Shown: positions 1 to 47,405 of the stretch, one piece after another
How the letters are laid out: each line of letters starts with the position of its first letter
How positions within the stretch are numbered: position 1 is the first letter of the stretch
DNA from: a virus
Virus record (IMG/VR): IMGVR_UViG_3300046455_000083
Span: 1 to 47,405 of that record
DNA length: 47,405 bases
Strand: one strand, 5' to 3'
The notes under the pieces: generated by a model
What the model was told of the DNA's origin: nothing
The model's database searches: none
Seen by the model: the letters and a program-made list of their open reading frames with translations, nothing else
Program-made: the position numbers and the translations under genes

Positions 1-315
1 ACCCGAACCTGTAGCAATAGCTAAGGTAACTACAGTGGTTCCCGTATTCCGTAGCAACGTTACTTGATCTACAGCACACGTAGACGCAGCAGGGAGGTTA
101 ATAGTCCCTGCAGTGCTGAGATTAATATTTACCCGCTTCCCAATGTGCACCGTAGTAAGAGCCTGTACCGTAGTAATCAGCGTAGCGCTAGTTAGGAACG
201 TTTGCGAATTCAGAACATCCACGTTAGCGTTATCTTTAATGAACGCCGTACGTACCGCGTCCCCGTCTGAGCCTGCCGGAGCCGTACCTAGGTTTACTTT
301 TTGTAGTACTGTCAT
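1..315 (-). CDS. Tail fibre / receptor-binding protein, N-terminal fragment (left copy)
   Basis: This is the first 105 codons of a tail fibre gene, read leftwards and cut by the window edge. The start ATG (313-315) overlaps the TGA of the M gene (312-314) as ATGA, implying translational coupling. The protein begins MTVLQKVNLGTAPAGSDGDA and matches the N-terminus of the full-length copy at 46123-47313 with only about five substitutions. The N-terminal segment probably anchors the fibre to the tail. It is either the same gene in a second strain, joined at assembly, or part of a genuine diverged duplication. Confidence 0.85.
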   Translation of the reverse strand, partial: MTVLQKVNLGTAPAGSDGDAVRTAFIKDNANVDVLNSQTFLTSATLITTVQALTTVHIGKRVNINLSTAGTINLPAASTCAVDQVTLLRNTGTTVVTLAIATGSG

Positions 316-407
316 GCGGAGAAAACCTCAGTAAAGTTAACGGTTAGCGTGTACGTATTCGCGCCGTGTGGCTGAATAGTCGGAGTGTCGCAGCGGAATA
401 AACCTTG
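1..407. repeat. Left copy of imperfect 407-bp terminal duplication
   Basis: Bases 1-407 align without gaps to 46999-47405; counting by eye I find about 36 mismatches (about 91% identity). The repeat covers the 3' end of the minor tail protein M gene and the first third of the tail fibre gene. Most differences are silent in the fibre frame, which points to two natural alleles rather than read errors. Confidence 0.95.
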
Positions 408-650
408 TGCGCGTAGGGGTGCTGTCCAAAGGAAAGACTGGTAGCCTTTAGTGGCATCTAAGAAAGCTTTGATAGCGCTAATCTTCGTGCCGTCTCCGGA
501 GAACGTGAGAGGGTACGTGTCCATCTGGTTATTAATACCGTCGGCTACCGTCTGTGCGTAGCCGTCTCCGAACTGCGCGGTTCGTACCGCATACTTCGTA
601 GTCCCAACTATCTCTAAGCTAGGGGACCATGTAAATGTGGGCGTTGTCAT
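312..650 (-). CDS. M: Minor tail protein M (tail tip, lambda gpM family)
   Basis: This 112-residue protein has the size and pattern of the phage minor tail protein M family (lambda gpM is 109 aa): an N-terminal FTWSPS segment, the FGDGYAQTVADGIN stretch at about residues 27-40, and the C-terminal GANTYTLTVNF strand. In lambda, gpM acts at the distal tail tip late in tip assembly. It follows the tape measure gene, as in lambda, and has a strong Shine-Dalgarno (GGAGGG) before its ATG. Its stop overlaps the start of the tail fibre gene, whereas in lambda L would come next. A second, one-residue-different copy of its C-terminus lies at 47310-47405. Confidence 0.9.
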   Translation of the reverse strand: MTTPTFTWSPSLEIVGTTKYAVRTAQFGDGYAQTVADGINNQMDTYPLTFSGDGTKISAIKAFLDATKGYQSFLWTAPLRAQGLFRCDTPTIQPHGANTYTLTVNFTEVFSA

Positions 651-665
651 AGTCCCTCCTTAAAG

Positions 666-3509
666 TTAGATTTGTCCGTACTTCATCTGATAGGCGTATC
701 CGCCCTGGCCGCGCATCTTCTGTGCCATTCGCTTATCTACGAACGCTTGTACAGTGGCGTGCAAATCTGCCGCATCTGAATCGCTAAGACCATTCCCACC
801 GTTGTTATTCACAGTCACGCTAACCGGGCTATTACCGCTGGCTGCGGACGTGCTGGAGCTAGCTACCGTACCAACCGCGCCACCGCTTGCGAAGTGCCCC
901 AAGTTGCCGCTATTGATTGCTGCCAGTAACCCGCTGTACTTTTTGGTAGATGCGGCGTTAATAACGTACTCACCATTAGATAGCATCGCGGGGATACTGT
1001 CGCTGGTAGATGTCCCACTACCACTAACCCCGCCACCGCCTGCCAAGTGGAACGCACCTGCAAACGATGTAACTCCGTTAGCCACACCGCCAGCATTACC
1101 GCCACCGAATGAGCCAAGGATAGAACTAAAAATCTGTGTCTCTGCAGCTTGGAGAGCAATCTTAGCCATGTCAGCAATAACACTAGACGCGAACTGGCTG
1201 AAGTTACCCTTACCAGTGGTAACGAACTGCTCCAATGCGTTAGCGGACGTTTGCCACACTGACGTAAAAGCGTCTCCTACTAGCTGCGCGTTAGTCTGTC
1301 CGTCTCCCGCTATCTTTGTTAGGGATAGCTGCATCTGGTTTGAGTAACTATCGCGTACCGTTTGTTCCTGTGCTAGCTGGCCCGCTAATGCGGCTTGCTG
1401 CTTGGTATAGGACTCTTGCAAGTTTTGCAACTCTTGCGCCTGCTGAAGCTTATCCGCGTTGGGCGTAAATTCGTACTTGTCGTTTAGAGCCTTAACGTTC
1501 TGTAGATACGTCTCGTAAAGCTGCTGCTGAGAAGTATAAGTACTAGCCTGTAGCGGACTCATAAACTGAGTAGCGTTCTTATCGTTATAGCCTTGCTGCT
1601 GCTTTGCCTGAATAGACGCCTGCTGCGCTGCGAACTTCGCTACGTTATCCGCTCGCTTCTCTGCGTGGAGTGCGATAGCGTCTGTGTAGGCCTGGTCGGA
1701 TTTAGTCCGCTCGTCCGTGATACGCTGAATCTCTTTCTGCGCGGAGATTAGGGCTGTCTGCTCCTTCTTACCCGCTGCAATTTGGGCGCGCTTCTCAGCG
1801 TTCGCTAACTCCTCGTTTAGAATCTTGGTGTTAGTGTCGTGAACCTGTGCGTAATATTGCTCATACGACTTGTTACCCGTGTCGTAATCCGCCTTAGCTT
1901 GTGATAGAGCTAACTTACGCTGGCTTTCCAACGCAGCGTTATCAGCGCCGATCTGAGAGATTGCCGCATTAATTCCGCTGTTGCTCGTGTGTGCTGCGTG
2001 TACCTTGGTCTTCTTAGCGTACTGCGTATTAATCGTTGCTACGTTATCGTAGTGGCGTTTAAGCGCGGCTTGATAATCTGCGGAATTCTTGTCTAGGTCC
2101 GCTGTAGCCTTGGTAAAACTCGCGTTCTCCGCGTCTAACTCTAGCTTATGCTGTTCTGCGGGACTCGCGTACTTACTCGAATCAAGGTACTTATCTACAG
2201 CTACCTTAGCGTCTCCAGACTTAGCGCGTGCTTTGTTATCGTCCGCTATCTTCTGCTGTGCCGCTTGTACCTTTTGCAGCGCTGCTACCTGTGCGTTAGC
2301 CGCGTCTAGTGCGTGCTGTGCTGTAGCAATGGCAACTGGGCCGCCGTTCCGCGCTTGTGTGGACTGTATATCCTTCTGCGCCTGTGCCTGACGTTGCAGA
2401 GCATCCGTTAGCTTTTCCGCGTTAGTCGAGGCCACGCCCATACGGTCGAAGTTATCACCAGCTTGCTTAGCCGCGTCCGCAAAGCTTTGCCAGATACGGG
2501 TAAGTAGTCCTACCTCTTGCGTACCCTCCTTAGCCATGCGGCTTTGCGACTCCGCTACCGCGTCAATAAACGCTTTAGTAGCTTGTGCTGTATCTCCGGT
2601 CTTAATGTAGCCGTCGATAACTTCAATTTGTGCCGCGCTAAACGTGTGGTACTTCGATTGCAGTTCGTCTATACCCTTCTTAGGGTCTTCAATCATCTTA
2701 ACGAACGCCTCGGCCGCTTTCTCTGCGGTTAGACCCGTGTCCTTACCGAACTGGGTAACAACTCCAGTTAGCTCCGCTAGCGTATCCGCTGATACGTGAC
2801 CGGAGCTTATCAGCGTAGCCATAGTAGCGCTAACTTCCACCAAGCCGCCATTAGCAGAGGATAGGCCCTCAGCCATTGCGGTAAGCTGGTCTTTAGTTAG
2901 GCCCAGATAGCCATTAGTGGCTACAGAGGATTTCTGCAGCGCCTCAATAGCCGTTACGGTCTTGTAAATCTCGTAGCCAGCGAACGTTACCGCAGCCGCA
3001 AACAAGCCAACACCTAGCCCAGCAGCGGAGAGGATCGCGCTAAGTGCGTCCGTGCGCTCCGCCAATACGCCCAGCGAGCCGCCGAACTTTGTCCAGTTAC
3101 CCTGTGATGCCTCGTGTGCCAACACTAGCAACTCACGGCGAGCCGCCATTGTGGAGAGGTTAAAGCCGTGCGTTTTATTAGTAGCCGCGTCAAGCTGCCC
3201 GATGTAGCCGGATACTGAATCGGAGATACCAAGCTGTGCGGCCTTCATTTGTGCCAGTTCCGCGCGAGTCTTACCCGCTTGGTCCGCTGTCCGCGCAAGC
3301 TGAGACACGAAGTTATTGATAGCGCTTGCGGACGCATTAGAGCCTGTCTGAGCGGCTTCTGATATCGCCTTCTGTGCCACCTGTACGCGCTGTGCTGCAG
3401 CCGCCTGAGAGGCTGAGAACGCGTCTGCGGACTTACGCGCGCGGTCAAGTTCCGCTGTGTACCCGGAGGCGTCCGCGCTTACTTTTACTGTAGTGGCATT
3501 ATTTGCCAT
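666..3509 (-). CDS. H: Tail tape measure protein (lambda gpH type)
   Basis: This is the largest gene of the left arm: 947 residues, rich in Ala, Gln, Lys and Asp, with long heptad-like helical stretches, a hydrophobic segment around residues 150-185 (ILSAAGLGVGLFAAAVTFAG) and a Gly/Ser-rich C-terminal region with the SNGEYVINAAST motif of lambda-type tape measures. Such proteins run inside the tail, set its length and are ejected with the DNA. At roughly 0.15 nm per residue the tail would be near 140 nm (family rule applied by me). It lies directly after the chaperone and gp10-like genes and overlaps the latter by 11 bp. Confidence 0.95.
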   Translation of the reverse strand: MANNATTVKVSADASGYTAELDRARKSADAFSASQAAAAQRVQVAQKAISEAAQTGSNASASAINNFVSQLARTADQAGKTRAELAQMKAAQLGISDSVSGYIGQLDAATNKTHGFNLSTMAARRELLVLAHEASQGNWTKFGGSLGVLAERTDALSAILSAAGLGVGLFAAAVTFAGYEIYKTVTAIEALQKSSVATNGYLGLTKDQLTAMAEGLSSANGGLVEVSATMATLISSGHVSADTLAELTGVVTQFGKDTGLTAEKAAEAFVKMIEDPKKGIDELQSKYHTFSAAQIEVIDGYIKTGDTAQATKAFIDAVAESQSRMAKEGTQEVGLLTRIWQSFADAAKQAGDNFDRMGVASTNAEKLTDALQRQAQAQKDIQSTQARNGGPVAIATAQHALDAANAQVAALQKVQAAQQKIADDNKARAKSGDAKVAVDKYLDSSKYASPAEQHKLELDAENASFTKATADLDKNSADYQAALKRHYDNVATINTQYAKKTKVHAAHTSNSGINAAISQIGADNAALESQRKLALSQAKADYDTGNKSYEQYYAQVHDTNTKILNEELANAEKRAQIAAGKKEQTALISAQKEIQRITDERTKSDQAYTDAIALHAEKRADNVAKFAAQQASIQAKQQQGYNDKNATQFMSPLQASTYTSQQQLYETYLQNVKALNDKYEFTPNADKLQQAQELQNLQESYTKQQAALAGQLAQEQTVRDSYSNQMQLSLTKIAGDGQTNAQLVGDAFTSVWQTSANALEQFVTTGKGNFSQFASSVIADMAKIALQAAETQIFSSILGSFGGGNAGGVANGVTSFAGAFHLAGGGGVSGSGTSTSDSIPAMLSNGEYVINAASTKKYSGLLAAINSGNLGHFASGGAVGTVASSSTSAASGNSPVSVTVNNNGGNGLSDSDAADLHATVQAFVDKRMAQKMRGQGGYAYQMKYGQI

Positions 3510-3942
3510 TCTGGACTGCCTCCTGTACTTGTTCTATGACTGCTGCGCCTGCTTCGTCTTTCTTAGCTTCGAATGCGGGTCTAATAAAAGGGCGCGCGGC
3601 TACCTGTGACGTTCCGTGTTCCAAATCCTTAAGGTTAGTTACCTTGTGCCCGTTTTCCAGAAGCCGGGCGTACCACGCCTTTTTATTAAACGTTACTGCG
3701 TACGTTGCCAACTTACCCGCTACTGACTCTTCCGGGAGATAAGTAACTAGAATTGCTTCCTCAAGATTGCCAGTACGGTAGTACGGCATAGCCCTAACCT
3801 TAATTTCACGATAGAAAACGGTAGCCCCTGCAGCCGCACCCTTACGTAAGGCAGACTCAGAGGCCCCTAGTGCTGCGCGGTCTAATACGTCAGTCAGCGC
3901 TTGCGGGTTTTCCACGGTGAAGGATGATTTGCTTTTTGCCAC
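3499..3942 (-). CDS. HK97 gp10-like head-tail/tail completion protein
   Basis: The 147-residue product matches the HK97-gp10_like family: basic N-terminus, a central strand region (RTGNLEEAILVTY), a WYARLLENGH motif, and the C-terminal signature RPFIRPAFE around residues 116-124. Members sit at the head-tail neck or complete the tail. The start is GTG (3942) with GGAG about 10 bp upstream; the gene overlaps the T frame by 53 bp. Its position between the chaperone and tape measure genes is unusual, since gp10-like genes normally precede the tail tube gene. Confidence 0.85.
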   Translation of the reverse strand: MAKSKSSFTVENPQALTDVLDRAALGASESALRKGAAAGATVFYREIKVRAMPYYRTGNLEEAILVTYLPEESVAGKLATYAVTFNKKAWYARLLENGHKVTNLKDLEHGTSQVAARPFIRPAFEAKKDEAGAAVIEQVQEAVQNGK

Positions 3943-4285
3943 TTGCTTTTATCTCCGCTAGATTGATACCAAACACTGATACCGCTATGGCTTCTGCGGA
4001 GGGTGCGTTACCTTCTACTTCTACTTCAGGCTCTTGCGCCCACGGTATGAAGTCCATAGGCTTGTACGCGGGTGTATCCTTACCCCGATTAACGTTAGCT
4101 ACTACGCTAGCTACTGTCCCCATACGAATATCGTCTATGCGATCCCCGAAGGGTTCAAGGGAGTAGAAAGCTTTCCAGTACCCAAACTCCGCACTAGACA
4201 TACGCCCCTGTAGCTCCTTTACCGTACAGCCGCCAATTTCTTTAGTGAGCCGGAACCAGAGCAATAGCTCCGGACTCTCCGTTAG
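3890..4285 (-). CDS. T: Tail assembly protein T-like domain (DUF4035), made by -1 frameshifting
   Basis: This frame carries a DUF4035/gpT-type domain: GGCTVKELQGRMSSAEFGYW and a following SLEPFGDRIDD stretch. It has no convincing independent start; only a TTG at 4264 exists. It is in the -1 frame of the upstream G gene and joins it exactly at the slippery heptamer 4285-4291. Reading through gives a GT fusion of about 242 residues (111 from G plus 131 from here). In lambda the G:GT ratio is set by programmed frameshifting, and GT bridges tape measure and tail tube subunits. Confidence 0.88.
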   Translation of the reverse strand, partial: LTESPELLLWFRLTKEIGGCTVKELQGRMSSAEFGYWKAFYSLEPFGDRIDDIRMGTVASVVANVNRGKDTPAYKPMDFIPWAQEPEVEVEGNAPSAEAIAVSVFGINLAEIKASGKKQIILHRGKPASAD

Positions 4286-4617
4286 TTTTTTAGCGCGGCT
4301 TCCTCAGCATCAGCACCGATCTTATTAACCTGCAGCGCAACCTTAGCAATCTCCGACACAGCACCAGCGGACTTGTCACGCAACACCGCTACATCCTCAG
4401 ACGAGAACATAGCCGCGCCGTTAGCGTCCACCACGGTAGCCGCAACGATAGCCGCCTCAAAGTGGCTAGCCGTCTTATCGCCGGATGCAATAAGCGCTTG
4501 GAATTCGTCGCGCGCTTTGCCCGTCATAACCCTAAAGCGCAACACTGCGTTAATAACCTTAACTTCTACTTCCTTAACTTCAGCCTCAAGGGCTGCGAAA
4601 AGTTGTGCTTTATCCAT
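4282..4617 (-). CDS. G: Tail assembly chaperone G
   Basis: This 111-residue, Ala/Glu/Val-rich protein lies between the tail tube and T/tape-measure genes, the invariant location of the gpG tail assembly chaperone. It begins MDKAQLFAALEAEVKEVEV and has a helical C-terminus ending in a slippery site. gpG coats the tape measure protein until the tube polymerises and is absent from the mature virion. Assignment rests mainly on position, size and the frameshift, less on sequence motifs. Confidence 0.85.
   Translation of the reverse strand: MDKAQLFAALEAEVKEVEVKVINAVLRFRVMTGKARDEFQALIASGDKTASHFEAAIVAATVVDANGAAMFSSEDVAVLRDKSAGAVSEIAKVALQVNKIGADAEEAALKN
4285..4291 (-). other. Programmed -1 ribosomal frameshift site (A AAA AAC)
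   Basis: On the minus strand the last codons of the G frame are GCG CTA AAA AAC TAA, which contains the canonical X XXY YYZ heptamer A-AAA-AAC directly before the stop. Slipping back one base continues as CTA ACG GAG AGT and enters the DUF4035 frame without interruption. A AAA AAC is a well-known efficient slippery sequence; the spacing next to a stop codon is typical of G/GT genes. Confidence 0.9.
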
Positions 4618-4632
4618 TAGGTATCCTTAGTA

Positions 4633-5055
4633 TTACGGGCCGACAACTACGGTGATATCGCCGGTGATCGTGAGTGCGATAGCGCCGGAATATACGGCGT
4701 CAACCTTAGCCGCGATAGGGAACGCTGCAACGAAGGCGCTAAACGTAATCGTAGACGCATCCGAGAGAGTAACCTTAAAGCTTTTCTGCGTACCCGCCTT
4801 CTTAGCTGCGAGCAACGCCGAATGGCTAGCTTCCGACAGATTGATAAACGCGGTAAGCGTCAACGTACCCCAGTCTTGCAGACCAAGTACACGCTCTTTA
4901 GCTACGGAACTAAGGTCGGTCGTATCAATCTCCGCTGCCTTACCATCAAAGCCGCTAATGTCGGACACGTTGACGATATCGGTCCAGGTAGGCGTACCCG
5001 TACCGGTATCAATAGCGATAGTAGTACCTTGTGCGGTTTTTGCTGTAGAACTCAT
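4633..5055 (-). CDS. Major tail tube protein
   Basis: A 140-residue beta-rich protein of the phage tail tube family: N-terminal QGTTIAIDTGTGTPTWTDI, central FDGKAAEIDTTDLSS (the typical loop followed by a Thr/Asp turn), and a C-terminal strand ending in ALTITGDITVVVGP. Subunits of this fold stack as hexameric rings to form the siphovirus tail tube. ATG start; it sits between the DUF3168 tail completion gene and the G chaperone, the standard order. Confidence 0.9.
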   Translation of the reverse strand: MSSTAKTAQGTTIAIDTGTGTPTWTDIVNVSDISGFDGKAAEIDTTDLSSVAKERVLGLQDWGTLTLTAFINLSEASHSALLAAKKAGTQKSFKVTLSDASTITFSAFVAAFPIAAKVDAVYSGAIALTITGDITVVVGP

Positions 5056-5058
5056 TTG

Positions 5059-5418
5059 TTATCCTAAATATGTAATCGAAAAGTCTAAGGAGGAGCCGTA
5101 TAGCAACGTATCCGGTTCAAAGGTACTGACAGGCGCACCGATAGGTACTGCCTTTACTGCAGGATTTACTAATGCTTGGAACGCTTGTTCCATGATGCTA
5201 GCTGCCTGTGCGCGGGTCTTAGCCCATACGGTGATTTGCATACGGGAGTTACGGGTAGAAGGTGTATCGGCATCAAGGGTAACGAACGTCTGTCCTCCGA
5301 CTGCCTGATACGTAATCCACGGTGCGGGTGTTGCTGCAGGTGCTACGTCTGGAAAGACACTGCCAGATGCTAGGGTAGATAGTGCGCCGTAGACGATTGA
5401 TTCTGCGTTAGCCGTCAT
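5059..5418 (-). CDS. Tail completion/terminator protein (DUF3168-like)
   Basis: The 119-residue protein has the DUF3168 pattern: N-terminal helix followed by PWITYQAVGGQ, the segment RNSRMQITVWAKTRAQA (strand then helix), and a C-terminal strand SSLDFSITY. Proteins of this family cap the tail tube at the head-proximal end or form the neck. It overlaps the preceding adaptor gene by 11 bp and is followed 4 bp later by the tail tube gene. Confidence 0.82.
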   Translation of the reverse strand: MTANAESIVYGALSTLASGSVFPDVAPAATPAPWITYQAVGGQTFVTLDADTPSTRNSRMQITVWAKTRAQAASIMEQAFQALVNPAVKAVPIGAPVSTFEPDTLLYGSSLDFSITYLG

Positions 5419-5770
5419 TTGAATTTTCCGTGCATGCTAGGTCCACGAACTCACGAGTAGCAACGTTAGGCAACACGGATGCAATGTTATAAATAACGTT
5501 CTGAGCTATCGCCCGGTCTCCGTTGTTAATTCCCAGACGCCAGCGAATACGAATACTCGCGTTACCTTTATCAATCTGCGTTCCGCCAGCTACTTTCTCT
5601 ATACCCTTAAGCGTTAGGACTTTTCCCCATACAGACGCGTACTCCGTCCATACTTCAAGGGGCTGGCCTAATTCGTCTTTACCGGAAGTCTTACGCTGCA
5701 GGCTAATCTTAAGGTTAAGGTCTCCCGCCATAATCCCGGAGCCTTGCCGTTTCTTCATTCCGGGAGTCAT
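5408..5770 (-). CDS. Head closure / head-tail joining protein
   Basis: The product (120 aa from the ATG that overlaps the upstream stop as ATGA; an alternative start at 5731 begins MAGDLNLKI) matches the phage head-tail joining family: LNLKISLQRKTSGKDELGQPLEVWTEYASVWGKV. These proteins form the head-completion ring below the connector. The internal start would be closer to the usual N-terminus of the family, but the coupled ATGA start fits the rest of this operon. Confidence 0.85.
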   Translation of the reverse strand: MTPGMKKRQGSGIMAGDLNLKISLQRKTSGKDELGQPLEVWTEYASVWGKVLTLKGIEKVAGGTQIDKGNASIRIRWRLGINNGDRAIAQNVIYNIASVLPNVATREFVDLACTENSNDG

Positions 5771-6072
5771 GCGAATACCACGGAGCGGAGACGTGATAGC
5801 AAGCAGACCGCGCCAACGCTTAGCGGGTCGTCGAATCCTTCACGGCTAGCGAAGATGGTAGCCAGTACGAGAAGGGTAGCTAGCTTAGCGCGGGGCGGGG
5901 CCGTAGTCGTATCCCAGCTAGCTGGCGTACTTCCGTCCGCTGCGGTAGTACCAACGTAATCCGTAACGATATCGCTGGCTTGCGTGATCTTCTCTGCTAG
6001 GTCTACGTCTGAGAACGTGTCATCAATACGAAGGTGAAACTTAGCTTCGTCAAGGGTTACTAGATCACTCAT
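5767..6072 (-). CDS. Head-tail connector protein (HK97 gp6-like)
   Basis: A 101-residue helical protein starting MSDLVTLDEAKFHLRIDDTF, the hallmark of gp6-type connectors (LxEAKxHLRID near the N-terminus), followed by AEKITQASDIVTDYVG. In HK97 gp6 forms a ring attached to the portal vertex. It overlaps the end of the portal gene by 8 bp and the next adaptor gene by 4 bp. Confidence 0.9.
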   Translation of the reverse strand: MSDLVTLDEAKFHLRIDDTFSDVDLAEKITQASDIVTDYVGTTAADGSTPASWDTTTAPPRAKLATLLVLATIFASREGFDDPLSVGAVCLLSRLRSVVFA

Positions 6073-7393
6073 TAGAGTCTACCTCCGTTGGCGTAGTCGT
6101 ATCCGTAGGTGCAGGACCATTAGTAGGTGGTCCCGCTGCATCGCGTGCAGCCAGAGCGGACAGCGCATAATTCTGCACCTGCAGATACGGAGTATCACCA
6201 CCAGCAACCGGAGGTAGTCCGGTAGTCGAGCGGGCCTCATTAGGCGTCATAATCCCGGCACCTACGGCCATAGCGTTAGCTTGGTGCTGTGCTGCGGCGT
6301 CCATACGCATCAAAGCGCCCGTGTCAATCTCCGCGCCCTGTCCGTCCGGAACTCCTAGACCGTCGTCTAAGAGTGCTTCGATACTCTCAATGTGTGCCTG
6401 TAGACAATCGCTGTAATACATACCTTCGTAGATAGCCGCGCTCGCTGCAGGACGCGAGGCAGTCTCAGCCCCAAGCTTATGCAAAGGTACGTGATAGCAT
6501 CGCGCTACGTCCTCCACCGTCCATTTAAGTTGTTCGATTAGCTGTGCGTCCGTGCTAGTCATCGTCATAGACGAGTACGTAAGTCCACCAGCGAGGATAG
6601 CCACGTTACCGGTATTAGTACCGGAGTTAGCAGCAGCCCAGCTAGCCTTAGCCTTGTCCGCTTGCTCTTGCGACAATGCGCCTGGGGCGGTAAGCACACC
6701 GGATGGGCGCGCGGCGTTACCAAAGAAAGCAGCCGAATTAACCGCAATGTTGCTGCCCATAGTCGCGCTAGTTGCGCATGCCACGAGGGGCGAGACGCCC
6801 ACCAAAGGATGCCATGCCGTAATCCCTCTATCGTGGATAATGTCCGCAGCGGGAATTACCACTGCCTCTAGCGGGGATACCTGCAACGGGGACATTGTGA
6901 CCTGATAGAACACGGAGTCGTCAGGCGCAACCATAGGGATAACGTAGCGGGGGTTAAGTACTTCCATCGCAATAACAGCACCCATAGCGTTACGCGTCTT
7001 AAGGATATACGCGTTACCCCAGAGCAACTTACTGGAGAGCCACGCCTTAATGAATTGTTGGCGGGTCTGGTAGTGGTTAGGCTTGTTAAGAACGCTAGTG
7101 TATCGCGGTGCGGGAGACTCTAGCCACACGCCCGTAGTTAGCTTAACGTACTTGATACGAAGCTTGGACACGTCCGAGGAGATAAGGTCTACGCACGCGA
7201 ATACAGCGGAGGACGCGAGCATACCTGATTGGCCGGTAAGACTCTGGTTTTGCCCCCACGCGCCGGTATATGGTTCACGAATGAATTGCCCGTCACCACC
7301 TGGGAACATCGTAGCGGAGATTCCCGTAGCGATTTGGGTCTTGCCAGGCTTCTTTCGGAAGTAACCCTTGGTGATACTGTCAAAAAGTCCCAA
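6065..7393 (-). CDS. Portal protein (HK97 family)
   Basis: This 442-residue protein shows the phage portal pattern: an N-terminal GLFDSITKGYFRKKPGKT segment, SSAVFACVDLISSDVSKL at about residues 60-77, ILKTRNAMGAVIAMEVLNP, and VEDVARCYHVPLHKLG with the ERFTLG-like C-terminal helices. A dodecamer forms the DNA channel at the head vertex. The start is TTG with an excellent Shine-Dalgarno (GGGAGG, 5 bp away). Unusually it is downstream of the protease and capsid genes rather than between terL and protease. Confidence 0.93.
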   Translation of the reverse strand: MGLFDSITKGYFRKKPGKTQIATGISATMFPGGDGQFIREPYTGAWGQNQSLTGQSGMLASSAVFACVDLISSDVSKLRIKYVKLTTGVWLESPAPRYTSVLNKPNHYQTRQQFIKAWLSSKLLWGNAYILKTRNAMGAVIAMEVLNPRYVIPMVAPDDSVFYQVTMSPLQVSPLEAVVIPAADIIHDRGITAWHPLVGVSPLVACATSATMGSNIAVNSAAFFGNAARPSGVLTAPGALSQEQADKAKASWAAANSGTNTGNVAILAGGLTYSSMTMTSTDAQLIEQLKWTVEDVARCYHVPLHKLGAETASRPAASAAIYEGMYYSDCLQAHIESIEALLDDGLGVPDGQGAEIDTGALMRMDAAAQHQANAMAVGAGIMTPNEARSTTGLPPVAGGDTPYLQVQNYALSALAARDAAGPPTNGPAPTDTTTPTEVDSNE

Positions 7394-7410
7394 ATGGGCC
7401 TCCCTTATAG

Positions 7411-7605
7411 TTAGACGGATTTCTTAGGACGGCCCCGCTGTGCGGGCGCTTGTGCTGTATTGGGTTCCTGTATATCTACGTGTGTCTTAACGTCCCCTGA
7501 GACGTAGAGCAAGCGCGCTATAGATACATGCATGTCTACTACATCACCAGCGTTAATAACGCGGTCCAGAACTACCCTTCGAAGGGCTTTAACTCTGATT
7601 AACAT
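7411..7605 (-). CDS. Small hypothetical protein between capsid and portal
   Basis: I start this 64-residue gene at the ATG (7603-7605) preceded by AAAGGA; a longer in-frame extension to 7692 would run into the capsid gene and has no good ribosome site. It begins MLIRVKALRRVVLDRVINAG and ends in a basic tail (RGRPKKSV). A short beta-like protein in this place could be a head decoration, scaffold remnant or DNA-binding protein. No family is recognised. Confidence 0.72.
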   Translation of the reverse strand: MLIRVKALRRVVLDRVINAGDVVDMHVSIARLLYVSGDVKTHVDIQEPNTAQAPAQRGRPKKSV

Positions 7606-7628
7606 ATAAAATCCTTTGAAGAGTACCC

Positions 7629-7644
7629 ACCCTCCGAAGAGGGT
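7629..7644 (-). terminator. Stable cUUCGg stem-loop after the capsid gene
   Basis: On the minus-strand transcript the sequence reads ACCCTC-TTCG-GAGGGT, a perfect 6-bp stem closed by an exceptionally stable C(UUCG)G tetraloop, in the 67-bp gap after the capsid stop. No U-run follows, so it is more likely a partial terminator or an mRNA 3'-end stabiliser that raises capsid expression over the genes downstream than a full intrinsic terminator. Confidence 0.6.
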
Positions 7645-7672
7645 AGGCGATAGGTTAGTACTGCGTAACGAA

Positions 7673-9013
7673 TTACTTGTACGCGTCAGCACCCGTGATT
7701 TTCGCAGCGATACCAGCGCGGCGGGGCGCCCAATTGATAAATTGACCGATCTTCACGGCAACTTGGTTAGTCTGGAACATCGAGACAGGGGTAGATACTG
7801 CGCTATCCGGCGTGCTATCCATAATCAAGGACGCTTCACGCGAGTAGTCGATTTCCGGACCCGCGTCCTCTGAGAGGTACACTTCATTCGGGAGAATGAT
7901 TTGAATAACCGTACCAGCAACGTTATTCGACGTGATAACCGGGAAGCCTTCCAACGTACCACCGTTAAGGTCCAGACCTGGGAACCACTTACCACCCAGC
8001 GGGTTACGCAGCGAACCCAAATGAAGCGCGCGAGCAGGCGACATAAGTAGACGGATGCCAGCAACCGGGAGGTTAGCCGTAATCATCGGTGCGATAGCCG
8101 TTTGCAAGTCCGCGATAAGGTCAAGTGCCGATTGCGACCCAGCAGTAGTACCAAGAGTTGAACCCGAAGCAACCGGAGTAACGCCATTGAATAGGCCAGC
8201 AGGGCTAGAAGCCGTAGCCGCACCAGCGCCGAGGAACGTAGCGTCCAGACCTTGTGCCGTAGCTTCAACCAAGTTCGAGAGAACAAGCGCCTCAACAGCC
8301 GGGTTAGAGAACTTGATAATCTCGTCCGAGAATGCCGAAATTGCGAATACCTTATTCCAACCAAGGTTCACATTGAAGAACGAAGCGGACGTAACCGGAG
8401 TGTTCTTAGCTTCGCCAACCCAGCCGACTTGCGTTCCACCGTTCATACCGTTAATACGGACGTTGAACGGAATCTTGCGCATACCTTCAAGACGACCAAG
8501 CACCGTTTGCGGATACAGAAGTTCGATAAAGTCCGCTGCGTACAGTTCCGGGTACACCAAGTTACCAGCCCACGCGGGAACCGAGGTAGTACCAGCAGCA
8601 ACAGCAGCCTTAACAACGCTGTTCACAACCGCGTCATCCTTGTAATGCTTAGCCGCCATTTGTTCAGCAAGCATAAGGTTACCGCGAGCAGCCATAAGCG
8701 TAAGAGCAACGCGGGCGACAGCCGCGCCTTTAGGGGCATTCGACTTGACCGCACCGATTACCGGCTCGACGGCCGTAGTCGTGACCTTAGCAACCGCGAC
8801 AGCTTGAGCAGCCATCGACTTTTCAACCGTCTTCAGGCGGGCCAATTCTGCAGCACCGTCCGTAAGTTCCTTTTCGAACGCGTTAAACTGCGTTACTTCT
8901 TCGTCCGTAAGTGCAACATCACCATTAACCGACTTAACGACCAACTCGTTACGCGCGGTTTCAGCTTGTGCCAGACGTGCCGTAAGGGCTTTGATTTTTT
9001 CAGCGATAGACAA
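7673..9013 (-). CDS. Major capsid protein (HK97 gp5 family)
   Basis: The 446-residue protein has an N-terminal coiled-coil delta domain (about residues 1-115, beginning MSIAEKIKALTARLAQAETA), which acts as an internal scaffold and is removed by the prohead protease, followed by the HK97 fold: FIELLYPQTVLGRLEGMRKIPF, the E-loop with GWVGEAKNTPVTSASF, and the C-terminal A-domain with FPVITSNNVAGT. The start is TTG with AAGGA upstream, notable for what should be the most abundant structural protein. It directly follows the protease gene. Confidence 0.95.
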   Translation of the reverse strand: MSIAEKIKALTARLAQAETARNELVVKSVNGDVALTDEEVTQFNAFEKELTDGAAELARLKTVEKSMAAQAVAVAKVTTTAVEPVIGAVKSNAPKGAAVARVALTLMAARGNLMLAEQMAAKHYKDDAVVNSVVKAAVAAGTTSVPAWAGNLVYPELYAADFIELLYPQTVLGRLEGMRKIPFNVRINGMNGGTQVGWVGEAKNTPVTSASFFNVNLGWNKVFAISAFSDEIIKFSNPAVEALVLSNLVEATAQGLDATFLGAGAATASSPAGLFNGVTPVASGSTLGTTAGSQSALDLIADLQTAIAPMITANLPVAGIRLLMSPARALHLGSLRNPLGGKWFPGLDLNGGTLEGFPVITSNNVAGTVIQIILPNEVYLSEDAGPEIDYSREASLIMDSTPDSAVSTPVSMFQTNQVAVKIGQFINWAPRRAGIAAKITGADAYK

Positions 9014-9024
9014 TTTAGTAGTCC

Positions 9025-9606
9025 TTAATATTTACGATACGAAAGGTCAAGCTTGACCAGACGCGGGGTTTTTACAACGGGTTGCACTACCGGGTTTTCG
9101 CCCGTTACTTCTACTACTTCGGTTACTGTCGTAACCTCAGCAGCTTCTAAACTCTTGAATGCTGAGATAAGAGCCTCCGCATTACACGGCACCGTTACTA
9201 GGGAAAGCTCATGTACACTGGCCTTTGTGTAATGCACGCCGCCACTTGCGAGACCGCTGTACTCATCAGGACGAAACCCGATACTTACGCCTTTAACCAG
9301 CCCAGTCTTTACGGAGTCCCATGCTTCATCGGTCCTATCCTTAACAACGCCGGGTTCGGTCAACTTAGGAAGCTGTGCAGTAAAGGGGAGACCTTTATCC
9401 GTGGCTACTCCGAATTGCACCGTACCAACCGGCATGTCATGCTTGTGCATCCACAGCAGGGGAACTTCAGGAGCAAACGTGAGCCCCTTAGGCTCTACGA
9501 TGTCCTTAACCCTATCCGGGGTAGGAGTTGAGGCGATACCCTCAATAATCCGTTGTTCCTCGTCTACGGACTTGATAAGCACCGCAGAGAACATTCTGTT
9601 TTTCAT
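9025..9606 (-). CDS. Prohead maturation protease (HK97 family)
   Basis: The 193-residue protein matches the U35/HK97 prohead protease family: ASTPTPDRVKDIVEPKGL near the N-terminus (the GxxSTxxxDRxxDxVxP motif), catalytic His in MHKHDMPVG (His54 or His56) and catalytic Ser108 in GVSIGF, then HELSLVTVPCNAEALI. It cleaves the capsid delta domain during head maturation. ATG start, 12 bp after it the capsid gene begins. Confidence 0.95.
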   Translation of the reverse strand: MKNRMFSAVLIKSVDEEQRIIEGIASTPTPDRVKDIVEPKGLTFAPEVPLLWMHKHDMPVGTVQFGVATDKGLPFTAQLPKLTEPGVVKDRTDEAWDSVKTGLVKGVSIGFRPDEYSGLASGGVHYTKASVHELSLVTVPCNAEALISAFKSLEAAEVTTVTEVVEVTGENPVVQPVVKTPRLVKLDLSYRKY

Positions 9607-9615
9607 TCGTTTTCC

Positions 9616-10119
9616 TTAGCCGTGACAGGCGAACTCCCCATGTAGGCTTTGCCGGTACGCCTGCAACGCTGTCTCCGCAGCGGCGGAATCCGAGAAGTAC
9701 CCGATATGCTTAGCCTTGTTATTGATAGAGATAGTGGCCCGCCACTTTCCCTTACTCTTGCTCCATCCCACACCCTTAATACCGGAGGTGTTATGACTGG
9801 GGACGGGCGTGTTGTACATGTTCTGTGCCTTAGTAGCGGGGCGCATGTTGTCCCACCGATTGTCAGAACGATCTAAGTTCTTATGGTCAATACAGTGAGT
9901 AGGCCATTCGCCAGTCATGTACATCCATACGAGACGGTGCGCTTGGTGCTTACCCTCTGCCAAGCCAACGCGGATATATCCAGTAGTACAATCCACTGTG
10001 CCAGCCGGTTGCCCTACTACCGTTTTCCTTCCCACCTTTGTACGCCATGTCAATGCGCCGGAATCTGGGCAGTAGTTGAGTACTTCCCGGAGGTACGCCT
10101 GAGTAATTTCTGTTTTCAT
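9616..10119 (-). CDS. HNH endonuclease with AP2 DNA-binding domain
   Basis: The 167-residue protein has an HNH_3 core (HRLVWMYMTGEWPTHCIDHKN, then NRWDNMR) at residues 60-95 and an AP2-like domain (SGIKGVGWSKSKGKWRATI) at about 110-130. This pairing is typical of free-standing homing endonucleases. It is wedged between terL and the protease gene, where some HK97-like phages keep an HNH protein needed for cos cleavage, so a packaging role is possible. A clear paralogue lies at 18256-18753. Confidence 0.9.
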   Translation of the reverse strand: MKTEITQAYLREVLNYCPDSGALTWRTKVGRKTVVGQPAGTVDCTTGYIRVGLAEGKHQAHRLVWMYMTGEWPTHCIDHKNLDRSDNRWDNMRPATKAQNMYNTPVPSHNTSGIKGVGWSKSKGKWRATISINNKAKHIGYFSDSAAAETALQAYRQSLHGEFACHG

Positions 10120-10131
10120 TCGTCCTCTAGG

Positions 10132-11730
10132 TCAATAAACCATTGGTACACCTAAGTTTTCGTCGCCCGCAGCTAGTACGACCGCACCAGCAGCCATTAC
10201 CATTGCAACAAGCCCGTCAATGCGCCCCGTAGCTTTCTGTTTATCAAGTTTCCGGTTTCCCGCTGCGTCTTTAACGACTACGCCATTAGCCGCGCACATC
10301 GTTAAGACCGGATGCATACCGTGGGCAACTTGCGAGTTAAGTAGCCACTCTTCTAATACATCCATAGCCGGAGAAATTGATACGAACCCCTGTCCGAACT
10401 CCACGAGAGGCAGCAAGCCGCCTTCTGACGCGGGTAACTCCGTGTCTATGCCGATATCAGAGAACTCTTTCTTAAGGAGATCGATGCGCCAACGGTCAAA
10501 CGCGATAGAGTGGATGTTTAGGCCGGAGCAAATCTCCGCAATGTCGCGGGCCACGAACTCATAGTCCACGGTCTTACCGGGAGTCGTGCGTAAGTAGCCT
10601 TGCTTAACCCACATGTCGTAAGGTGTACGGTCTTTATGCGCTCTATCCCGTAAGCCATCTTCTGGAGTCCACGCGTAAGTATGTGTTTGCCATACACCAG
10701 CCACCTTACCCACTAGGACCAACGCGGTTAAGTCGGTACGTGCTGATAGGTCAAGGCCACCGTAGACCAACGTATTTCTATCGAACGGGACTGGCGGTGC
10801 GGCGTTAGCCTTCCACACGTCGCGGGAGATAAACGGAGAATTGACGGATACGCGCTGATTTAAAAGCAAGTTCCGTACAGTGTTCTCCATAGACGGCATA
10901 CGCGCCGCCTGCTTCATCTGTTCTTCTAGGTCTGGTAGAGACCGGAATAATCCTAGAGCCGGGTTAGCATCCGCCCATGCTTGCCTATCGTCTAACTCCG
11001 CATCAGCTTCAGCGCAGTACAGGTGACACACGATACGCGGGTCTCCGCTAGCCTCTGCATCATCTAGCCAGATAGATAGCAAGTCCGCATCTGACGCAGC
11101 CTGTGTGCTAAGTGCGATAAGCAGCGGGTTAGCGTGTGCGCCCTGTGACGTGGTGATAGCGTCGATAAAGTCGGACTGTGGGCCTACAATCTGCCCAATC
11201 TCGTCTAGGATTGCGAGTGCAGGGGATAGACCGTGAGCCGTCTTAGCTTCAGCGGATAGCGCGCGGTATTCCACGTTAAATCTACGACCTACCAGACGCT
11301 TACCGGAAGGCATGATGCTTACCAACGGCTGCAGCGTAGGCGATAAAGACACCATTTTTGCGGCTAGGTTAAACACTAGCGCGGCCTGGTCTCGTGACAT
11401 TGCGCCGGATACGATCTGGCTATTAAGCACAGCCTCTGGGCCGGTAAGGTGTACGAGCAGAATAAATGCGATGGTTGCGCTTTTCGCGTTCTTTCTGGCG
11501 ATACTAAATAACGCCTTTCGAGTAATTGCAACGTTATCGTAAACAGAGTAGAAAAACGCTTCCTGGAAATCCGCTAGCTTTACCTTCTGTCCGACCAACG
11601 CCCCTTCCGGGATAACGCAATTACGTTCAATGAAATACATTGCGCGTTCTGCGCGCGTCAAGTCGTCATATGGGAGGCCACGCCACGCCCTAAGTACGGG
11701 AATGGGGCCGCACTTGTACGGGTTAGCCAA
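10132..11730 (-). CDS. terL: Terminase large subunit
   Basis: The 532-residue protein fits the HK97/P27-type large terminase: ATPase domain with the Walker A-like FSIARKNAKSATIA (about residues 73-86), Walker B LAILDEIGQ (about 171-179), and a nuclease domain containing YGGLDLSARTDLTALV (first catalytic Asp) and later FDRWRID. It translocates and cuts DNA during packaging. The start is TTG (11728-11730) with AAGGA six bases upstream. It follows terS by 16 bp. Confidence 0.95.
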   Translation of the reverse strand: MANPYKCGPIPVLRAWRGLPYDDLTRAERAMYFIERNCVIPEGALVGQKVKLADFQEAFFYSVYDNVAITRKALFSIARKNAKSATIAFILLVHLTGPEAVLNSQIVSGAMSRDQAALVFNLAAKMVSLSPTLQPLVSIMPSGKRLVGRRFNVEYRALSAEAKTAHGLSPALAILDEIGQIVGPQSDFIDAITTSQGAHANPLLIALSTQAASDADLLSIWLDDAEASGDPRIVCHLYCAEADAELDDRQAWADANPALGLFRSLPDLEEQMKQAARMPSMENTVRNLLLNQRVSVNSPFISRDVWKANAAPPVPFDRNTLVYGGLDLSARTDLTALVLVGKVAGVWQTHTYAWTPEDGLRDRAHKDRTPYDMWVKQGYLRTTPGKTVDYEFVARDIAEICSGLNIHSIAFDRWRIDLLKKEFSDIGIDTELPASEGGLLPLVEFGQGFVSISPAMDVLEEWLLNSQVAHGMHPVLTMCAANGVVVKDAAGNRKLDKQKATGRIDGLVAMVMAAGAVVLAAGDENLGVPMVY

Positions 11731-11746
11731 TAGGAATCCTTATTAA

Positions 11747-12208
11747 TCAGACCGCTCGTAGCCTAGGAATGCTTGGGTCGTCCTCAACCTCGCGGGCGGC
11801 AATATCTACGGTCAGCTTGTTACCCGCGTCCCGGCTGCGTCCTTGCGTAGCTTCTGCGTGGACGTGTACAGCCTTGGACAGTGCGATAACTCTACGAGTC
11901 ATTACTTCGAGTAAGTTATGTTTAGGGTTAAGCGTTACAGTGCCCTTAGCATTAACCAGGGTATCGCCTTCCTTTGCAATCTCATTGAGCAACCTGTTAA
12001 TCCCGCTTTGCGTGCGTGCCAAGGTTGCTGCTAAGGCTAAGTCCGCTGGGTTCCATGTGGTGCTAGCTCTAGCCTCTACAATCGCATTCCAGAACGGGAT
12101 AGACTCGTCTGGTAGATCAATATGAGGTGGCGGGCGAATCGGGCCTAGGGCTGCTGCCTGTGCTGCTGCGACTGCGGTAGTTACCGAGTCCGATCTAATA
12201 CGGGCCAT
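11747..12208 (-). CDS. terS: Terminase small subunit (P27 family)
   Basis: The 153-residue protein matches P27-type small terminases: proline-rich segment PPPHIDLPDESIPFWNAIV, the helix pair DLALAATLARTQSGINRLLNEIAKEG, and NPKHNLLEVMTRRVIALSKAV. It recognises viral DNA and recruits TerL. ATG start with TAGGAG upstream. It is the first structural gene of the leftward late operon; upstream is the AT-rich repeat region, a plausible packaging or control site. Confidence 0.92.
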   Translation of the reverse strand: MARIRSDSVTTAVAAAQAAALGPIRPPPHIDLPDESIPFWNAIVEARASTTWNPADLALAATLARTQSGINRLLNEIAKEGDTLVNAKGTVTLNPKHNLLEVMTRRVIALSKAVHVHAEATQGRSRDAGNKLTVDIAAREVEDDPSIPRLRAV

Positions 12209-12236
12209 ATGGACTCCTATATAATGGGCTACGCGC

Positions 12237-12246
12237 GTGCGCGCAC
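12237..12246. other. Perfect palindrome GTGCGCGCAC upstream of terS
   Basis: A 10-bp perfect palindrome embedded in an alternating purine-pyrimidine run, about 30 bp upstream of the terS start. It could be an operator, part of a cos site, or incidental. Confidence 0.35.
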
Positions 12247-12253
12247 AATAGCA

Positions 12254-12490
12254 CTACGGATAACGCCTAAGAGTAGGCCGGTATGCGTAGGACTGCTTTA
12301 CAGCCTCGTAGAGCGGTTTTAGGCCGGGATGGGTATGCAGGTAGCCATAAAGGCAAACTAGCCCGTTGTGGGCGATTCTGGAGCGAATGCGGAGGATTCC
12401 TAAGCGATTCGTTTGCTTTTTCGTGGACTTAGCAATAAAGCGAAGGTACCTGTCGGTGTCCCTGCCTAAATGCGATCTATTCGCATCCAC
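12254..12490 (-). CDS. Possible small basic protein upstream of terS
   Basis: A 78-codon open frame with a GTG start, rich in Arg, Lys and Tyr (RYLRFIAKSTKKQTNRLGIL). No family is recognised and the ribosome-binding site is poor (a G-run directly at the start). It may be a real short gene of the control region or a chance frame. Confidence 0.35.
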   Translation of the reverse strand: MDANRSHLGRDTDRYLRFIAKSTKKQTNRLGILRIRSRIAHNGLVCLYGYLHTHPGLKPLYEAVKQSYAYRPTLRRYP

Positions 12491-12505
12491 CCCCCGTATT
12501 GCTAC

Positions 12506-12708
12506 ACATTCTCATCTATCATTCAATGCGATTGATTCTCATCTATCTAGCTAATGAGATTGATTCGTATCTACAATGGATTGATGCATAACTACGTGAG
12601 AACTGCTGACAGACCACAGTAGCGCTATCGCTAGTGGGCCGGATTGGTATGGTATATGGATGGAGTACAGCAGAACTACTGTATATACAATCTTCGATTG
12701 ATAACTAC
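12506..12708. repeat. Iteron-like direct repeats
   Basis: Five degenerate copies of a motif resembling ATTGATTCTCATCTATC lie at 12506-12520, 12531-12547, 12559-12574, 12580-12595 and 12697-12708 (the last ones closer to ATTGATNNATAACTAC). Spacing of the first four starts is about 21-28 bp. The region is AT-rich and has no convincing long gene. Such arrays serve as replication-initiator sites, small-terminase sites or operators. Confidence 0.6.
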
Positions 12709-12729
12709 TAGATAACTACACTAAGGTAG

Positions 12730-12870
12730 TCACTGAACTAATTCGTAACCGTACTCTTTGCAGTACCACTTAACATCTTCATAGGTAGCGAAGCAACCAT
12801 CTACCAGTTCTTTAGTGGTTAGCTCTAACAAATCATAGTCACTACCTGTCCACTTAGATACTACTTTCAT
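12730..12870 (-). CDS. Small hypothetical protein (46 aa)
   Basis: A compact acidic/aromatic open frame beginning MKVVSKWTGSDYDLLELTTK and ending YGYELVQ, just downstream of a small HNH gene on the same strand. Codon use and composition look protein-like. No family is recognised; the Shine-Dalgarno (GGAAC) is weak. Confidence 0.55.
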   Translation of the reverse strand: MKVVSKWTGSDYDLLELTTKELVDGCFATYEDVKWYCKEYGYELVQ

Positions 12871-12875
12871 GTCTG

Positions 12876-13175
12876 TTAGTTCCAATGATGATTAGGATTA
12901 GTAGGTAATCCATCTACAGTACTACCAGTCTTAATAGTGTACTGTCTATCTGTAGCAGTCTTAAGCTTATGACAACTAGTACATAGATACTGTAGGTTAG
13001 TATCATCATTAGTACCATTATCGTCTAATGCTATAATGTGGTCTACTTCACCATTATTAGTTACTCTGCTACATTTGCAGCAAGTATAGTTATCTCTTAG
13101 CTTAATACGATTACGTTGAGCTATACCTGCTCTACCTGTTAATCTCTTATGTTTTATATTATTATAATTAATCAT
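12876..13175 (-). CDS. Small HNH endonuclease
   Basis: I start at the ATG 13173-13175 (AGGAC about 10 bp upstream) rather than at an in-frame GTG 42 bp earlier; this gives 99 residues. The McrA-type HNH motif is complete: YTCCKCSRV, then GEVDHIIAL (DH), TNLQYLCTSCHKLKT (N and the second CxxCH), so a zinc-bound catalytic core is expected. The gene is distinctly AT-richer than its neighbours, suggesting recent transfer, and unlike the two other HNH genes it has no AP2 domain. Confidence 0.85.
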   Translation of the reverse strand: MINYNNIKHKRLTGRAGIAQRNRIKLRDNYTCCKCSRVTNNGEVDHIIALDDNGTNDDTNLQYLCTSCHKLKTATDRQYTIKTGSTVDGLPTNPNHHWN

Positions 13176-13447
13176 ATAGAGTAGTCCTAGTAACAGGTTA
13201 GTCCAGCGCAGCGGCACTTAATACAATGAAACTACAGGTAACTAATCTTGATGTAGATATTTAGATATAACCTTTGATTTAATTAAATGGGCCGGACTGC
13301 ATACCGACCTGTAGCTACTGGCTAGCCTGCCTGGTGCGATGTGGGCTTTTCCCTCCATCTGGTCTCTGTGGCTTTTCATATCGTGAAATGTGAGCCTGCT
13401 AAGCCAAGCCTGGCATGCGTTTCGTGTTGTGTCCCTTAGATGCCCGC

Positions 13448-14371
13448 TTATACACTCTCAGACGTACCTAGAATCCTCGCTAGCGGGTGCAATGTCTTGC
13501 TCCCAATAATGCTCCATATTTGCTGCGGAGATAATCCCTTAGCTAGCATCCTGCATAATGCTTCGTACCTAAGATCGTTAAAATGTAAATCGCTAAGATT
13601 AGCTCGCTCTACAGTACGAATAAATGCTCTCTGTAATGCCATAGACGATACGCCGTCAAATATGAGACCGTTAGCCTTAATACCTTTGTTCTTTAGAATT
13701 GTTATCATCCGGTCTGAGATAGGGATTAGACGCGTACCAGTTTTACCATTAACTTTTATTATCTTCTTATGTAGGTCCACATCAGACCAATCTAGTTTGA
13801 TAATCTCATGTTGCATTAACGCTGTATCGAGAGCAATTATTATGGCGTCTCTAAGATAACCACCACGCGTATTAGCTGCTTCCTCTAGAAGTATATACTC
13901 CTCATAATCGGGAATTCTACGTTCTCTAACTTGGGTAGGCTTAGCGTATGCTGCGGTAACAGGATTACGAGCTAGGTGTATATCAAGTTCCCTTCTAGCA
14001 AACTCGATAGCAGATTGTAGCGTTGCGGTAGCTTCGTTAGGCTCTCGTGAGAATGCGCGCACATCCTCTGGCCGTACCTCTGTAAGCGGGATATTCCACA
14101 GGCTAGATGTCGCCATAGCGGCTAAGGGTAATTGGGTGTTATCTGGCATGTTCATTTTGTAGATAGCCAGTAGCTCGCCAACGGTAAGTATCTCAGCGGG
14201 AGTCGTATCCTGGTCTTGTCCCGCGTCTAGGGAAGCCTCCTTAGTGCTGGCCCAGGCCTCCGCTTCCTCTCTAGTGTCAAACGTCCGGGACCATGTTGGG
14301 TGTCCCTTACGCCGTACCTTGGCTTGCCACGTAGACCCATGCTGACTCTTTCTCTCGCTGATCGTTGCCAT
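13448..14371 (-). CDS. Catalytically degenerate tyrosine recombinase (integrase-like)
   Basis: The 307-residue protein has full integrase architecture: an N-terminal arm-binding type domain (GSTWQAKVRRKGHPTWSRTF), a SAM-like core-binding region (about 60-145), and a catalytic-domain fold (LDWSDVDL, KVNGKTGTRLIPIS, LHFNDLRYE). By position most catalytic residues are replaced: first Arg by Met186, HxxR His by Asn265, GH His by Ser291, and the tyrosine by Ile300. Only Lys210 and Arg268 remain. It should fold and bind DNA but not recombine. It is transcribed divergently from the early operon, so a repressor-like role is conceivable (inference). Confidence 0.85.
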   Translation of the reverse strand: MATISERKSQHGSTWQAKVRRKGHPTWSRTFDTREEAEAWASTKEASLDAGQDQDTTPAEILTVGELLAIYKMNMPDNTQLPLAAMATSSLWNIPLTEVRPEDVRAFSREPNEATATLQSAIEFARRELDIHLARNPVTAAYAKPTQVRERRIPDYEEYILLEEAANTRGGYLRDAIIIALDTALMQHEIIKLDWSDVDLHKKIIKVNGKTGTRLIPISDRMITILKNKGIKANGLIFDGVSSMALQRAFIRTVERANLSDLHFNDLRYEALCRMLAKGLSPQQIWSIIGSKTLHPLARILGTSESV

Positions 14372-14406
14372 TGCATTCCCTGTGTAGTTATGTGTGTCTA
14401 CGCGTG

Positions 14407-14435
14407 ACTCTAACTGAGGAGTAACCCTGTGTCAA
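14407..14435 (-). promoter_or_regulatory. Predicted sigma70 promoter of the integrase-like gene
   Basis: On the minus strand a perfect TTGACA (plus 14430-14435) lies exactly 17 bp from TAGAGT (plus 14407-14412, four of six matches), about 35 bp before the ATG. The flanking plus-strand sequence GGGACATG (14446-14453) also occurs in the operator of the promoter at 34847. Confidence 0.65.
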
Positions 14436-14626
14436 CAATTATTTAGGGACATGTTCAGACGAATTGGCCCGGTTTACGGTTTCTAATCGGCCTATAGGTA
14501 GCTGTAAGACGGCGCATAGTGGCTATACGTGTTCTGTGTCCAGGACTGTATAGAGACCGGAACACTATTAGTATGAGGAATGCGTAAAGTTAAATATCGT
14601 GCCAGATCGCGGCCTTGTAAGCGAGC

Positions 14627-14672
14627 GGGACACCTAAAAGTCCTTGACACAACTCCGCGTCTCGCGTACATT
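14627..14672 (+). promoter_or_regulatory. Early promoter with shared operator (copy C)
   Basis: GGGAC (14627-14631), seven bases, AGTCC (14639-14643), then directly TTGACA (14644-14649), 17 bp, and TACATT (14667-14672). The same arrangement with identical spacing occurs at 34847 and 38748. The -35 box is perfect. It drives the long rightward early operon starting at 14983. The GGAC/GTCC inverted repeat abutting the -35 box is a likely regulator-binding site. Confidence 0.8.
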
Positions 14673-14924
14673 TCATCCATGCCAACGAACCACGAGAACG
14701 CCGAGTAAGTCAAGGCTGAAAGCGCGGTAAGGGTTCCAAGGCTGTGTAGTAGATAGCAGGAGTGGCGAACCAAATCGCCCGGTTGCCCCGAAGACTACTA
14801 ACGCTACGGGTGTCGTGAACAATTGGAAGTCGGTAGCCGGGACTCAAGGAGTCGTAAGCCGGTCACCCAGCGCTCTGTGATCCCTCTGGGACGGCACCGC
14901 TGGTTCTGCAAGTACCGATGGTTA

Positions 14925-14965
14925 GATTTACCCAGGCTCCTTTATTGAGGGTTCCTGGTTAAATC
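14925..14965 (+). promoter_or_regulatory. Long leader hairpin just upstream of the first early gene
   Basis: GATTTACCCAGG (14925-14936) pairs with CCTGGTTAAATC (14954-14965), 11 of 12 positions, ending 10 bp before the TTAGGAG ribosome site of the first gene. No U-run follows. It may regulate translation, protect the mRNA 5' region or act as an antitermination/processing signal. Confidence 0.65.
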
Positions 14966-14982
14966 ATAGATTAGGAGAACTT

Positions 14983-15420
14983 ATGAAGGGGTTCCAAAAG
15001 GCGGCTACCGCCACAAATCCGTTTGCAGTTCCGTCCGAGTCATACAAGGCTAGGACTGCTATCGCTGCTGCGGCTAATACATGGCAAGACGAGTGCAAGG
15101 CAACTCAGGAAGTTAGGCGAGCGCGGGAGCGGGAGGCGCTGACTATAGATGCGATTAGAGCATTCCCGCTGGGCGGTTACTGCATTCGTGAGGGTGTTGT
15201 ACAGGCGCTAAGGTGGCGTCCCCAGGATAACACGCCGATGCCTTATATAGACTGCGACTCGCTGTTCAATGCTACGCACACGGGGCCGTCTGACAGGCTA
15301 ATCCGGCAGAAAGGGTACAGAGACGCTGGCAAGTCTTCGCCTGTCGCGGTTGAGAGAATCAACGAAAGAATTACAGCGTATAACGCGGAAGCCGCGAAGT
15401 TAGGGCTTATCCAATTGTAG
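14983..15420 (+). CDS. Hypothetical early protein (145 aa)
   Basis: First gene of the early operon, with a strong TTAGGAG site 7 bp before ATG. The N-terminal half is Ala/Arg/Glu-rich and helical (WQDECKATQEVRRAREREAL); the C-terminal half contains LGGYCIREGVVQALRWRPQ. No family is recognised. First position suggests a host-takeover or regulatory role (inference from place only). Confidence 0.85.
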   Translation: MKGFQKAATATNPFAVPSESYKARTAIAAAANTWQDECKATQEVRRAREREALTIDAIRAFPLGGYCIREGVVQALRWRPQDNTPMPYIDCDSLFNATHTGPSDRLIRQKGYRDAGKSSPVAVERINERITAYNAEAAKLGLIQL

Positions 15421-15446
15421 TAGCAACACTAGGACCGGACCAAATA

Positions 15447-15701
15447 ATGTCAAACGGTATCAAATTCAAGCTAGCACATACGGACGGAACTGAAGTCCAA
15501 CCATTGTGGTTTGTTCTGGCGGTAATTCGGAAGCATGGCTTTAGGACGGTTTGCCCTGTCGTACGCAGCGGTTTGGCGGGCTCGTTTCTGCTCGCTACGC
15601 TGGTGTATGTTGGCAACATCGCGGACCGTGTGAGCGCTATGCCGGGCATCTGTGAGGAGCTTGGGGAGGAGTGTACCTGCACTGAACTTACACCCGCTTA
15701 A
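15447..15701 (+). CDS. Hypothetical early protein (84 aa)
   Basis: ATG start with AGGACC upstream. The central part (FVLAVIRKHGF to SGLAGSFLLATLVYVG) is moderately hydrophobic and the C-terminus has three cysteines (CEELGEECTC). Function unknown. It is followed by a terminator-like hairpin. Confidence 0.75.
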   Translation: MSNGIKFKLAHTDGTEVQPLWFVLAVIRKHGFRTVCPVVRSGLAGSFLLATLVYVGNIADRVSAMPGICEELGEECTCTELTPA

Positions 15702-15735
15702 CTCGTTAGTATTCCTGATGTGACACCATTTTACT

Positions 15736-15764
15736 AAGCCTGCTAGCAGCATCAAGCGGGCTTT
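15736..15764 (+). terminator. Terminator-like hairpin in the early operon
   Basis: AAGCCTGC (15736-15743) pairs with GCGGGCTT (15756-15763; one G-U pair) over a 12-nt loop, followed by TTAATCTT. Strength looks moderate, so it may attenuate rather than stop transcription into the downstream early genes. Confidence 0.6.
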
Positions 15765-15792
15765 AATCTTCCCTAGATACTTAGGATAACAA

Positions 15793-16167
15793 ATGATTAT
15801 TTACCGTGTTGAGACTGAGAGCGGCAATGGTCCGTACGCTGGTGCAGAGATAGGCTATAGCTGCGGGTCCGTTCATCATGCGCCCAGCCCGTACGGAGAC
15901 TGCGAGCTTAGGCCCGACTGGTCGCACCTTCAACGCCACGGAGAGGACGATAAGTTTTACTTCGGCTTCTCTACTCCTCAGCTACTCCTGGACTGGTTCC
16001 ACTCTGCTGACTTCCACACCGAGGCGGAGAACGCTGGATACCGCGTTAGCGTTATAGAGGTTCTAGGCCGCGTCTTTCACGGGACGTATCAATCAATCTT
16101 CGAGCGCAGTAAATCGGTAGTAACCAAGCGACTCACGTTCAACGAAATTAAACAACTCGCCATTTAG
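15793..16167 (+). CDS. Hypothetical early protein (124 aa)
   Basis: ATG preceded by TTAGGATAAC. It begins MIIYRVETESGNGPYAGAEI, a start reminiscent of small phage proteins that carry an RVE..NGPY motif, and has an aromatic, His-rich middle (DWSHLQRHGEDDKFYFGF). Function unknown. Confidence 0.8.
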   Translation: MIIYRVETESGNGPYAGAEIGYSCGSVHHAPSPYGDCELRPDWSHLQRHGEDDKFYFGFSTPQLLLDWFHSADFHTEAENAGYRVSVIEVLGRVFHGTYQSIFERSKSVVTKRLTFNEIKQLAI

Positions 16168-16175
16168 GACTACAC

Positions 16176-16400
16176 ATGACCACGAACAACACCCGCATGT
16201 ACGACCCAGTAACCGATAAGTTTGTTAAGGCTGTCGCACCCGCAACCACGCCTAACGCTCCGCGCACCTTCGACGTAGAACGCAAGCACGGCGTAGGACA
16301 GTTCCTCCGCGCACACAGCGAAGCAGCCCGCGTAATGGCGCGTATGCGCAGCGATAGCAAAGAGTTCTACAGCATCGCAGCACGAGCACGGATGCGCTAA
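16176..16400 (+). CDS. Hypothetical early protein (74 aa, basic)
   Basis: ATG with TTAGGAC upstream, 8 bp after the previous gene. Basic and helical C-terminal half (HSEAARVMARMRSDSKEFYS). No family is recognised. Confidence 0.75.
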   Translation: MTTNNTRMYDPVTDKFVKAVAPATTPNAPRTFDVERKHGVGQFLRAHSEAARVMARMRSDSKEFYSIAARARMR

Positions 16401-16402
16401 CA

Positions 16403-16588
16403 ATGGACTTCTTTAAGACTCTCGCCTTAGCACGTGAGAAAGGCGCAACCATCACGCACCACGAGGCATCCAACACGGTGCAGATTGATGGTAGTCATTG
16501 GACACGCTGGTTAGTGCTGCGTAACTACCCGGACTCTAACTGTGTGCCTAACAGCAGCAATACCTACATTCGTGGGATGTATGCATGA
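16403..16588 (+). CDS. Hypothetical early protein (61 aa)
   Basis: Small protein beginning MDFFKTLALAREKGATITHH; ends at a TGA overlapping the next ATG. Function unknown. Confidence 0.7.
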   Translation: MDFFKTLALAREKGATITHHEASNTVQIDGSHWTRWLVLRNYPDSNCVPNSSNTYIRGMYA

Positions 16589-16722
16589 CGGGCGATAACG
16601 GAATCTACATCGATGTACGCCACTGGACGCACGGGGCAGCATTGATACGTGAGTTTCAGCGGTACTGGAATAGACAGCAGATTGAGCGATACAAACAACG
16701 GAGCAAATATGAGCGAGTTTAA
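16585..16722 (+). CDS. Hypothetical early protein (45 aa)
   Basis: The ATG (16585) overlaps the preceding TGA as ATGA. The product begins MTGDNGIYIDVRHWTHGAAL and ends in a basic helical tail (QQIERYKQRSKYERV). It overlaps the next gene by 14 bp. The coupled start supports it as real; function unknown. Confidence 0.65.
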   Translation: MTGDNGIYIDVRHWTHGAALIREFQRYWNRQQIERYKQRSKYERV

Positions 16723-17077
16723 AGTTGGTGATAAGGCAATTTTCCTGGGTAATCATCGCTACATTGCGGATTGGCCGGAAGACGAAGCGTACGCGGGACA
16801 AGCAGGTACGGTTTCCGAGGTAACCGCAGCGGGGACGCCCCGTGTAACGATGCCAGATGGTTACTTGGTTAAAGGGTGGGGCGAGGACCAATTCGAGCTT
16901 GTGCCTACCGCAGCCTACATCATCAACGGCGCTAACTACGAATACCCCACGCTAGAAGCCGCTGAAGCTGGCGTTAAGGCTATCGGGAACAACGGCGTTA
17001 CATACCAGATTGCGCAGATTGTTAAGCGCGTTACTGTGAAGCGTGAGACTGTGGTTACGCTGGAGGAGACGGTATGA
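16709..17077 (+). CDS. SH3-like small protein, paralogue 1
   Basis: I choose the ATG at 16709 (GGAG upstream) over an in-frame start 60 bp earlier. The 122-residue protein begins MSEFKVGDKAIFLGN, a KxGDxA/V opening typical of small SH3/KOW-like barrels, followed by GQAGTVSEV. The C-terminal half (AAYIINGANYEYPTLEAAEA, then GVTYQIAQIVKR) is shared with the next gene, so the two arose by duplication. Function unknown. Confidence 0.82.
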   Translation: MSEFKVGDKAIFLGNHRYIADWPEDEAYAGQAGTVSEVTAAGTPRVTMPDGYLVKGWGEDQFELVPTAAYIINGANYEYPTLEAAEAGVKAIGNNGVTYQIAQIVKRVTVKRETVVTLEETV

Positions 17078-17451
17078 GTAGGTTTAAAGCTGGGGACAAA
17101 GTTCGAGCCGTAGATGAGGATTTGGACGGCGTAGAAAACGGTAAGGTGTACACCGTTGATAGCGTGCGGGATGATGATGGTTGTCTAATCCTAAGTGAGA
17201 TACTGGAGGCACACCCGCTGCATGCGCGTTTCTCATGGAGGTATGAGCTAGTACAGCCCACCAACGCCTACACCGTCCATAACGAGACCTTCGGCGGTTG
17301 CTACTGTGGTTCATTCTTTACCATCGCTGAAGCAACCACATGGATTCAGGATGACGGCGCTTCTGGTGAAACGTACACCATTCGGGAAACCATCGAACGG
17401 CGTAAATTCGAAGTAGTCGAGAAGGTACAACGAGAGCTTAAGGCTATCTAA
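17074..17451 (+). CDS. SH3-like small protein, paralogue 2
   Basis: Overlaps the previous stop as ATGA. The 125-residue protein begins MSRFKAGDKVRAVDEDLDG and has the same C-terminal plan as paralogue 1 (NAYTVHNETF, FFTIAEATTWI, GETYTIRETIERR). Likely a beta-barrel nucleic-acid- or protein-binding fold; role unknown. Confidence 0.82.
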   Translation: MSRFKAGDKVRAVDEDLDGVENGKVYTVDSVRDDDGCLILSEILEAHPLHARFSWRYELVQPTNAYTVHNETFGGCYCGSFFTIAEATTWIQDDGASGETYTIRETIERRKFEVVEKVQRELKAI

Positions 17452-17645
17452 TGAAAACATTCAAAGTAGGCGATTCTATTCGCTGTATGAAGCCCGCAAC
17501 GTTCCTCGCTATCAAAGCAGGGCAGCGCTACACGGTGTCCAAGCTGGGCGGTATCAGCGATGGTGAAGATATGGAATACGTACAGGTTGCGGAGCTTCCC
17601 GGCTGCGCGTTCAAGGTTGATCGGTTTATGCTGGTGGAGGGCTGA
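17451..17645 (+). CDS. SH3-like small protein, paralogue 3 (short)
   Basis: 64 residues, beginning MKTFKVGDSIRCMKPATFLA and ending in FKVDRFMLVEG, the single-domain version of the family without the C-terminal half. It overlaps the preceding stop by one base (TAATG). Confidence 0.8.
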   Translation: MKTFKVGDSIRCMKPATFLAIKAGQRYTVSKLGGISDGEDMEYVQVAELPGCAFKVDRFMLVEG

Positions 17646-17648
17646 GCG

Positions 17649-18041
17649 ATGCCTAAGTTTAAGTTTGGCGACTCTGTACGGCTGGATAACCAGGACGCGT
17701 ACGGTGGCGAGTGGGCAGGCGATATGACCGTGCAAGAGGTCTACATCTGCGGCACCATTACAGTAAAACACCCCACTAGTGGTATAGGGGCGTTCGATCC
17801 TGACGAATTGATAGAGCGGAAAGAGACCGGGTTCGATCTGTTCGTAGCAATGCTTGGTAAGCCCATTAAGTTCCGATCTGGCTGCGCTGTAACGTTCGTG
17901 GCCTATGTACCGGACGCTAAGCCGCACTGCCAGCTTGTGCTACTCAATCCGTCTACTGGTAATGTCGTTACGCGGTACGCCAACGGTAAGAGCAGCACGG
18001 AGACTTACGACGAGCCTGGCGATATCCTCGTTAAGTGCTAG
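17649..18041 (+). CDS. SH3-like small protein, paralogue 4
   Basis: 130 residues, beginning MPKFKFGDSVRLDNQDAYGG, with the DPDELIERKE end of the barrel followed by a different C-terminal half (LGKPIKFRSGCAVTFVAYV). GGAGGG lies upstream of the ATG. Fourth tandem member of the family. Confidence 0.8.
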   Translation: MPKFKFGDSVRLDNQDAYGGEWAGDMTVQEVYICGTITVKHPTSGIGAFDPDELIERKETGFDLFVAMLGKPIKFRSGCAVTFVAYVPDAKPHCQLVLLNPSTGNVVTRYANGKSSTETYDEPGDILVKC

Positions 18042-18259
18042 AGCAAGTAGCAGTAGGCGCGCTAGGCGTTCTCTGCGTATGGCTGAGTCAACACAGCAAG
18101 GCTAGCGTTAGACGATACGCATGCATTGTAGGGATACTCACCCAGCCGCTATGGTTCCTAATATCCTGGCAGTCTGGACAGTACGGAGTGTTTGGGCTGT
18201 GCGTTGTGTATCTAGTCGTATGGCTTAAGGCGTTCTATAACCATTGGATTAAGGAGTGA
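18035..18259 (+). CDS. Small membrane protein (74 aa)
   Basis: GTG start inside the end of the previous gene. Two or three hydrophobic segments are visible: VAVGALGVLCVWL, ACIVGILTQPLWFLISW and YGVFGLCVVYLVVWL. An inner-membrane protein of unknown role; superinfection exclusion or host inhibition are common jobs of such genes (not shown here). Confidence 0.75.
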   Translation: MLEQVAVGALGVLCVWLSQHSKASVRRYACIVGILTQPLWFLISWQSGQYGVFGLCVVYLVVWLKAFYNHWIKE

Positions 18260-18753
18260 GCGCGCTAACAACGGAAAGGCTTCGGCATGTCCTGCATTAT
18301 TCAAAGTCTACGGGATTGTTTAAATGGCTACACCCAGCGTCAAATAGAAATAAGCCCGGAGACATTGCAGGAAGTGTAACGAGTACTGGACACTTGCAGG
18401 TATGTGTAGACGGGCGTAGATACCTTGCGCACAGGTTAGCATGGTTGTATGTAAAAGGTGTTTGGCCTGAGCACAGAGTAGACCATCGCGACACCCAGCG
18501 AGGTAATAACAGATGGTCTAACCTGCGTGAATGTACGCCATCTCAAAATATGTACAACTCCAAGATATCCTCTAGAAATACATCTGGAGTAAAGGGTGTA
18601 AGTTGGGACAAGAGCGAGAACAAGTGGACTGCCAGAATAAACGTTTCTGGGAAGGTGCACAACTTCGGATTGTTCAGTAGTAAGGAAGACGCAATAAAAG
18701 TAGTACGCGAGAAGCGCGCATTACTTCACGGGCAATTTACCAACCACGGTTAA
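18256..18753 (+). CDS. HNH endonuclease with AP2 domain (paralogue)
   Basis: GTG start overlapping the previous TGA (GTGA). The 165-residue protein has HNH residues in HRLAWLYVKGVWPEHRVDHRD and NNRWSNLRE (about residues 58-92) and an AP2-like SGVKGVSWDKSENKWTARI (about 110-128). It is clearly related to 9616-10119 including the C-terminal LLHGQFTNHG. Codons are more A/T-rich than the neighbours, as expected for a mobile homing-type gene inserted in the early operon. Confidence 0.9.
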   Translation: MSALTTERLRHVLHYSKSTGLFKWLHPASNRNKPGDIAGSVTSTGHLQVCVDGRRYLAHRLAWLYVKGVWPEHRVDHRDTQRGNNRWSNLRECTPSQNMYNSKISSRNTSGVKGVSWDKSENKWTARINVSGKVHNFGLFSSKEDAIKVVREKRALLHGQFTNHG

Positions 18754-18771
18754 TTATTAGGAATACGTAAC

Positions 18772-19128
18772 ATGGCAAAACTTAATGTAGCTGCACTCCG
18801 CGCTAAGGCTGCAGAATACACGGCTAAAGCTGACGCACTCGAAGCCACGGAGAAAGCCGGTAACGCTATGGCTAACCTCGCAAGTGGGGACGTGATTGAA
18901 TTCATGTTTGGTCGCGGAGAGACGCGTAAGCAGCGTGCGGGCGTTGTGCTGGGCGTTGCGGAGACGGACAAGGGTAAGAAAATTAAGGTGCAGACCGGAG
19001 AGGGATTCGAAGCGGAGATTCTGGTTATCTCCCCGGATGCAATCGTAGCCGTTGCGGAAGATATCGCGGAAGGTCAAGCGGTGGATGCTACGGCGGCTAG
19101 TGCGGACCCGCTTGCAATGCTGAGCTAA
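18772..19128 (+). CDS. Hypothetical protein with KOW/SH3-like core (118 aa)
   Basis: ATG with TTAGGAATAC upstream. An Ala/Lys-rich N-terminal helix (AALRAKAAEYTAKADALEAT) precedes a small beta domain (SGDVIEFMFGRGETRKQRAG, then KKIKVQTGEGFEAEILVISP). Similar helix-plus-barrel proteins sit next to replication genes in other phages. No specific function recognised. Confidence 0.75.
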   Translation: MAKLNVAALRAKAAEYTAKADALEATEKAGNAMANLASGDVIEFMFGRGETRKQRAGVVLGVAETDKGKKIKVQTGEGFEAEILVISPDAIVAVAEDIAEGQAVDATAASADPLAMLS

Positions 19129-19145
19129 GAAACTACGGAGGTAAC

Positions 19146-19967
19146 GTGAGCGATAAAGCATGGTTAGTATCTGCCCAGTCGCTCCCGGAAGGTAGTACGC
19201 GGAAAATGGGCCACTCGTGCGGCCCTGGTGATTGTCTCCAGATTAACGCCAAACGAGACGGCTGGGCCGCGTACTGCCATCGGTGTTCATATAAGGGATT
19301 CGTACCGCGCCCTGCTGAGACTCTGACTGAGAAACTGGAACGCCTGAAGCGCATACAGACCGCTGAGCGGGACGCGTGCTTTAGCCCTAGCCTACCTATG
19401 CCCGCAGAATACGAGCCTTCCCTATGGCCTCTGGCGGCGCGTGTGTGGTTGTACAAGGCGGGACTGTCCAACGTTGAGATACAGCAGCTAGGGTATTACT
19501 GGAATGCGCGGATTCAACGTGTCGTTATGCCTATCCGGGATGCTGCAGGGACGCTGCTGTATTGGCAAGCGCGGACGCTGGATAAGACCAACCCTAAGAA
19601 GTACATAAACCAGAAGGGTGTAGATAAGCACGGCTTTGTAGCTAAGTATGGTGCAGGGCCTCTAGTAGTACTAACAGAGGATATTCTGAGCAGTTACAAG
19701 GTATCTCGTGCGGGCGTTGAGGCTTGGCCCTTAATGGGCACGAAGCTAAGTACTACGTTGGCTGCTGAGATTATCCGAGATAGTAGGCCGGTAGCCGTTT
19801 GGCTAGACCCAGATACAGCGGGTAGAACCGCAGCCGCGAAAGTATGCAAGACCTTACGCGCTTACGGCGTGAAGGTTACGAATGTTGAATCTAACGTTGA
19901 TCCTAAACTTTTAGCCCGTGAGGAAATCATATGCAAGCTACAGAAGCATTGCGGATTGCCCGCTTAG
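19146..19967 (+). CDS. DNA primase (zinc-binding plus TOPRIM)
   Basis: GTG start behind GGAGG. Residues about 19-45 form a zinc site (HSCGPGDC followed by YCHRC), as in bacteriophage primases; the TOPRIM core follows with VVLTEDILSSYK (catalytic Glu) and WLDPDTAGR (the DxD motif). Length 273 matches the stand-alone primase half of a T7 gp4-type protein. The helicase is a separate gene at 20957. It would make RNA primers for lagging-strand synthesis. Confidence 0.92.
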   Translation: MSDKAWLVSAQSLPEGSTRKMGHSCGPGDCLQINAKRDGWAAYCHRCSYKGFVPRPAETLTEKLERLKRIQTAERDACFSPSLPMPAEYEPSLWPLAARVWLYKAGLSNVEIQQLGYYWNARIQRVVMPIRDAAGTLLYWQARTLDKTNPKKYINQKGVDKHGFVAKYGAGPLVVLTEDILSSYKVSRAGVEAWPLMGTKLSTTLAAEIIRDSRPVAVWLDPDTAGRTAAAKVCKTLRAYGVKVTNVESNVDPKLLAREEIICKLQKHCGLPA

Positions 19968-20290
19968 CCTTAGCCATGCACTTTGACATTGAGCCGGATG
20001 TAGTAGACGGTAGGTACGTAGGCGCTTATGTTGCGATTGGTGCGAAGAAATGCGACCTAGACGCAGCGGAGGCTTATAACAAACTGGCGGAAATGCAGCA
20101 GGATAGCGCGGAGCGAAACGCAGAGCGTTACGTTAAGTTGCGTCGGTGGATGACTAGCAATGTTGTGGAGGGTTGGCGGGAGGTAGAGAACCTATCTTCT
20201 GTGGGTTGCTATGTAGGCTGGGATAACTTCGATTCATACCTGGACTGTCTGCCCGTATGTAATGTAGGTCTCTGCGAGGGTGTGGCGTGA
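19931..20290 (+). CDS. Hypothetical protein (119 aa)
   Basis: Starts inside the last 37 bp of the primase gene. Helical, begins MQATEALRIARLALAMHFDI and has several C-terminal cysteines. No family recognised. Confidence 0.75.
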   Translation: MQATEALRIARLALAMHFDIEPDVVDGRYVGAYVAIGAKKCDLDAAEAYNKLAEMQQDSAERNAERYVKLRRWMTSNVVEGWREVENLSSVGCYVGWDNFDSYLDCLPVCNVGLCEGVA

Positions 20291-20640
20291 GCAAGGCCGT
20301 TCTCTACATCCGCAACGTATCTATAGCCGCCGCGCGCGTCCCTAAGTCTATCCTAGGTATCTACACGTACCACGTAGGCTACAGCTACATCCATAACGTT
20401 GCGGCTACGGTGGATTGCTTTGGTAACGCGCTATCCGGTGGAGACCCAGACGAGACTATTAGTAGCCGCTGCGGTAAGGCTGCGGAATACGAACAAAGCA
20501 TTACGCCCGCTGTATGGGGCGGTGGTTGCCGTATGTGTTCCTTTCTGGCTATCTTTCAGCAGGATCACTGTGCTAAGGCGGTAGAGCGTTGGAAGGGTAG
20601 GCGCGCGGTAGTGCCTGATGAAACTACGGAGACGCAATGA
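20287..20640 (+). CDS. Conserved phage protein with GGDPDETISSR motif (117 aa)
   Basis: GTG start overlapping the previous stop (GTGA). The central GNALSGGDPDETISSRCGKA followed later by FLAIFQQDHCAKAVERW is a pattern I recognise in many phage and prophage proteins of unknown function. Conserved Cys and His (CRMC, DHC) could bind metal. Role unknown. Confidence 0.82.
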   Translation: MSKAVLYIRNVSIAAARVPKSILGIYTYHVGYSYIHNVAATVDCFGNALSGGDPDETISSRCGKAAEYEQSITPAVWGGGCRMCSFLAIFQQDHCAKAVERWKGRRAVVPDETTETQ

Positions 20641-20963
20641 GCAAGACATTTGTGTATGAGCGGTTCGATATCTGCGGAGCAGGCGGCTACTACATATACA
20701 CCGAGAAAGACTCTAGATCGGATGGAGAGTACGTACTAGCCGAGGACGCCATTAACCGCGAGGCCGTATTACAAGCGCATATTAGGACGCTGGAGGTACA
20801 GCTTAAGGACGCTAGGGCCAACCCACTACAGAAAATAGGATACATGCACCCGGACGCGTACAGACGTATTAAAACGGGAGACCCGTCCTCGTGCAGGTCT
20901 AAGACCTACGGGGAGCCGGAGGAGCTTGTTCTATACGCCAAGGTAAAGGAGGCTAGTTGCTAG
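20637..20963 (+). CDS. Hypothetical protein (108 aa)
   Basis: Coupled ATGA start. Begins MSKTFVYERFDICGAGGYYI; a predicted helix (EAVLQAHIRTLEVQLKDARA) and a final part with YMHPDAYRRIKTG. Function unknown. Confidence 0.75.
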   Translation: MSKTFVYERFDICGAGGYYIYTEKDSRSDGEYVLAEDAINREAVLQAHIRTLEVQLKDARANPLQKIGYMHPDAYRRIKTGDPSSCRSKTYGEPEELVLYAKVKEASC

Positions 20964-22240
20964 AAATTACACTGCTCAAACTGCTTCGAAGTAGAGAGCG
21001 AATGGAGCGGCTAGGGCGGTTTGTACCTAAGTCCGCTCTAGACGTTAGAACGCAAACCATCATTGCGGACATGCAGGCGTATCTATCGGAGGCTGATGTA
21101 CCGGAGGTTTCTATTGATCCTTTCTATGTGTGGTTCTGCCTGCGACACCCTACGCTTAACACGGAGCAACAGGAACTATACAAAGCACTCCTTACGCGCG
21201 CTCTCACTGAGCCGGTAGACCCTGAGACGGAACGCGGGATACTGCCAAGGCTTCTATCTGCGGAGTACGCCAGCAACGTAACGGACGCGGTAACGCGATT
21301 CAATGAGGGCGCGGAGATTGATCTAGCGGCAACGCTGCGACACCTGGCGGACGAGCACGAAAAGGATACGGGCAAGAAGTCTAAGGTTCCCGAAGTTGAG
21401 GAGGGCATAGATACCATTCTGCAGGAAGACATGGTAGACGGTGGCCTACATTGGCGGCTAGATTGCCTTAACCTCTGCATGCGTCCGCTGCGTGGCGGGG
21501 ACTTCATTATCCTAGCCGCGCGCCCAGATAAAGGTAAGTCTAGCTTTATCGCCTCTGAAGTAACACACATGGCCCCACAGTTTGATACGTACTACGGCGA
21601 GAGCCACGGGCGTAGCGTGGTTATCATGTGTAACGAGGGGCCTGGTAGGCGGATTGTGCAGCGCGTGTATCAGGCAGCGCTAAACCTTACCGTGCAGGAG
21701 ATGATAGTTAAGTCCACCAAGGGCATACTGTCTACTGAGTACGCTAGCGCCGTGGGTTCTCTAGATCGTATCCGCGTAATGAACATTCACGACTTCTTTA
21801 ACTATGAGGTTGAGGAAATTCTAAAGCGCGTGCGGCCTGGGCTGGTAGTTATGGATATGATCGACGGGATTAAGTTCGGCGGCTTCGCCTCTAACGGGGG
21901 GCAACGTACCGACCAGATTCTAGAGGCTCAATACTCATGGGCGCGACTTATGGCGGTTAAGTATGACTGCCCGATTATTGCCACCTCTCAGATTAGCGCG
22001 GACGGTGACGGTATCTCGTTTCCTACGCTATCAATGCTAGCCAATAGCAAGACTGGTAAGCAGGGCACAGCGGACGCTATTATCACTGTGGGCGCGCTTA
22101 ACGATCCTGTGTACGCCGCGTCTAGGTTTATCGGACTGACAAAGAACAAGCTTGCGCGTGCTGGTGCTCCGCAGTCTCCCCGCTGTGAAGTTATGTTTGA
22201 CCCTTCTAGAAGCCGGTACAGCATGCCGGAGGAGAAATAA
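20957..22240 (+). CDS. Replicative DNA helicase (DnaB/T7 gp4 type)
   Basis: TTG start behind AAGGAGG, overlapping the previous gene. The C-terminal RecA-like domain shows LRGGDFIILAARPDKGKSSF (Walker A variant ARPDKGKS, about residues 178-197), VVIMCNEGPGRRIV, Walker B GLVVMDMID, and the H3/H4 region CPIIATSQIS. Length 427. It should unwind DNA as a hexamer, working with the separate primase. The Walker A motif lacks the usual second Gly, which is replaced by Asp-Lys. Confidence 0.93.
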   Translation: MLEITLLKLLRSRERMERLGRFVPKSALDVRTQTIIADMQAYLSEADVPEVSIDPFYVWFCLRHPTLNTEQQELYKALLTRALTEPVDPETERGILPRLLSAEYASNVTDAVTRFNEGAEIDLAATLRHLADEHEKDTGKKSKVPEVEEGIDTILQEDMVDGGLHWRLDCLNLCMRPLRGGDFIILAARPDKGKSSFIASEVTHMAPQFDTYYGESHGRSVVIMCNEGPGRRIVQRVYQAALNLTVQEMIVKSTKGILSTEYASAVGSLDRIRVMNIHDFFNYEVEEILKRVRPGLVVMDMIDGIKFGGFASNGGQRTDQILEAQYSWARLMAVKYDCPIIATSQISADGDGISFPTLSMLANSKTGKQGTADAIITVGALNDPVYAASRFIGLTKNKLARAGAPQSPRCEVMFDPSRSRYSMPEEK

Positions 22241-22533
22241 TGCGTTACGGAATTGTGATTACACAGTGTGACGACTTGCTTAACGAGGAGCAGCCCGCAC
22301 ACGTACTCAGCAAAGGTACGCTAGTTCGTATCCTGCGCCCTACAGCGTACCCATTAGGTTTGCTGGTTGAGACTATGTACCCGGTATTCGGGACGTGGGA
22401 CATGCGGTATATGCACCGCACACAGGTGCTAGACACTTCGGACCTTTACGAGTTCCCAGCGTACTGCGGCGCATTCATTGAGCGCTTGGCTAAGGTGCTG
22501 CAGAGCACGCGTGAGATGTTCGGTATCGCGTAA
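22240..22533 (+). CDS. Hypothetical protein (97 aa)
   Basis: Starts on the last base of the helicase stop (TAATG). Begins MRYGIVITQCDDLLNEEQPA; contains KGTLVRILRPTAYPLGLLVE, a small beta fold. Function unknown. Confidence 0.75.
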   Translation: MRYGIVITQCDDLLNEEQPAHVLSKGTLVRILRPTAYPLGLLVETMYPVFGTWDMRYMHRTQVLDTSDLYEFPAYCGAFIERLAKVLQSTREMFGIA

Positions 22534-22655
22534 TGGGTAGCTTCCTGGAGGCTGTCCAAACCGTATGCCTGCTAATTCAATTGCCGTGGATGGTTAGTGG
22601 TACTGCATATCTTGCATACGAGATATGGGCGGCTCTCTACAAGGATGAAGAATGA
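22533..22655 (+). CDS. Small membrane protein (40 aa)
   Basis: Starts on the last base of the preceding stop (TAATG) and ends overlapping the next ATG. One hydrophobic segment, VCLLIQLPWMVSGTAYLAY, then an acidic tail. Unknown role. Confidence 0.65.
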   Translation: MGSFLEAVQTVCLLIQLPWMVSGTAYLAYEIWAALYKDEE

Positions 22656-22774
22656 TTATTTTCTGTGCTGTCGTGCGTGGCGTTGTGTGGCTAACCGGAG
22701 TTGCTGGGGCGGTGCTAGTGGTGTACGGATGCTACGACTTAGCGCGTATGGAGTTTGAGGGATGGACAGAATGA
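22652..22774 (+). CDS. Small membrane protein (40 aa)
   Basis: Coupled ATGA start. Hydrophobic segment VVRGVVWLTGVAGAVLVVYG followed by a short cytoplasmic-type tail. Unknown role. Confidence 0.65.
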   Translation: MIIFCAVVRGVVWLTGVAGAVLVVYGCYDLARMEFEGWTE

Positions 22775-23682
22775 GCATTCCAAGCGGCTATAAGCCGAAC
22801 CTTGCGGCTACGCTTACCAAACCGGAGCTTATCAAGTTCCCTGTGTACTGCTCGCCAAAGATTGACGGTATCCGCTGCGTGGTGTTTGACGGGGTTGCGT
22901 ATAGCCGCTCGCTGAAACCAATCCCGCACTCACGTGTACAGGAGTTTGCGCGGACATTCGCACACTACCTAGAGGGGATGGACGGAGAGCTTACGGTAGG
23001 TAGCGACACGGACGCTAACTGTATGCAAAACAGTATGGCGGTTATGTCTAAGAAAGGAAACCTGGTATTCGCATTCCACGTATTCGACGTGTACGACCCG
23101 TCCGCACCGTTTGATCTACGCTACGGGGAAGCATTCGACCGCGTAGAGGGCATGCATTTCAACCACCCCGGAGTAGACATTCGCAAGGTTCCGCAGCACC
23201 GATGCTACTCCCTAGTGGAGTTAGAAGGGTGGGAGCTTAAGTACCTAGGGGACGGCTACGAGGGGCTAATGGTACGTGCGGAACGCGGTGCATATAAATG
23301 CGGACGCAGCACGGAACGCGAGGGCGGATTAGTAAAGGTGAAGCGCTTCACGGATGCAGAGGCGGAGGTTATCGGATTCGTTGAGGAGATGCACAATGGA
23401 AATACAGCCACTTTGGACGCACTCGGACGTACTGAGCGATCCTCTGTTAGTGCGGGCTTGGTCGGAAAGCAGACGCTGGGCGCATTGCGTTGCAGAACTA
23501 CAGAGGGCATCGAGTTCAACATCGGGACCGGATTTACTGCGGACGACCGAGCGTACATCTGGCGTAAGCAAAGTGAGCACCTTGGATTAGTAGCTAAGTA
23601 TAAACACTTCGAGCACGGCGTAAAGGATGCACCAAGACACCCGGTATTTTTAGGGTTTCGCCATAAGGATGATATGTCATGA
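22762..23682 (+). CDS. ATP-dependent DNA ligase
   Basis: 306 residues with the nucleotidyltransferase motifs: motif I SPKIDGIR (adenylated Lys, about residue 33), motif III FHVFDVYD, motif IV YEGLMVR, motif V LVKVKRF, then an OB-fold C-terminal part. It seals nicks in replicating DNA, as T7 gp1.3 does. The start may be at 22762 or at the in-frame ATG 22771, which overlaps the preceding TGA; both have purine-rich sites upstream. Confidence 0.93.
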   Translation: MDRMSIPSGYKPNLAATLTKPELIKFPVYCSPKIDGIRCVVFDGVAYSRSLKPIPHSRVQEFARTFAHYLEGMDGELTVGSDTDANCMQNSMAVMSKKGNLVFAFHVFDVYDPSAPFDLRYGEAFDRVEGMHFNHPGVDIRKVPQHRCYSLVELEGWELKYLGDGYEGLMVRAERGAYKCGRSTEREGGLVKVKRFTDAEAEVIGFVEEMHNGNTATLDALGRTERSSVSAGLVGKQTLGALRCRTTEGIEFNIGTGFTADDRAYIWRKQSEHLGLVAKYKHFEHGVKDAPRHPVFLGFRHKDDMS

Positions 23683-23831
23683 AGCCACACATTTACTATC
23701 AGTACGGCGCTTGGTGGTGTCACCTACGCCCATACAGTAACGATAGACCCTTTATGGGAATGTCCTGTATTAACGGACCAGTTGCCGCGTACACGGAGTG
23801 GAGGCAGCAGAGTGAATCCCGCCAACCTTAA
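23679..23831 (+). CDS. Small hypothetical protein (50 aa)
   Basis: Coupled ATGA start. Begins MKPHIYYQYGAWWCHLRPYS and ends WRQQSESRQP; aromatic-rich, with the look of small phage proteins of the KPHI..YG..W.C type. It overlaps the next gene by 20 bp. Confidence 0.7.
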   Translation: MKPHIYYQYGAWWCHLRPYSNDRPFMGMSCINGPVAAYTEWRQQSESRQP

Positions 23832-24378
23832 GGTAACGCCCAATATTCTAACGTACCAAGGTCGTTACTTCGATTTCCTTGACCCGCAAGTTAAGGACGT
23901 ATCTATCGTAGACATTGCTACAGCACTATCCCGTATCTGCCGCTTCACAGGCCACACATCCTGCTTCTACAGCGTAGCTCAACATAGCGTTACGGTATCT
24001 CGGATTGTCCCGCCAGAGTTCGCGCTACAAGGGTTGCTCCACGATGCAGCGGAGGCGTATCTAGGTGACGTATCTACGCCGCTTAAGCAGCTTATCCCGG
24101 AGTACAAGGTTATAGAACATCGAGTAGAGCGGGTTATCTGCCAGGCGTTCTATTTGCCGTTCCCGCTAGACCCTAGTATCAAGCAAGCGGACTTGCGCAT
24201 GCTGGTAACGGAGAAACGGGATTTGATGCCGCGACCTACCAAGATTGCGTTTTATACGGATAAGTGCGCATGGGGGCCGTTTGCTAGCGTTGAGCCGCTG
24301 GAGCAGAGCATAGAGCCTATGTCCGCGTCTAGGGCTAAGCGGGCGTTTCTGGATAGGTACGCGGAGTTGGTTAACTAA
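23812..24378 (+). CDS. HD-domain phosphohydrolase (YfbR/DatZ-like)
   Basis: I use the GTG at 23812 with GGAGG upstream (188 residues) rather than a TTG 30 bp earlier. Metal ligands are visible: FTGHTSCFYSVAQHSVTV (His), LLHDAAEAYLGD (HD), and a later Asp (KQADLRMLV). This family includes 5'-deoxynucleotidases such as YfbR and the dATP triphosphohydrolase DatZ of aminoadenine phages. It probably adjusts the dNTP pool for the adjacent polymerase. Confidence 0.88.
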   Translation: MNPANLKVTPNILTYQGRYFDFLDPQVKDVSIVDIATALSRICRFTGHTSCFYSVAQHSVTVSRIVPPEFALQGLLHDAAEAYLGDVSTPLKQLIPEYKVIEHRVERVICQAFYLPFPLDPSIKQADLRMLVTEKRDLMPRPTKIAFYTDKCAWGPFASVEPLEQSIEPMSASRAKRAFLDRYAELVN

Positions 24379-24387
24379 GGAGATTTA

Positions 24388-26805
24388 TTGAGCTATTGCG
24401 TTTGGGACGTGGAGACCACGATTAAAGCCTACATGAAGCGTAAGGCGTCTCCTTTTCTCCCAGAGAATTTCGTAGTTGCTTCAGGCTGGAAGCGTAAGGA
24501 TACCGCGTGCGTTGGCGAATATTTCGGACGCGGACCCAAGCCGTTTGACTGGTTCACAAAGCTTCTTAAAGATACTACGCTGCTAATCGGACAGAATATT
24601 AAGTTCGATTTGCTATACGCCCTCCGTGAGCCGCAGAACTTAGAAGCGTGGATGGAGTTCGTAGCGCGCGGTGGGAATGTTTGGGACGTACAGTTAGCTG
24701 AGTACTTGCTACGCGGTATGGAGCCTACAAGCCATATGCTAAGTATGGATGAAATGGTGCCCGCGTACGGTGGTAACGTCAAGATTGACGAGGTTAAAGC
24801 GCTGTGGGAGGCTGGCGTAGATACTCCCGATATTGATAAAGATTTGCTCATGCGCTACCTGTGTGGTGACGAGAGCGGACTAGGCGATATTGGGAACACT
24901 GAAAAGATTTTCGTAGGCCAGCTAGCCAAAGCGCGTAAGACGGGACAGGTTAAAAGTATTTGCCTCAATATGGGTAGCTTGCTTTGTACCGTCGAAATGG
25001 AACGGTGCGGTATGCACGTGGACAAAGCGCTAGGTCTGAAGCTAGCAGCCGAACTAAAGACCAAGCTAGACCAAATCACCACAGAGCTACGCCAGTATCT
25101 TCCGGCTGATCTACCCTTTGACTTCAATTGGTCTAACCGCTATCACCTTAGCCCGCTGATCTTTGGCGGTAAGGTCAAGTACTCACGCAGAACGCCTATC
25201 CTCAACGATGACGGCTCCCAAGCCTACACGCAGAAGGAAGAAAAGCACGTAGTCCTAAAGGAAGTTGCTAGCGTTAATGTAGTAGACGGCAAGCGCGAAG
25301 TTACATACAAGACTATGTTGGTAGAGGACTATAACCGCTTGCCGCACCAGCCGGAGGCACACCGTTTCCTATCCGGTAAGAACGCGGGCGAGTACAAGAC
25401 TAAGACTATCAAGTGTGACGACTTGACTAAGCCTAAGTCTGCCATGCGGGATTTCTTCTACGAGTTCCCTGGACACACTGAGCCTAAGCCAGAATGGGCT
25501 AGCAGCACGGAAGGGCTGTACTCAGTAGCGGAGGAAGTGATTACGCTGCTAGGTGTGCGGAATATCCCGTTCCTTAAGACGCTGGCACAAGTAGCCAAGC
25601 TCAATAAGGACTTGACCACGTATTACATCACGTTGGACGAGAAGACTGGCGAGTATAAGGGGATGCTAACCCTTGTCGGTATTGACAGCATTATCCACCA
25701 CGGACTAAACCACACCAGCACTGTAACGGCGCGGTTCTCCTCGTCTAATCCTAACCTGACTAACGTCAGTGGTGGCAGTGTGGACGCGGACACGGGAGAG
25801 GTAAAGGGTTCACAGATTAAGACTGTCTTCGTCTCCCGCTTTGGTCCTGACGGTCAAATCGTACAGTCAGACTTTTCCTCATTGGAGGTGTACGTACAGG
25901 CAAATCTAACGCTATGTAAGCAGCTTATCGCCGACTTGGTAGCGGGCCTAGATATGCATTGTGTACGTGTGTCACAGAAGGAAGGGATTACCTACGAGGA
26001 GGCATTGCTTAAGTGCAAAGGTAACGACACCACACCAGCTATCCCCGAATGGGAAAAGAAGCGCAAGGGGGCTAAGGAGTTTAGTTTCCAACGCGCGTAC
26101 GGTGCTGGTGCTACGAAAATCTCTGAGACTACGGGAATCCCGATTGAAGACGTTAAGGCACTGATCGAGGCGGAGGAACTGCGCTACCCGGAACTGACAA
26201 AGTACAACACAGATAAAGAGGCACGGATTAAGAAGTCCCGGAGACCCACACAGAACATACAGCCGCACCCGGAAGTTAAGGGGATTATGTGCCAGCTTGG
26301 CAAGGGCTACAGCGTTACGCCTGATAACAAAGTGTATAGCTACCGGGAGTCTCCCGCACCTGGCTGGCTGATTCGTCAAGGTGGCTTGCCGCAGTCTTTC
26401 AGCCCTACGGAAATTGCTAACTATGAAATTCAAGGCATGGGCGGGGAGTTTGCTAAGGCGGCTATGTGGCTGGCTATTCGCGCTTTCTATGCGCGTAAGA
26501 ACTTCGGTGGCTTAGCACTGCTAGTAAATATGGTGCATGACGCACTGTACAAGGATGCACATAAAACTGTGCTATTTGAGTCTAGCGCGTTGCTTCACGC
26601 TTGTATGCTGGCTGCGTCCGACTTTATGGAATGGTATTTCGGCTGGAAGATTGCAGTTCCCGTACCTAGCGTTACGGTACACGGTGACAACATGATGCAG
26701 GAAAAGAAGTTCGGAGAGGGGTTTAACGAGCTTGCTAACACGTTCCGCATTGATCTACGTAAGCAGTATATGAACGGCTACACGCCCTCTTTTCTCACAC
26801 ACTAA
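24388..26805 (+). CDS. Family A DNA polymerase with 3'-5' exonuclease
   Basis: TTG start behind AAGGAG; 805 residues. The exonuclease domain shows WDVETT (Asp7, Glu9), GQNIKFDLLY (Asp) and RYLCGDE (YxxxD). The polymerase domain shows motif A QSDFSSLEVYV (about residue 492), motif B KEFSFQRAYGAG (about 562-573) and motif C NMVHDALYKD (about 714-723). Motif C is HDA where HDE is usual, so the second acidic position (Glu883 in E. coli Pol I) is lost; the catalytic Asp718 remains. It is the replicase of the T7-type module. Confidence 0.95.
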   Translation: MSYCVWDVETTIKAYMKRKASPFLPENFVVASGWKRKDTACVGEYFGRGPKPFDWFTKLLKDTTLLIGQNIKFDLLYALREPQNLEAWMEFVARGGNVWDVQLAEYLLRGMEPTSHMLSMDEMVPAYGGNVKIDEVKALWEAGVDTPDIDKDLLMRYLCGDESGLGDIGNTEKIFVGQLAKARKTGQVKSICLNMGSLLCTVEMERCGMHVDKALGLKLAAELKTKLDQITTELRQYLPADLPFDFNWSNRYHLSPLIFGGKVKYSRRTPILNDDGSQAYTQKEEKHVVLKEVASVNVVDGKREVTYKTMLVEDYNRLPHQPEAHRFLSGKNAGEYKTKTIKCDDLTKPKSAMRDFFYEFPGHTEPKPEWASSTEGLYSVAEEVITLLGVRNIPFLKTLAQVAKLNKDLTTYYITLDEKTGEYKGMLTLVGIDSIIHHGLNHTSTVTARFSSSNPNLTNVSGGSVDADTGEVKGSQIKTVFVSRFGPDGQIVQSDFSSLEVYVQANLTLCKQLIADLVAGLDMHCVRVSQKEGITYEEALLKCKGNDTTPAIPEWEKKRKGAKEFSFQRAYGAGATKISETTGIPIEDVKALIEAEELRYPELTKYNTDKEARIKKSRRPTQNIQPHPEVKGIMCQLGKGYSVTPDNKVYSYRESPAPGWLIRQGGLPQSFSPTEIANYEIQGMGGEFAKAAMWLAIRAFYARKNFGGLALLVNMVHDALYKDAHKTVLFESSALLHACMLAASDFMEWYFGWKIAVPVPSVTVHGDNMMQEKKFGEGFNELANTFRIDLRKQYMNGYTPSFLTH

Positions 26806-26823
26806 TACTTAGGAATACTATAC

Positions 26824-27645
26824 ATGGCAGCATACGACCTTAAAGCAAAGATTGCAGCAGCGAAGGCCACTGGGCCTAACATGAGTGAAGCACAGCAGGG
26901 CGGGGGCGAATACACTCCTCCCGCTGCAGGTTTGGCCCGTGCGCGGCTTGTCGGTTACTTCGAAATGGGTACGCACGAAGAGGAGTACGAAGGCCAGAAG
27001 CGGGACCGCGCTAAGGTTGATCTGGTGTTTGAACTGAGCGGACCTAACCACGAGCCGCGCAAGACTGACAGCGGGGAACTTATCCCTATCCGCGTTACGG
27101 TGCAGGAGACGCTTAGCTTTAACGAGAAAGCTAACTTCTTTAAGTTGTTCGCTGCAATGAACTACGCGGGCAAAGCTACGCACATGGCGGAATTACTTGG
27201 TGAGGCGTTCGTAGTCGAAGTGTTCCATAAGAAGAGCAAGGACGGCAAGAAGGTCTACGCTAACCTTAAGGGGCCGAACGGCTATAACGTTAAGGGAACC
27301 ACTGTGCAAGACCCGCTTACGGGTAAGGCCGTGTTGCTGGAAGTCGCTCCCGCTATCACTGAGCTTAAGGCGTTTATCTGGGATATCGCTGATAAGGAAA
27401 TGTGGGACAGCATCCATATTCCCGGAGAGTGGGAAGCCCGCAAGGAAGGGGACAAGGTTGTATCTCCCGCACGCAGTAAGAACGTGATTCAGCAAAAGAT
27501 TATGAAGGCGCGTAACTGGGCAGCACACCCGCTGGCCGCTGTAGTGGCCTCTGGTGGCGTTGAGGCGGATTTGCCTGATGCAGAGACACCGGAGAGTGAC
27601 GGAGCCGCTGGAGAGGCCGGTAGCGATCCTCTCAACGGTATCTGA
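26824..27645 (+). CDS. Probable single-stranded DNA-binding protein
   Basis: 273 residues, ATG behind TTAGGAATAC. Central beta-rich domain (LARARLVGYFEMGTHEEEYE, AKVDLVFELSG, FVVEVFHKKS) and a low-complexity acidic C-terminal tail (DLPDAETPESDGAAGE), the general plan of phage SSBs such as T7 gp2.5. It lies between the polymerase and the 5'-3' exonuclease genes. The assignment relies on place, fold pattern and the tail, not on a diagnostic motif. Confidence 0.7.
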   Translation: MAAYDLKAKIAAAKATGPNMSEAQQGGGEYTPPAAGLARARLVGYFEMGTHEEEYEGQKRDRAKVDLVFELSGPNHEPRKTDSGELIPIRVTVQETLSFNEKANFFKLFAAMNYAGKATHMAELLGEAFVVEVFHKKSKDGKKVYANLKGPNGYNVKGTTVQDPLTGKAVLLEVAPAITELKAFIWDIADKEMWDSIHIPGEWEARKEGDKVVSPARSKNVIQQKIMKARNWAAHPLAAVVASGGVEADLPDAETPESDGAAGEAGSDPLNGI

Positions 27646-28580
27646 TGCTGGAATCACTGCGAGCAAAGATAGCCGCAGCCGCTGCAGATAATCCACAGTT
27701 TGGGCCGGGTACATTCCCGGCTGTTACGCCCGGTCTAGTGCTGCACCTGGACGGCGATTACATGGCGTACTACTGCGCCGGTAACGATGATTGCGAGCCA
27801 GGTAAAGCTAGGCGCAACGCTATGGACAGGGTAGAGCAGACACGGAGGCTTACAGGTTCCGAGTCCGTGACTGTCCATCTATCCTCCGCAGCCTGCACTA
27901 AAGCTAATCGCTATCTCATTGCAACGGTTAAGGCGTATCAGGGGCAACGTACCGGACGCAAGCCTAAGAACTGGGCGTATCTGCGGGACGTTCTGGAGCA
28001 TTACGAAGGGCCAAACTTCAAGCCTAAGCTGTGGATGACGCGGGAAGCTGATGATGGTATGGCGTACTGCGCTAATCAGGCACGTGTAGCTATCTCCACG
28101 CGGGATAAAGATATGCGTATGCTTCCGGGTTTGCATATTAATTGGATGACTTACGAGCTAACAGAAGTTAAGCCGGGAGAGTTTAATGTCATTGGTTCTG
28201 ATGGCTTACAGTATGGAAGAAAATGGTTTTATCTGCAGCTTCTCCAAGGAGACACCGCAGACAACATACCGGGCCTTCCTAAGTACTTCGGTAAGCAGTG
28301 TGGAGAAGCTACTGCCGCCAAAGCTCTTTCAGGTACTGCCGGAGAGGGCAGCGCCTACGATCTCGTACAAACGGCCTACGCGGACTTTTACGGTTCCCTC
28401 TGGCCGGATGCCCTAGCCGAACAAGCGGCCCTCCTGTGGCTTCGTACGGACGCACAGGCATCCATTGCGAACGTATCGGAAGCATTCCCGGACTGCCCAC
28501 ATATCAAGCGCGCATTAGAGCGGTTAGAGGCGCGCGTAACCAAGGGAATTAATGAACTCGCAGCCATACGGACGGGTTAA
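27645..28580 (+). CDS. 5'-3' exonuclease (T7 gp6 / flap nuclease family)
   Basis: 311 residues. Metal-binding motifs: VLHLDGDYMAYY (first Asp), MTREADDGMAYC (E..DD), STRDKDMRMLPG (DKD), LQGDTADNIPGLP (D..DN), then the helix-hairpin-helix-like GKQCGEATAAKAL. Such enzymes remove RNA primers and, in T7, degrade host DNA. The gene starts on the last base of the SSB stop. Confidence 0.94.
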   Translation: MLESLRAKIAAAAADNPQFGPGTFPAVTPGLVLHLDGDYMAYYCAGNDDCEPGKARRNAMDRVEQTRRLTGSESVTVHLSSAACTKANRYLIATVKAYQGQRTGRKPKNWAYLRDVLEHYEGPNFKPKLWMTREADDGMAYCANQARVAISTRDKDMRMLPGLHINWMTYELTEVKPGEFNVIGSDGLQYGRKWFYLQLLQGDTADNIPGLPKYFGKQCGEATAAKALSGTAGEGSAYDLVQTAYADFYGSLWPDALAEQAALLWLRTDAQASIANVSEAFPDCPHIKRALERLEARVTKGINELAAIRTG

Positions 28581-29340
28581 AGTACTCGTTCCAATTAGCG
28601 GAGGTAAGGACTCCCAAGCGTGTCTAGAGCTAGCTGGGGATATGTACGGCCCGGAGGAGATACGGGGCCTGTTCTGCGATACGCAGTTTGAGCACCCGAA
28701 GACATACGCCCACGTCCAGTGGATGCGGGAACACTACGGCATTCGTATAGACACCGTAACCGGCGGGTCCGTACTGGATAAGAGCAGGAAGTACAAACGG
28801 TTCCCGGGAGGCGGAGCTAGGCACTGTACCGACGAGTTAAAAATCCGCGAGACTCGAATCTATCTGAAGGCGCTAGCAGAGGAGCAAGGCGGTCTGGAGG
28901 TTTGGTACGGGATGCGCAGCGGGGAAAGCTCCGAGCGCTCTAAACGCTACGCGGGCAAAGTCTCCGAGGACTTGTACGAGCCGCATGAGGTTATGCCCTC
29001 CAAGTACCCGAAGTATCTAGGCCGTATGGGCGTCCGCTTCCGGCTACCCATTCTCGATTGGACGGAGGAGGAAGTCCTAGGGCTGCTGGCCGGGAAAGAG
29101 AACCCGCTGTACGCAGAGGGGTTCCCGCGTGTGGGGTGTTTCCCTTGCCTAGCGTCTGGAGACAAGTTCAAAGAGAAAGCATTCGCCTTTGACGACTTCG
29201 GGCGTAAGCAGTACGTAGACGTTCAGACGGTATCTATCGAGATTGGTAAAAGCGTCTGGACTTCTAAGGGTGGCCGTCAGCGTAATGAAGGCCCGCACCG
29301 CGAGGACGACGGCCCAGGCTGTGCGCTATGCGCAATATAG
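28552..29340 (+). CDS. PAPS-reductase/DndC-like ATP pyrophosphatase
   Basis: 262 residues with the PP-loop LVPISGGKDSQACLEL (residues 12-27), RHCTDELKIRE, and Cys pairs GCFPC and CALC near the C-terminus. PP-loop enzymes of this group activate a substrate by adenylation, in sulfate reduction (CysH), DNA phosphorothioation (DndC) or base/tRNA modification. Here it is embedded in the replication operon, overlapping the exonuclease by 29 bp, so a DNA- or nucleotide-modifying role is plausible; the reaction is not known. Confidence 0.88.
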   Translation: MNSQPYGRVKVLVPISGGKDSQACLELAGDMYGPEEIRGLFCDTQFEHPKTYAHVQWMREHYGIRIDTVTGGSVLDKSRKYKRFPGGGARHCTDELKIRETRIYLKALAEEQGGLEVWYGMRSGESSERSKRYAGKVSEDLYEPHEVMPSKYPKYLGRMGVRFRLPILDWTEEEVLGLLAGKENPLYAEGFPRVGCFPCLASGDKFKEKAFAFDDFGRKQYVDVQTVSIEIGKSVWTSKGGRQRNEGPHREDDGPGCALCAI

Positions 29341-29525
29341 ACCAATGGGTAGCTTGGCGGGCGTGGTTTCCAGTTAGTACGCTGGGCGGCCGCCTCGTTT
29401 GGCTACGGGCCGTAGAGCGCAAATGGAACCCGGATATTAACTCTTGGGGCTATGGCGGATACTCAGGATATGACGGGGGTTACGAGTACAGATTGCCACA
29501 CATAAACATTAAGGAGTCCGTCTGA
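29328..29525 (+). CDS. Small hypothetical protein (65 aa, Trp/Gly/Tyr-rich)
   Basis: ATG within the end of the PP-loop gene. Begins MRNIDQWVAWRAWFPVSTLG and has a Gly/Tyr-rich centre (WGYGGYSGYDGGYEY). Unknown function. Confidence 0.7.
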   Translation: MRNIDQWVAWRAWFPVSTLGGRLVWLRAVERKWNPDINSWGYGGYSGYDGGYEYRLPHINIKESV

Positions 29526-29917
29526 GCTTAGTAAAAATCAAACAGTCTGAGCTTCCCGAGCTTAGGGAGATTCAGGCTGAACAGCAGGGCGGGAAATGTC
29601 CGATTACAGGGTATCACCTTGGAGACGACAAAGTAGCCGACCACTGCCACAAAACAGGGATGCACAGAGGTACGCTCCCTAGCTGGGTTAATTCTAGACT
29701 TGGCAAGATTGAGAACGCAGCGCGTGCTATGGGTAAGCACCTTAGCGTACCCGAAACGCTGCGAGCATGCGCCACATACGTAGAGCAGTACGAACGCGAA
29801 CCTACGTACCTCCTGCACCACACGTATAAGACTCCCGACGAAAAGAAAGAAGCCGCACGGCTTAAACGTAACAAGGCCGCGCGTGCGAAGCGAGCCGCTA
29901 ATAAGGCCGCACAATGA
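29522..29917 (+). CDS. Recombination endonuclease VII (CTG start)
   Basis: The frame contains the complete endonuclease VII signature: GGKCPITGYHLGDDKVADHC, then HKTGMHRGTLPSWVN (His-Me finger). The only ATG (29660) lies after the catalytic DHCH, so translation must begin upstream, and no ATG, GTG or TTG exists there. CTG at 29522 fits: AAGGAG six bases upstream and overlap with the previous TGA as CTGA. That gives 131 residues with a Lys/Arg/Ala-rich tail. It would resolve branched replication intermediates before packaging. Confidence 0.87.
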   Translation: MSLVKIKQSELPELREIQAEQQGGKCPITGYHLGDDKVADHCHKTGMHRGTLPSWVNSRLGKIENAARAMGKHLSVPETLRACATYVEQYEREPTYLLHHTYKTPDEKKEAARLKRNKAARAKRAANKAAQ

Positions 29918-30705
29918 AGAAAACCTATCCTCGTATTCTTAGCATCGATATTGAGACTGCGCCCATTAGCGGCTACGTGTGGAGTCTTTGGCAGCAGAAC
30001 GTTTCATTGAATCAGATTAACGCGGAATGGGCAATCCTTAGCTACTGCGCTAAGTGGCTGGACTCGCCAGAGATTATCTACAAGGATAGCTCTAAGCGCC
30101 GTAACAAGCTTGATGATAAGCACCTCGTTAAAGGTCTGTGGAAGCTGCTAGACGATGCGGATATTATTATCGCCCACAACGGTAAGCGGTTTGATTCTAA
30201 GAAGATTCAAGCGCGTATGTTCCTGCACGGCTTTCCGCCTCCGTCCCCGTACAAGATTATCGATACGTTGATTGAGACTCGTAAGTGTTTCGCTATGACT
30301 AGCGCTAAGCTTGAGTATCTGACTGACAAAATGTGTACTACTAAGAAGGACAAGCACACAGACTTTCCTGGCTTTGAACTGTGGAAGGAATGTCTTGCCG
30401 GTAATCCGAAGGCTTGGGAGGCTATGAAGGCGTACAACATTCCTGACGTTATCGCTATGGAGGAGTACTACCTTATCCTCCGCCCGTGGATTACGGGACA
30501 CCCTAACGTTGCTAACTACACCCAAGTAGCTGCAGCGGGTCCGGTATGCCCGAACTGCGGTAGCACACACGTACAGCGTAAGGGGTTCCGTAGTACGCAA
30601 GTGGGACAGTATCCGCGTTATCACTGCCAGGGCTGCGGAGCATGGAGCCGTGGGCGCTTGCTGACTAACTCTAAAGACCAACGTAAGAACCTCCTTATCA
30701 ACTAG
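29914..30705 (+). CDS. DnaQ-like exonuclease (RNase H fold) with C-terminal zinc ribbon
   Basis: 263 residues. DEDD residues: ILSIDIETAP (DxE), IIAHNGKRFDSKKI (HNxxxFD), YNIPDVIAMEEYY (YxxxD). The C-terminal 50 residues form a zinc ribbon (CPNCGSTHVQRKGF and YHCQGCGAWSRGR), reminiscent of transposase-type zinc ribbons. Such exonucleases are frequent next to endonuclease VII in T7-like phages. Coupled ATGA start. Confidence 0.88.
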   Translation: MKKTYPRILSIDIETAPISGYVWSLWQQNVSLNQINAEWAILSYCAKWLDSPEIIYKDSSKRRNKLDDKHLVKGLWKLLDDADIIIAHNGKRFDSKKIQARMFLHGFPPPSPYKIIDTLIETRKCFAMTSAKLEYLTDKMCTTKKDKHTDFPGFELWKECLAGNPKAWEAMKAYNIPDVIAMEEYYLILRPWITGHPNVANYTQVAAAGPVCPNCGSTHVQRKGFRSTQVGQYPRYHCQGCGAWSRGRLLTNSKDQRKNLLIN

Positions 30706-30707
30706 AA

Positions 30708-30932
30708 ATGATAAAGCTCCTGATCCACGCTGCGGAGGAAGCAGCCGAATTTACCCAAGCTGCGATGAAGAAAGCCCGTGGTGACTGGGGCTTAAAGAAC
30801 CTGACAGACGAGGCCGCAGACATTGCGGCTTTTCCTATTGTGCTGCAGGAAAACGGATTGATTGACGCGGAGCGGTTTGCCGCTAGACGCGCTATGAAGA
30901 TTGCAAAATTTCGGAGGAAGTATGGTCGATAG
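30708..30932 (+). CDS. MazG-like nucleotide pyrophosphohydrolase (short)
   Basis: 74 residues with the MazG pattern EEAAEFTQAAMKKARGD (EExxE) and LTDEAADIAA (ExxD), enough to bind Mg and cleave nucleoside triphosphates to monophosphates as an all-alpha dimer. It adjoins a second pyrophosphohydrolase gene. Confidence 0.85.
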   Translation: MIKLLIHAAEEAAEFTQAAMKKARGDWGLKNLTDEAADIAAFPIVLQENGLIDAERFAARRAMKIAKFRRKYGR

Positions 30933-31422
30933 GCTTGAGTGCCCGGAATGCCTGGCTAGGGACGGAGAGCAGCATACTACCGGCTGCGAGAGTATGAAAC
31001 TATTCGTAAAGGAATACACGATTAGGAACGATCCTAGCCAGTACGTAAAGAATGGCGCATTCGAGACGAAAGGCGTGGCTATGATGGGCGGAGACTTGCA
31101 TCATCCAGCATCTACCGGAATGAAATTCGACGGAGGTAAGCCGCGTTTCTCTTTGCTGCGGTTTGGCTGCGCTAGTGCGTTGCGGGGTATCGCTAATGTG
31201 CTTACGTTTGGAGCTAAGAAATACTCTGCACATAGCTGGAAAGAAGTAGACGAAGGGATTGACCGCTATTGGTCCGCAATGGAACGCCACCTTAACGAGA
31301 TTGGTACGCACGGTATGGACTCACGAGACGAAGAATCAGGATTGCTACATATTGACCATGTAGGTTGTAACGTTATGTTTCTGGCGGAGCTTATCCGCAA
31401 GCAATACGGGATTACAGAATGA
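30922..31422 (+). CDS. DUF5664 dATP/dGTP diphosphohydrolase (MazZ-like)
   Basis: I choose ATG 30922 behind GGAGG; 166 residues. The N-terminus has a possible zinc knuckle (CPECLARDGEQHTTGC). The core fits DUF5664: KFDGGKPRFSLLRFG, LTFGAKKYSAHSW, DRYWSAMERHL, ESGLLHIDHVGCNVMFLAEL. Relatives include MazZ, which makes dGMP for aminoadenine synthesis, but the family also occurs in phages without that pathway, and no PurZ gene is present in the window. Confidence 0.85.
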   Translation: MVDRLECPECLARDGEQHTTGCESMKLFVKEYTIRNDPSQYVKNGAFETKGVAMMGGDLHHPASTGMKFDGGKPRFSLLRFGCASALRGIANVLTFGAKKYSAHSWKEVDEGIDRYWSAMERHLNEIGTHGMDSRDEESGLLHIDHVGCNVMFLAELIRKQYGITE

Positions 31423-31520
31423 CCTGGTCAAATCTTAAATACAGGCTGGTTATCACTTGCGTATATGTAGTAATTGTTATGGCCGTGCTTGCGTTTATGT
31501 ACTTGCTGGGCGGAACCTAA
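31419..31520 (+). CDS. Tiny membrane protein (33 aa)
   Basis: Coupled ATGA start. Nearly the whole protein is one membrane segment (LVITCVYVVIVMAVLAFMYL). Its stop abuts the next GTG start. Unknown role. Confidence 0.65.
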   Translation: MTWSNLKYRLVITCVYVVIVMAVLAFMYLLGGT

Positions 31521-31718
31521 GTGAGCGCCGTATCTAACGTTCTCACAGTAGGCGCGTACCGGGCATTCTATGACCTTATCGCTATTGCGCTGATGACAGG
31601 CAACACACGGAAAGCACGCGAGCGGGTCTACGAGGCTAGGGAATACCTGCCGCAGATTGAGTTACATAAGTTGGTACGGGAACTAGAGCGGGATTACCAC
31701 GAGTTTGCATACGCGTAG
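31521..31718 (+). CDS. Small hypothetical protein (65 aa)
   Basis: GTG start directly after the previous stop. Helical, charged: YRAFYDLIAIALMTGNTRKA, then ELHKLVRELERDYHEF. It precedes the RNA polymerase gene; unknown role. Confidence 0.7.
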   Translation: MSAVSNVLTVGAYRAFYDLIAIALMTGNTRKARERVYEAREYLPQIELHKLVRELERDYHEFAYA

Positions 31719-31738
31719 AATTTAACCACGGGGACTAC

Positions 31739-34120
31739 TTGCAGACAATTCAATCTTACGCAGCACAGCGGGAAGCAGCTAATAAAGTAGAGATTGATAG
31801 TATCCCTGTAGTACGTCCCTTTGCACGTAAGCATGTGGAACGGCTGCAGGAGGACGGGTATAGCGCGCGAGTCCTTAAGCAGCTATGCCGGGAGGCAGAA
31901 TCTAGCCGCCGTGTATCATCCGAATCCTCGCTACAAGAGCACGCAGAATCACTTAACGTATCTAAGCTGCAGGAAGGGTTAGACACGTTTCTAGCTGCAC
32001 TACAGACGGCCAAACGCACCCGTAGTAAGGTCTCTGCGATATCCCACACAGGTGGGGCGTTTAATCCCGTTAACCGCATACCGGTAGAGGACCAAGCGGA
32101 GGCCGTATGGGATTCGCTTTGCTCATTGCTGGGTGCGATTGCCAATAAGGAAGACCAAGGCGGTATAGGCGTACAGTCTGTGGCTGCACTATTGGCTAGG
32201 CGTCTCCGCTGGTTTACTGGCGGTGCTGAGGAGTATAAGAGTCTAGGCTATGAACGCGCTGCACTTATCCTGCTAGATCATTTCTGCGATGCTACGGGAT
32301 GGTTAGTAGAGGTATCAGGTGCGCGGCGTATGTTATCCGCACGACAGAAGCCCAATACATACGCACTTACGCAACGGTTCATTGATGACGTGCTAGGCGG
32401 TGGTATGGCTGCGGACTTCTCAGAACGTAGACCTATGCTAGTCCCTCCTGTACCTTGGACGCCTACAGCAACGCACGGCGGATACCTTCACGCGGGCATA
32501 CAGGCTGTACGTGGAGCATCCAAGCCTATCGAGTCCCCTGTAATCGTCTCCGCATTGAACGCCCTGCAGGCTACACCGTTCCGGGTAAATAGACGTGTTC
32601 TAGATATGGCTGGGAAGCTGCAGGAGAACGCGGAGGAGCTTTCCGGGCGGTTGGTGCTAGGTAGGTATCTGGAAACCCGCCATGACGAGGTAGAGGCTGT
32701 ACGCAAGTCTAAGACGATTCGTAGCGCTCTGACTATTTCCGCCCTCACTTCGCTACAGGATGCAGAGGAATTCTATTTTCCTTGGAATCTGGACTGGAGA
32801 GGCCGGATGTATCCCGCCACGAGCCTAATCAGCCCGCAAGGTGCGGACCTATGTAAGGGGTGCTTGGAGTTTGCGGACGGAACGCCGCTAGGGAAGGAGG
32901 GAGCTAAATGGCTGGCTATCCACCTGTGTAACCTGGCAGGAGCAGATAAGGAGATCGTAGACGGGGAATATCGGACGCGCACACCGGAGGAGCGGGAAGC
33001 GTGGACGCTGCATTACAGCGCAGAGATTGTAAACGTAGCTAACAGCCCTGAGACTGTACGCGCGTGGCACTTGATAGGCGGGTTCGGGCTGCAGAAGATT
33101 AAGCGCGGTAAGGTGGTTCCTGTAGCCGTGGATAAGCCTTGGCAGTTTCTAGCCGCTTGCTTCGAGTGGGCCGGATATCAGGCGGAGGGCGTGGGGTTCC
33201 GTAGCCGCCTCGCTGGGGCGTTGGATGGTAGCTGTAGCGGCGTACAAATGTTAGCAGGTATGACGCAGGATTACTCAGCCGGAACGATGGTTAATCTAGT
33301 TCCCGCACCACGAGGAGATGATTACTACGGGCGTATGGCTGCTGCACTATCCCGGAGGCTGTATGACCGTGTAGACGGTGCGGACGAGAGAGAGCTAGCA
33401 CACCTGGCGTATTGGGCGGAGCATACAATAGACCGCGATCTACTCAAAGCTCCAAGCATGACTAAGGTATATAGCGCGGGTACGTACACCTTTGGCGAGC
33501 AGGTAAAGGCTAAGACTGGTGCGCCTGATGACGAGTCTATGTGGCTAGCCGCACGTATTAACGAATGCTTCGCGGACGTAGCTCCGGGTATGTTGCTCGC
33601 TATGGGATATCTACAGGCTGTGTCTGACGTGCTCACAGAGGAGAACATCCCTTTGCACTGGGTAACGCCTGCAGGGTTGCAGGTAGAGCAAGCGCGGTAT
33701 ATGGACGACGCTGTATGCCTGTCCTCAGAAGTCAACGGGAAACGGCATACACGTACGTTCTATATTAATGGGGACACATTGAGCAAAAAAGGACAGCGTG
33801 CAGGCGTAGCACCTAACTTTGTGCATGGCGTGGACGCTTCACATATGGCGATGGTCGTTAATGATCTAGTGTCTAAGGGAGTTACCCGGCTGTGGATGAT
33901 TCACGATAGCTTTGGCGCACCGTTCGCACATTGCGGTACTGTGTTTGACAGCACGCGGGATAAGTTCATAGAGCTAATGTCTGGTGATCTACTCCGGGAG
34001 TGGACGGAGGCCGTTACGGCTGGGCTATCCGCTGATGGTAAGGCTAAGCTACCTAGCTTGCCGGAGTACGGAGACCTAGACCTTAACGCCGTGCGGGATA
34101 GTATGTATGCGTGGTTCTAA
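31739..34120 (+). CDS. Single-subunit T7-like DNA-directed RNA polymerase
   Basis: 793 residues (T7 RNAP is 883), TTG start with a weak site. Key motifs are intact: WNLDWRGRMYP with PQGADLCKG, motif A LDGSCSGVQ (Asp about 496), the B helix RDLLKAPSMTKVYSAG (the Arg, Lys and Tyr matching T7 R627, K631 and Y639), FVHGVDASHMA, and motif C MIHDSFGAP (Asp about 723). It should transcribe phage late genes from its own promoters. It is the last large gene of the early operon; a lambda-type tail with such a polymerase is uncommon. Confidence 0.96.
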   Translation: MQTIQSYAAQREAANKVEIDSIPVVRPFARKHVERLQEDGYSARVLKQLCREAESSRRVSSESSLQEHAESLNVSKLQEGLDTFLAALQTAKRTRSKVSAISHTGGAFNPVNRIPVEDQAEAVWDSLCSLLGAIANKEDQGGIGVQSVAALLARRLRWFTGGAEEYKSLGYERAALILLDHFCDATGWLVEVSGARRMLSARQKPNTYALTQRFIDDVLGGGMAADFSERRPMLVPPVPWTPTATHGGYLHAGIQAVRGASKPIESPVIVSALNALQATPFRVNRRVLDMAGKLQENAEELSGRLVLGRYLETRHDEVEAVRKSKTIRSALTISALTSLQDAEEFYFPWNLDWRGRMYPATSLISPQGADLCKGCLEFADGTPLGKEGAKWLAIHLCNLAGADKEIVDGEYRTRTPEEREAWTLHYSAEIVNVANSPETVRAWHLIGGFGLQKIKRGKVVPVAVDKPWQFLAACFEWAGYQAEGVGFRSRLAGALDGSCSGVQMLAGMTQDYSAGTMVNLVPAPRGDDYYGRMAAALSRRLYDRVDGADERELAHLAYWAEHTIDRDLLKAPSMTKVYSAGTYTFGEQVKAKTGAPDDESMWLAARINECFADVAPGMLLAMGYLQAVSDVLTEENIPLHWVTPAGLQVEQARYMDDAVCLSSEVNGKRHTRTFYINGDTLSKKGQRAGVAPNFVHGVDASHMAMVVNDLVSKGVTRLWMIHDSFGAPFAHCGTVFDSTRDKFIELMSGDLLREWTEAVTAGLSADGKAKLPSLPEYGDLDLNAVRDSMYAWF

Positions 34121-34135
34121 CTTAGGGAATCTATA

Positions 34136-34330
34136 TTGATAGTGAAACGAGCTAAGGGTCACGGAGGCCCGAGAGTATTCTACGAGAGAAAGACGGACGG
34201 TGCGGGCTATAGAACCCGCATGTATCACGCGTTCGGTCTCTGCAGAGTAGTTAATAGCTGTGGTGAAAGCTTCTGGAGGCTAACTCTAGGACAATGGATA
34301 CTCGCATTCGGGTATGAGGCAAGACGCTAA
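34136..34330 (+). CDS. Small basic hypothetical protein (64 aa)
   Basis: TTG start (or GTG two codons on) behind TTAGGGA. Basic, begins MIVKRAKGHGGPRVFYERKT. Ends converging with the endolysin gene. Unknown role. Confidence 0.6.
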   Translation: MIVKRAKGHGGPRVFYERKTDGAGYRTRMYHAFGLCRVVNSCGESFWRLTLGQWILAFGYEARR

Positions 34331-34821
34331 CCTAGACACGCCTTATTCTCAGCCTTGCGCCTAGTAACCAATCCGGGAAGCGTTACTAGCTTCCCCTTAA
34401 CCGTACCCTTTACATACAGCAGCAGGGCCGCACAAGCGCCTTTACGATCACCTGCATTAAGCTTACGCAGTATAGAGCTACGAGCGAACGCACCCGAACC
34501 CATATTAAATATAAAGTCGGTGTACGCCAGTCTCTCCCCATCTGATAGCGGAACCTTAACCCTAGTCGCTAGGGCTTTCTGAGCTTCCGCAATATCCCCG
34601 CCTAATAGATAGCTGCAAACGTCCTCACTGTACGTATCCCCAAGCCGTAGCGGCTTTCCATCCGGTCCCGTGTAGGCGTGTCCTACGCAGACCGTCTTAA
34701 CCCCGCCAGTGTCGCTGTAGACCTTGCGGGAGTTCCCCTCAAAGCCTGCTGTAAAGAGTGCTGCGGCTAGTCCGGCTACACCTACGAGACGGACCAAGAT
34801 TGACTTGTTGATTGTTGGCAT
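34327..34821 (-). CDS. SAR endolysin (lysozyme, GH24)
   Basis: 164 residues. N-terminal signal-anchor segment LVRLVGVAGLAAALFTAG (about 9-26), then the E-8-D-5-T catalytic triad of phage lysozymes: Glu28 in GFEG, Asp37 in YSDTGG and Thr43, followed by VCVGHAYTG. The weakly hydrophobic anchor predicts Sec export and release from the membrane as in P1 Lyz and phage 21 R21. It is separated from the holin/spanin genes by about 3 kb containing the integrase and several small genes. Confidence 0.92.
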   Translation of the reverse strand: MPTINKSILVRLVGVAGLAAALFTAGFEGNSRKVYSDTGGVKTVCVGHAYTGPDGKPLRLGDTYSEDVCSYLLGGDIAEAQKALATRVKVPLSDGERLAYTDFIFNMGSGAFARSSILRKLNAGDRKGACAALLLYVKGTVKGKLVTLPGLVTRRKAENKACLG

Positions 34822-34846
34822 TGCTGGCCCTTAATTTAAATTGTAC

Positions 34847-34892
34847 GGGACATGAAATAGTCCTTGACACAGTGAGCGGGAGAAACTAATCT
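34847..34892 (+). promoter_or_regulatory. Promoter with shared operator (copy A)
   Basis: GGGAC (34847-34851), seven bases, AGTCC (34859-34863), TTGACA (34864-34869), 17 bp, TAATCT (34887-34892). It matches the other two copies in every spacing. It precedes the small-gene operon from 34931 and is divergent to the endolysin gene. Confidence 0.82.
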
Positions 34893-34930
34893 ACGTACAT
34901 AGGCAGCACGAACCCACCAGGAGAAACGAA

Positions 34931-35074
34931 ATGCAAGTAGGCCAAAAGGTACTGTGTAACGGCTACGAAGGAACCATTAGCGCAGTACTTACCGGCCAGC
35001 TTACGGGCATGGTTGAGGTTCGCTTACCCGGTGGACTGGTCTGTGTTGACGTGACTACTATCAAAGCGATCTAA
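34931..35074 (+). CDS. Small SH3-like protein (47 aa)
   Basis: ATG behind AGGAG. Begins MQVGQKVLCNGYEGTISAVL and ends in VDVTTIKAI: a minimal beta-barrel like the tandem SH3-like family at 16709-18041. First gene behind the shared-operator promoter; role unknown. Confidence 0.72.
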   Translation: MQVGQKVLCNGYEGTISAVLTGQLTGMVEVRLPGGLVCVDVTTIKAI

Positions 35075-35082
35075 CAAGGTAC

Positions 35083-35100
35083 GGCCCGCTAAGGCGGGTC
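35083..35100 (+). terminator. GC-rich stem-loop (possible attenuator)
   Basis: GGCCCGC-TAAG-GCGGGTC forms a 7-bp stem (one G-U pair) with a 4-nt loop between the 47-aa gene and the Rmf-like gene. Followed by a C/T-rich stretch without a real U-run, so partial termination or mRNA processing is most likely. Confidence 0.5.
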
Positions 35101-35127
35101 TCCTCCCAAGCTACTAAGGAGTACGAA

Positions 35128-35262
35128 ATGTCCGCTAAATTTCACGTCACATTCTGGATAGGCTACGAAGCACGCGTATGCAACGCTCGCCGCGAATCCT
35201 GCCCGTATCAATCCAAGGCTATGCGCGCGGAGTGGTTGCGCGGTTGGGATGCAGCGAAATGA
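35128..35262 (+). CDS. Rmf/CrpP-family small protein (44 aa)
   Basis: ATG behind AAGGAG. The pattern IGYEARVCNARRESCPYQ followed by EWLRGWDAAK matches ribosome modulation factor and its relatives (G-Y-x-A, C-P-Y-Q, W-L-x-G-W). E. coli RMF dimerises ribosomes in stationary phase; phage members of the family are of unknown function, and CrpP is also a relative. Here it would be made from a host-type promoter. Confidence 0.8.
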   Translation: MSAKFHVTFWIGYEARVCNARRESCPYQSKAMRAEWLRGWDAAK

Positions 35263-35372
35263 ACACGACAGCCCGCGCGTTTATGTGTGCGCTAGCGCTG
35301 CGCGAATGGGAAGACGTAGGCGCGTTCTTACGCGCTACCGGAGCGAGTCTGATTAATGGAGACTACAAATGA
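35259..35372 (+). CDS. Small hypothetical protein (37 aa)
   Basis: Coupled ATGA start. Begins MNTTARAFMCALALREWEDV; short amphipathic protein. Unknown role. Confidence 0.65.
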   Translation: MNTTARAFMCALALREWEDVGAFLRATGASLINGDYK

Positions 35373-35581
35373 ACCTTGAACAATTCAGGAGCCGTCCGCT
35401 GGTGGTTACGGTTAAGGAGCTTTGCCCTAACTGCCAAACGCTTAAAGAGGGCGTTAAGTTGCGGGAGCATAAGCCGTATCACTACGCTACCCCTTGGACG
35501 CTGAAGTCATGCGAACCGTGTTTCGAAGCTGAGAAGCACACGCGGGCCACTACCACGGAGGATGATTATTATGCTTGGTAG
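35369..35581 (+). CDS. Putative zinc-binding protein (70 aa)
   Basis: Coupled ATGA start. Two Cys pairs, CPNC (about 19-22) and CEPC (about 48-51), suggest a zinc ribbon; N-terminus FRSRPLVVTVKELCPNCQTL. Unknown role. Confidence 0.72.
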   Translation: MNLEQFRSRPLVVTVKELCPNCQTLKEGVKLREHKPYHYATPWTLKSCEPCFEAEKHTRATTTEDDYYAW

Positions 35582-35711
35582 CCTGCTTATACTAGCCGCT
35601 ATGCTCGTCCTCTCGTGCGTAATGGTGGTAGTAGTGCTGATACTGGACCGGGCTACGCCTAGCAAGCCGCACCCGGATACTGATAAGATTGATTGGCCGC
35701 CGTACAACTAA
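35571..35711 (+). CDS. Small membrane protein (46 aa)
   Basis: ATG overlapping the end of the previous gene. Begins MLGSLLILAAMLVLSCVMVV, one membrane span, then a short polar tail rich in Pro and Asp (PHPDTDKIDWPPYN). Unknown role. Confidence 0.65.
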   Translation: MLGSLLILAAMLVLSCVMVVVVLILDRATPSKPHPDTDKIDWPPYN

Positions 35712-35722
35712 CTGGAGTTACC

Positions 35723-35920
35723 ATGACCTACGCAGACTTGTATCAAATCTTGATCGAAGCAGAGCATCGCGTTAAAGAATACAAAGGAACGGAGTTTGAC
35801 GAAGTAGCGCAACGCTCACAAGAGACTGTATCCCTTTGCTTGCAACGCTGCGCTATGGAGGGAATCACCCGCCTTGAACTGCAACTTATGGCAATGGGGC
35901 AGAATAACAAGGCAGCTTAA
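35723..35920 (+). CDS. Small helical protein (65 aa)
   Basis: ATG behind TGGAG. Helical and charged (YQILIEAEHRVKEYKGTEFD, RSQETVSLCLQRC). Its end overlaps the convergent integrase gene by 35 bp. Unknown role. Confidence 0.7.
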   Translation: MTYADLYQILIEAEHRVKEYKGTEFDEVAQRSQETVSLCLQRCAMEGITRLELQLMAMGQNNKAA

Positions 35921-37283
35921 CGCCGTGGACTTCAAAGCGTTCGATTGCTTCCACTAAGGGGCGTAGAGGAAAATAGCCGCTCCCGTAATCACGGGATACG
36001 CTTCCGGTAGTATGCCCCGACAGCGCGTCGCTAACTTCCTCAGTTACGCCCACCTCCCTCATAATATCCTTAAAGAAATGGCGGAAGCTGTGGAAGGTTT
36101 TACGTTTATCCGTTATACCTAGTTCCCGCTTTAGCTCTCCGAAGCGCGCGCTAAATCCTGCTGTCTCCCGTCCGTTCTTATCAGGCTTTAATTCCGGGAA
36201 TAACCGCGCACCCTTCTGGCTATGGACATATTTTATAAATCCTAAGTCTACTAACACCTTATGCACGGGCACACGCCTACAGCTACTTTCGTTCTTAAGA
36301 CCCTGCCCAGCACCTTCCTCCGTGACGTAAATAACGTACACCTTGTGTTCCTTCCCTTCTTTATCCCGGTAACGCTCCTGCACAATATCCACAGGGGCTA
36401 ACTGCCCAATCTCCTCTAACCTTAATCCGGTATATAGCCCGATTACAGGTAGCCAGTATTTAGCCCCACTCGTGGGCAAACTCCCAAATATCTTGTTTAT
36501 CTCGTCAATCGTAAAGGATAAGCGAGCAGTCTTAGCGCGCTTTTGTCCCGTAGTCTTAACTCCCTTAACCGGGTTATCCTTAATCCATCCTTCATCTACG
36601 GATGCACTAAGGACCGCATGCAATAGTGAGATGCTAGTCCTAATAGTACTGGCCTGCTTACCGTCGGCTTTAAGTGCGGTCTGAAACTGTACGATATGCT
36701 CCCGCTGTATTTTCCGTAATGGTAGCTTTCCGCAGACTTCCCAGAATCGAGACACAAGCGTATGTGCTGTCGTGCGTGTTGACCCGCTAGGGTCTCTAGC
36801 CTTTTCCCAATGGCGCAACGCCTCAGCAAGCCCTACAGCGGTCTCCGTTGGCGGGGTTGGTGCATGGGTAGCCACTCCGGGAGCGGAGGGCACCACGGGG
36901 CTATACATGACTCCCGCTAGCACATCCCTTATAGACTTGTCAATGCCCTCTTTGAATCTGGCTAGCGCTGCCTCCGTACGGGCTGCTTCTACGTCTTGCT
37001 CTAGCTCGCTGTCGTCAGGGTCGCCGTGTTCGTCCTCATGCATCCCGTCTAGACCCTGCTTACCTCCGCTGACTACCTGTACGCGTTCCCTTGTGCGGGT
37101 TACTGCGAATAGCTCGTCTATCTGTACAGCCATCTTGCGCGCACGTATCGCAGCCTCTTTAGGATCGCTGGTATCCAATGCCCGCTGAATCTCTTTCTTA
37201 CCGTCTAGGAACGGGACCAAATCAGTAGGAACCCTACGCCTGTAGTAATACCGTGCCCCGCGTCTTACGAGATGTTCGCTCAT
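35886..37283 (-). CDS. int: Tyrosine integrase (intact)
   Basis: I start at ATG 37283 (AGGTG upstream; begins MSEHLVRRGARYYYRRRVPT) rather than a GTG 36 bp earlier; 465 residues. The N-terminal domain is of the type common in proteobacterial integrases. The catalytic set is complete: Arg288 (LYTGLRLEEI), Lys330, His398 and Arg401 (FHSFRHF), His424 (LSGHTTG) and Tyr433 (RDYGSGY). It should integrate and excise the phage at an attachment site, most likely in the 190-bp gap upstream. Confidence 0.94.
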   Translation of the reverse strand: MSEHLVRRGARYYYRRRVPTDLVPFLDGKKEIQRALDTSDPKEAAIRARKMAVQIDELFAVTRTRERVQVVSGGKQGLDGMHEDEHGDPDDSELEQDVEAARTEAALARFKEGIDKSIRDVLAGVMYSPVVPSAPGVATHAPTPPTETAVGLAEALRHWEKARDPSGSTRTTAHTLVSRFWEVCGKLPLRKIQREHIVQFQTALKADGKQASTIRTSISLLHAVLSASVDEGWIKDNPVKGVKTTGQKRAKTARLSFTIDEINKIFGSLPTSGAKYWLPVIGLYTGLRLEEIGQLAPVDIVQERYRDKEGKEHKVYVIYVTEEGAGQGLKNESSCRRVPVHKVLVDLGFIKYVHSQKGARLFPELKPDKNGRETAGFSARFGELKRELGITDKRKTFHSFRHFFKDIMREVGVTEEVSDALSGHTTGSVSRDYGSGYFPLRPLVEAIERFEVHGVKLPCYSAPLP

Positions 37284-37386
37284 AATGCACCTGTGTCCTG
37301 TGTGACAGCCGCAGAACACATTTCCGGGCTGTAAGCCTTATCAGGCTTGGACTCAATGATACACGGGCGTTCCTATGTGGACAATG

Positions 37387-37408
37387 CAGTAGTTCTCCTA
37401 CTGTATAT
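37387..37408. promoter_or_regulatory. Inverted repeat upstream of the integrase
   Basis: CAGTAG-TTCTC-CTACTG (37387-37403) is a perfect 6-bp inverted repeat followed by TATAT. The 11-mer CTACTGTATAT (37398-37408) recurs at 12676-12686 in the other control region, within TACAG-N8-CTGTA. Candidate operator or integrase-arm/attachment-site element. Confidence 0.5.
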
Positions 37409-37472
37409 TTACTTTAAAATCAAGTACTTATAGTTTAGAAATTGCGGCTTGTGGGAGACGTCTGTGTGACAT

Positions 37473-37790
37473 TCATCGGAGGTTAAGACGCTTCCTGCCA
37501 ACCGCCACAAGATGGTCCACCAGGTAGGCCAACGGTTCCGCCCCGTTAGACTGTGGATCAATCCCGCATACCGTAAGGATAGAGGATGCAGCGTGTACCG
37601 CCTCGTGTACCAGGGTCATTAGGTTGCCGTCAAACACACCGATAACTCCATACGCCTTCTTACCCGCGTCAAACCCGCCAGCGGTGTTACGAAAGTCTAC
37701 CTTCGAGTGTCGCAGGGCGTGGAACTCCTTTACGGTGTTGGTGAATACAATCCGCATGCCGTAAGGTTGGACTACGTAGGTAGACCGCAT
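37473..37790 (-). CDS. Putative zinc metallopeptidase-like protein (HExxH)
   Basis: 105 residues, ATG overlapping the Rz1 stop. Contains LVHEAVHAASSIL (HExxH, about 61-65) and downstream NGAEPLAYLVDHL with a Glu that could be the third ligand. The gene is the last of the holin-Rz-Rz1 cassette. A zincin fold is likely; the substrate (cell wall, membrane protein or host factor) is unknown. Confidence 0.75.
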   Translation of the reverse strand: MRSTYVVQPYGMRIVFTNTVKEFHALRHSKVDFRNTAGGFDAGKKAYGVIGVFDGNLMTLVHEAVHAASSILTVCGIDPQSNGAEPLAYLVDHLVAVGRKRLNLR

Positions 37791-38065
37791 TACTTAGCAG
37801 CGGGGGCGGTAGCCGTAGCCCTCCACGCGCGGAGAGCCGCTTTATCGGCCCAGTCGCACGACTCCGTAACACCACGCTCATTGATGACAGCTTGAGCTAG
37901 ATCCGCCATTGTGTTCCCCGTAGGGCGTGGCGCGTGTGTGCAGTCTTGTAGAAGACCGTCCGGGGGCGTAAGCACCTGTACTACCGGGATAGGCAGGGCG
38001 GTAGCGCAGCCGGACATACAAGCCGTAGCCACGAGCAACGCCAGGATAATAAGACTATTTCGCAT
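37790..38065 (-). CDS. Rz1: Outer-membrane spanin lipoprotein (Rz1-like)
   Basis: I start at ATG 38065, which has GGGAG eight bases upstream. MRNSLIILALLVATACMSGC is a lipoprotein signal peptide with the modified Cys20. The mature protein is Pro-rich near the N-terminus (LPIPVVQVLTPPDGLL), with the pattern MADLAQAVINER, then CDWADKAALRAW typical of Rz1-type proteins. With Rz it fuses inner and outer membranes at lysis. Overlaps Rz by 11 bp. Confidence 0.88.
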   Translation of the reverse strand: MRNSLIILALLVATACMSGCATALPIPVVQVLTPPDGLLQDCTHAPRPTGNTMADLAQAVINERGVTESCDWADKAALRAWRATATAPAAK

Positions 38066-38417
38066 TAGTGTTGCTCCCATAGATAGCCGTCCATACGTCC
38101 TCTGGCACTACCGCGCTAGACACAGCTTTATTAGCCGCAACGGCTGAGGCTAGCTGGGCTGTACTGGCGGTATGGTTCTTAGTGGCTGTAGCGGCCACCG
38201 TGGCCTTCGTATCGAGCGCAGCAGCTACCGCACTAGCCGCGACCAACGCAGCGGCCGTATTGGCTTTCTCACGCGCGTTATCAGCCTGTAGCTGGGTAAT
38301 CTGTGCCTTCTGAGCTTGCATATGCTCGTAGCCCGCGTACAGAGCTAAGGCGGCACCGACCAACATAGCCACGCCAAGCACGGCAGCTAGGATCTTTTCT
38401 GTTAAGGTAGCGAACAT
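38055..38417 (-). CDS. Rz: Inner-membrane spanin (Rz-like)
   Basis: 120 residues: an N-terminal membrane anchor (ILAAVLGVAMLVGAALALYA) then a long Ala-rich, coiled-coil periplasmic region (MQAQKAQITQLQADNAREKA). Typical i-spanin layout. Its start overlaps the end of the holin gene by none; the two abut. Confidence 0.85.
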   Translation of the reverse strand: MFATLTEKILAAVLGVAMLVGAALALYAGYEHMQAQKAQITQLQADNAREKANTAAALVAASAVAAALDTKATVAATATKNHTASTAQLASAVAANKAVSSAVVPEDVWTAIYGSNTNAK

Positions 38418-38690
38418 TTAGTCGTCCTTAGTAGGTGTGGGCTGGTCGCCTAGCTTCTGCCACAGGGACCAATCCTTGTTAACCAGCCCGCGCTTAAGTG
38501 CTACGGCTGTGCGGTAGACACGAGGCAACGCGCCCCAGATATAGAACAGGGTGAGTAGCAAGGTAGCGATAGAGACAACGGTCCCCAGAGGCAACCCGGC
38601 TAGCCCGTAGGCTGTGCCCGCCATGCTGGTTGCAATCTTTACGCCGCTGGCGTCAACCGCCTTATCGGCAGCTTGTGTAAAAAGGCCCAT
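38418..38690 (-). CDS. Holin
   Basis: 90 residues with one strong membrane span (TVVSIATLLLTLFYIWGALP, about 36-56) preceded by a weaker one (ATSMAGTAYGLAGLPLG) and a charged C-terminal tail. The place before Rz/Rz1 and the SAR-type endolysin favour a holin or pinholin that depolarises the membrane. ATG behind TTTAGGAG. Confidence 0.78.
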   Translation of the reverse strand: MGLFTQAADKAVDASGVKIATSMAGTAYGLAGLPLGTVVSIATLLLTLFYIWGALPRVYRTAVALKRGLVNKDWSLWQKLGDQPTPTKDD

Positions 38691-38705
38691 AGGACTCCTA
38701 AATGT

Positions 38706-38722
38706 GCCCTATGAGGTAGGGC
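38706..38722 (-). promoter_or_regulatory. Inverted repeat before the holin gene
   Basis: GCCCTA-TGAGG-TAGGGC, a perfect 6-bp inverted repeat about 20 bp upstream of the holin ATG. On the minus strand it reads CCTCATAGGGC, faintly resembling the start site of T7-type promoters (CACTATAGGGA). Either a phage RNA polymerase promoter element, an operator or a leader hairpin. Confidence 0.4.
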
Positions 38723-38747
38723 CTTCTGATATAAATTATTTATGTAC

Positions 38748-38793
38748 GGGACTGTAAATAGTCCTGGACAGAACGGGACGCGGCGAGTAATCT
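38748..38793 (+). promoter_or_regulatory. Promoter with shared operator (copy B)
   Basis: GGGAC (38748-38752), seven bases, AGTCC (38760-38764), TGGACA (38765-38770), 17 bp, TAATCT (38788-38793). Here the inverted repeat is GGACT-N6-AGTCC, the most symmetric of the three copies. It drives the secreted-protein gene at 38914, leaving a leader of about 115 nt. Confidence 0.8.
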
Positions 38794-38913
38794 TCGTCTT
38801 GTGGGTTGCAGCAGCAAAGCAGCCTACCCAATCATCAGATTAAAGGTGTAAGCTGAAACTGCCGTTAAACGTAATACCAATCGAAGTACCCAACCACTGA
38901 CTAAGGATTGACC

Positions 38914-39180
38914 ATGAAAACCAGCAAACTTGTAATGACCCTGATTGTCTCCCTCGCAGCCGCTTCAGCCTTCGCAGGCGGTAACGGAACGGCAGGAGCG
39001 AACGGGGCGGCTAATGGTGGGAACGGCGTAGCGGACGGCTTGGGATACTTTCCCGGCTGGCAGACCGCTAACCCGGATGAAGTCGCAGCGGAAGCCGCTA
39101 AGCACCCGCAAGCTATCGCGGGCGCACGTAGCGCCCCTGCTGAGTGGCCTAGCTGGGTTCACCTGGCAAAGGCGGAGTAA
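38914..39180 (+). CDS. Secreted Gly/Ala-rich small protein
   Basis: I choose ATG 38914, behind AAGGA. The 88-residue product has a clear Sec signal peptide (MKTSKLVMTLIVSLAAASAF, likely cut after AFA), then a Gly/Asn/Ala-rich mature part (GGNGTAGANGAANGGNG) and an aromatic end. It has its own host-type promoter and stands alone on the plus strand among late minus-strand genes, the usual arrangement of a lysogenic-conversion or exclusion gene. Function unknown. Confidence 0.78.
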   Translation: MKTSKLVMTLIVSLAAASAFAGGNGTAGANGAANGGNGVADGLGYFPGWQTANPDEVAAEAAKHPQAIAGARSAPAEWPSWVHLAKAE

Positions 39181-39379
39181 CAGGAGTAGCCGTAGGGTCC
39201 GGGGCCGTGTCTTGCACGGTTCCCGTTCCTTCGTTGTAGTACTGTCCGGGATTACCGTACACACCCAACACATACCCCGCACTATCAGGCAATACCTGCT
39301 CGCCAATACAATCCTCTGGACCCACTGCGGAACTGAGGATTAGTCCGTCTGACTTCTGAAAAATAATCAAAGTCTGCAT
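39149..39379 (-). CDS. Small hypothetical protein downstream of J (76 aa)
   Basis: ATG overlaps the J stop (TAATG). Begins MQTLIIFQKSDGLILSSAVG, with GYVLGVYGNPGQYYNEGTGT and a Pro/Thr-rich tail. Translationally coupled to J, so perhaps a tail-tip accessory protein. Ends convergent with the secreted-protein gene. Confidence 0.72.
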   Translation of the reverse strand: MQTLIIFQKSDGLILSSAVGPEDCIGEQVLPDSAGYVLGVYGNPGQYYNEGTGTVQDTAPDPTATPVTPPLPGEPS

Positions 39380-42300
39380 TATCGTTTAGCCTCAAAAATA
39401 ACTATCTTTGTTCCTGAAGATGCGCCTGTACAATCAAACGTATGCGCACCCGCCCCTAATGTAACTAGGGTAAAGGTTACGCCAGTAGTTACCCCCGCTC
39501 CTCCTGGTGCCGTACAAGACAGCAAAGAGCCGCCGTCCTTATTTAAAATACAAGTACCCGCTCCCGCCCCTCCGGGAACTTGTGATTGCATAAGAATCGT
39601 ACACGGATAACCGGAGCTTGTATAAGTCCCCAAAGGACCAGTGCCACCATTAGAAAACTGCACTTGCGTACTAACGGCATTAGCACCAATGCGGAGAGTA
39701 TCAATCTGAGCTTCCCCGATATGTGCAGTTTGAATCTGTGCAGTACCAATCTTGGCACTAGTGATATTCGCATCAGCAATGTTAGCCGTTTGAATAGCAG
39801 CCGTACCAATCTGTGCATTGGTAATCGCAGCGTTAGCGATTTTCGCGGTAGTGATATTAGCATCGGCAATAGTTGCCGTAGTAATCCACGCCGTACCAAT
39901 GAACGCCTGATTAATGAACGCCTGCCCATTCTGGATAACGAAAGGGGAGAACGTACTATTACCACTAGTCTCTAGCACCGCGAAACGGTCCGCAGTCACT
40001 AAAACCTGAGACTCCACAACGCCGCTATTGTTATCAATACCTACACCGATACCGGAGATATAGGTACGTCCGCCAGTAGTCACCTGTGCGCGGATTGTGT
40101 ACGAAGCGGACACACGCCCGTTAAGGTCCGTGTACGCTGCTGCGTTAGTGGCTACGGCTGCACTATTCTGATTTACCTGTGTTTGCACAGTAGTAAGTTG
40201 CGATGCCGTTGCAGCGTCCGCACTAATACGCGCCGTGGTTTCCACCTGTACCGCAGCAAATAGCGAGTTACTATATGTATTGACTTGAGCAGTTACGTTA
40301 TTGACTTGCGAGGCCAAAGCCAAGTCAGCTTCAGCGCGTGCGGACTGCTCCGTATAGATACCCGCAAAGACTGTGGTAGACCCAGCAAAGTCCGTAGTGC
40401 TGCCCGCTTCTGGCGGGATGACTACTTGCGCACTAATCGTATCAATGCGGTTAGACAAAGCTGTGTCAGCAGTAGCCCGAGTAGTAGACTCGGAGGCGAT
40501 AGCGGCAGCGTTAGCCGGGATTGCCGCATCTTGCGAGAGTTGCCACGTAGTGCCGTCCCACACTAACAGACTGTTATTACCTACCGTGCTAACGCTGGCG
40601 GTAGTTGTGGGGATGTAGCGACCTGTACCCGAGTTTTGCTCAATTTGTGCTCCCCATACATAGACGCCTTGGCCGGATACGCCTGTATAGTTAAACGAGT
40701 TGGTAGCCGTTAGAGGCGAGCTAATAGCAATAGAAAACCCCGTTCCAGTACCAGAGACCTTGCCCGAGACTGAGCAACGGAACCAACCACCACCAACCGG
40801 CGTTATCGTAGCCGATGCACCCGTGGATGCACCCGCAGTGCCGGATTGAAGCACCGCGTCACTTGACGATGTTACGTTGAATACGCCGTACAGGTAGTTG
40901 CTAGACGCGCCCGACTCGATAAGACGTAGGACGAAATACGGACGGGTACTGTCCCGTTGCCTAACAAAGATAGACGCGGTATATGTCTGCGTGGTATCCG
41001 CAGATACTCCTAAGCACTGTACGCTATGGAAACCCGTACTGTTATCCGAGTCTACTACTTTATACCCCGTGTTGGTTCCGTCCGGGGCGGTGGTTGCGGA
41101 GGCAGTGGTAACCAGCGCAAGCGCCCATACCGCGTTAGTGAATGTCTGCGAGAACGTAAGTAGATTAGTACTGCCGGTGTCTACCCACGTATCACCAACC
41201 GCCTGAGAAATCGGAGTAATGGACTGACGGAATGTTGTATTTTTAGTTCCCACCACGGACGTAAGCGCAGTAATACTGCTTGCGTTAGCAGAATCCCCGT
41301 TAGCGCGTGCTGTCTGCTCCGCCTGAATCGCGGAAGCATTGGAATTAACGGACGCTGTAACCGTGTCGATACGTTGGCCTAAAGACGTATCAGCAGTTTG
41401 TCTCGCTGTCTGCTCAGACGTAACAGCCGCACCGCGAGCCGCAGCCTCATTAGCTATAGCCGTAATACGGTCGCTAATCTCTTGTGAGATAGCAGCGGAG
41501 TTACTATTTATCGCTACTGTGTTTGCCGCTACATTAGTTTGAATTGTAGGGATAGCAGCAATAGGCGTGGCTAGGTCTTGCGCTAACTGCGTGGCGGTAA
41601 TCTGCCCCGTTAGGTACACGAGGATAGCGGTAGCGTCCATAGTGGACATACCGTGTATACCCGCACCTGTGCTAGCAGGATAGAACGCCCCGATATTCCC
41701 GGAGGTATCCACCAGCCGCGCCCAGAAGTACATATCATAGCCAGCCACGAGACCTAGTAAATTAGTCGTGCTTGTGGGATAGCTGTATCGGCCTAACTGT
41801 GTGGCCGTGCTGAAGTCGTCCGTATGGCTGTAGTAGATTTCAGTGTACGCCGTGTCGCCAGCATTAGCCGGGAACGTCCAATCGAGCCGGATTGCGAATA
41901 CTTGATCTACGCTGGCCGTAAGCGTTGCCACCGTAGGCGGTGCGCCCGTCTTACCCGCTAAGGTAGTAGAAGCTGAGAACGCGTACACGGACGCTATGCC
42001 CATACCATTCGTACACATTACTCGTGCTACGTAGTTACCGGAATAGATGTTGGTAACGTCAAGAGACAATGTGCCTGTAGTCCCTGCATCTACCCAGGTT
42101 CCGTTATCCTTCTGCCATTGCACCTTGTAGCTAACTGCGCTCGCTGCAGCTTGCCAAGCAATGGTCATGTTGGTTTTAGCTATGCCCTGATCTACAACCA
42201 CGTACTGAGTTACGGTAACTCCTGTAGGAGGAACCTGTGTAGTAAATGTATTCCCCGTAACTGGGCGTACATCCATAGCCGCGCCATCGTCAATAGCCGC

Positions 42301-44100
42301 ATACTTAGCCGGTTCATACTGTGTAGCCGTAACGTCAAACGCTATTCCGCCTTTATCCGCCACACTAAGCACACGGAACAAAGCTGACTCAACAGTAGCG
42401 CTTTCAATCATCCAAATAGCGCCCACTACTGGAGCAGCAGCAAGCGGGGGATTTACTGTGATTACTGCGCCGCTGATATGGGAGATAGTGGAATGTGTTG
42501 CTACACCAGCGGGAGTAACTACCGTAAGCGTATCGCCTACCGCAGCCTCAGGCATAGCCTTATCTAGAGTTACCTGGTTAGTCCCGCTAGTGGCGTGGAT
42601 ACGCCCACCTAAACGACGTGCCGCGCGTGCCGGGTCTGCTATCGCGATAATCTGTCCAGGCTGCGCTAGTGTACCATCCAAGCCTACGCTAAAGGTTACG
42701 GTGTTGGTCTCAAATCGGGACGTGAGGATAGACCAATGTCCGACACGTTGAGCTTGCCCGCGAGACGTACAGCCAAATGCGGTAATCTGTGCCTTGTTAA
42801 TGCCGTAGCGTGCAATGCCGTCGATATCCTCTACGTACTCTACTGCCTGTTGATAGTTGTTATTAGGATCATTCCACGTCACAAGAGCAACGGTGTACCG
42901 GGTCTTTAGCGAGCTACCTACGTACTTGAACTGCCCGCCGATAGTGTTGGCTGCCGTGTAGATGTAAACCGGGTCCGTAGGCATATCGCACGTGGCTACT
43001 ACGTTACCCGCAGACCAGTACGCCATACCACGGAACACACTAGCCAAATCCTGTAGAACCTTATAAGCGTCCGCACGGGATTGGATATAGCAGTTACACG
43101 TAAAGCGGGGTTCCTGCCCTCCCATACCGTCCGATACCATTACATCGCAGTACTGAGCAATGATGTACAAAGCAAAACGGTCCACCATTGATGCGTCTAC
43201 CCATTGCCCTAGCCCGTACCTGTTGTTTAGCACTAGGTCATAGAAAATCCACGCGGGATTATCTGTCCACCCTGTAACGAATGTGCCATCCCACGTACCT
43301 ACGTAAGCGCGCGTAGTAGGGTTATAGTTAGAAGGGTACTTTATCAACAATCCCTTCATATCATACGAGCGGGTAGGCAGACTAGAGAACTGCACAGCGT
43401 CTACCGACAAAGCGCATACAGAACTAAGAGGATACCTAAGCTTTGCGTCGATCACTTCAGCGTAGCTAACCACTGTAGTAGTGTCCGCAATGAATACGCT
43501 AGTAGTGTCTGGAGTGGTGCGTACAACTCGCAATGCGTATTGTGACGTTGCTCCACTTAGCGCGATACGGTGTGAGCGTTCGTATGTGGAGGAAGCCTTA
43601 CCGTTGAACGACGTATTAACCACTACCGCATACGCGCCGCCATCTACGGATAATTGAATTTGATAATCTACTTCGTAGCCCGTAACGTCTCCGTTACTAC
43701 TGTTAGTCTGTGACAGGGAGTTAACGCCAAGCGTAATAACAATAGCATTAACGTCTAGGTCTGTAACCGTAACGTTCCACGGCGTAACCTGTTTGAACTC
43801 TACGCCTACAGATGTTTCCTGTGAACTACTATCAAAGCCGGGAATATAAGTTTGGTCAATCTCTCCGTAACGGAAATCGAACCCGTCTACTACGAAGTTA
43901 TTAGACCCGTCCGCGTTCTGTAGCGGTACATTATTTAGATACACCGATTGTGCCGGACTACCTGCAGCGGGGCCGAATATTGGACCCTCTGAGATAAGGT
44001 CCATAATCTGCGCGTAGGTAACGCTGCTAAGGCTATCGGGAGCCTGTGTAGGCGTAGAGCTACTGCCGCTTTTGCTGCCTCTCGGCGTATCAATTCTCAT
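39379..44100 (-). CDS. J: Host specificity protein J (central tail fibre/tip)
   Basis: 1573 residues. The N-terminal two fifths match J-type tip proteins (TPTQAPDSLSSVTYAQIMDL, ISEGPIFG, VQFSSLPTRSYDMKGLLIKY, LYIIAQYCDVMVSDGMGG, ADAYKVLQDLASVFRGMAYW). About 630-830 resemble fibronectin III repeats. About 870-970 are coiled coil (EQTARQTAD). About 980-1165 form a jelly-roll-like carbohydrate-binding module (NLLTFSQTF, YVWGAQIEQNSGTGRYIPTT). Near 1400-1470 are short A-x-I repeats (NAQIGTAAIQTANI). The C-terminus is Gly-rich and probably determines receptor choice. Confidence 0.94.
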   Translation of the reverse strand: MRIDTPRGSKSGSSSTPTQAPDSLSSVTYAQIMDLISEGPIFGPAAGSPAQSVYLNNVPLQNADGSNNFVVDGFDFRYGEIDQTYIPGFDSSSQETSVGVEFKQVTPWNVTVTDLDVNAIVITLGVNSLSQTNSSNGDVTGYEVDYQIQLSVDGGAYAVVVNTSFNGKASSTYERSHRIALSGATSQYALRVVRTTPDTTSVFIADTTTVVSYAEVIDAKLRYPLSSVCALSVDAVQFSSLPTRSYDMKGLLIKYPSNYNPTTRAYVGTWDGTFVTGWTDNPAWIFYDLVLNNRYGLGQWVDASMVDRFALYIIAQYCDVMVSDGMGGQEPRFTCNCYIQSRADAYKVLQDLASVFRGMAYWSAGNVVATCDMPTDPVYIYTAANTIGGQFKYVGSSLKTRYTVALVTWNDPNNNYQQAVEYVEDIDGIARYGINKAQITAFGCTSRGQAQRVGHWSILTSRFETNTVTFSVGLDGTLAQPGQIIAIADPARAARRLGGRIHATSGTNQVTLDKAMPEAAVGDTLTVVTPAGVATHSTISHISGAVITVNPPLAAAPVVGAIWMIESATVESALFRVLSVADKGGIAFDVTATQYEPAKYAAIDDGAAMDVRPVTGNTFTTQVPPTGVTVTQYVVVDQGIAKTNMTIAWQAAASAVSYKVQWQKDNGTWVDAGTTGTLSLDVTNIYSGNYVARVMCTNGMGIASVYAFSASTTLAGKTGAPPTVATLTASVDQVFAIRLDWTFPANAGDTAYTEIYYSHTDDFSTATQLGRYSYPTSTTNLLGLVAGYDMYFWARLVDTSGNIGAFYPASTGAGIHGMSTMDATAILVYLTGQITATQLAQDLATPIAAIPTIQTNVAANTVAINSNSAAISQEISDRITAIANEAAARGAAVTSEQTARQTADTSLGQRIDTVTASVNSNASAIQAEQTARANGDSANASSITALTSVVGTKNTTFRQSITPISQAVGDTWVDTGSTNLLTFSQTFTNAVWALALVTTASATTAPDGTNTGYKVVDSDNSTGFHSVQCLGVSADTTQTYTASIFVRQRDSTRPYFVLRLIESGASSNYLYGVFNVTSSSDAVLQSGTAGASTGASATITPVGGGWFRCSVSGKVSGTGTGFSIAISSPLTATNSFNYTGVSGQGVYVWGAQIEQNSGTGRYIPTTTASVSTVGNNSLLVWDGTTWQLSQDAAIPANAAAIASESTTRATADTALSNRIDTISAQVVIPPEAGSTTDFAGSTTVFAGIYTEQSARAEADLALASQVNNVTAQVNTYSNSLFAAVQVETTARISADAATASQLTTVQTQVNQNSAAVATNAAAYTDLNGRVSASYTIRAQVTTGGRTYISGIGVGIDNNSGVVESQVLVTADRFAVLETSGNSTFSPFVIQNGQAFINQAFIGTAWITTATIADANITTAKIANAAITNAQIGTAAIQTANIADANITSAKIGTAQIQTAHIGEAQIDTLRIGANAVSTQVQFSNGGTGPLGTYTSSGYPCTILMQSQVPGGAGAGTCILNKDGGSLLSCTAPGGAGVTTGVTFTLVTLGAGAHTFDCTGASSGTKIVIFEAKR

Positions 44101-44106
44101 ATGTCA

Positions 44107-44715
44107 TTACCCTGTAATTTGTAAGTTACCGCCTACTAGCTGCGCGGTTCCATCCTTAGCTAATAGACCTTCGCTAATTACCGTACTGCCCACACGCATA
44201 CGCCCGTACAGAAGCGGTACAGGGCCGCCCTGTGACGTGGTATTCTCTGCGCCGCTGAAGTTATAAGAGGTTAGGTTAGTTGGCGTTGTTTGCTGCCTTG
44301 ATACCATTTGAGCGATACCGCCAAGTGCCAAGGCCGCGCCCATCATCATCATTTCAGTGGAGAACGGGTTCCCCGGCAGAAAGTACTCAGTGACAGCACC
44401 AACCACGGCAAGCGCTACGCCCGCAATAATCTGAAATAGGCCGCCCGCTTTTCTGCCAGAGAGAATAGGCGCAATGCGGATATCGTCACTACCACTAGGG
44501 TACGCTAGCTGTTTCTCTGATATATTGCGAGTACCACAGAAGACCGCGTAAGCTACGCCCCTATCCTTGCTGGTCATTAGCTCTTTCTCGAATCCGGGAA
44601 CCATAGAGATAAGAGCGCGGATAGCCTCTTTAGGATTACTAACGACAAAGCGGTGTACTCTACCAAAGGTAGCGCCTAACTTTCCATAAAGCCTGATAGT
44701 TTTTACTTGATCCAT
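44107..44715 (-). CDS. I: Tail assembly protein I
   Basis: 202 residues. Lambda gpI family: IRLYGKLGATFGRVHRFVVS at the N-terminus, GFEKELMTSKDRGVAYAVF, then a Gly/Ala hydrophobic stretch (LFQIIAGVALAVVGAVTEYF) and GPVPLLYGRMRVGSTVISEG. Required for tail-tip assembly but not found in virions. Lies between K and J as in lambda, overlapping K by 13 bp. Confidence 0.92.
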   Translation of the reverse strand: MDQVKTIRLYGKLGATFGRVHRFVVSNPKEAIRALISMVPGFEKELMTSKDRGVAYAVFCGTRNISEKQLAYPSGSDDIRIAPILSGRKAGGLFQIIAGVALAVVGAVTEYFLPGNPFSTEMMMMGAALALGGIAQMVSRQQTTPTNLTSYNFSGAENTTSQGGPVPLLYGRMRVGSTVISEGLLAKDGTAQLVGGNLQITG

Positions 44716-45449
44716 GTTAGCGCCTCCTTATAGCGTAAGACGTGAGTAACGTAATCCCTGTAGCGGGCTAATTGGTCACGGCGCGATAGTTGGCCCCAGC
44801 AATGGTGTAGTATCAAACCGTCTCCGATATAAACCGCTGCGTGATTCGGAACGTTGTTACGGCTGCGAATCTTCATTAGCAGCACGTCTCCCGTTTGCGG
44901 CTCCGTACTTAGCGGTAGCGCTTCGAATCCAGCTACACCAAAGTTTTGCGTATATAGGTCTGAGTGCCCGTCTGCCCACCATTCCCCGGAGCGCTCGAAG
45001 TCAGGCAGGATTACGCCGTGTGTTTGCCTGTAGTACCTGCGTACTAGGCCGTAGCAATCGTTAGTACCGTGGGAGAACTCACAGCCGATTAGTGGGGCCT
45101 CGTATCCGGTAGGACCAAATTCGCACCAATCCTCAATACCTATAGAGCCGTCTGGCTGTGCGCCTAGACTTACAATGACCCAGAGCGGGACGCCTGCGGC
45201 TTCACAGGCGGTTAGGTCTGCGTGGCTAGGCTGTGCCCTAGCTCCTGGGTGCGAGTGGACTACAGCCTCAATAACGCCCCGATCCTCCGCAGCCGCGTAA
45301 TCATCAGCAGCGATACAGAATGCCTCCGTAGGCGTCTCCGCTGTGTTGGTGCATGGGATGTACTCACCCGATACGACAACCCCGCACGCCTCGCGTGGGT
45401 ACTCCACAAGCGCATGCGCTTCAATAGCACTCCTGACTGACGCCAGCAT
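44703..45449 (-). CDS. K: Tail tip assembly protein K (JAMM plus NlpC/P60 domains)
   Basis: 248 residues. N-terminal JAMM/Mov34 metallopeptidase-type domain (VEAVVHSHPGARAQPSHAD, about 61-79) and a C-terminal NlpC/P60 cysteine-peptidase domain (CYGLVRRYY with the Cys, then NHAAVYIGDGLILHHCW with the His). In lambda-like phages gpK acts in tip assembly and may cut peptidoglycan. Its start overlaps the last base of the L stop. Confidence 0.92.
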   Translation of the reverse strand: MLASVRSAIEAHALVEYPREACGVVVSGEYIPCTNTAETPTEAFCIAADDYAAAEDRGVIEAVVHSHPGARAQPSHADLTACEAAGVPLWVIVSLGAQPDGSIGIEDWCEFGPTGYEAPLIGCEFSHGTNDCYGLVRRYYRQTHGVILPDFERSGEWWADGHSDLYTQNFGVAGFEALPLSTEPQTGDVLLMKIRSRNNVPNHAAVYIGDGLILHHCWGQLSRRDQLARYRDYVTHVLRYKEALTWIK

Positions 45450-46123
45450 TACAACGTACCCGCAGTTCCCGCAGAGGGGAAGCCGCCATAGGGAAGGGGA
45501 TTGTTAGCGCCGAACCTACATTTACACCCGGATAGCCTCTTACTGCATACGTCTTGTGTAGGGTCCGTAGTAGGGTTGTTATTTACGTCAAAGTACGTTG
45601 TACCAGTCCAACCGCATTCGATACTGCGGTAAGTCCACGAGCAAAGCGTAGCTAGTACCTGGCGGTTAGGTAGTTGCCTACCTGAGAAGTCCAGAGCGGA
45701 CGAGAGGGTAAACTCAACGTTAAGGTTAGTCTCGCTTGTCTTCTGCTCAACGAACCACGACTCTACGGGCATTTCTGCTGTAGGGTCTGCTCCCGGCTGT
45801 CCGTCTAGATACTTGAATAGCGTTCTATGACGCTTAACCTTAGCGCCTACAAGGTCCGCAAGGAGGATACATAGAGCGGAAATACTTCCATCTACGTTAG
45901 CTACTGTGAGAGTAGGTGAAGGCTGGCTAGCGTCTCCGGTACGCTCAAATCCTGCAGCCTGAATAGGCCAAGGGGAATATTCCACACCTTGCCACAGGAT
46001 AGGACCGGATTGTAGGTGCGCGTGGAATCGCTCAACATTACCGCCCATGCTAGTACAGTCTAGTTCGTACAACTCAATAAGTTGTCCTGGTTCTAGTGTC
46101 TGGATATCTGCTGTAATTGTCAT
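45449..46123 (-). CDS. L: Minor tail protein L (iron-sulfur tip protein)
   Basis: 224 residues of the gpL family: QSGPILWQGVEYSPWPIQAA, WFVEQKTSETNLNVEFTLSS, DFSGRQLPNRQVLATLCSW, and the C-terminal cysteine set (LCSW, ECGW, DVCSKR, GCKCRFG). Lambda gpL holds a 4Fe-4S cluster with its C-terminal cysteines, and the same pattern is present here. Precedes K, as in lambda. Confidence 0.92.
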   Translation of the reverse strand: MTITADIQTLEPGQLIELYELDCTSMGGNVERFHAHLQSGPILWQGVEYSPWPIQAAGFERTGDASQPSPTLTVANVDGSISALCILLADLVGAKVKRHRTLFKYLDGQPGADPTAEMPVESWFVEQKTSETNLNVEFTLSSALDFSGRQLPNRQVLATLCSWTYRSIECGWTGTTYFDVNNNPTTDPTQDVCSKRLSGCKCRFGANNPLPYGGFPSAGTAGTL

Positions 46124-47313
46124 TAAAAGTCCGCAGATAGAAGCATAGTATAGTTACTGATGGAGTACGCCCCAGCGGCTCCACCCTGTAAGAAGTTAAC
46201 TATTAGGAATCCTACTGTCGGAGTTATTACCGGGGGACTCGCTAAACCCACATATGAAGGAGTGGTGATAACGGTAACGCTAGGCGTTGCATTCATAGGC
46301 AACCCAAGCGGGATATTACGCAGCATTCCTGCGCCAGCGGGCGAGTAGCCAGTATCGTCATAACGTACAACCCGGCAATACCTGGAGCATACGGCTACGT
46401 CCGTGGCTATATTTGCTGGCACGAAGGGAACGGCGGCAGTTCCTTTTGTAAGTTGAGGCTTACTAAATGTTCCGCTGAAAAACTTTACCGATGTGTAACT
46501 ATTGGCTGGTATCGTAACGGCTGCACCATTAGCGACGCTTGCGCCGTTTACCGTTGCCGTAGCAGTTCCCGTCCACGATAATGTGAATACGCCTCCGTCC
46601 ATACCGTAAGCGTCTGTAAGTTGCTCTACGCCACCGGCTGGGGCCGTCATTGTCTGCGCTGTCCCAACCCCAGTTGTAAACTGTAAATTCTGCCCAGACG
46701 CTACCACGCGCCATCTATCAAGCGTGTATTGGTTAGCCGCAGTGGTAGCAGTGCCACTTACATAGCTGCGCGTATTGATTAGTCCACCCGCGTTATCCAG
46801 GTAGTTTCTAGACGGTGCGCTAGTGGTTTGTTTCGAACCATCCGAAAACGCGATAACACCGCCTACCGTCAAATTCCCGTTGACCGCCTCATTGTCTGAG
46901 TTAGTACGCCCTCTCATAAGACACGTCCACGTATGTACGCCGTCCGTGTCCATCAAAGCAGTTTCACCAGGATTAAGCTTGGATACGGAAACGGTATCAC
47001 CTGAGCCTGTAGTAATAGCTAAGGTAACTACAGTAGTCCCCGTATTGCGTAGAAGCGTTACTTGATCTACAGCACACGTAGACGCAGCAGGTAGGTTAAT
47101 AGTCCCAGCGGTGCTTAGATTAATGTTTACCCGCTTCCCAATATGCGCAGTAGTAAGAGCCTGTGCCGTAGTAATCAGCGTAGCGCTAGTTAGGAACGTC
47201 TGTGAGTTAAGCACGTCTACATTCGCGTTATCTTTAACAAACGCTGTACGCACCGCGTCCCCGTCTGAGCCCGCTGGAGCCGTACCTAGGTTTACTTTTT
47301 GTAGTGCTGTCAT
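46123..47313 (-). CDS. Tail fibre / receptor-binding protein (full-length copy)
   Basis: 396 residues. The N-terminus MTALQKVNLGTAPAGSDGDA is an attachment segment; residues about 45-170 are Thr/Gly-rich beta repeats with ATLITTAQALTTAHIGKRVN and FSDGSKQTT; the C-terminal part (QYTLDRWRVVASGQNLQF to TKGTAAVPFVPANIATDVAV, CSRYCRVV) resembles carbohydrate-binding fibre domains of many phages. It is inserted between M and L, a place where lambda has no gene. The first 105 codons are matched by the left-end fragment 1-315. Confidence 0.85.
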   Translation of the reverse strand: MTALQKVNLGTAPAGSDGDAVRTAFVKDNANVDVLNSQTFLTSATLITTAQALTTAHIGKRVNINLSTAGTINLPAASTCAVDQVTLLRNTGTTVVTLAITTGSGDTVSVSKLNPGETALMDTDGVHTWTCLMRGRTNSDNEAVNGNLTVGGVIAFSDGSKQTTSAPSRNYLDNAGGLINTRSYVSGTATTAANQYTLDRWRVVASGQNLQFTTGVGTAQTMTAPAGGVEQLTDAYGMDGGVFTLSWTGTATATVNGASVANGAAVTIPANSYTSVKFFSGTFSKPQLTKGTAAVPFVPANIATDVAVCSRYCRVVRYDDTGYSPAGAGMLRNIPLGLPMNATPSVTVITTPSYVGLASPPVITPTVGFLIVNFLQGGAAGAYSISNYTMLLSADF

Positions 47314-47405
47314 GCGGAGAAAACCTCGGAAAAGTTAACGGTTAGCGTGTACGTATTCGCGCCGTGTGGCTGAATAGTCGGAGTGTCGCAGCGGAATAAT
47401 CCTTG
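46999..47405. repeat. Right copy of imperfect 407-bp terminal duplication
   Basis: Aligns gap-free to 1-407 with about 36 differences. It contains the end of an M gene and the start of the fibre gene. A true terminal repeat of a phage genome would be identical, so this most likely reflects two related genomes joined in assembly or a diverged duplication. Confidence 0.95.
47310..47405 (-). CDS. M: Minor tail protein M, C-terminal fragment (right copy)
   Basis: The last 31 codons plus stop of an M gene, cut by the window edge. The protein differs from the left copy (312-650) at one residue only (NFSEVF for NFTEVF). The TGA overlaps the fibre ATG as in the left copy. Confidence 0.88.
   Translation of the reverse strand, partial: QGLFRCDTPTIQPHGANTYTLTVNFSEVFSA

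Follow-up and report, generated by a model that had tools for sequence, protein, structure and literature searches.

MrpR (YopR) is the master repressor of the Bacillus phage SPbeta, and its operators are the SPBRE elements (PMC10516654). It has the tyrosine-recombinase fold, in which Arg I was lost (V/S), the catalytic His was replaced by Asn, and the His/Trp residue was lost (PMC10516654). In Pseudomonas aeruginosa, XerC controls pyocin expression (PMC9431673) and is likewise a tyrosine recombinase affecting the expression of phage-like genes; however, XerC belongs to the host and is active as a recombinase, and that study describes no shared operator of the kind considered below (PMC9431673). 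This similarity is only partial, and XerC was set aside as a precedent.

The window, i.e., the whole stretch of DNA analyzed in this study, is a 47,405-base virus record. Its gene content is that of a siphovirus with lambda-type tail genes, a PolA-type polymerase, a DnaB-like helicase, a ligase, and two integrase-family genes; a T7-type single-subunit RNA polymerase (phrog_414, 1.2e-149) is encoded at 31739..34120 (+). No named phages were found near the window at the DNA level. The contig ends (1-300 and 46999-47298) carry 300-base segments 89% alike, explicable by paralogous genes or, if the genome is circularly permuted, by a mixture of variants at its ends. The PAPS-reductase-like gene and its small neighbour at 28552-29525 occurred in none of the relatives fetched and are probably a recent insertion into the replication module.

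The combination characteristic of the MrpR type, an inactive recombinase fold and repeated intergenic operators in the same phage, was found in the window phage. The protein encoded at 13448-14371 and MrpR are both phage-encoded, with a recombinase fold devoid of Arg I, the catalytic His (Asn in both), and His/Trp; both phages carry dispersed intergenic copies of one element and a separate working recombinase. In contrast, MrpR retains Tyr and Lys, whereas the window protein has lost the Tyr; the working enzyme is a tyrosine recombinase in the window phage and a serine recombinase in SPbeta; and the window represents a T7-RNAP siphophage with probable Gram-negative hosts. Unlike for MrpR, a close ancestor of the window protein is recognisable among the phage integrases of the Ab31/Paku type (about 29% identity). 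A profile search to E=10 returned lambda Int and XerD/XerA but not MrpR (PDB 8A0A), which was also not among the PDB matches in the structure search. SPbeta MrpR is the nearest precedent, without detectable homology, and by analogy with it the window protein would work as an MrpR-type system, with specific binding and a role in lysogeny as predictions. Our main reading, to which a probability of about 0.7 is assigned, is that three sites in the window are host sigma-70 promoters of a temperate phage, each covered by one 26-bp dyad operator, and that the inactive integrase is the lysogeny repressor acting on all three through the shared dyad.

Operator-promoter sites in the window and related genomes

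The preliminary description had placed GGGAC-N7-AGTCC, directly followed by TTGACA or TGGACA, a 17-bp spacer, and a -10 box, at 14627, 34847, and 38748; positions and spacing were verified. The early promoter pE (14644..14672, +) consists of the -35 box TTGACA (14644-14649), 17 bp, and the -10 box TACATT (14667-14672). The promoters of the Rmf-like operon, pR (34864..34892, +), and of the secreted-protein gene, pS (38765..38793, +), read TTGACA-N17-TAATCT and TGGACA-N17-TAATCT, respectively. The inverted repeat described as merely touching the -35 box is indeed present there; however, the alignment of its arms revealed a palindrome wider than GGGAC/AGTCC, a 9-8-9 dyad GTnnRGGAC-N8-GTCCYnnAC with A-rich central 8 bp, which overlaps the box, its right arm including the -35 core (TTGAC). 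Operator O1 of pE (14623..14648, +; earlier core, 14627-14643) is GAGCGGGAC-acctaaaa-GTCCTTGAC, with a weak left arm; 8/9 arm positions match in the early site of G005/G006/G008. The operators of pR (34843..34868, +) and pS (38744..38769, +) are GTACGGGAC-atgaaata-GTCCTTGAC and GTACGGGAC-tgtaaata-GTCCTGGAC. The pS spacer holds an additional GGGAC half-site (38775-38779), and a third GGGAC lies at a fixed spacer position in three pR/pS sites. A decayed second operator, O2 (14538..14563, unstranded), reads GTCCAGGAC-tgtataga-GACCGGAAC; its counterpart in G005/G006, located between divergent promoters, is a perfect palindrome, GTCCTGGAC-tctacact-GTCCAGGAC, of the same 9-8-9 spacing. A single conserved half-site (14446..14450, -) was detected upstream of the promoter of the inactive integrase gene (14407..14435, -; TTGACA-N17-TAGAGT), the minus strand reading GTCCC-N10-TTGACA. 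An extra promoter in G006 (L036:7597), TTGTCCCAAAATAATAC-TTGACA-N17-TACTAT, follows the RNA polymerase gene directly and also has only a single half-site.

The bipartite operator occurs three times in the window, always on the plus strand, against a mean of 0.06 per genome in 200 simulated first-order-Markov genomes, in which the joint operator-promoter had 0 occurrences. Relatives were sought in IMG/VR twice, by the motif and independently by the RNA polymerase. The architecture was kept at 17 operator-promoter sites across 8 related genomes, and the near-complete relatives G005 and G006 each carry three sites and no more, the three loci being the same. The pattern used for these 17 sites included the operator, and an operator-blind promoter scan recovered the same kind of sites. 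Genomes G001, G008, and G009 were first found through the motif pattern, while G002, G004, G005, and G006 were recovered by both scans; since the RNA polymerase search found them independently, conservation in the latter is not an artefact of pattern searching. Over the 17 sites, no variation was found in the letters of the operator, in GAC within the -35 box, in the spacer length of 17 bp, or in the -10 letters T, A, and T; N7, the spacer sequence, and the remaining -10 letters were variable. Thus, the same dyad stands at a fixed position while the neighbouring sequence changes, and a loss of the repeat with retention of the -35/-10 boxes, which had been named as evidence against the architecture, was not observed, operator and boxes being conserved together. 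The features of sigma-70-type promoters (a -35 box close to TTGACA, a spacer of 16-18 bp, TAnnnT, an intergenic position before a gene) were found at 17/17 sites, the spacer always being 17 bp. Pattern matches outside the group (L006, L010, L015, and L016) either had no such architecture or fell within a coding gene, and they appear fortuitous.

Repeated promoters of about 23 bp are usual for T7-type RNA polymerases, and the phage encodes such an enzyme, which raises the question of whether the shared element is its promoter. This seems very improbable: there are only three plus-strand sites, with none found before the minus-strand late genes; the element never occurs apart from sigma-70 hexamers with 17-bp spacing, one of which is a -10 box dispensable for a T7-type promoter; and it is wholly changed in phages with polymerases 64-69% identical. 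In formal terms, the geometry of the sites is also that of a core for a tyrosine recombinase, with inverted arms around 7-8 bp. Nevertheless, they are almost certainly not cores, att-like or invertible, at which the working integrase recombines DNA, as their orientation and place relative to the promoter are constant in all genomes, and the central 8 bp are not alike among the operator copies of one genome, which recombination between copies would not tolerate.

The early operon behind pE (14983..22533, +) encodes small proteins, an HNH endonuclease, a primase, and a DnaB-like helicase, and the phage RNA polymerase gene lies further along the early region, at its far end. The Rmf-like operon (34931..35920, +), convergent with the integrase gene, contains a gene of the Rmf/CrpP family (35128-35262, 44 aa), and pS is followed by a gene for a small protein with a signal-peptide-like N-terminus (38914..39180, +). 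With the relatives judged by eye, the Rmf-like gene belonged to the pR operon in 5/5 genomes examined, and a signal-peptide-type protein followed pS in 6/6. These comparative data support a single regulon of host-transcribed genes, made up of the early and Rmf-like operons and the secreted protein, under one dimeric regulator. This regulon includes a ribosome-hibernation-like protein in all five genomes.

Two further features were noted near these transcription units. Strong conservation was seen over the initial ~70 nt of the early transcript (14673-14745, +; CCATGCCAACGAACCACGAGAAC...GGTAAGGGTT), and this even in G024, where the inactive integrase is only 39% identical. This leader is foldable, but RNAalifold gave no compensatory changes among 7 sequences, and Rfam contained nothing convincing; most pattern matches outside the group were taken as chance. 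It is possibly a cis-acting RNA, e.g., an antitermination element. On the minus strand, A+T-rich stretches ending in AAGGGCC/AAGGCCC (34821-34846 and 38691-38747) precede the lysozyme and lysis genes of that strand; the phage RNA polymerase may start transcription there.

A catalytically inactive integrase beside the early promoter

The gene at 13448..14371 (-) encodes a protein of 307 aa matching Phage_integrase (PF00589, 6.9e-13). Alignment with active relatives (phages of the Ab31 and Paku types) showed the replacements TAMRRSE to TALMQHE, HDLRH to NDLRY, GHKT to GSKT, and RYTH to RILG, so that the residues R, H, R, H/W, and Y of an active tyrosine recombinase correspond to M186, N265, R268, S291, and I300. 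No complete orthologue, even at 39% identity, has Arg I or the catalytic His; the orthologue L067 (43% identity) retains a Tyr and is a plausible intermediate in the catalytic loss. The nearest Burkholderiaceae relatives retain the Arg and HDLR, except for L156, in which Arg I was not locatable. A search with the Paku integrase contributed one further locus only. The inactive proteins form one clade with a support of 100/100, accompanied by long-branch warnings. The dN/dS values between their genes (0.08-0.16) indicate purifying selection, and the gene is therefore not a decaying pseudogene.

The AF2 model built from 26 sequences (pLDDT 83.9, pTM 0.56; an earlier run with 8 sequences was poor, pLDDT 61.8) showed a tyrosine-recombinase fold. 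Foldseek matched this model with Tn1549 Int (3.5e-9), lambda Int (1.8e-8), and the HP1 catalytic domain (TMt 0.75), and the predicted fold is that of the lambda/Tn1549 integrases. The second integrase (35886..37319, -) is the working one, with intact boxes TGLRLEE, HSFRH, SGH, and RDYGS.

Repressor locus and proposed regulation

The inactive integrase gene was present in every operator-bearing genome covering the locus (G000, G001, G005, G006, G008, and G009). Two sister phages, G013 and G018, share most of their genome with the window group and have neither the operator nor the inactive integrase. In both, the stretch that separates the same HNH gene from the early operon carries, in the same orientation, genes for Peptidase_S24 proteins (2.9e-9 and 3.7e-19; in G018, also a weak Phage_CI_repr match, 0.011), which by their domain content are CI/LexA-type repressors. 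Because these proteins stand at that exact position, the inactive integrase occupies the repressor slot, with the same divergent orientation to the early operon. In contrast to the CI/LexA type, defined by an HTH and an S24 peptidase domain, it is an integrase relative of a different fold; since the S24 domain needed for RecA-stimulated self-cleavage is absent, one would not expect SOS cleavage to trigger induction. Among the proteins scanned from the early and regulatory regions of the window, none showed another recognisable DNA-binding domain of repressor type.

The preliminary description had left the choice between a phage and a host regulator open. The operator-promoter had 0 matches in 399 genomes of Burkholderiaceae, the family of Pararobbsia alpina, chosen for its related prophage, which may not be the host family of the window phage; from this absence, the regulator is probably phage-encoded and a host one is unlikely. 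The most likely candidate is the integrase-like protein already named at that time.

Co-occurrence alone fails to separate the inactive integrase from early proteins of unknown fold (15447-15701, 17451-17645, and 18035-18259), several of which are equally clade-specific. Accordingly, the same operators and regulon could have as their binder another phage protein, such as an uncharacterised small early one, with the inactive integrase employed elsewhere, e.g., in holding attP or damping the active integrase, which it could modulate. We regard this arrangement as unlikely, as none of the small early proteins has a recognisable DNA-binding domain or is encoded where the sister phages have their CI-type repressor, and the 15447, 15793, and 18035 proteins were not detected in the distant phages with an inactive integrase, which still have shared operators.

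In these distant phages (43% and 39% identity of the inactive integrase), other shared repeats were found at the equivalent promoters. The sequence GTGGGCCAG directly precedes the -10 box of the early promoter and of the PrtN-gene promoter in G025/G026 and is also present, inverted, in the promoter of the inactive integrase; in G024, TGTGCTCCA occurs twice at the early promoter, flanking the -35 box. The geometry is not of the window type, the copies being 30-33 bp apart and flanking the -35 box. Different repeats in different lineages of the inactive integrase are as would be expected of diverging repressor specificities. The second GTGGGCCAG-bearing promoter of G025 leads to a gene (L082:1654-1899) for a PrtN-like protein (PF11112, 3.9e-26), adjoining and convergent with the active integrase; this protein is a candidate excision factor in the same regulon.

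The preliminary description had allowed a dimer to either repress or activate. As the right arm covers the -35 core, repression is favoured and activation less so: a bound dimer should block the host RNA polymerase, and dyad binding and sigma-70 recognition should compete. A regulator turning the three promoters on from a class II site centred near -43.5 is quite improbable, though the dyad lies upstream of and overlaps the -35 box, as class II sites do, and the -10 boxes in the window are weak (TACTAT, TATATT, or TACAGT at the same position in relatives). Against it, the -35 boxes deviate little from consensus and are followed by a spacer of ideal length (17 bp), their core is inside the right arm, and the sister phages hold a repressor at that place.

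Under the repressor reading, binding, dimerisation, repression, lysogeny control, and the order of events are predicted from sequence comparison. A dimer of the inactive integrase would bind the arms as an integrase does on its core site, without the ability to cut, and would bar the sigma-70 RNA polymerase from the secreted-protein gene and from the early and Rmf-like operons, acting as a functional stand-in for CI in lysogeny. Relief of repression would start the early region, and the phage RNA polymerase at its far end would then take over.

The whole phage group seems to have recruited an inactive integrase from a lineage other than that of MrpR. With somewhat better than even odds, this is the second time, and independently, that an integrase which had lost its activity came to serve as the immunity repressor of a phage; in these phages of probable Gram-negative hosts, it would have replaced a CI-type repressor at the same locus, with operators that keep the recombinase-core geometry while diverging between phages into separate specificities. 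As the genes of inactive integrases match integrase families, annotation of such temperate phages would list two integrases but fail to show a repressor. If the reading is true, immunity groups would be set by the operator sequence, and induction would be independent of RecA-driven repressor cleavage.
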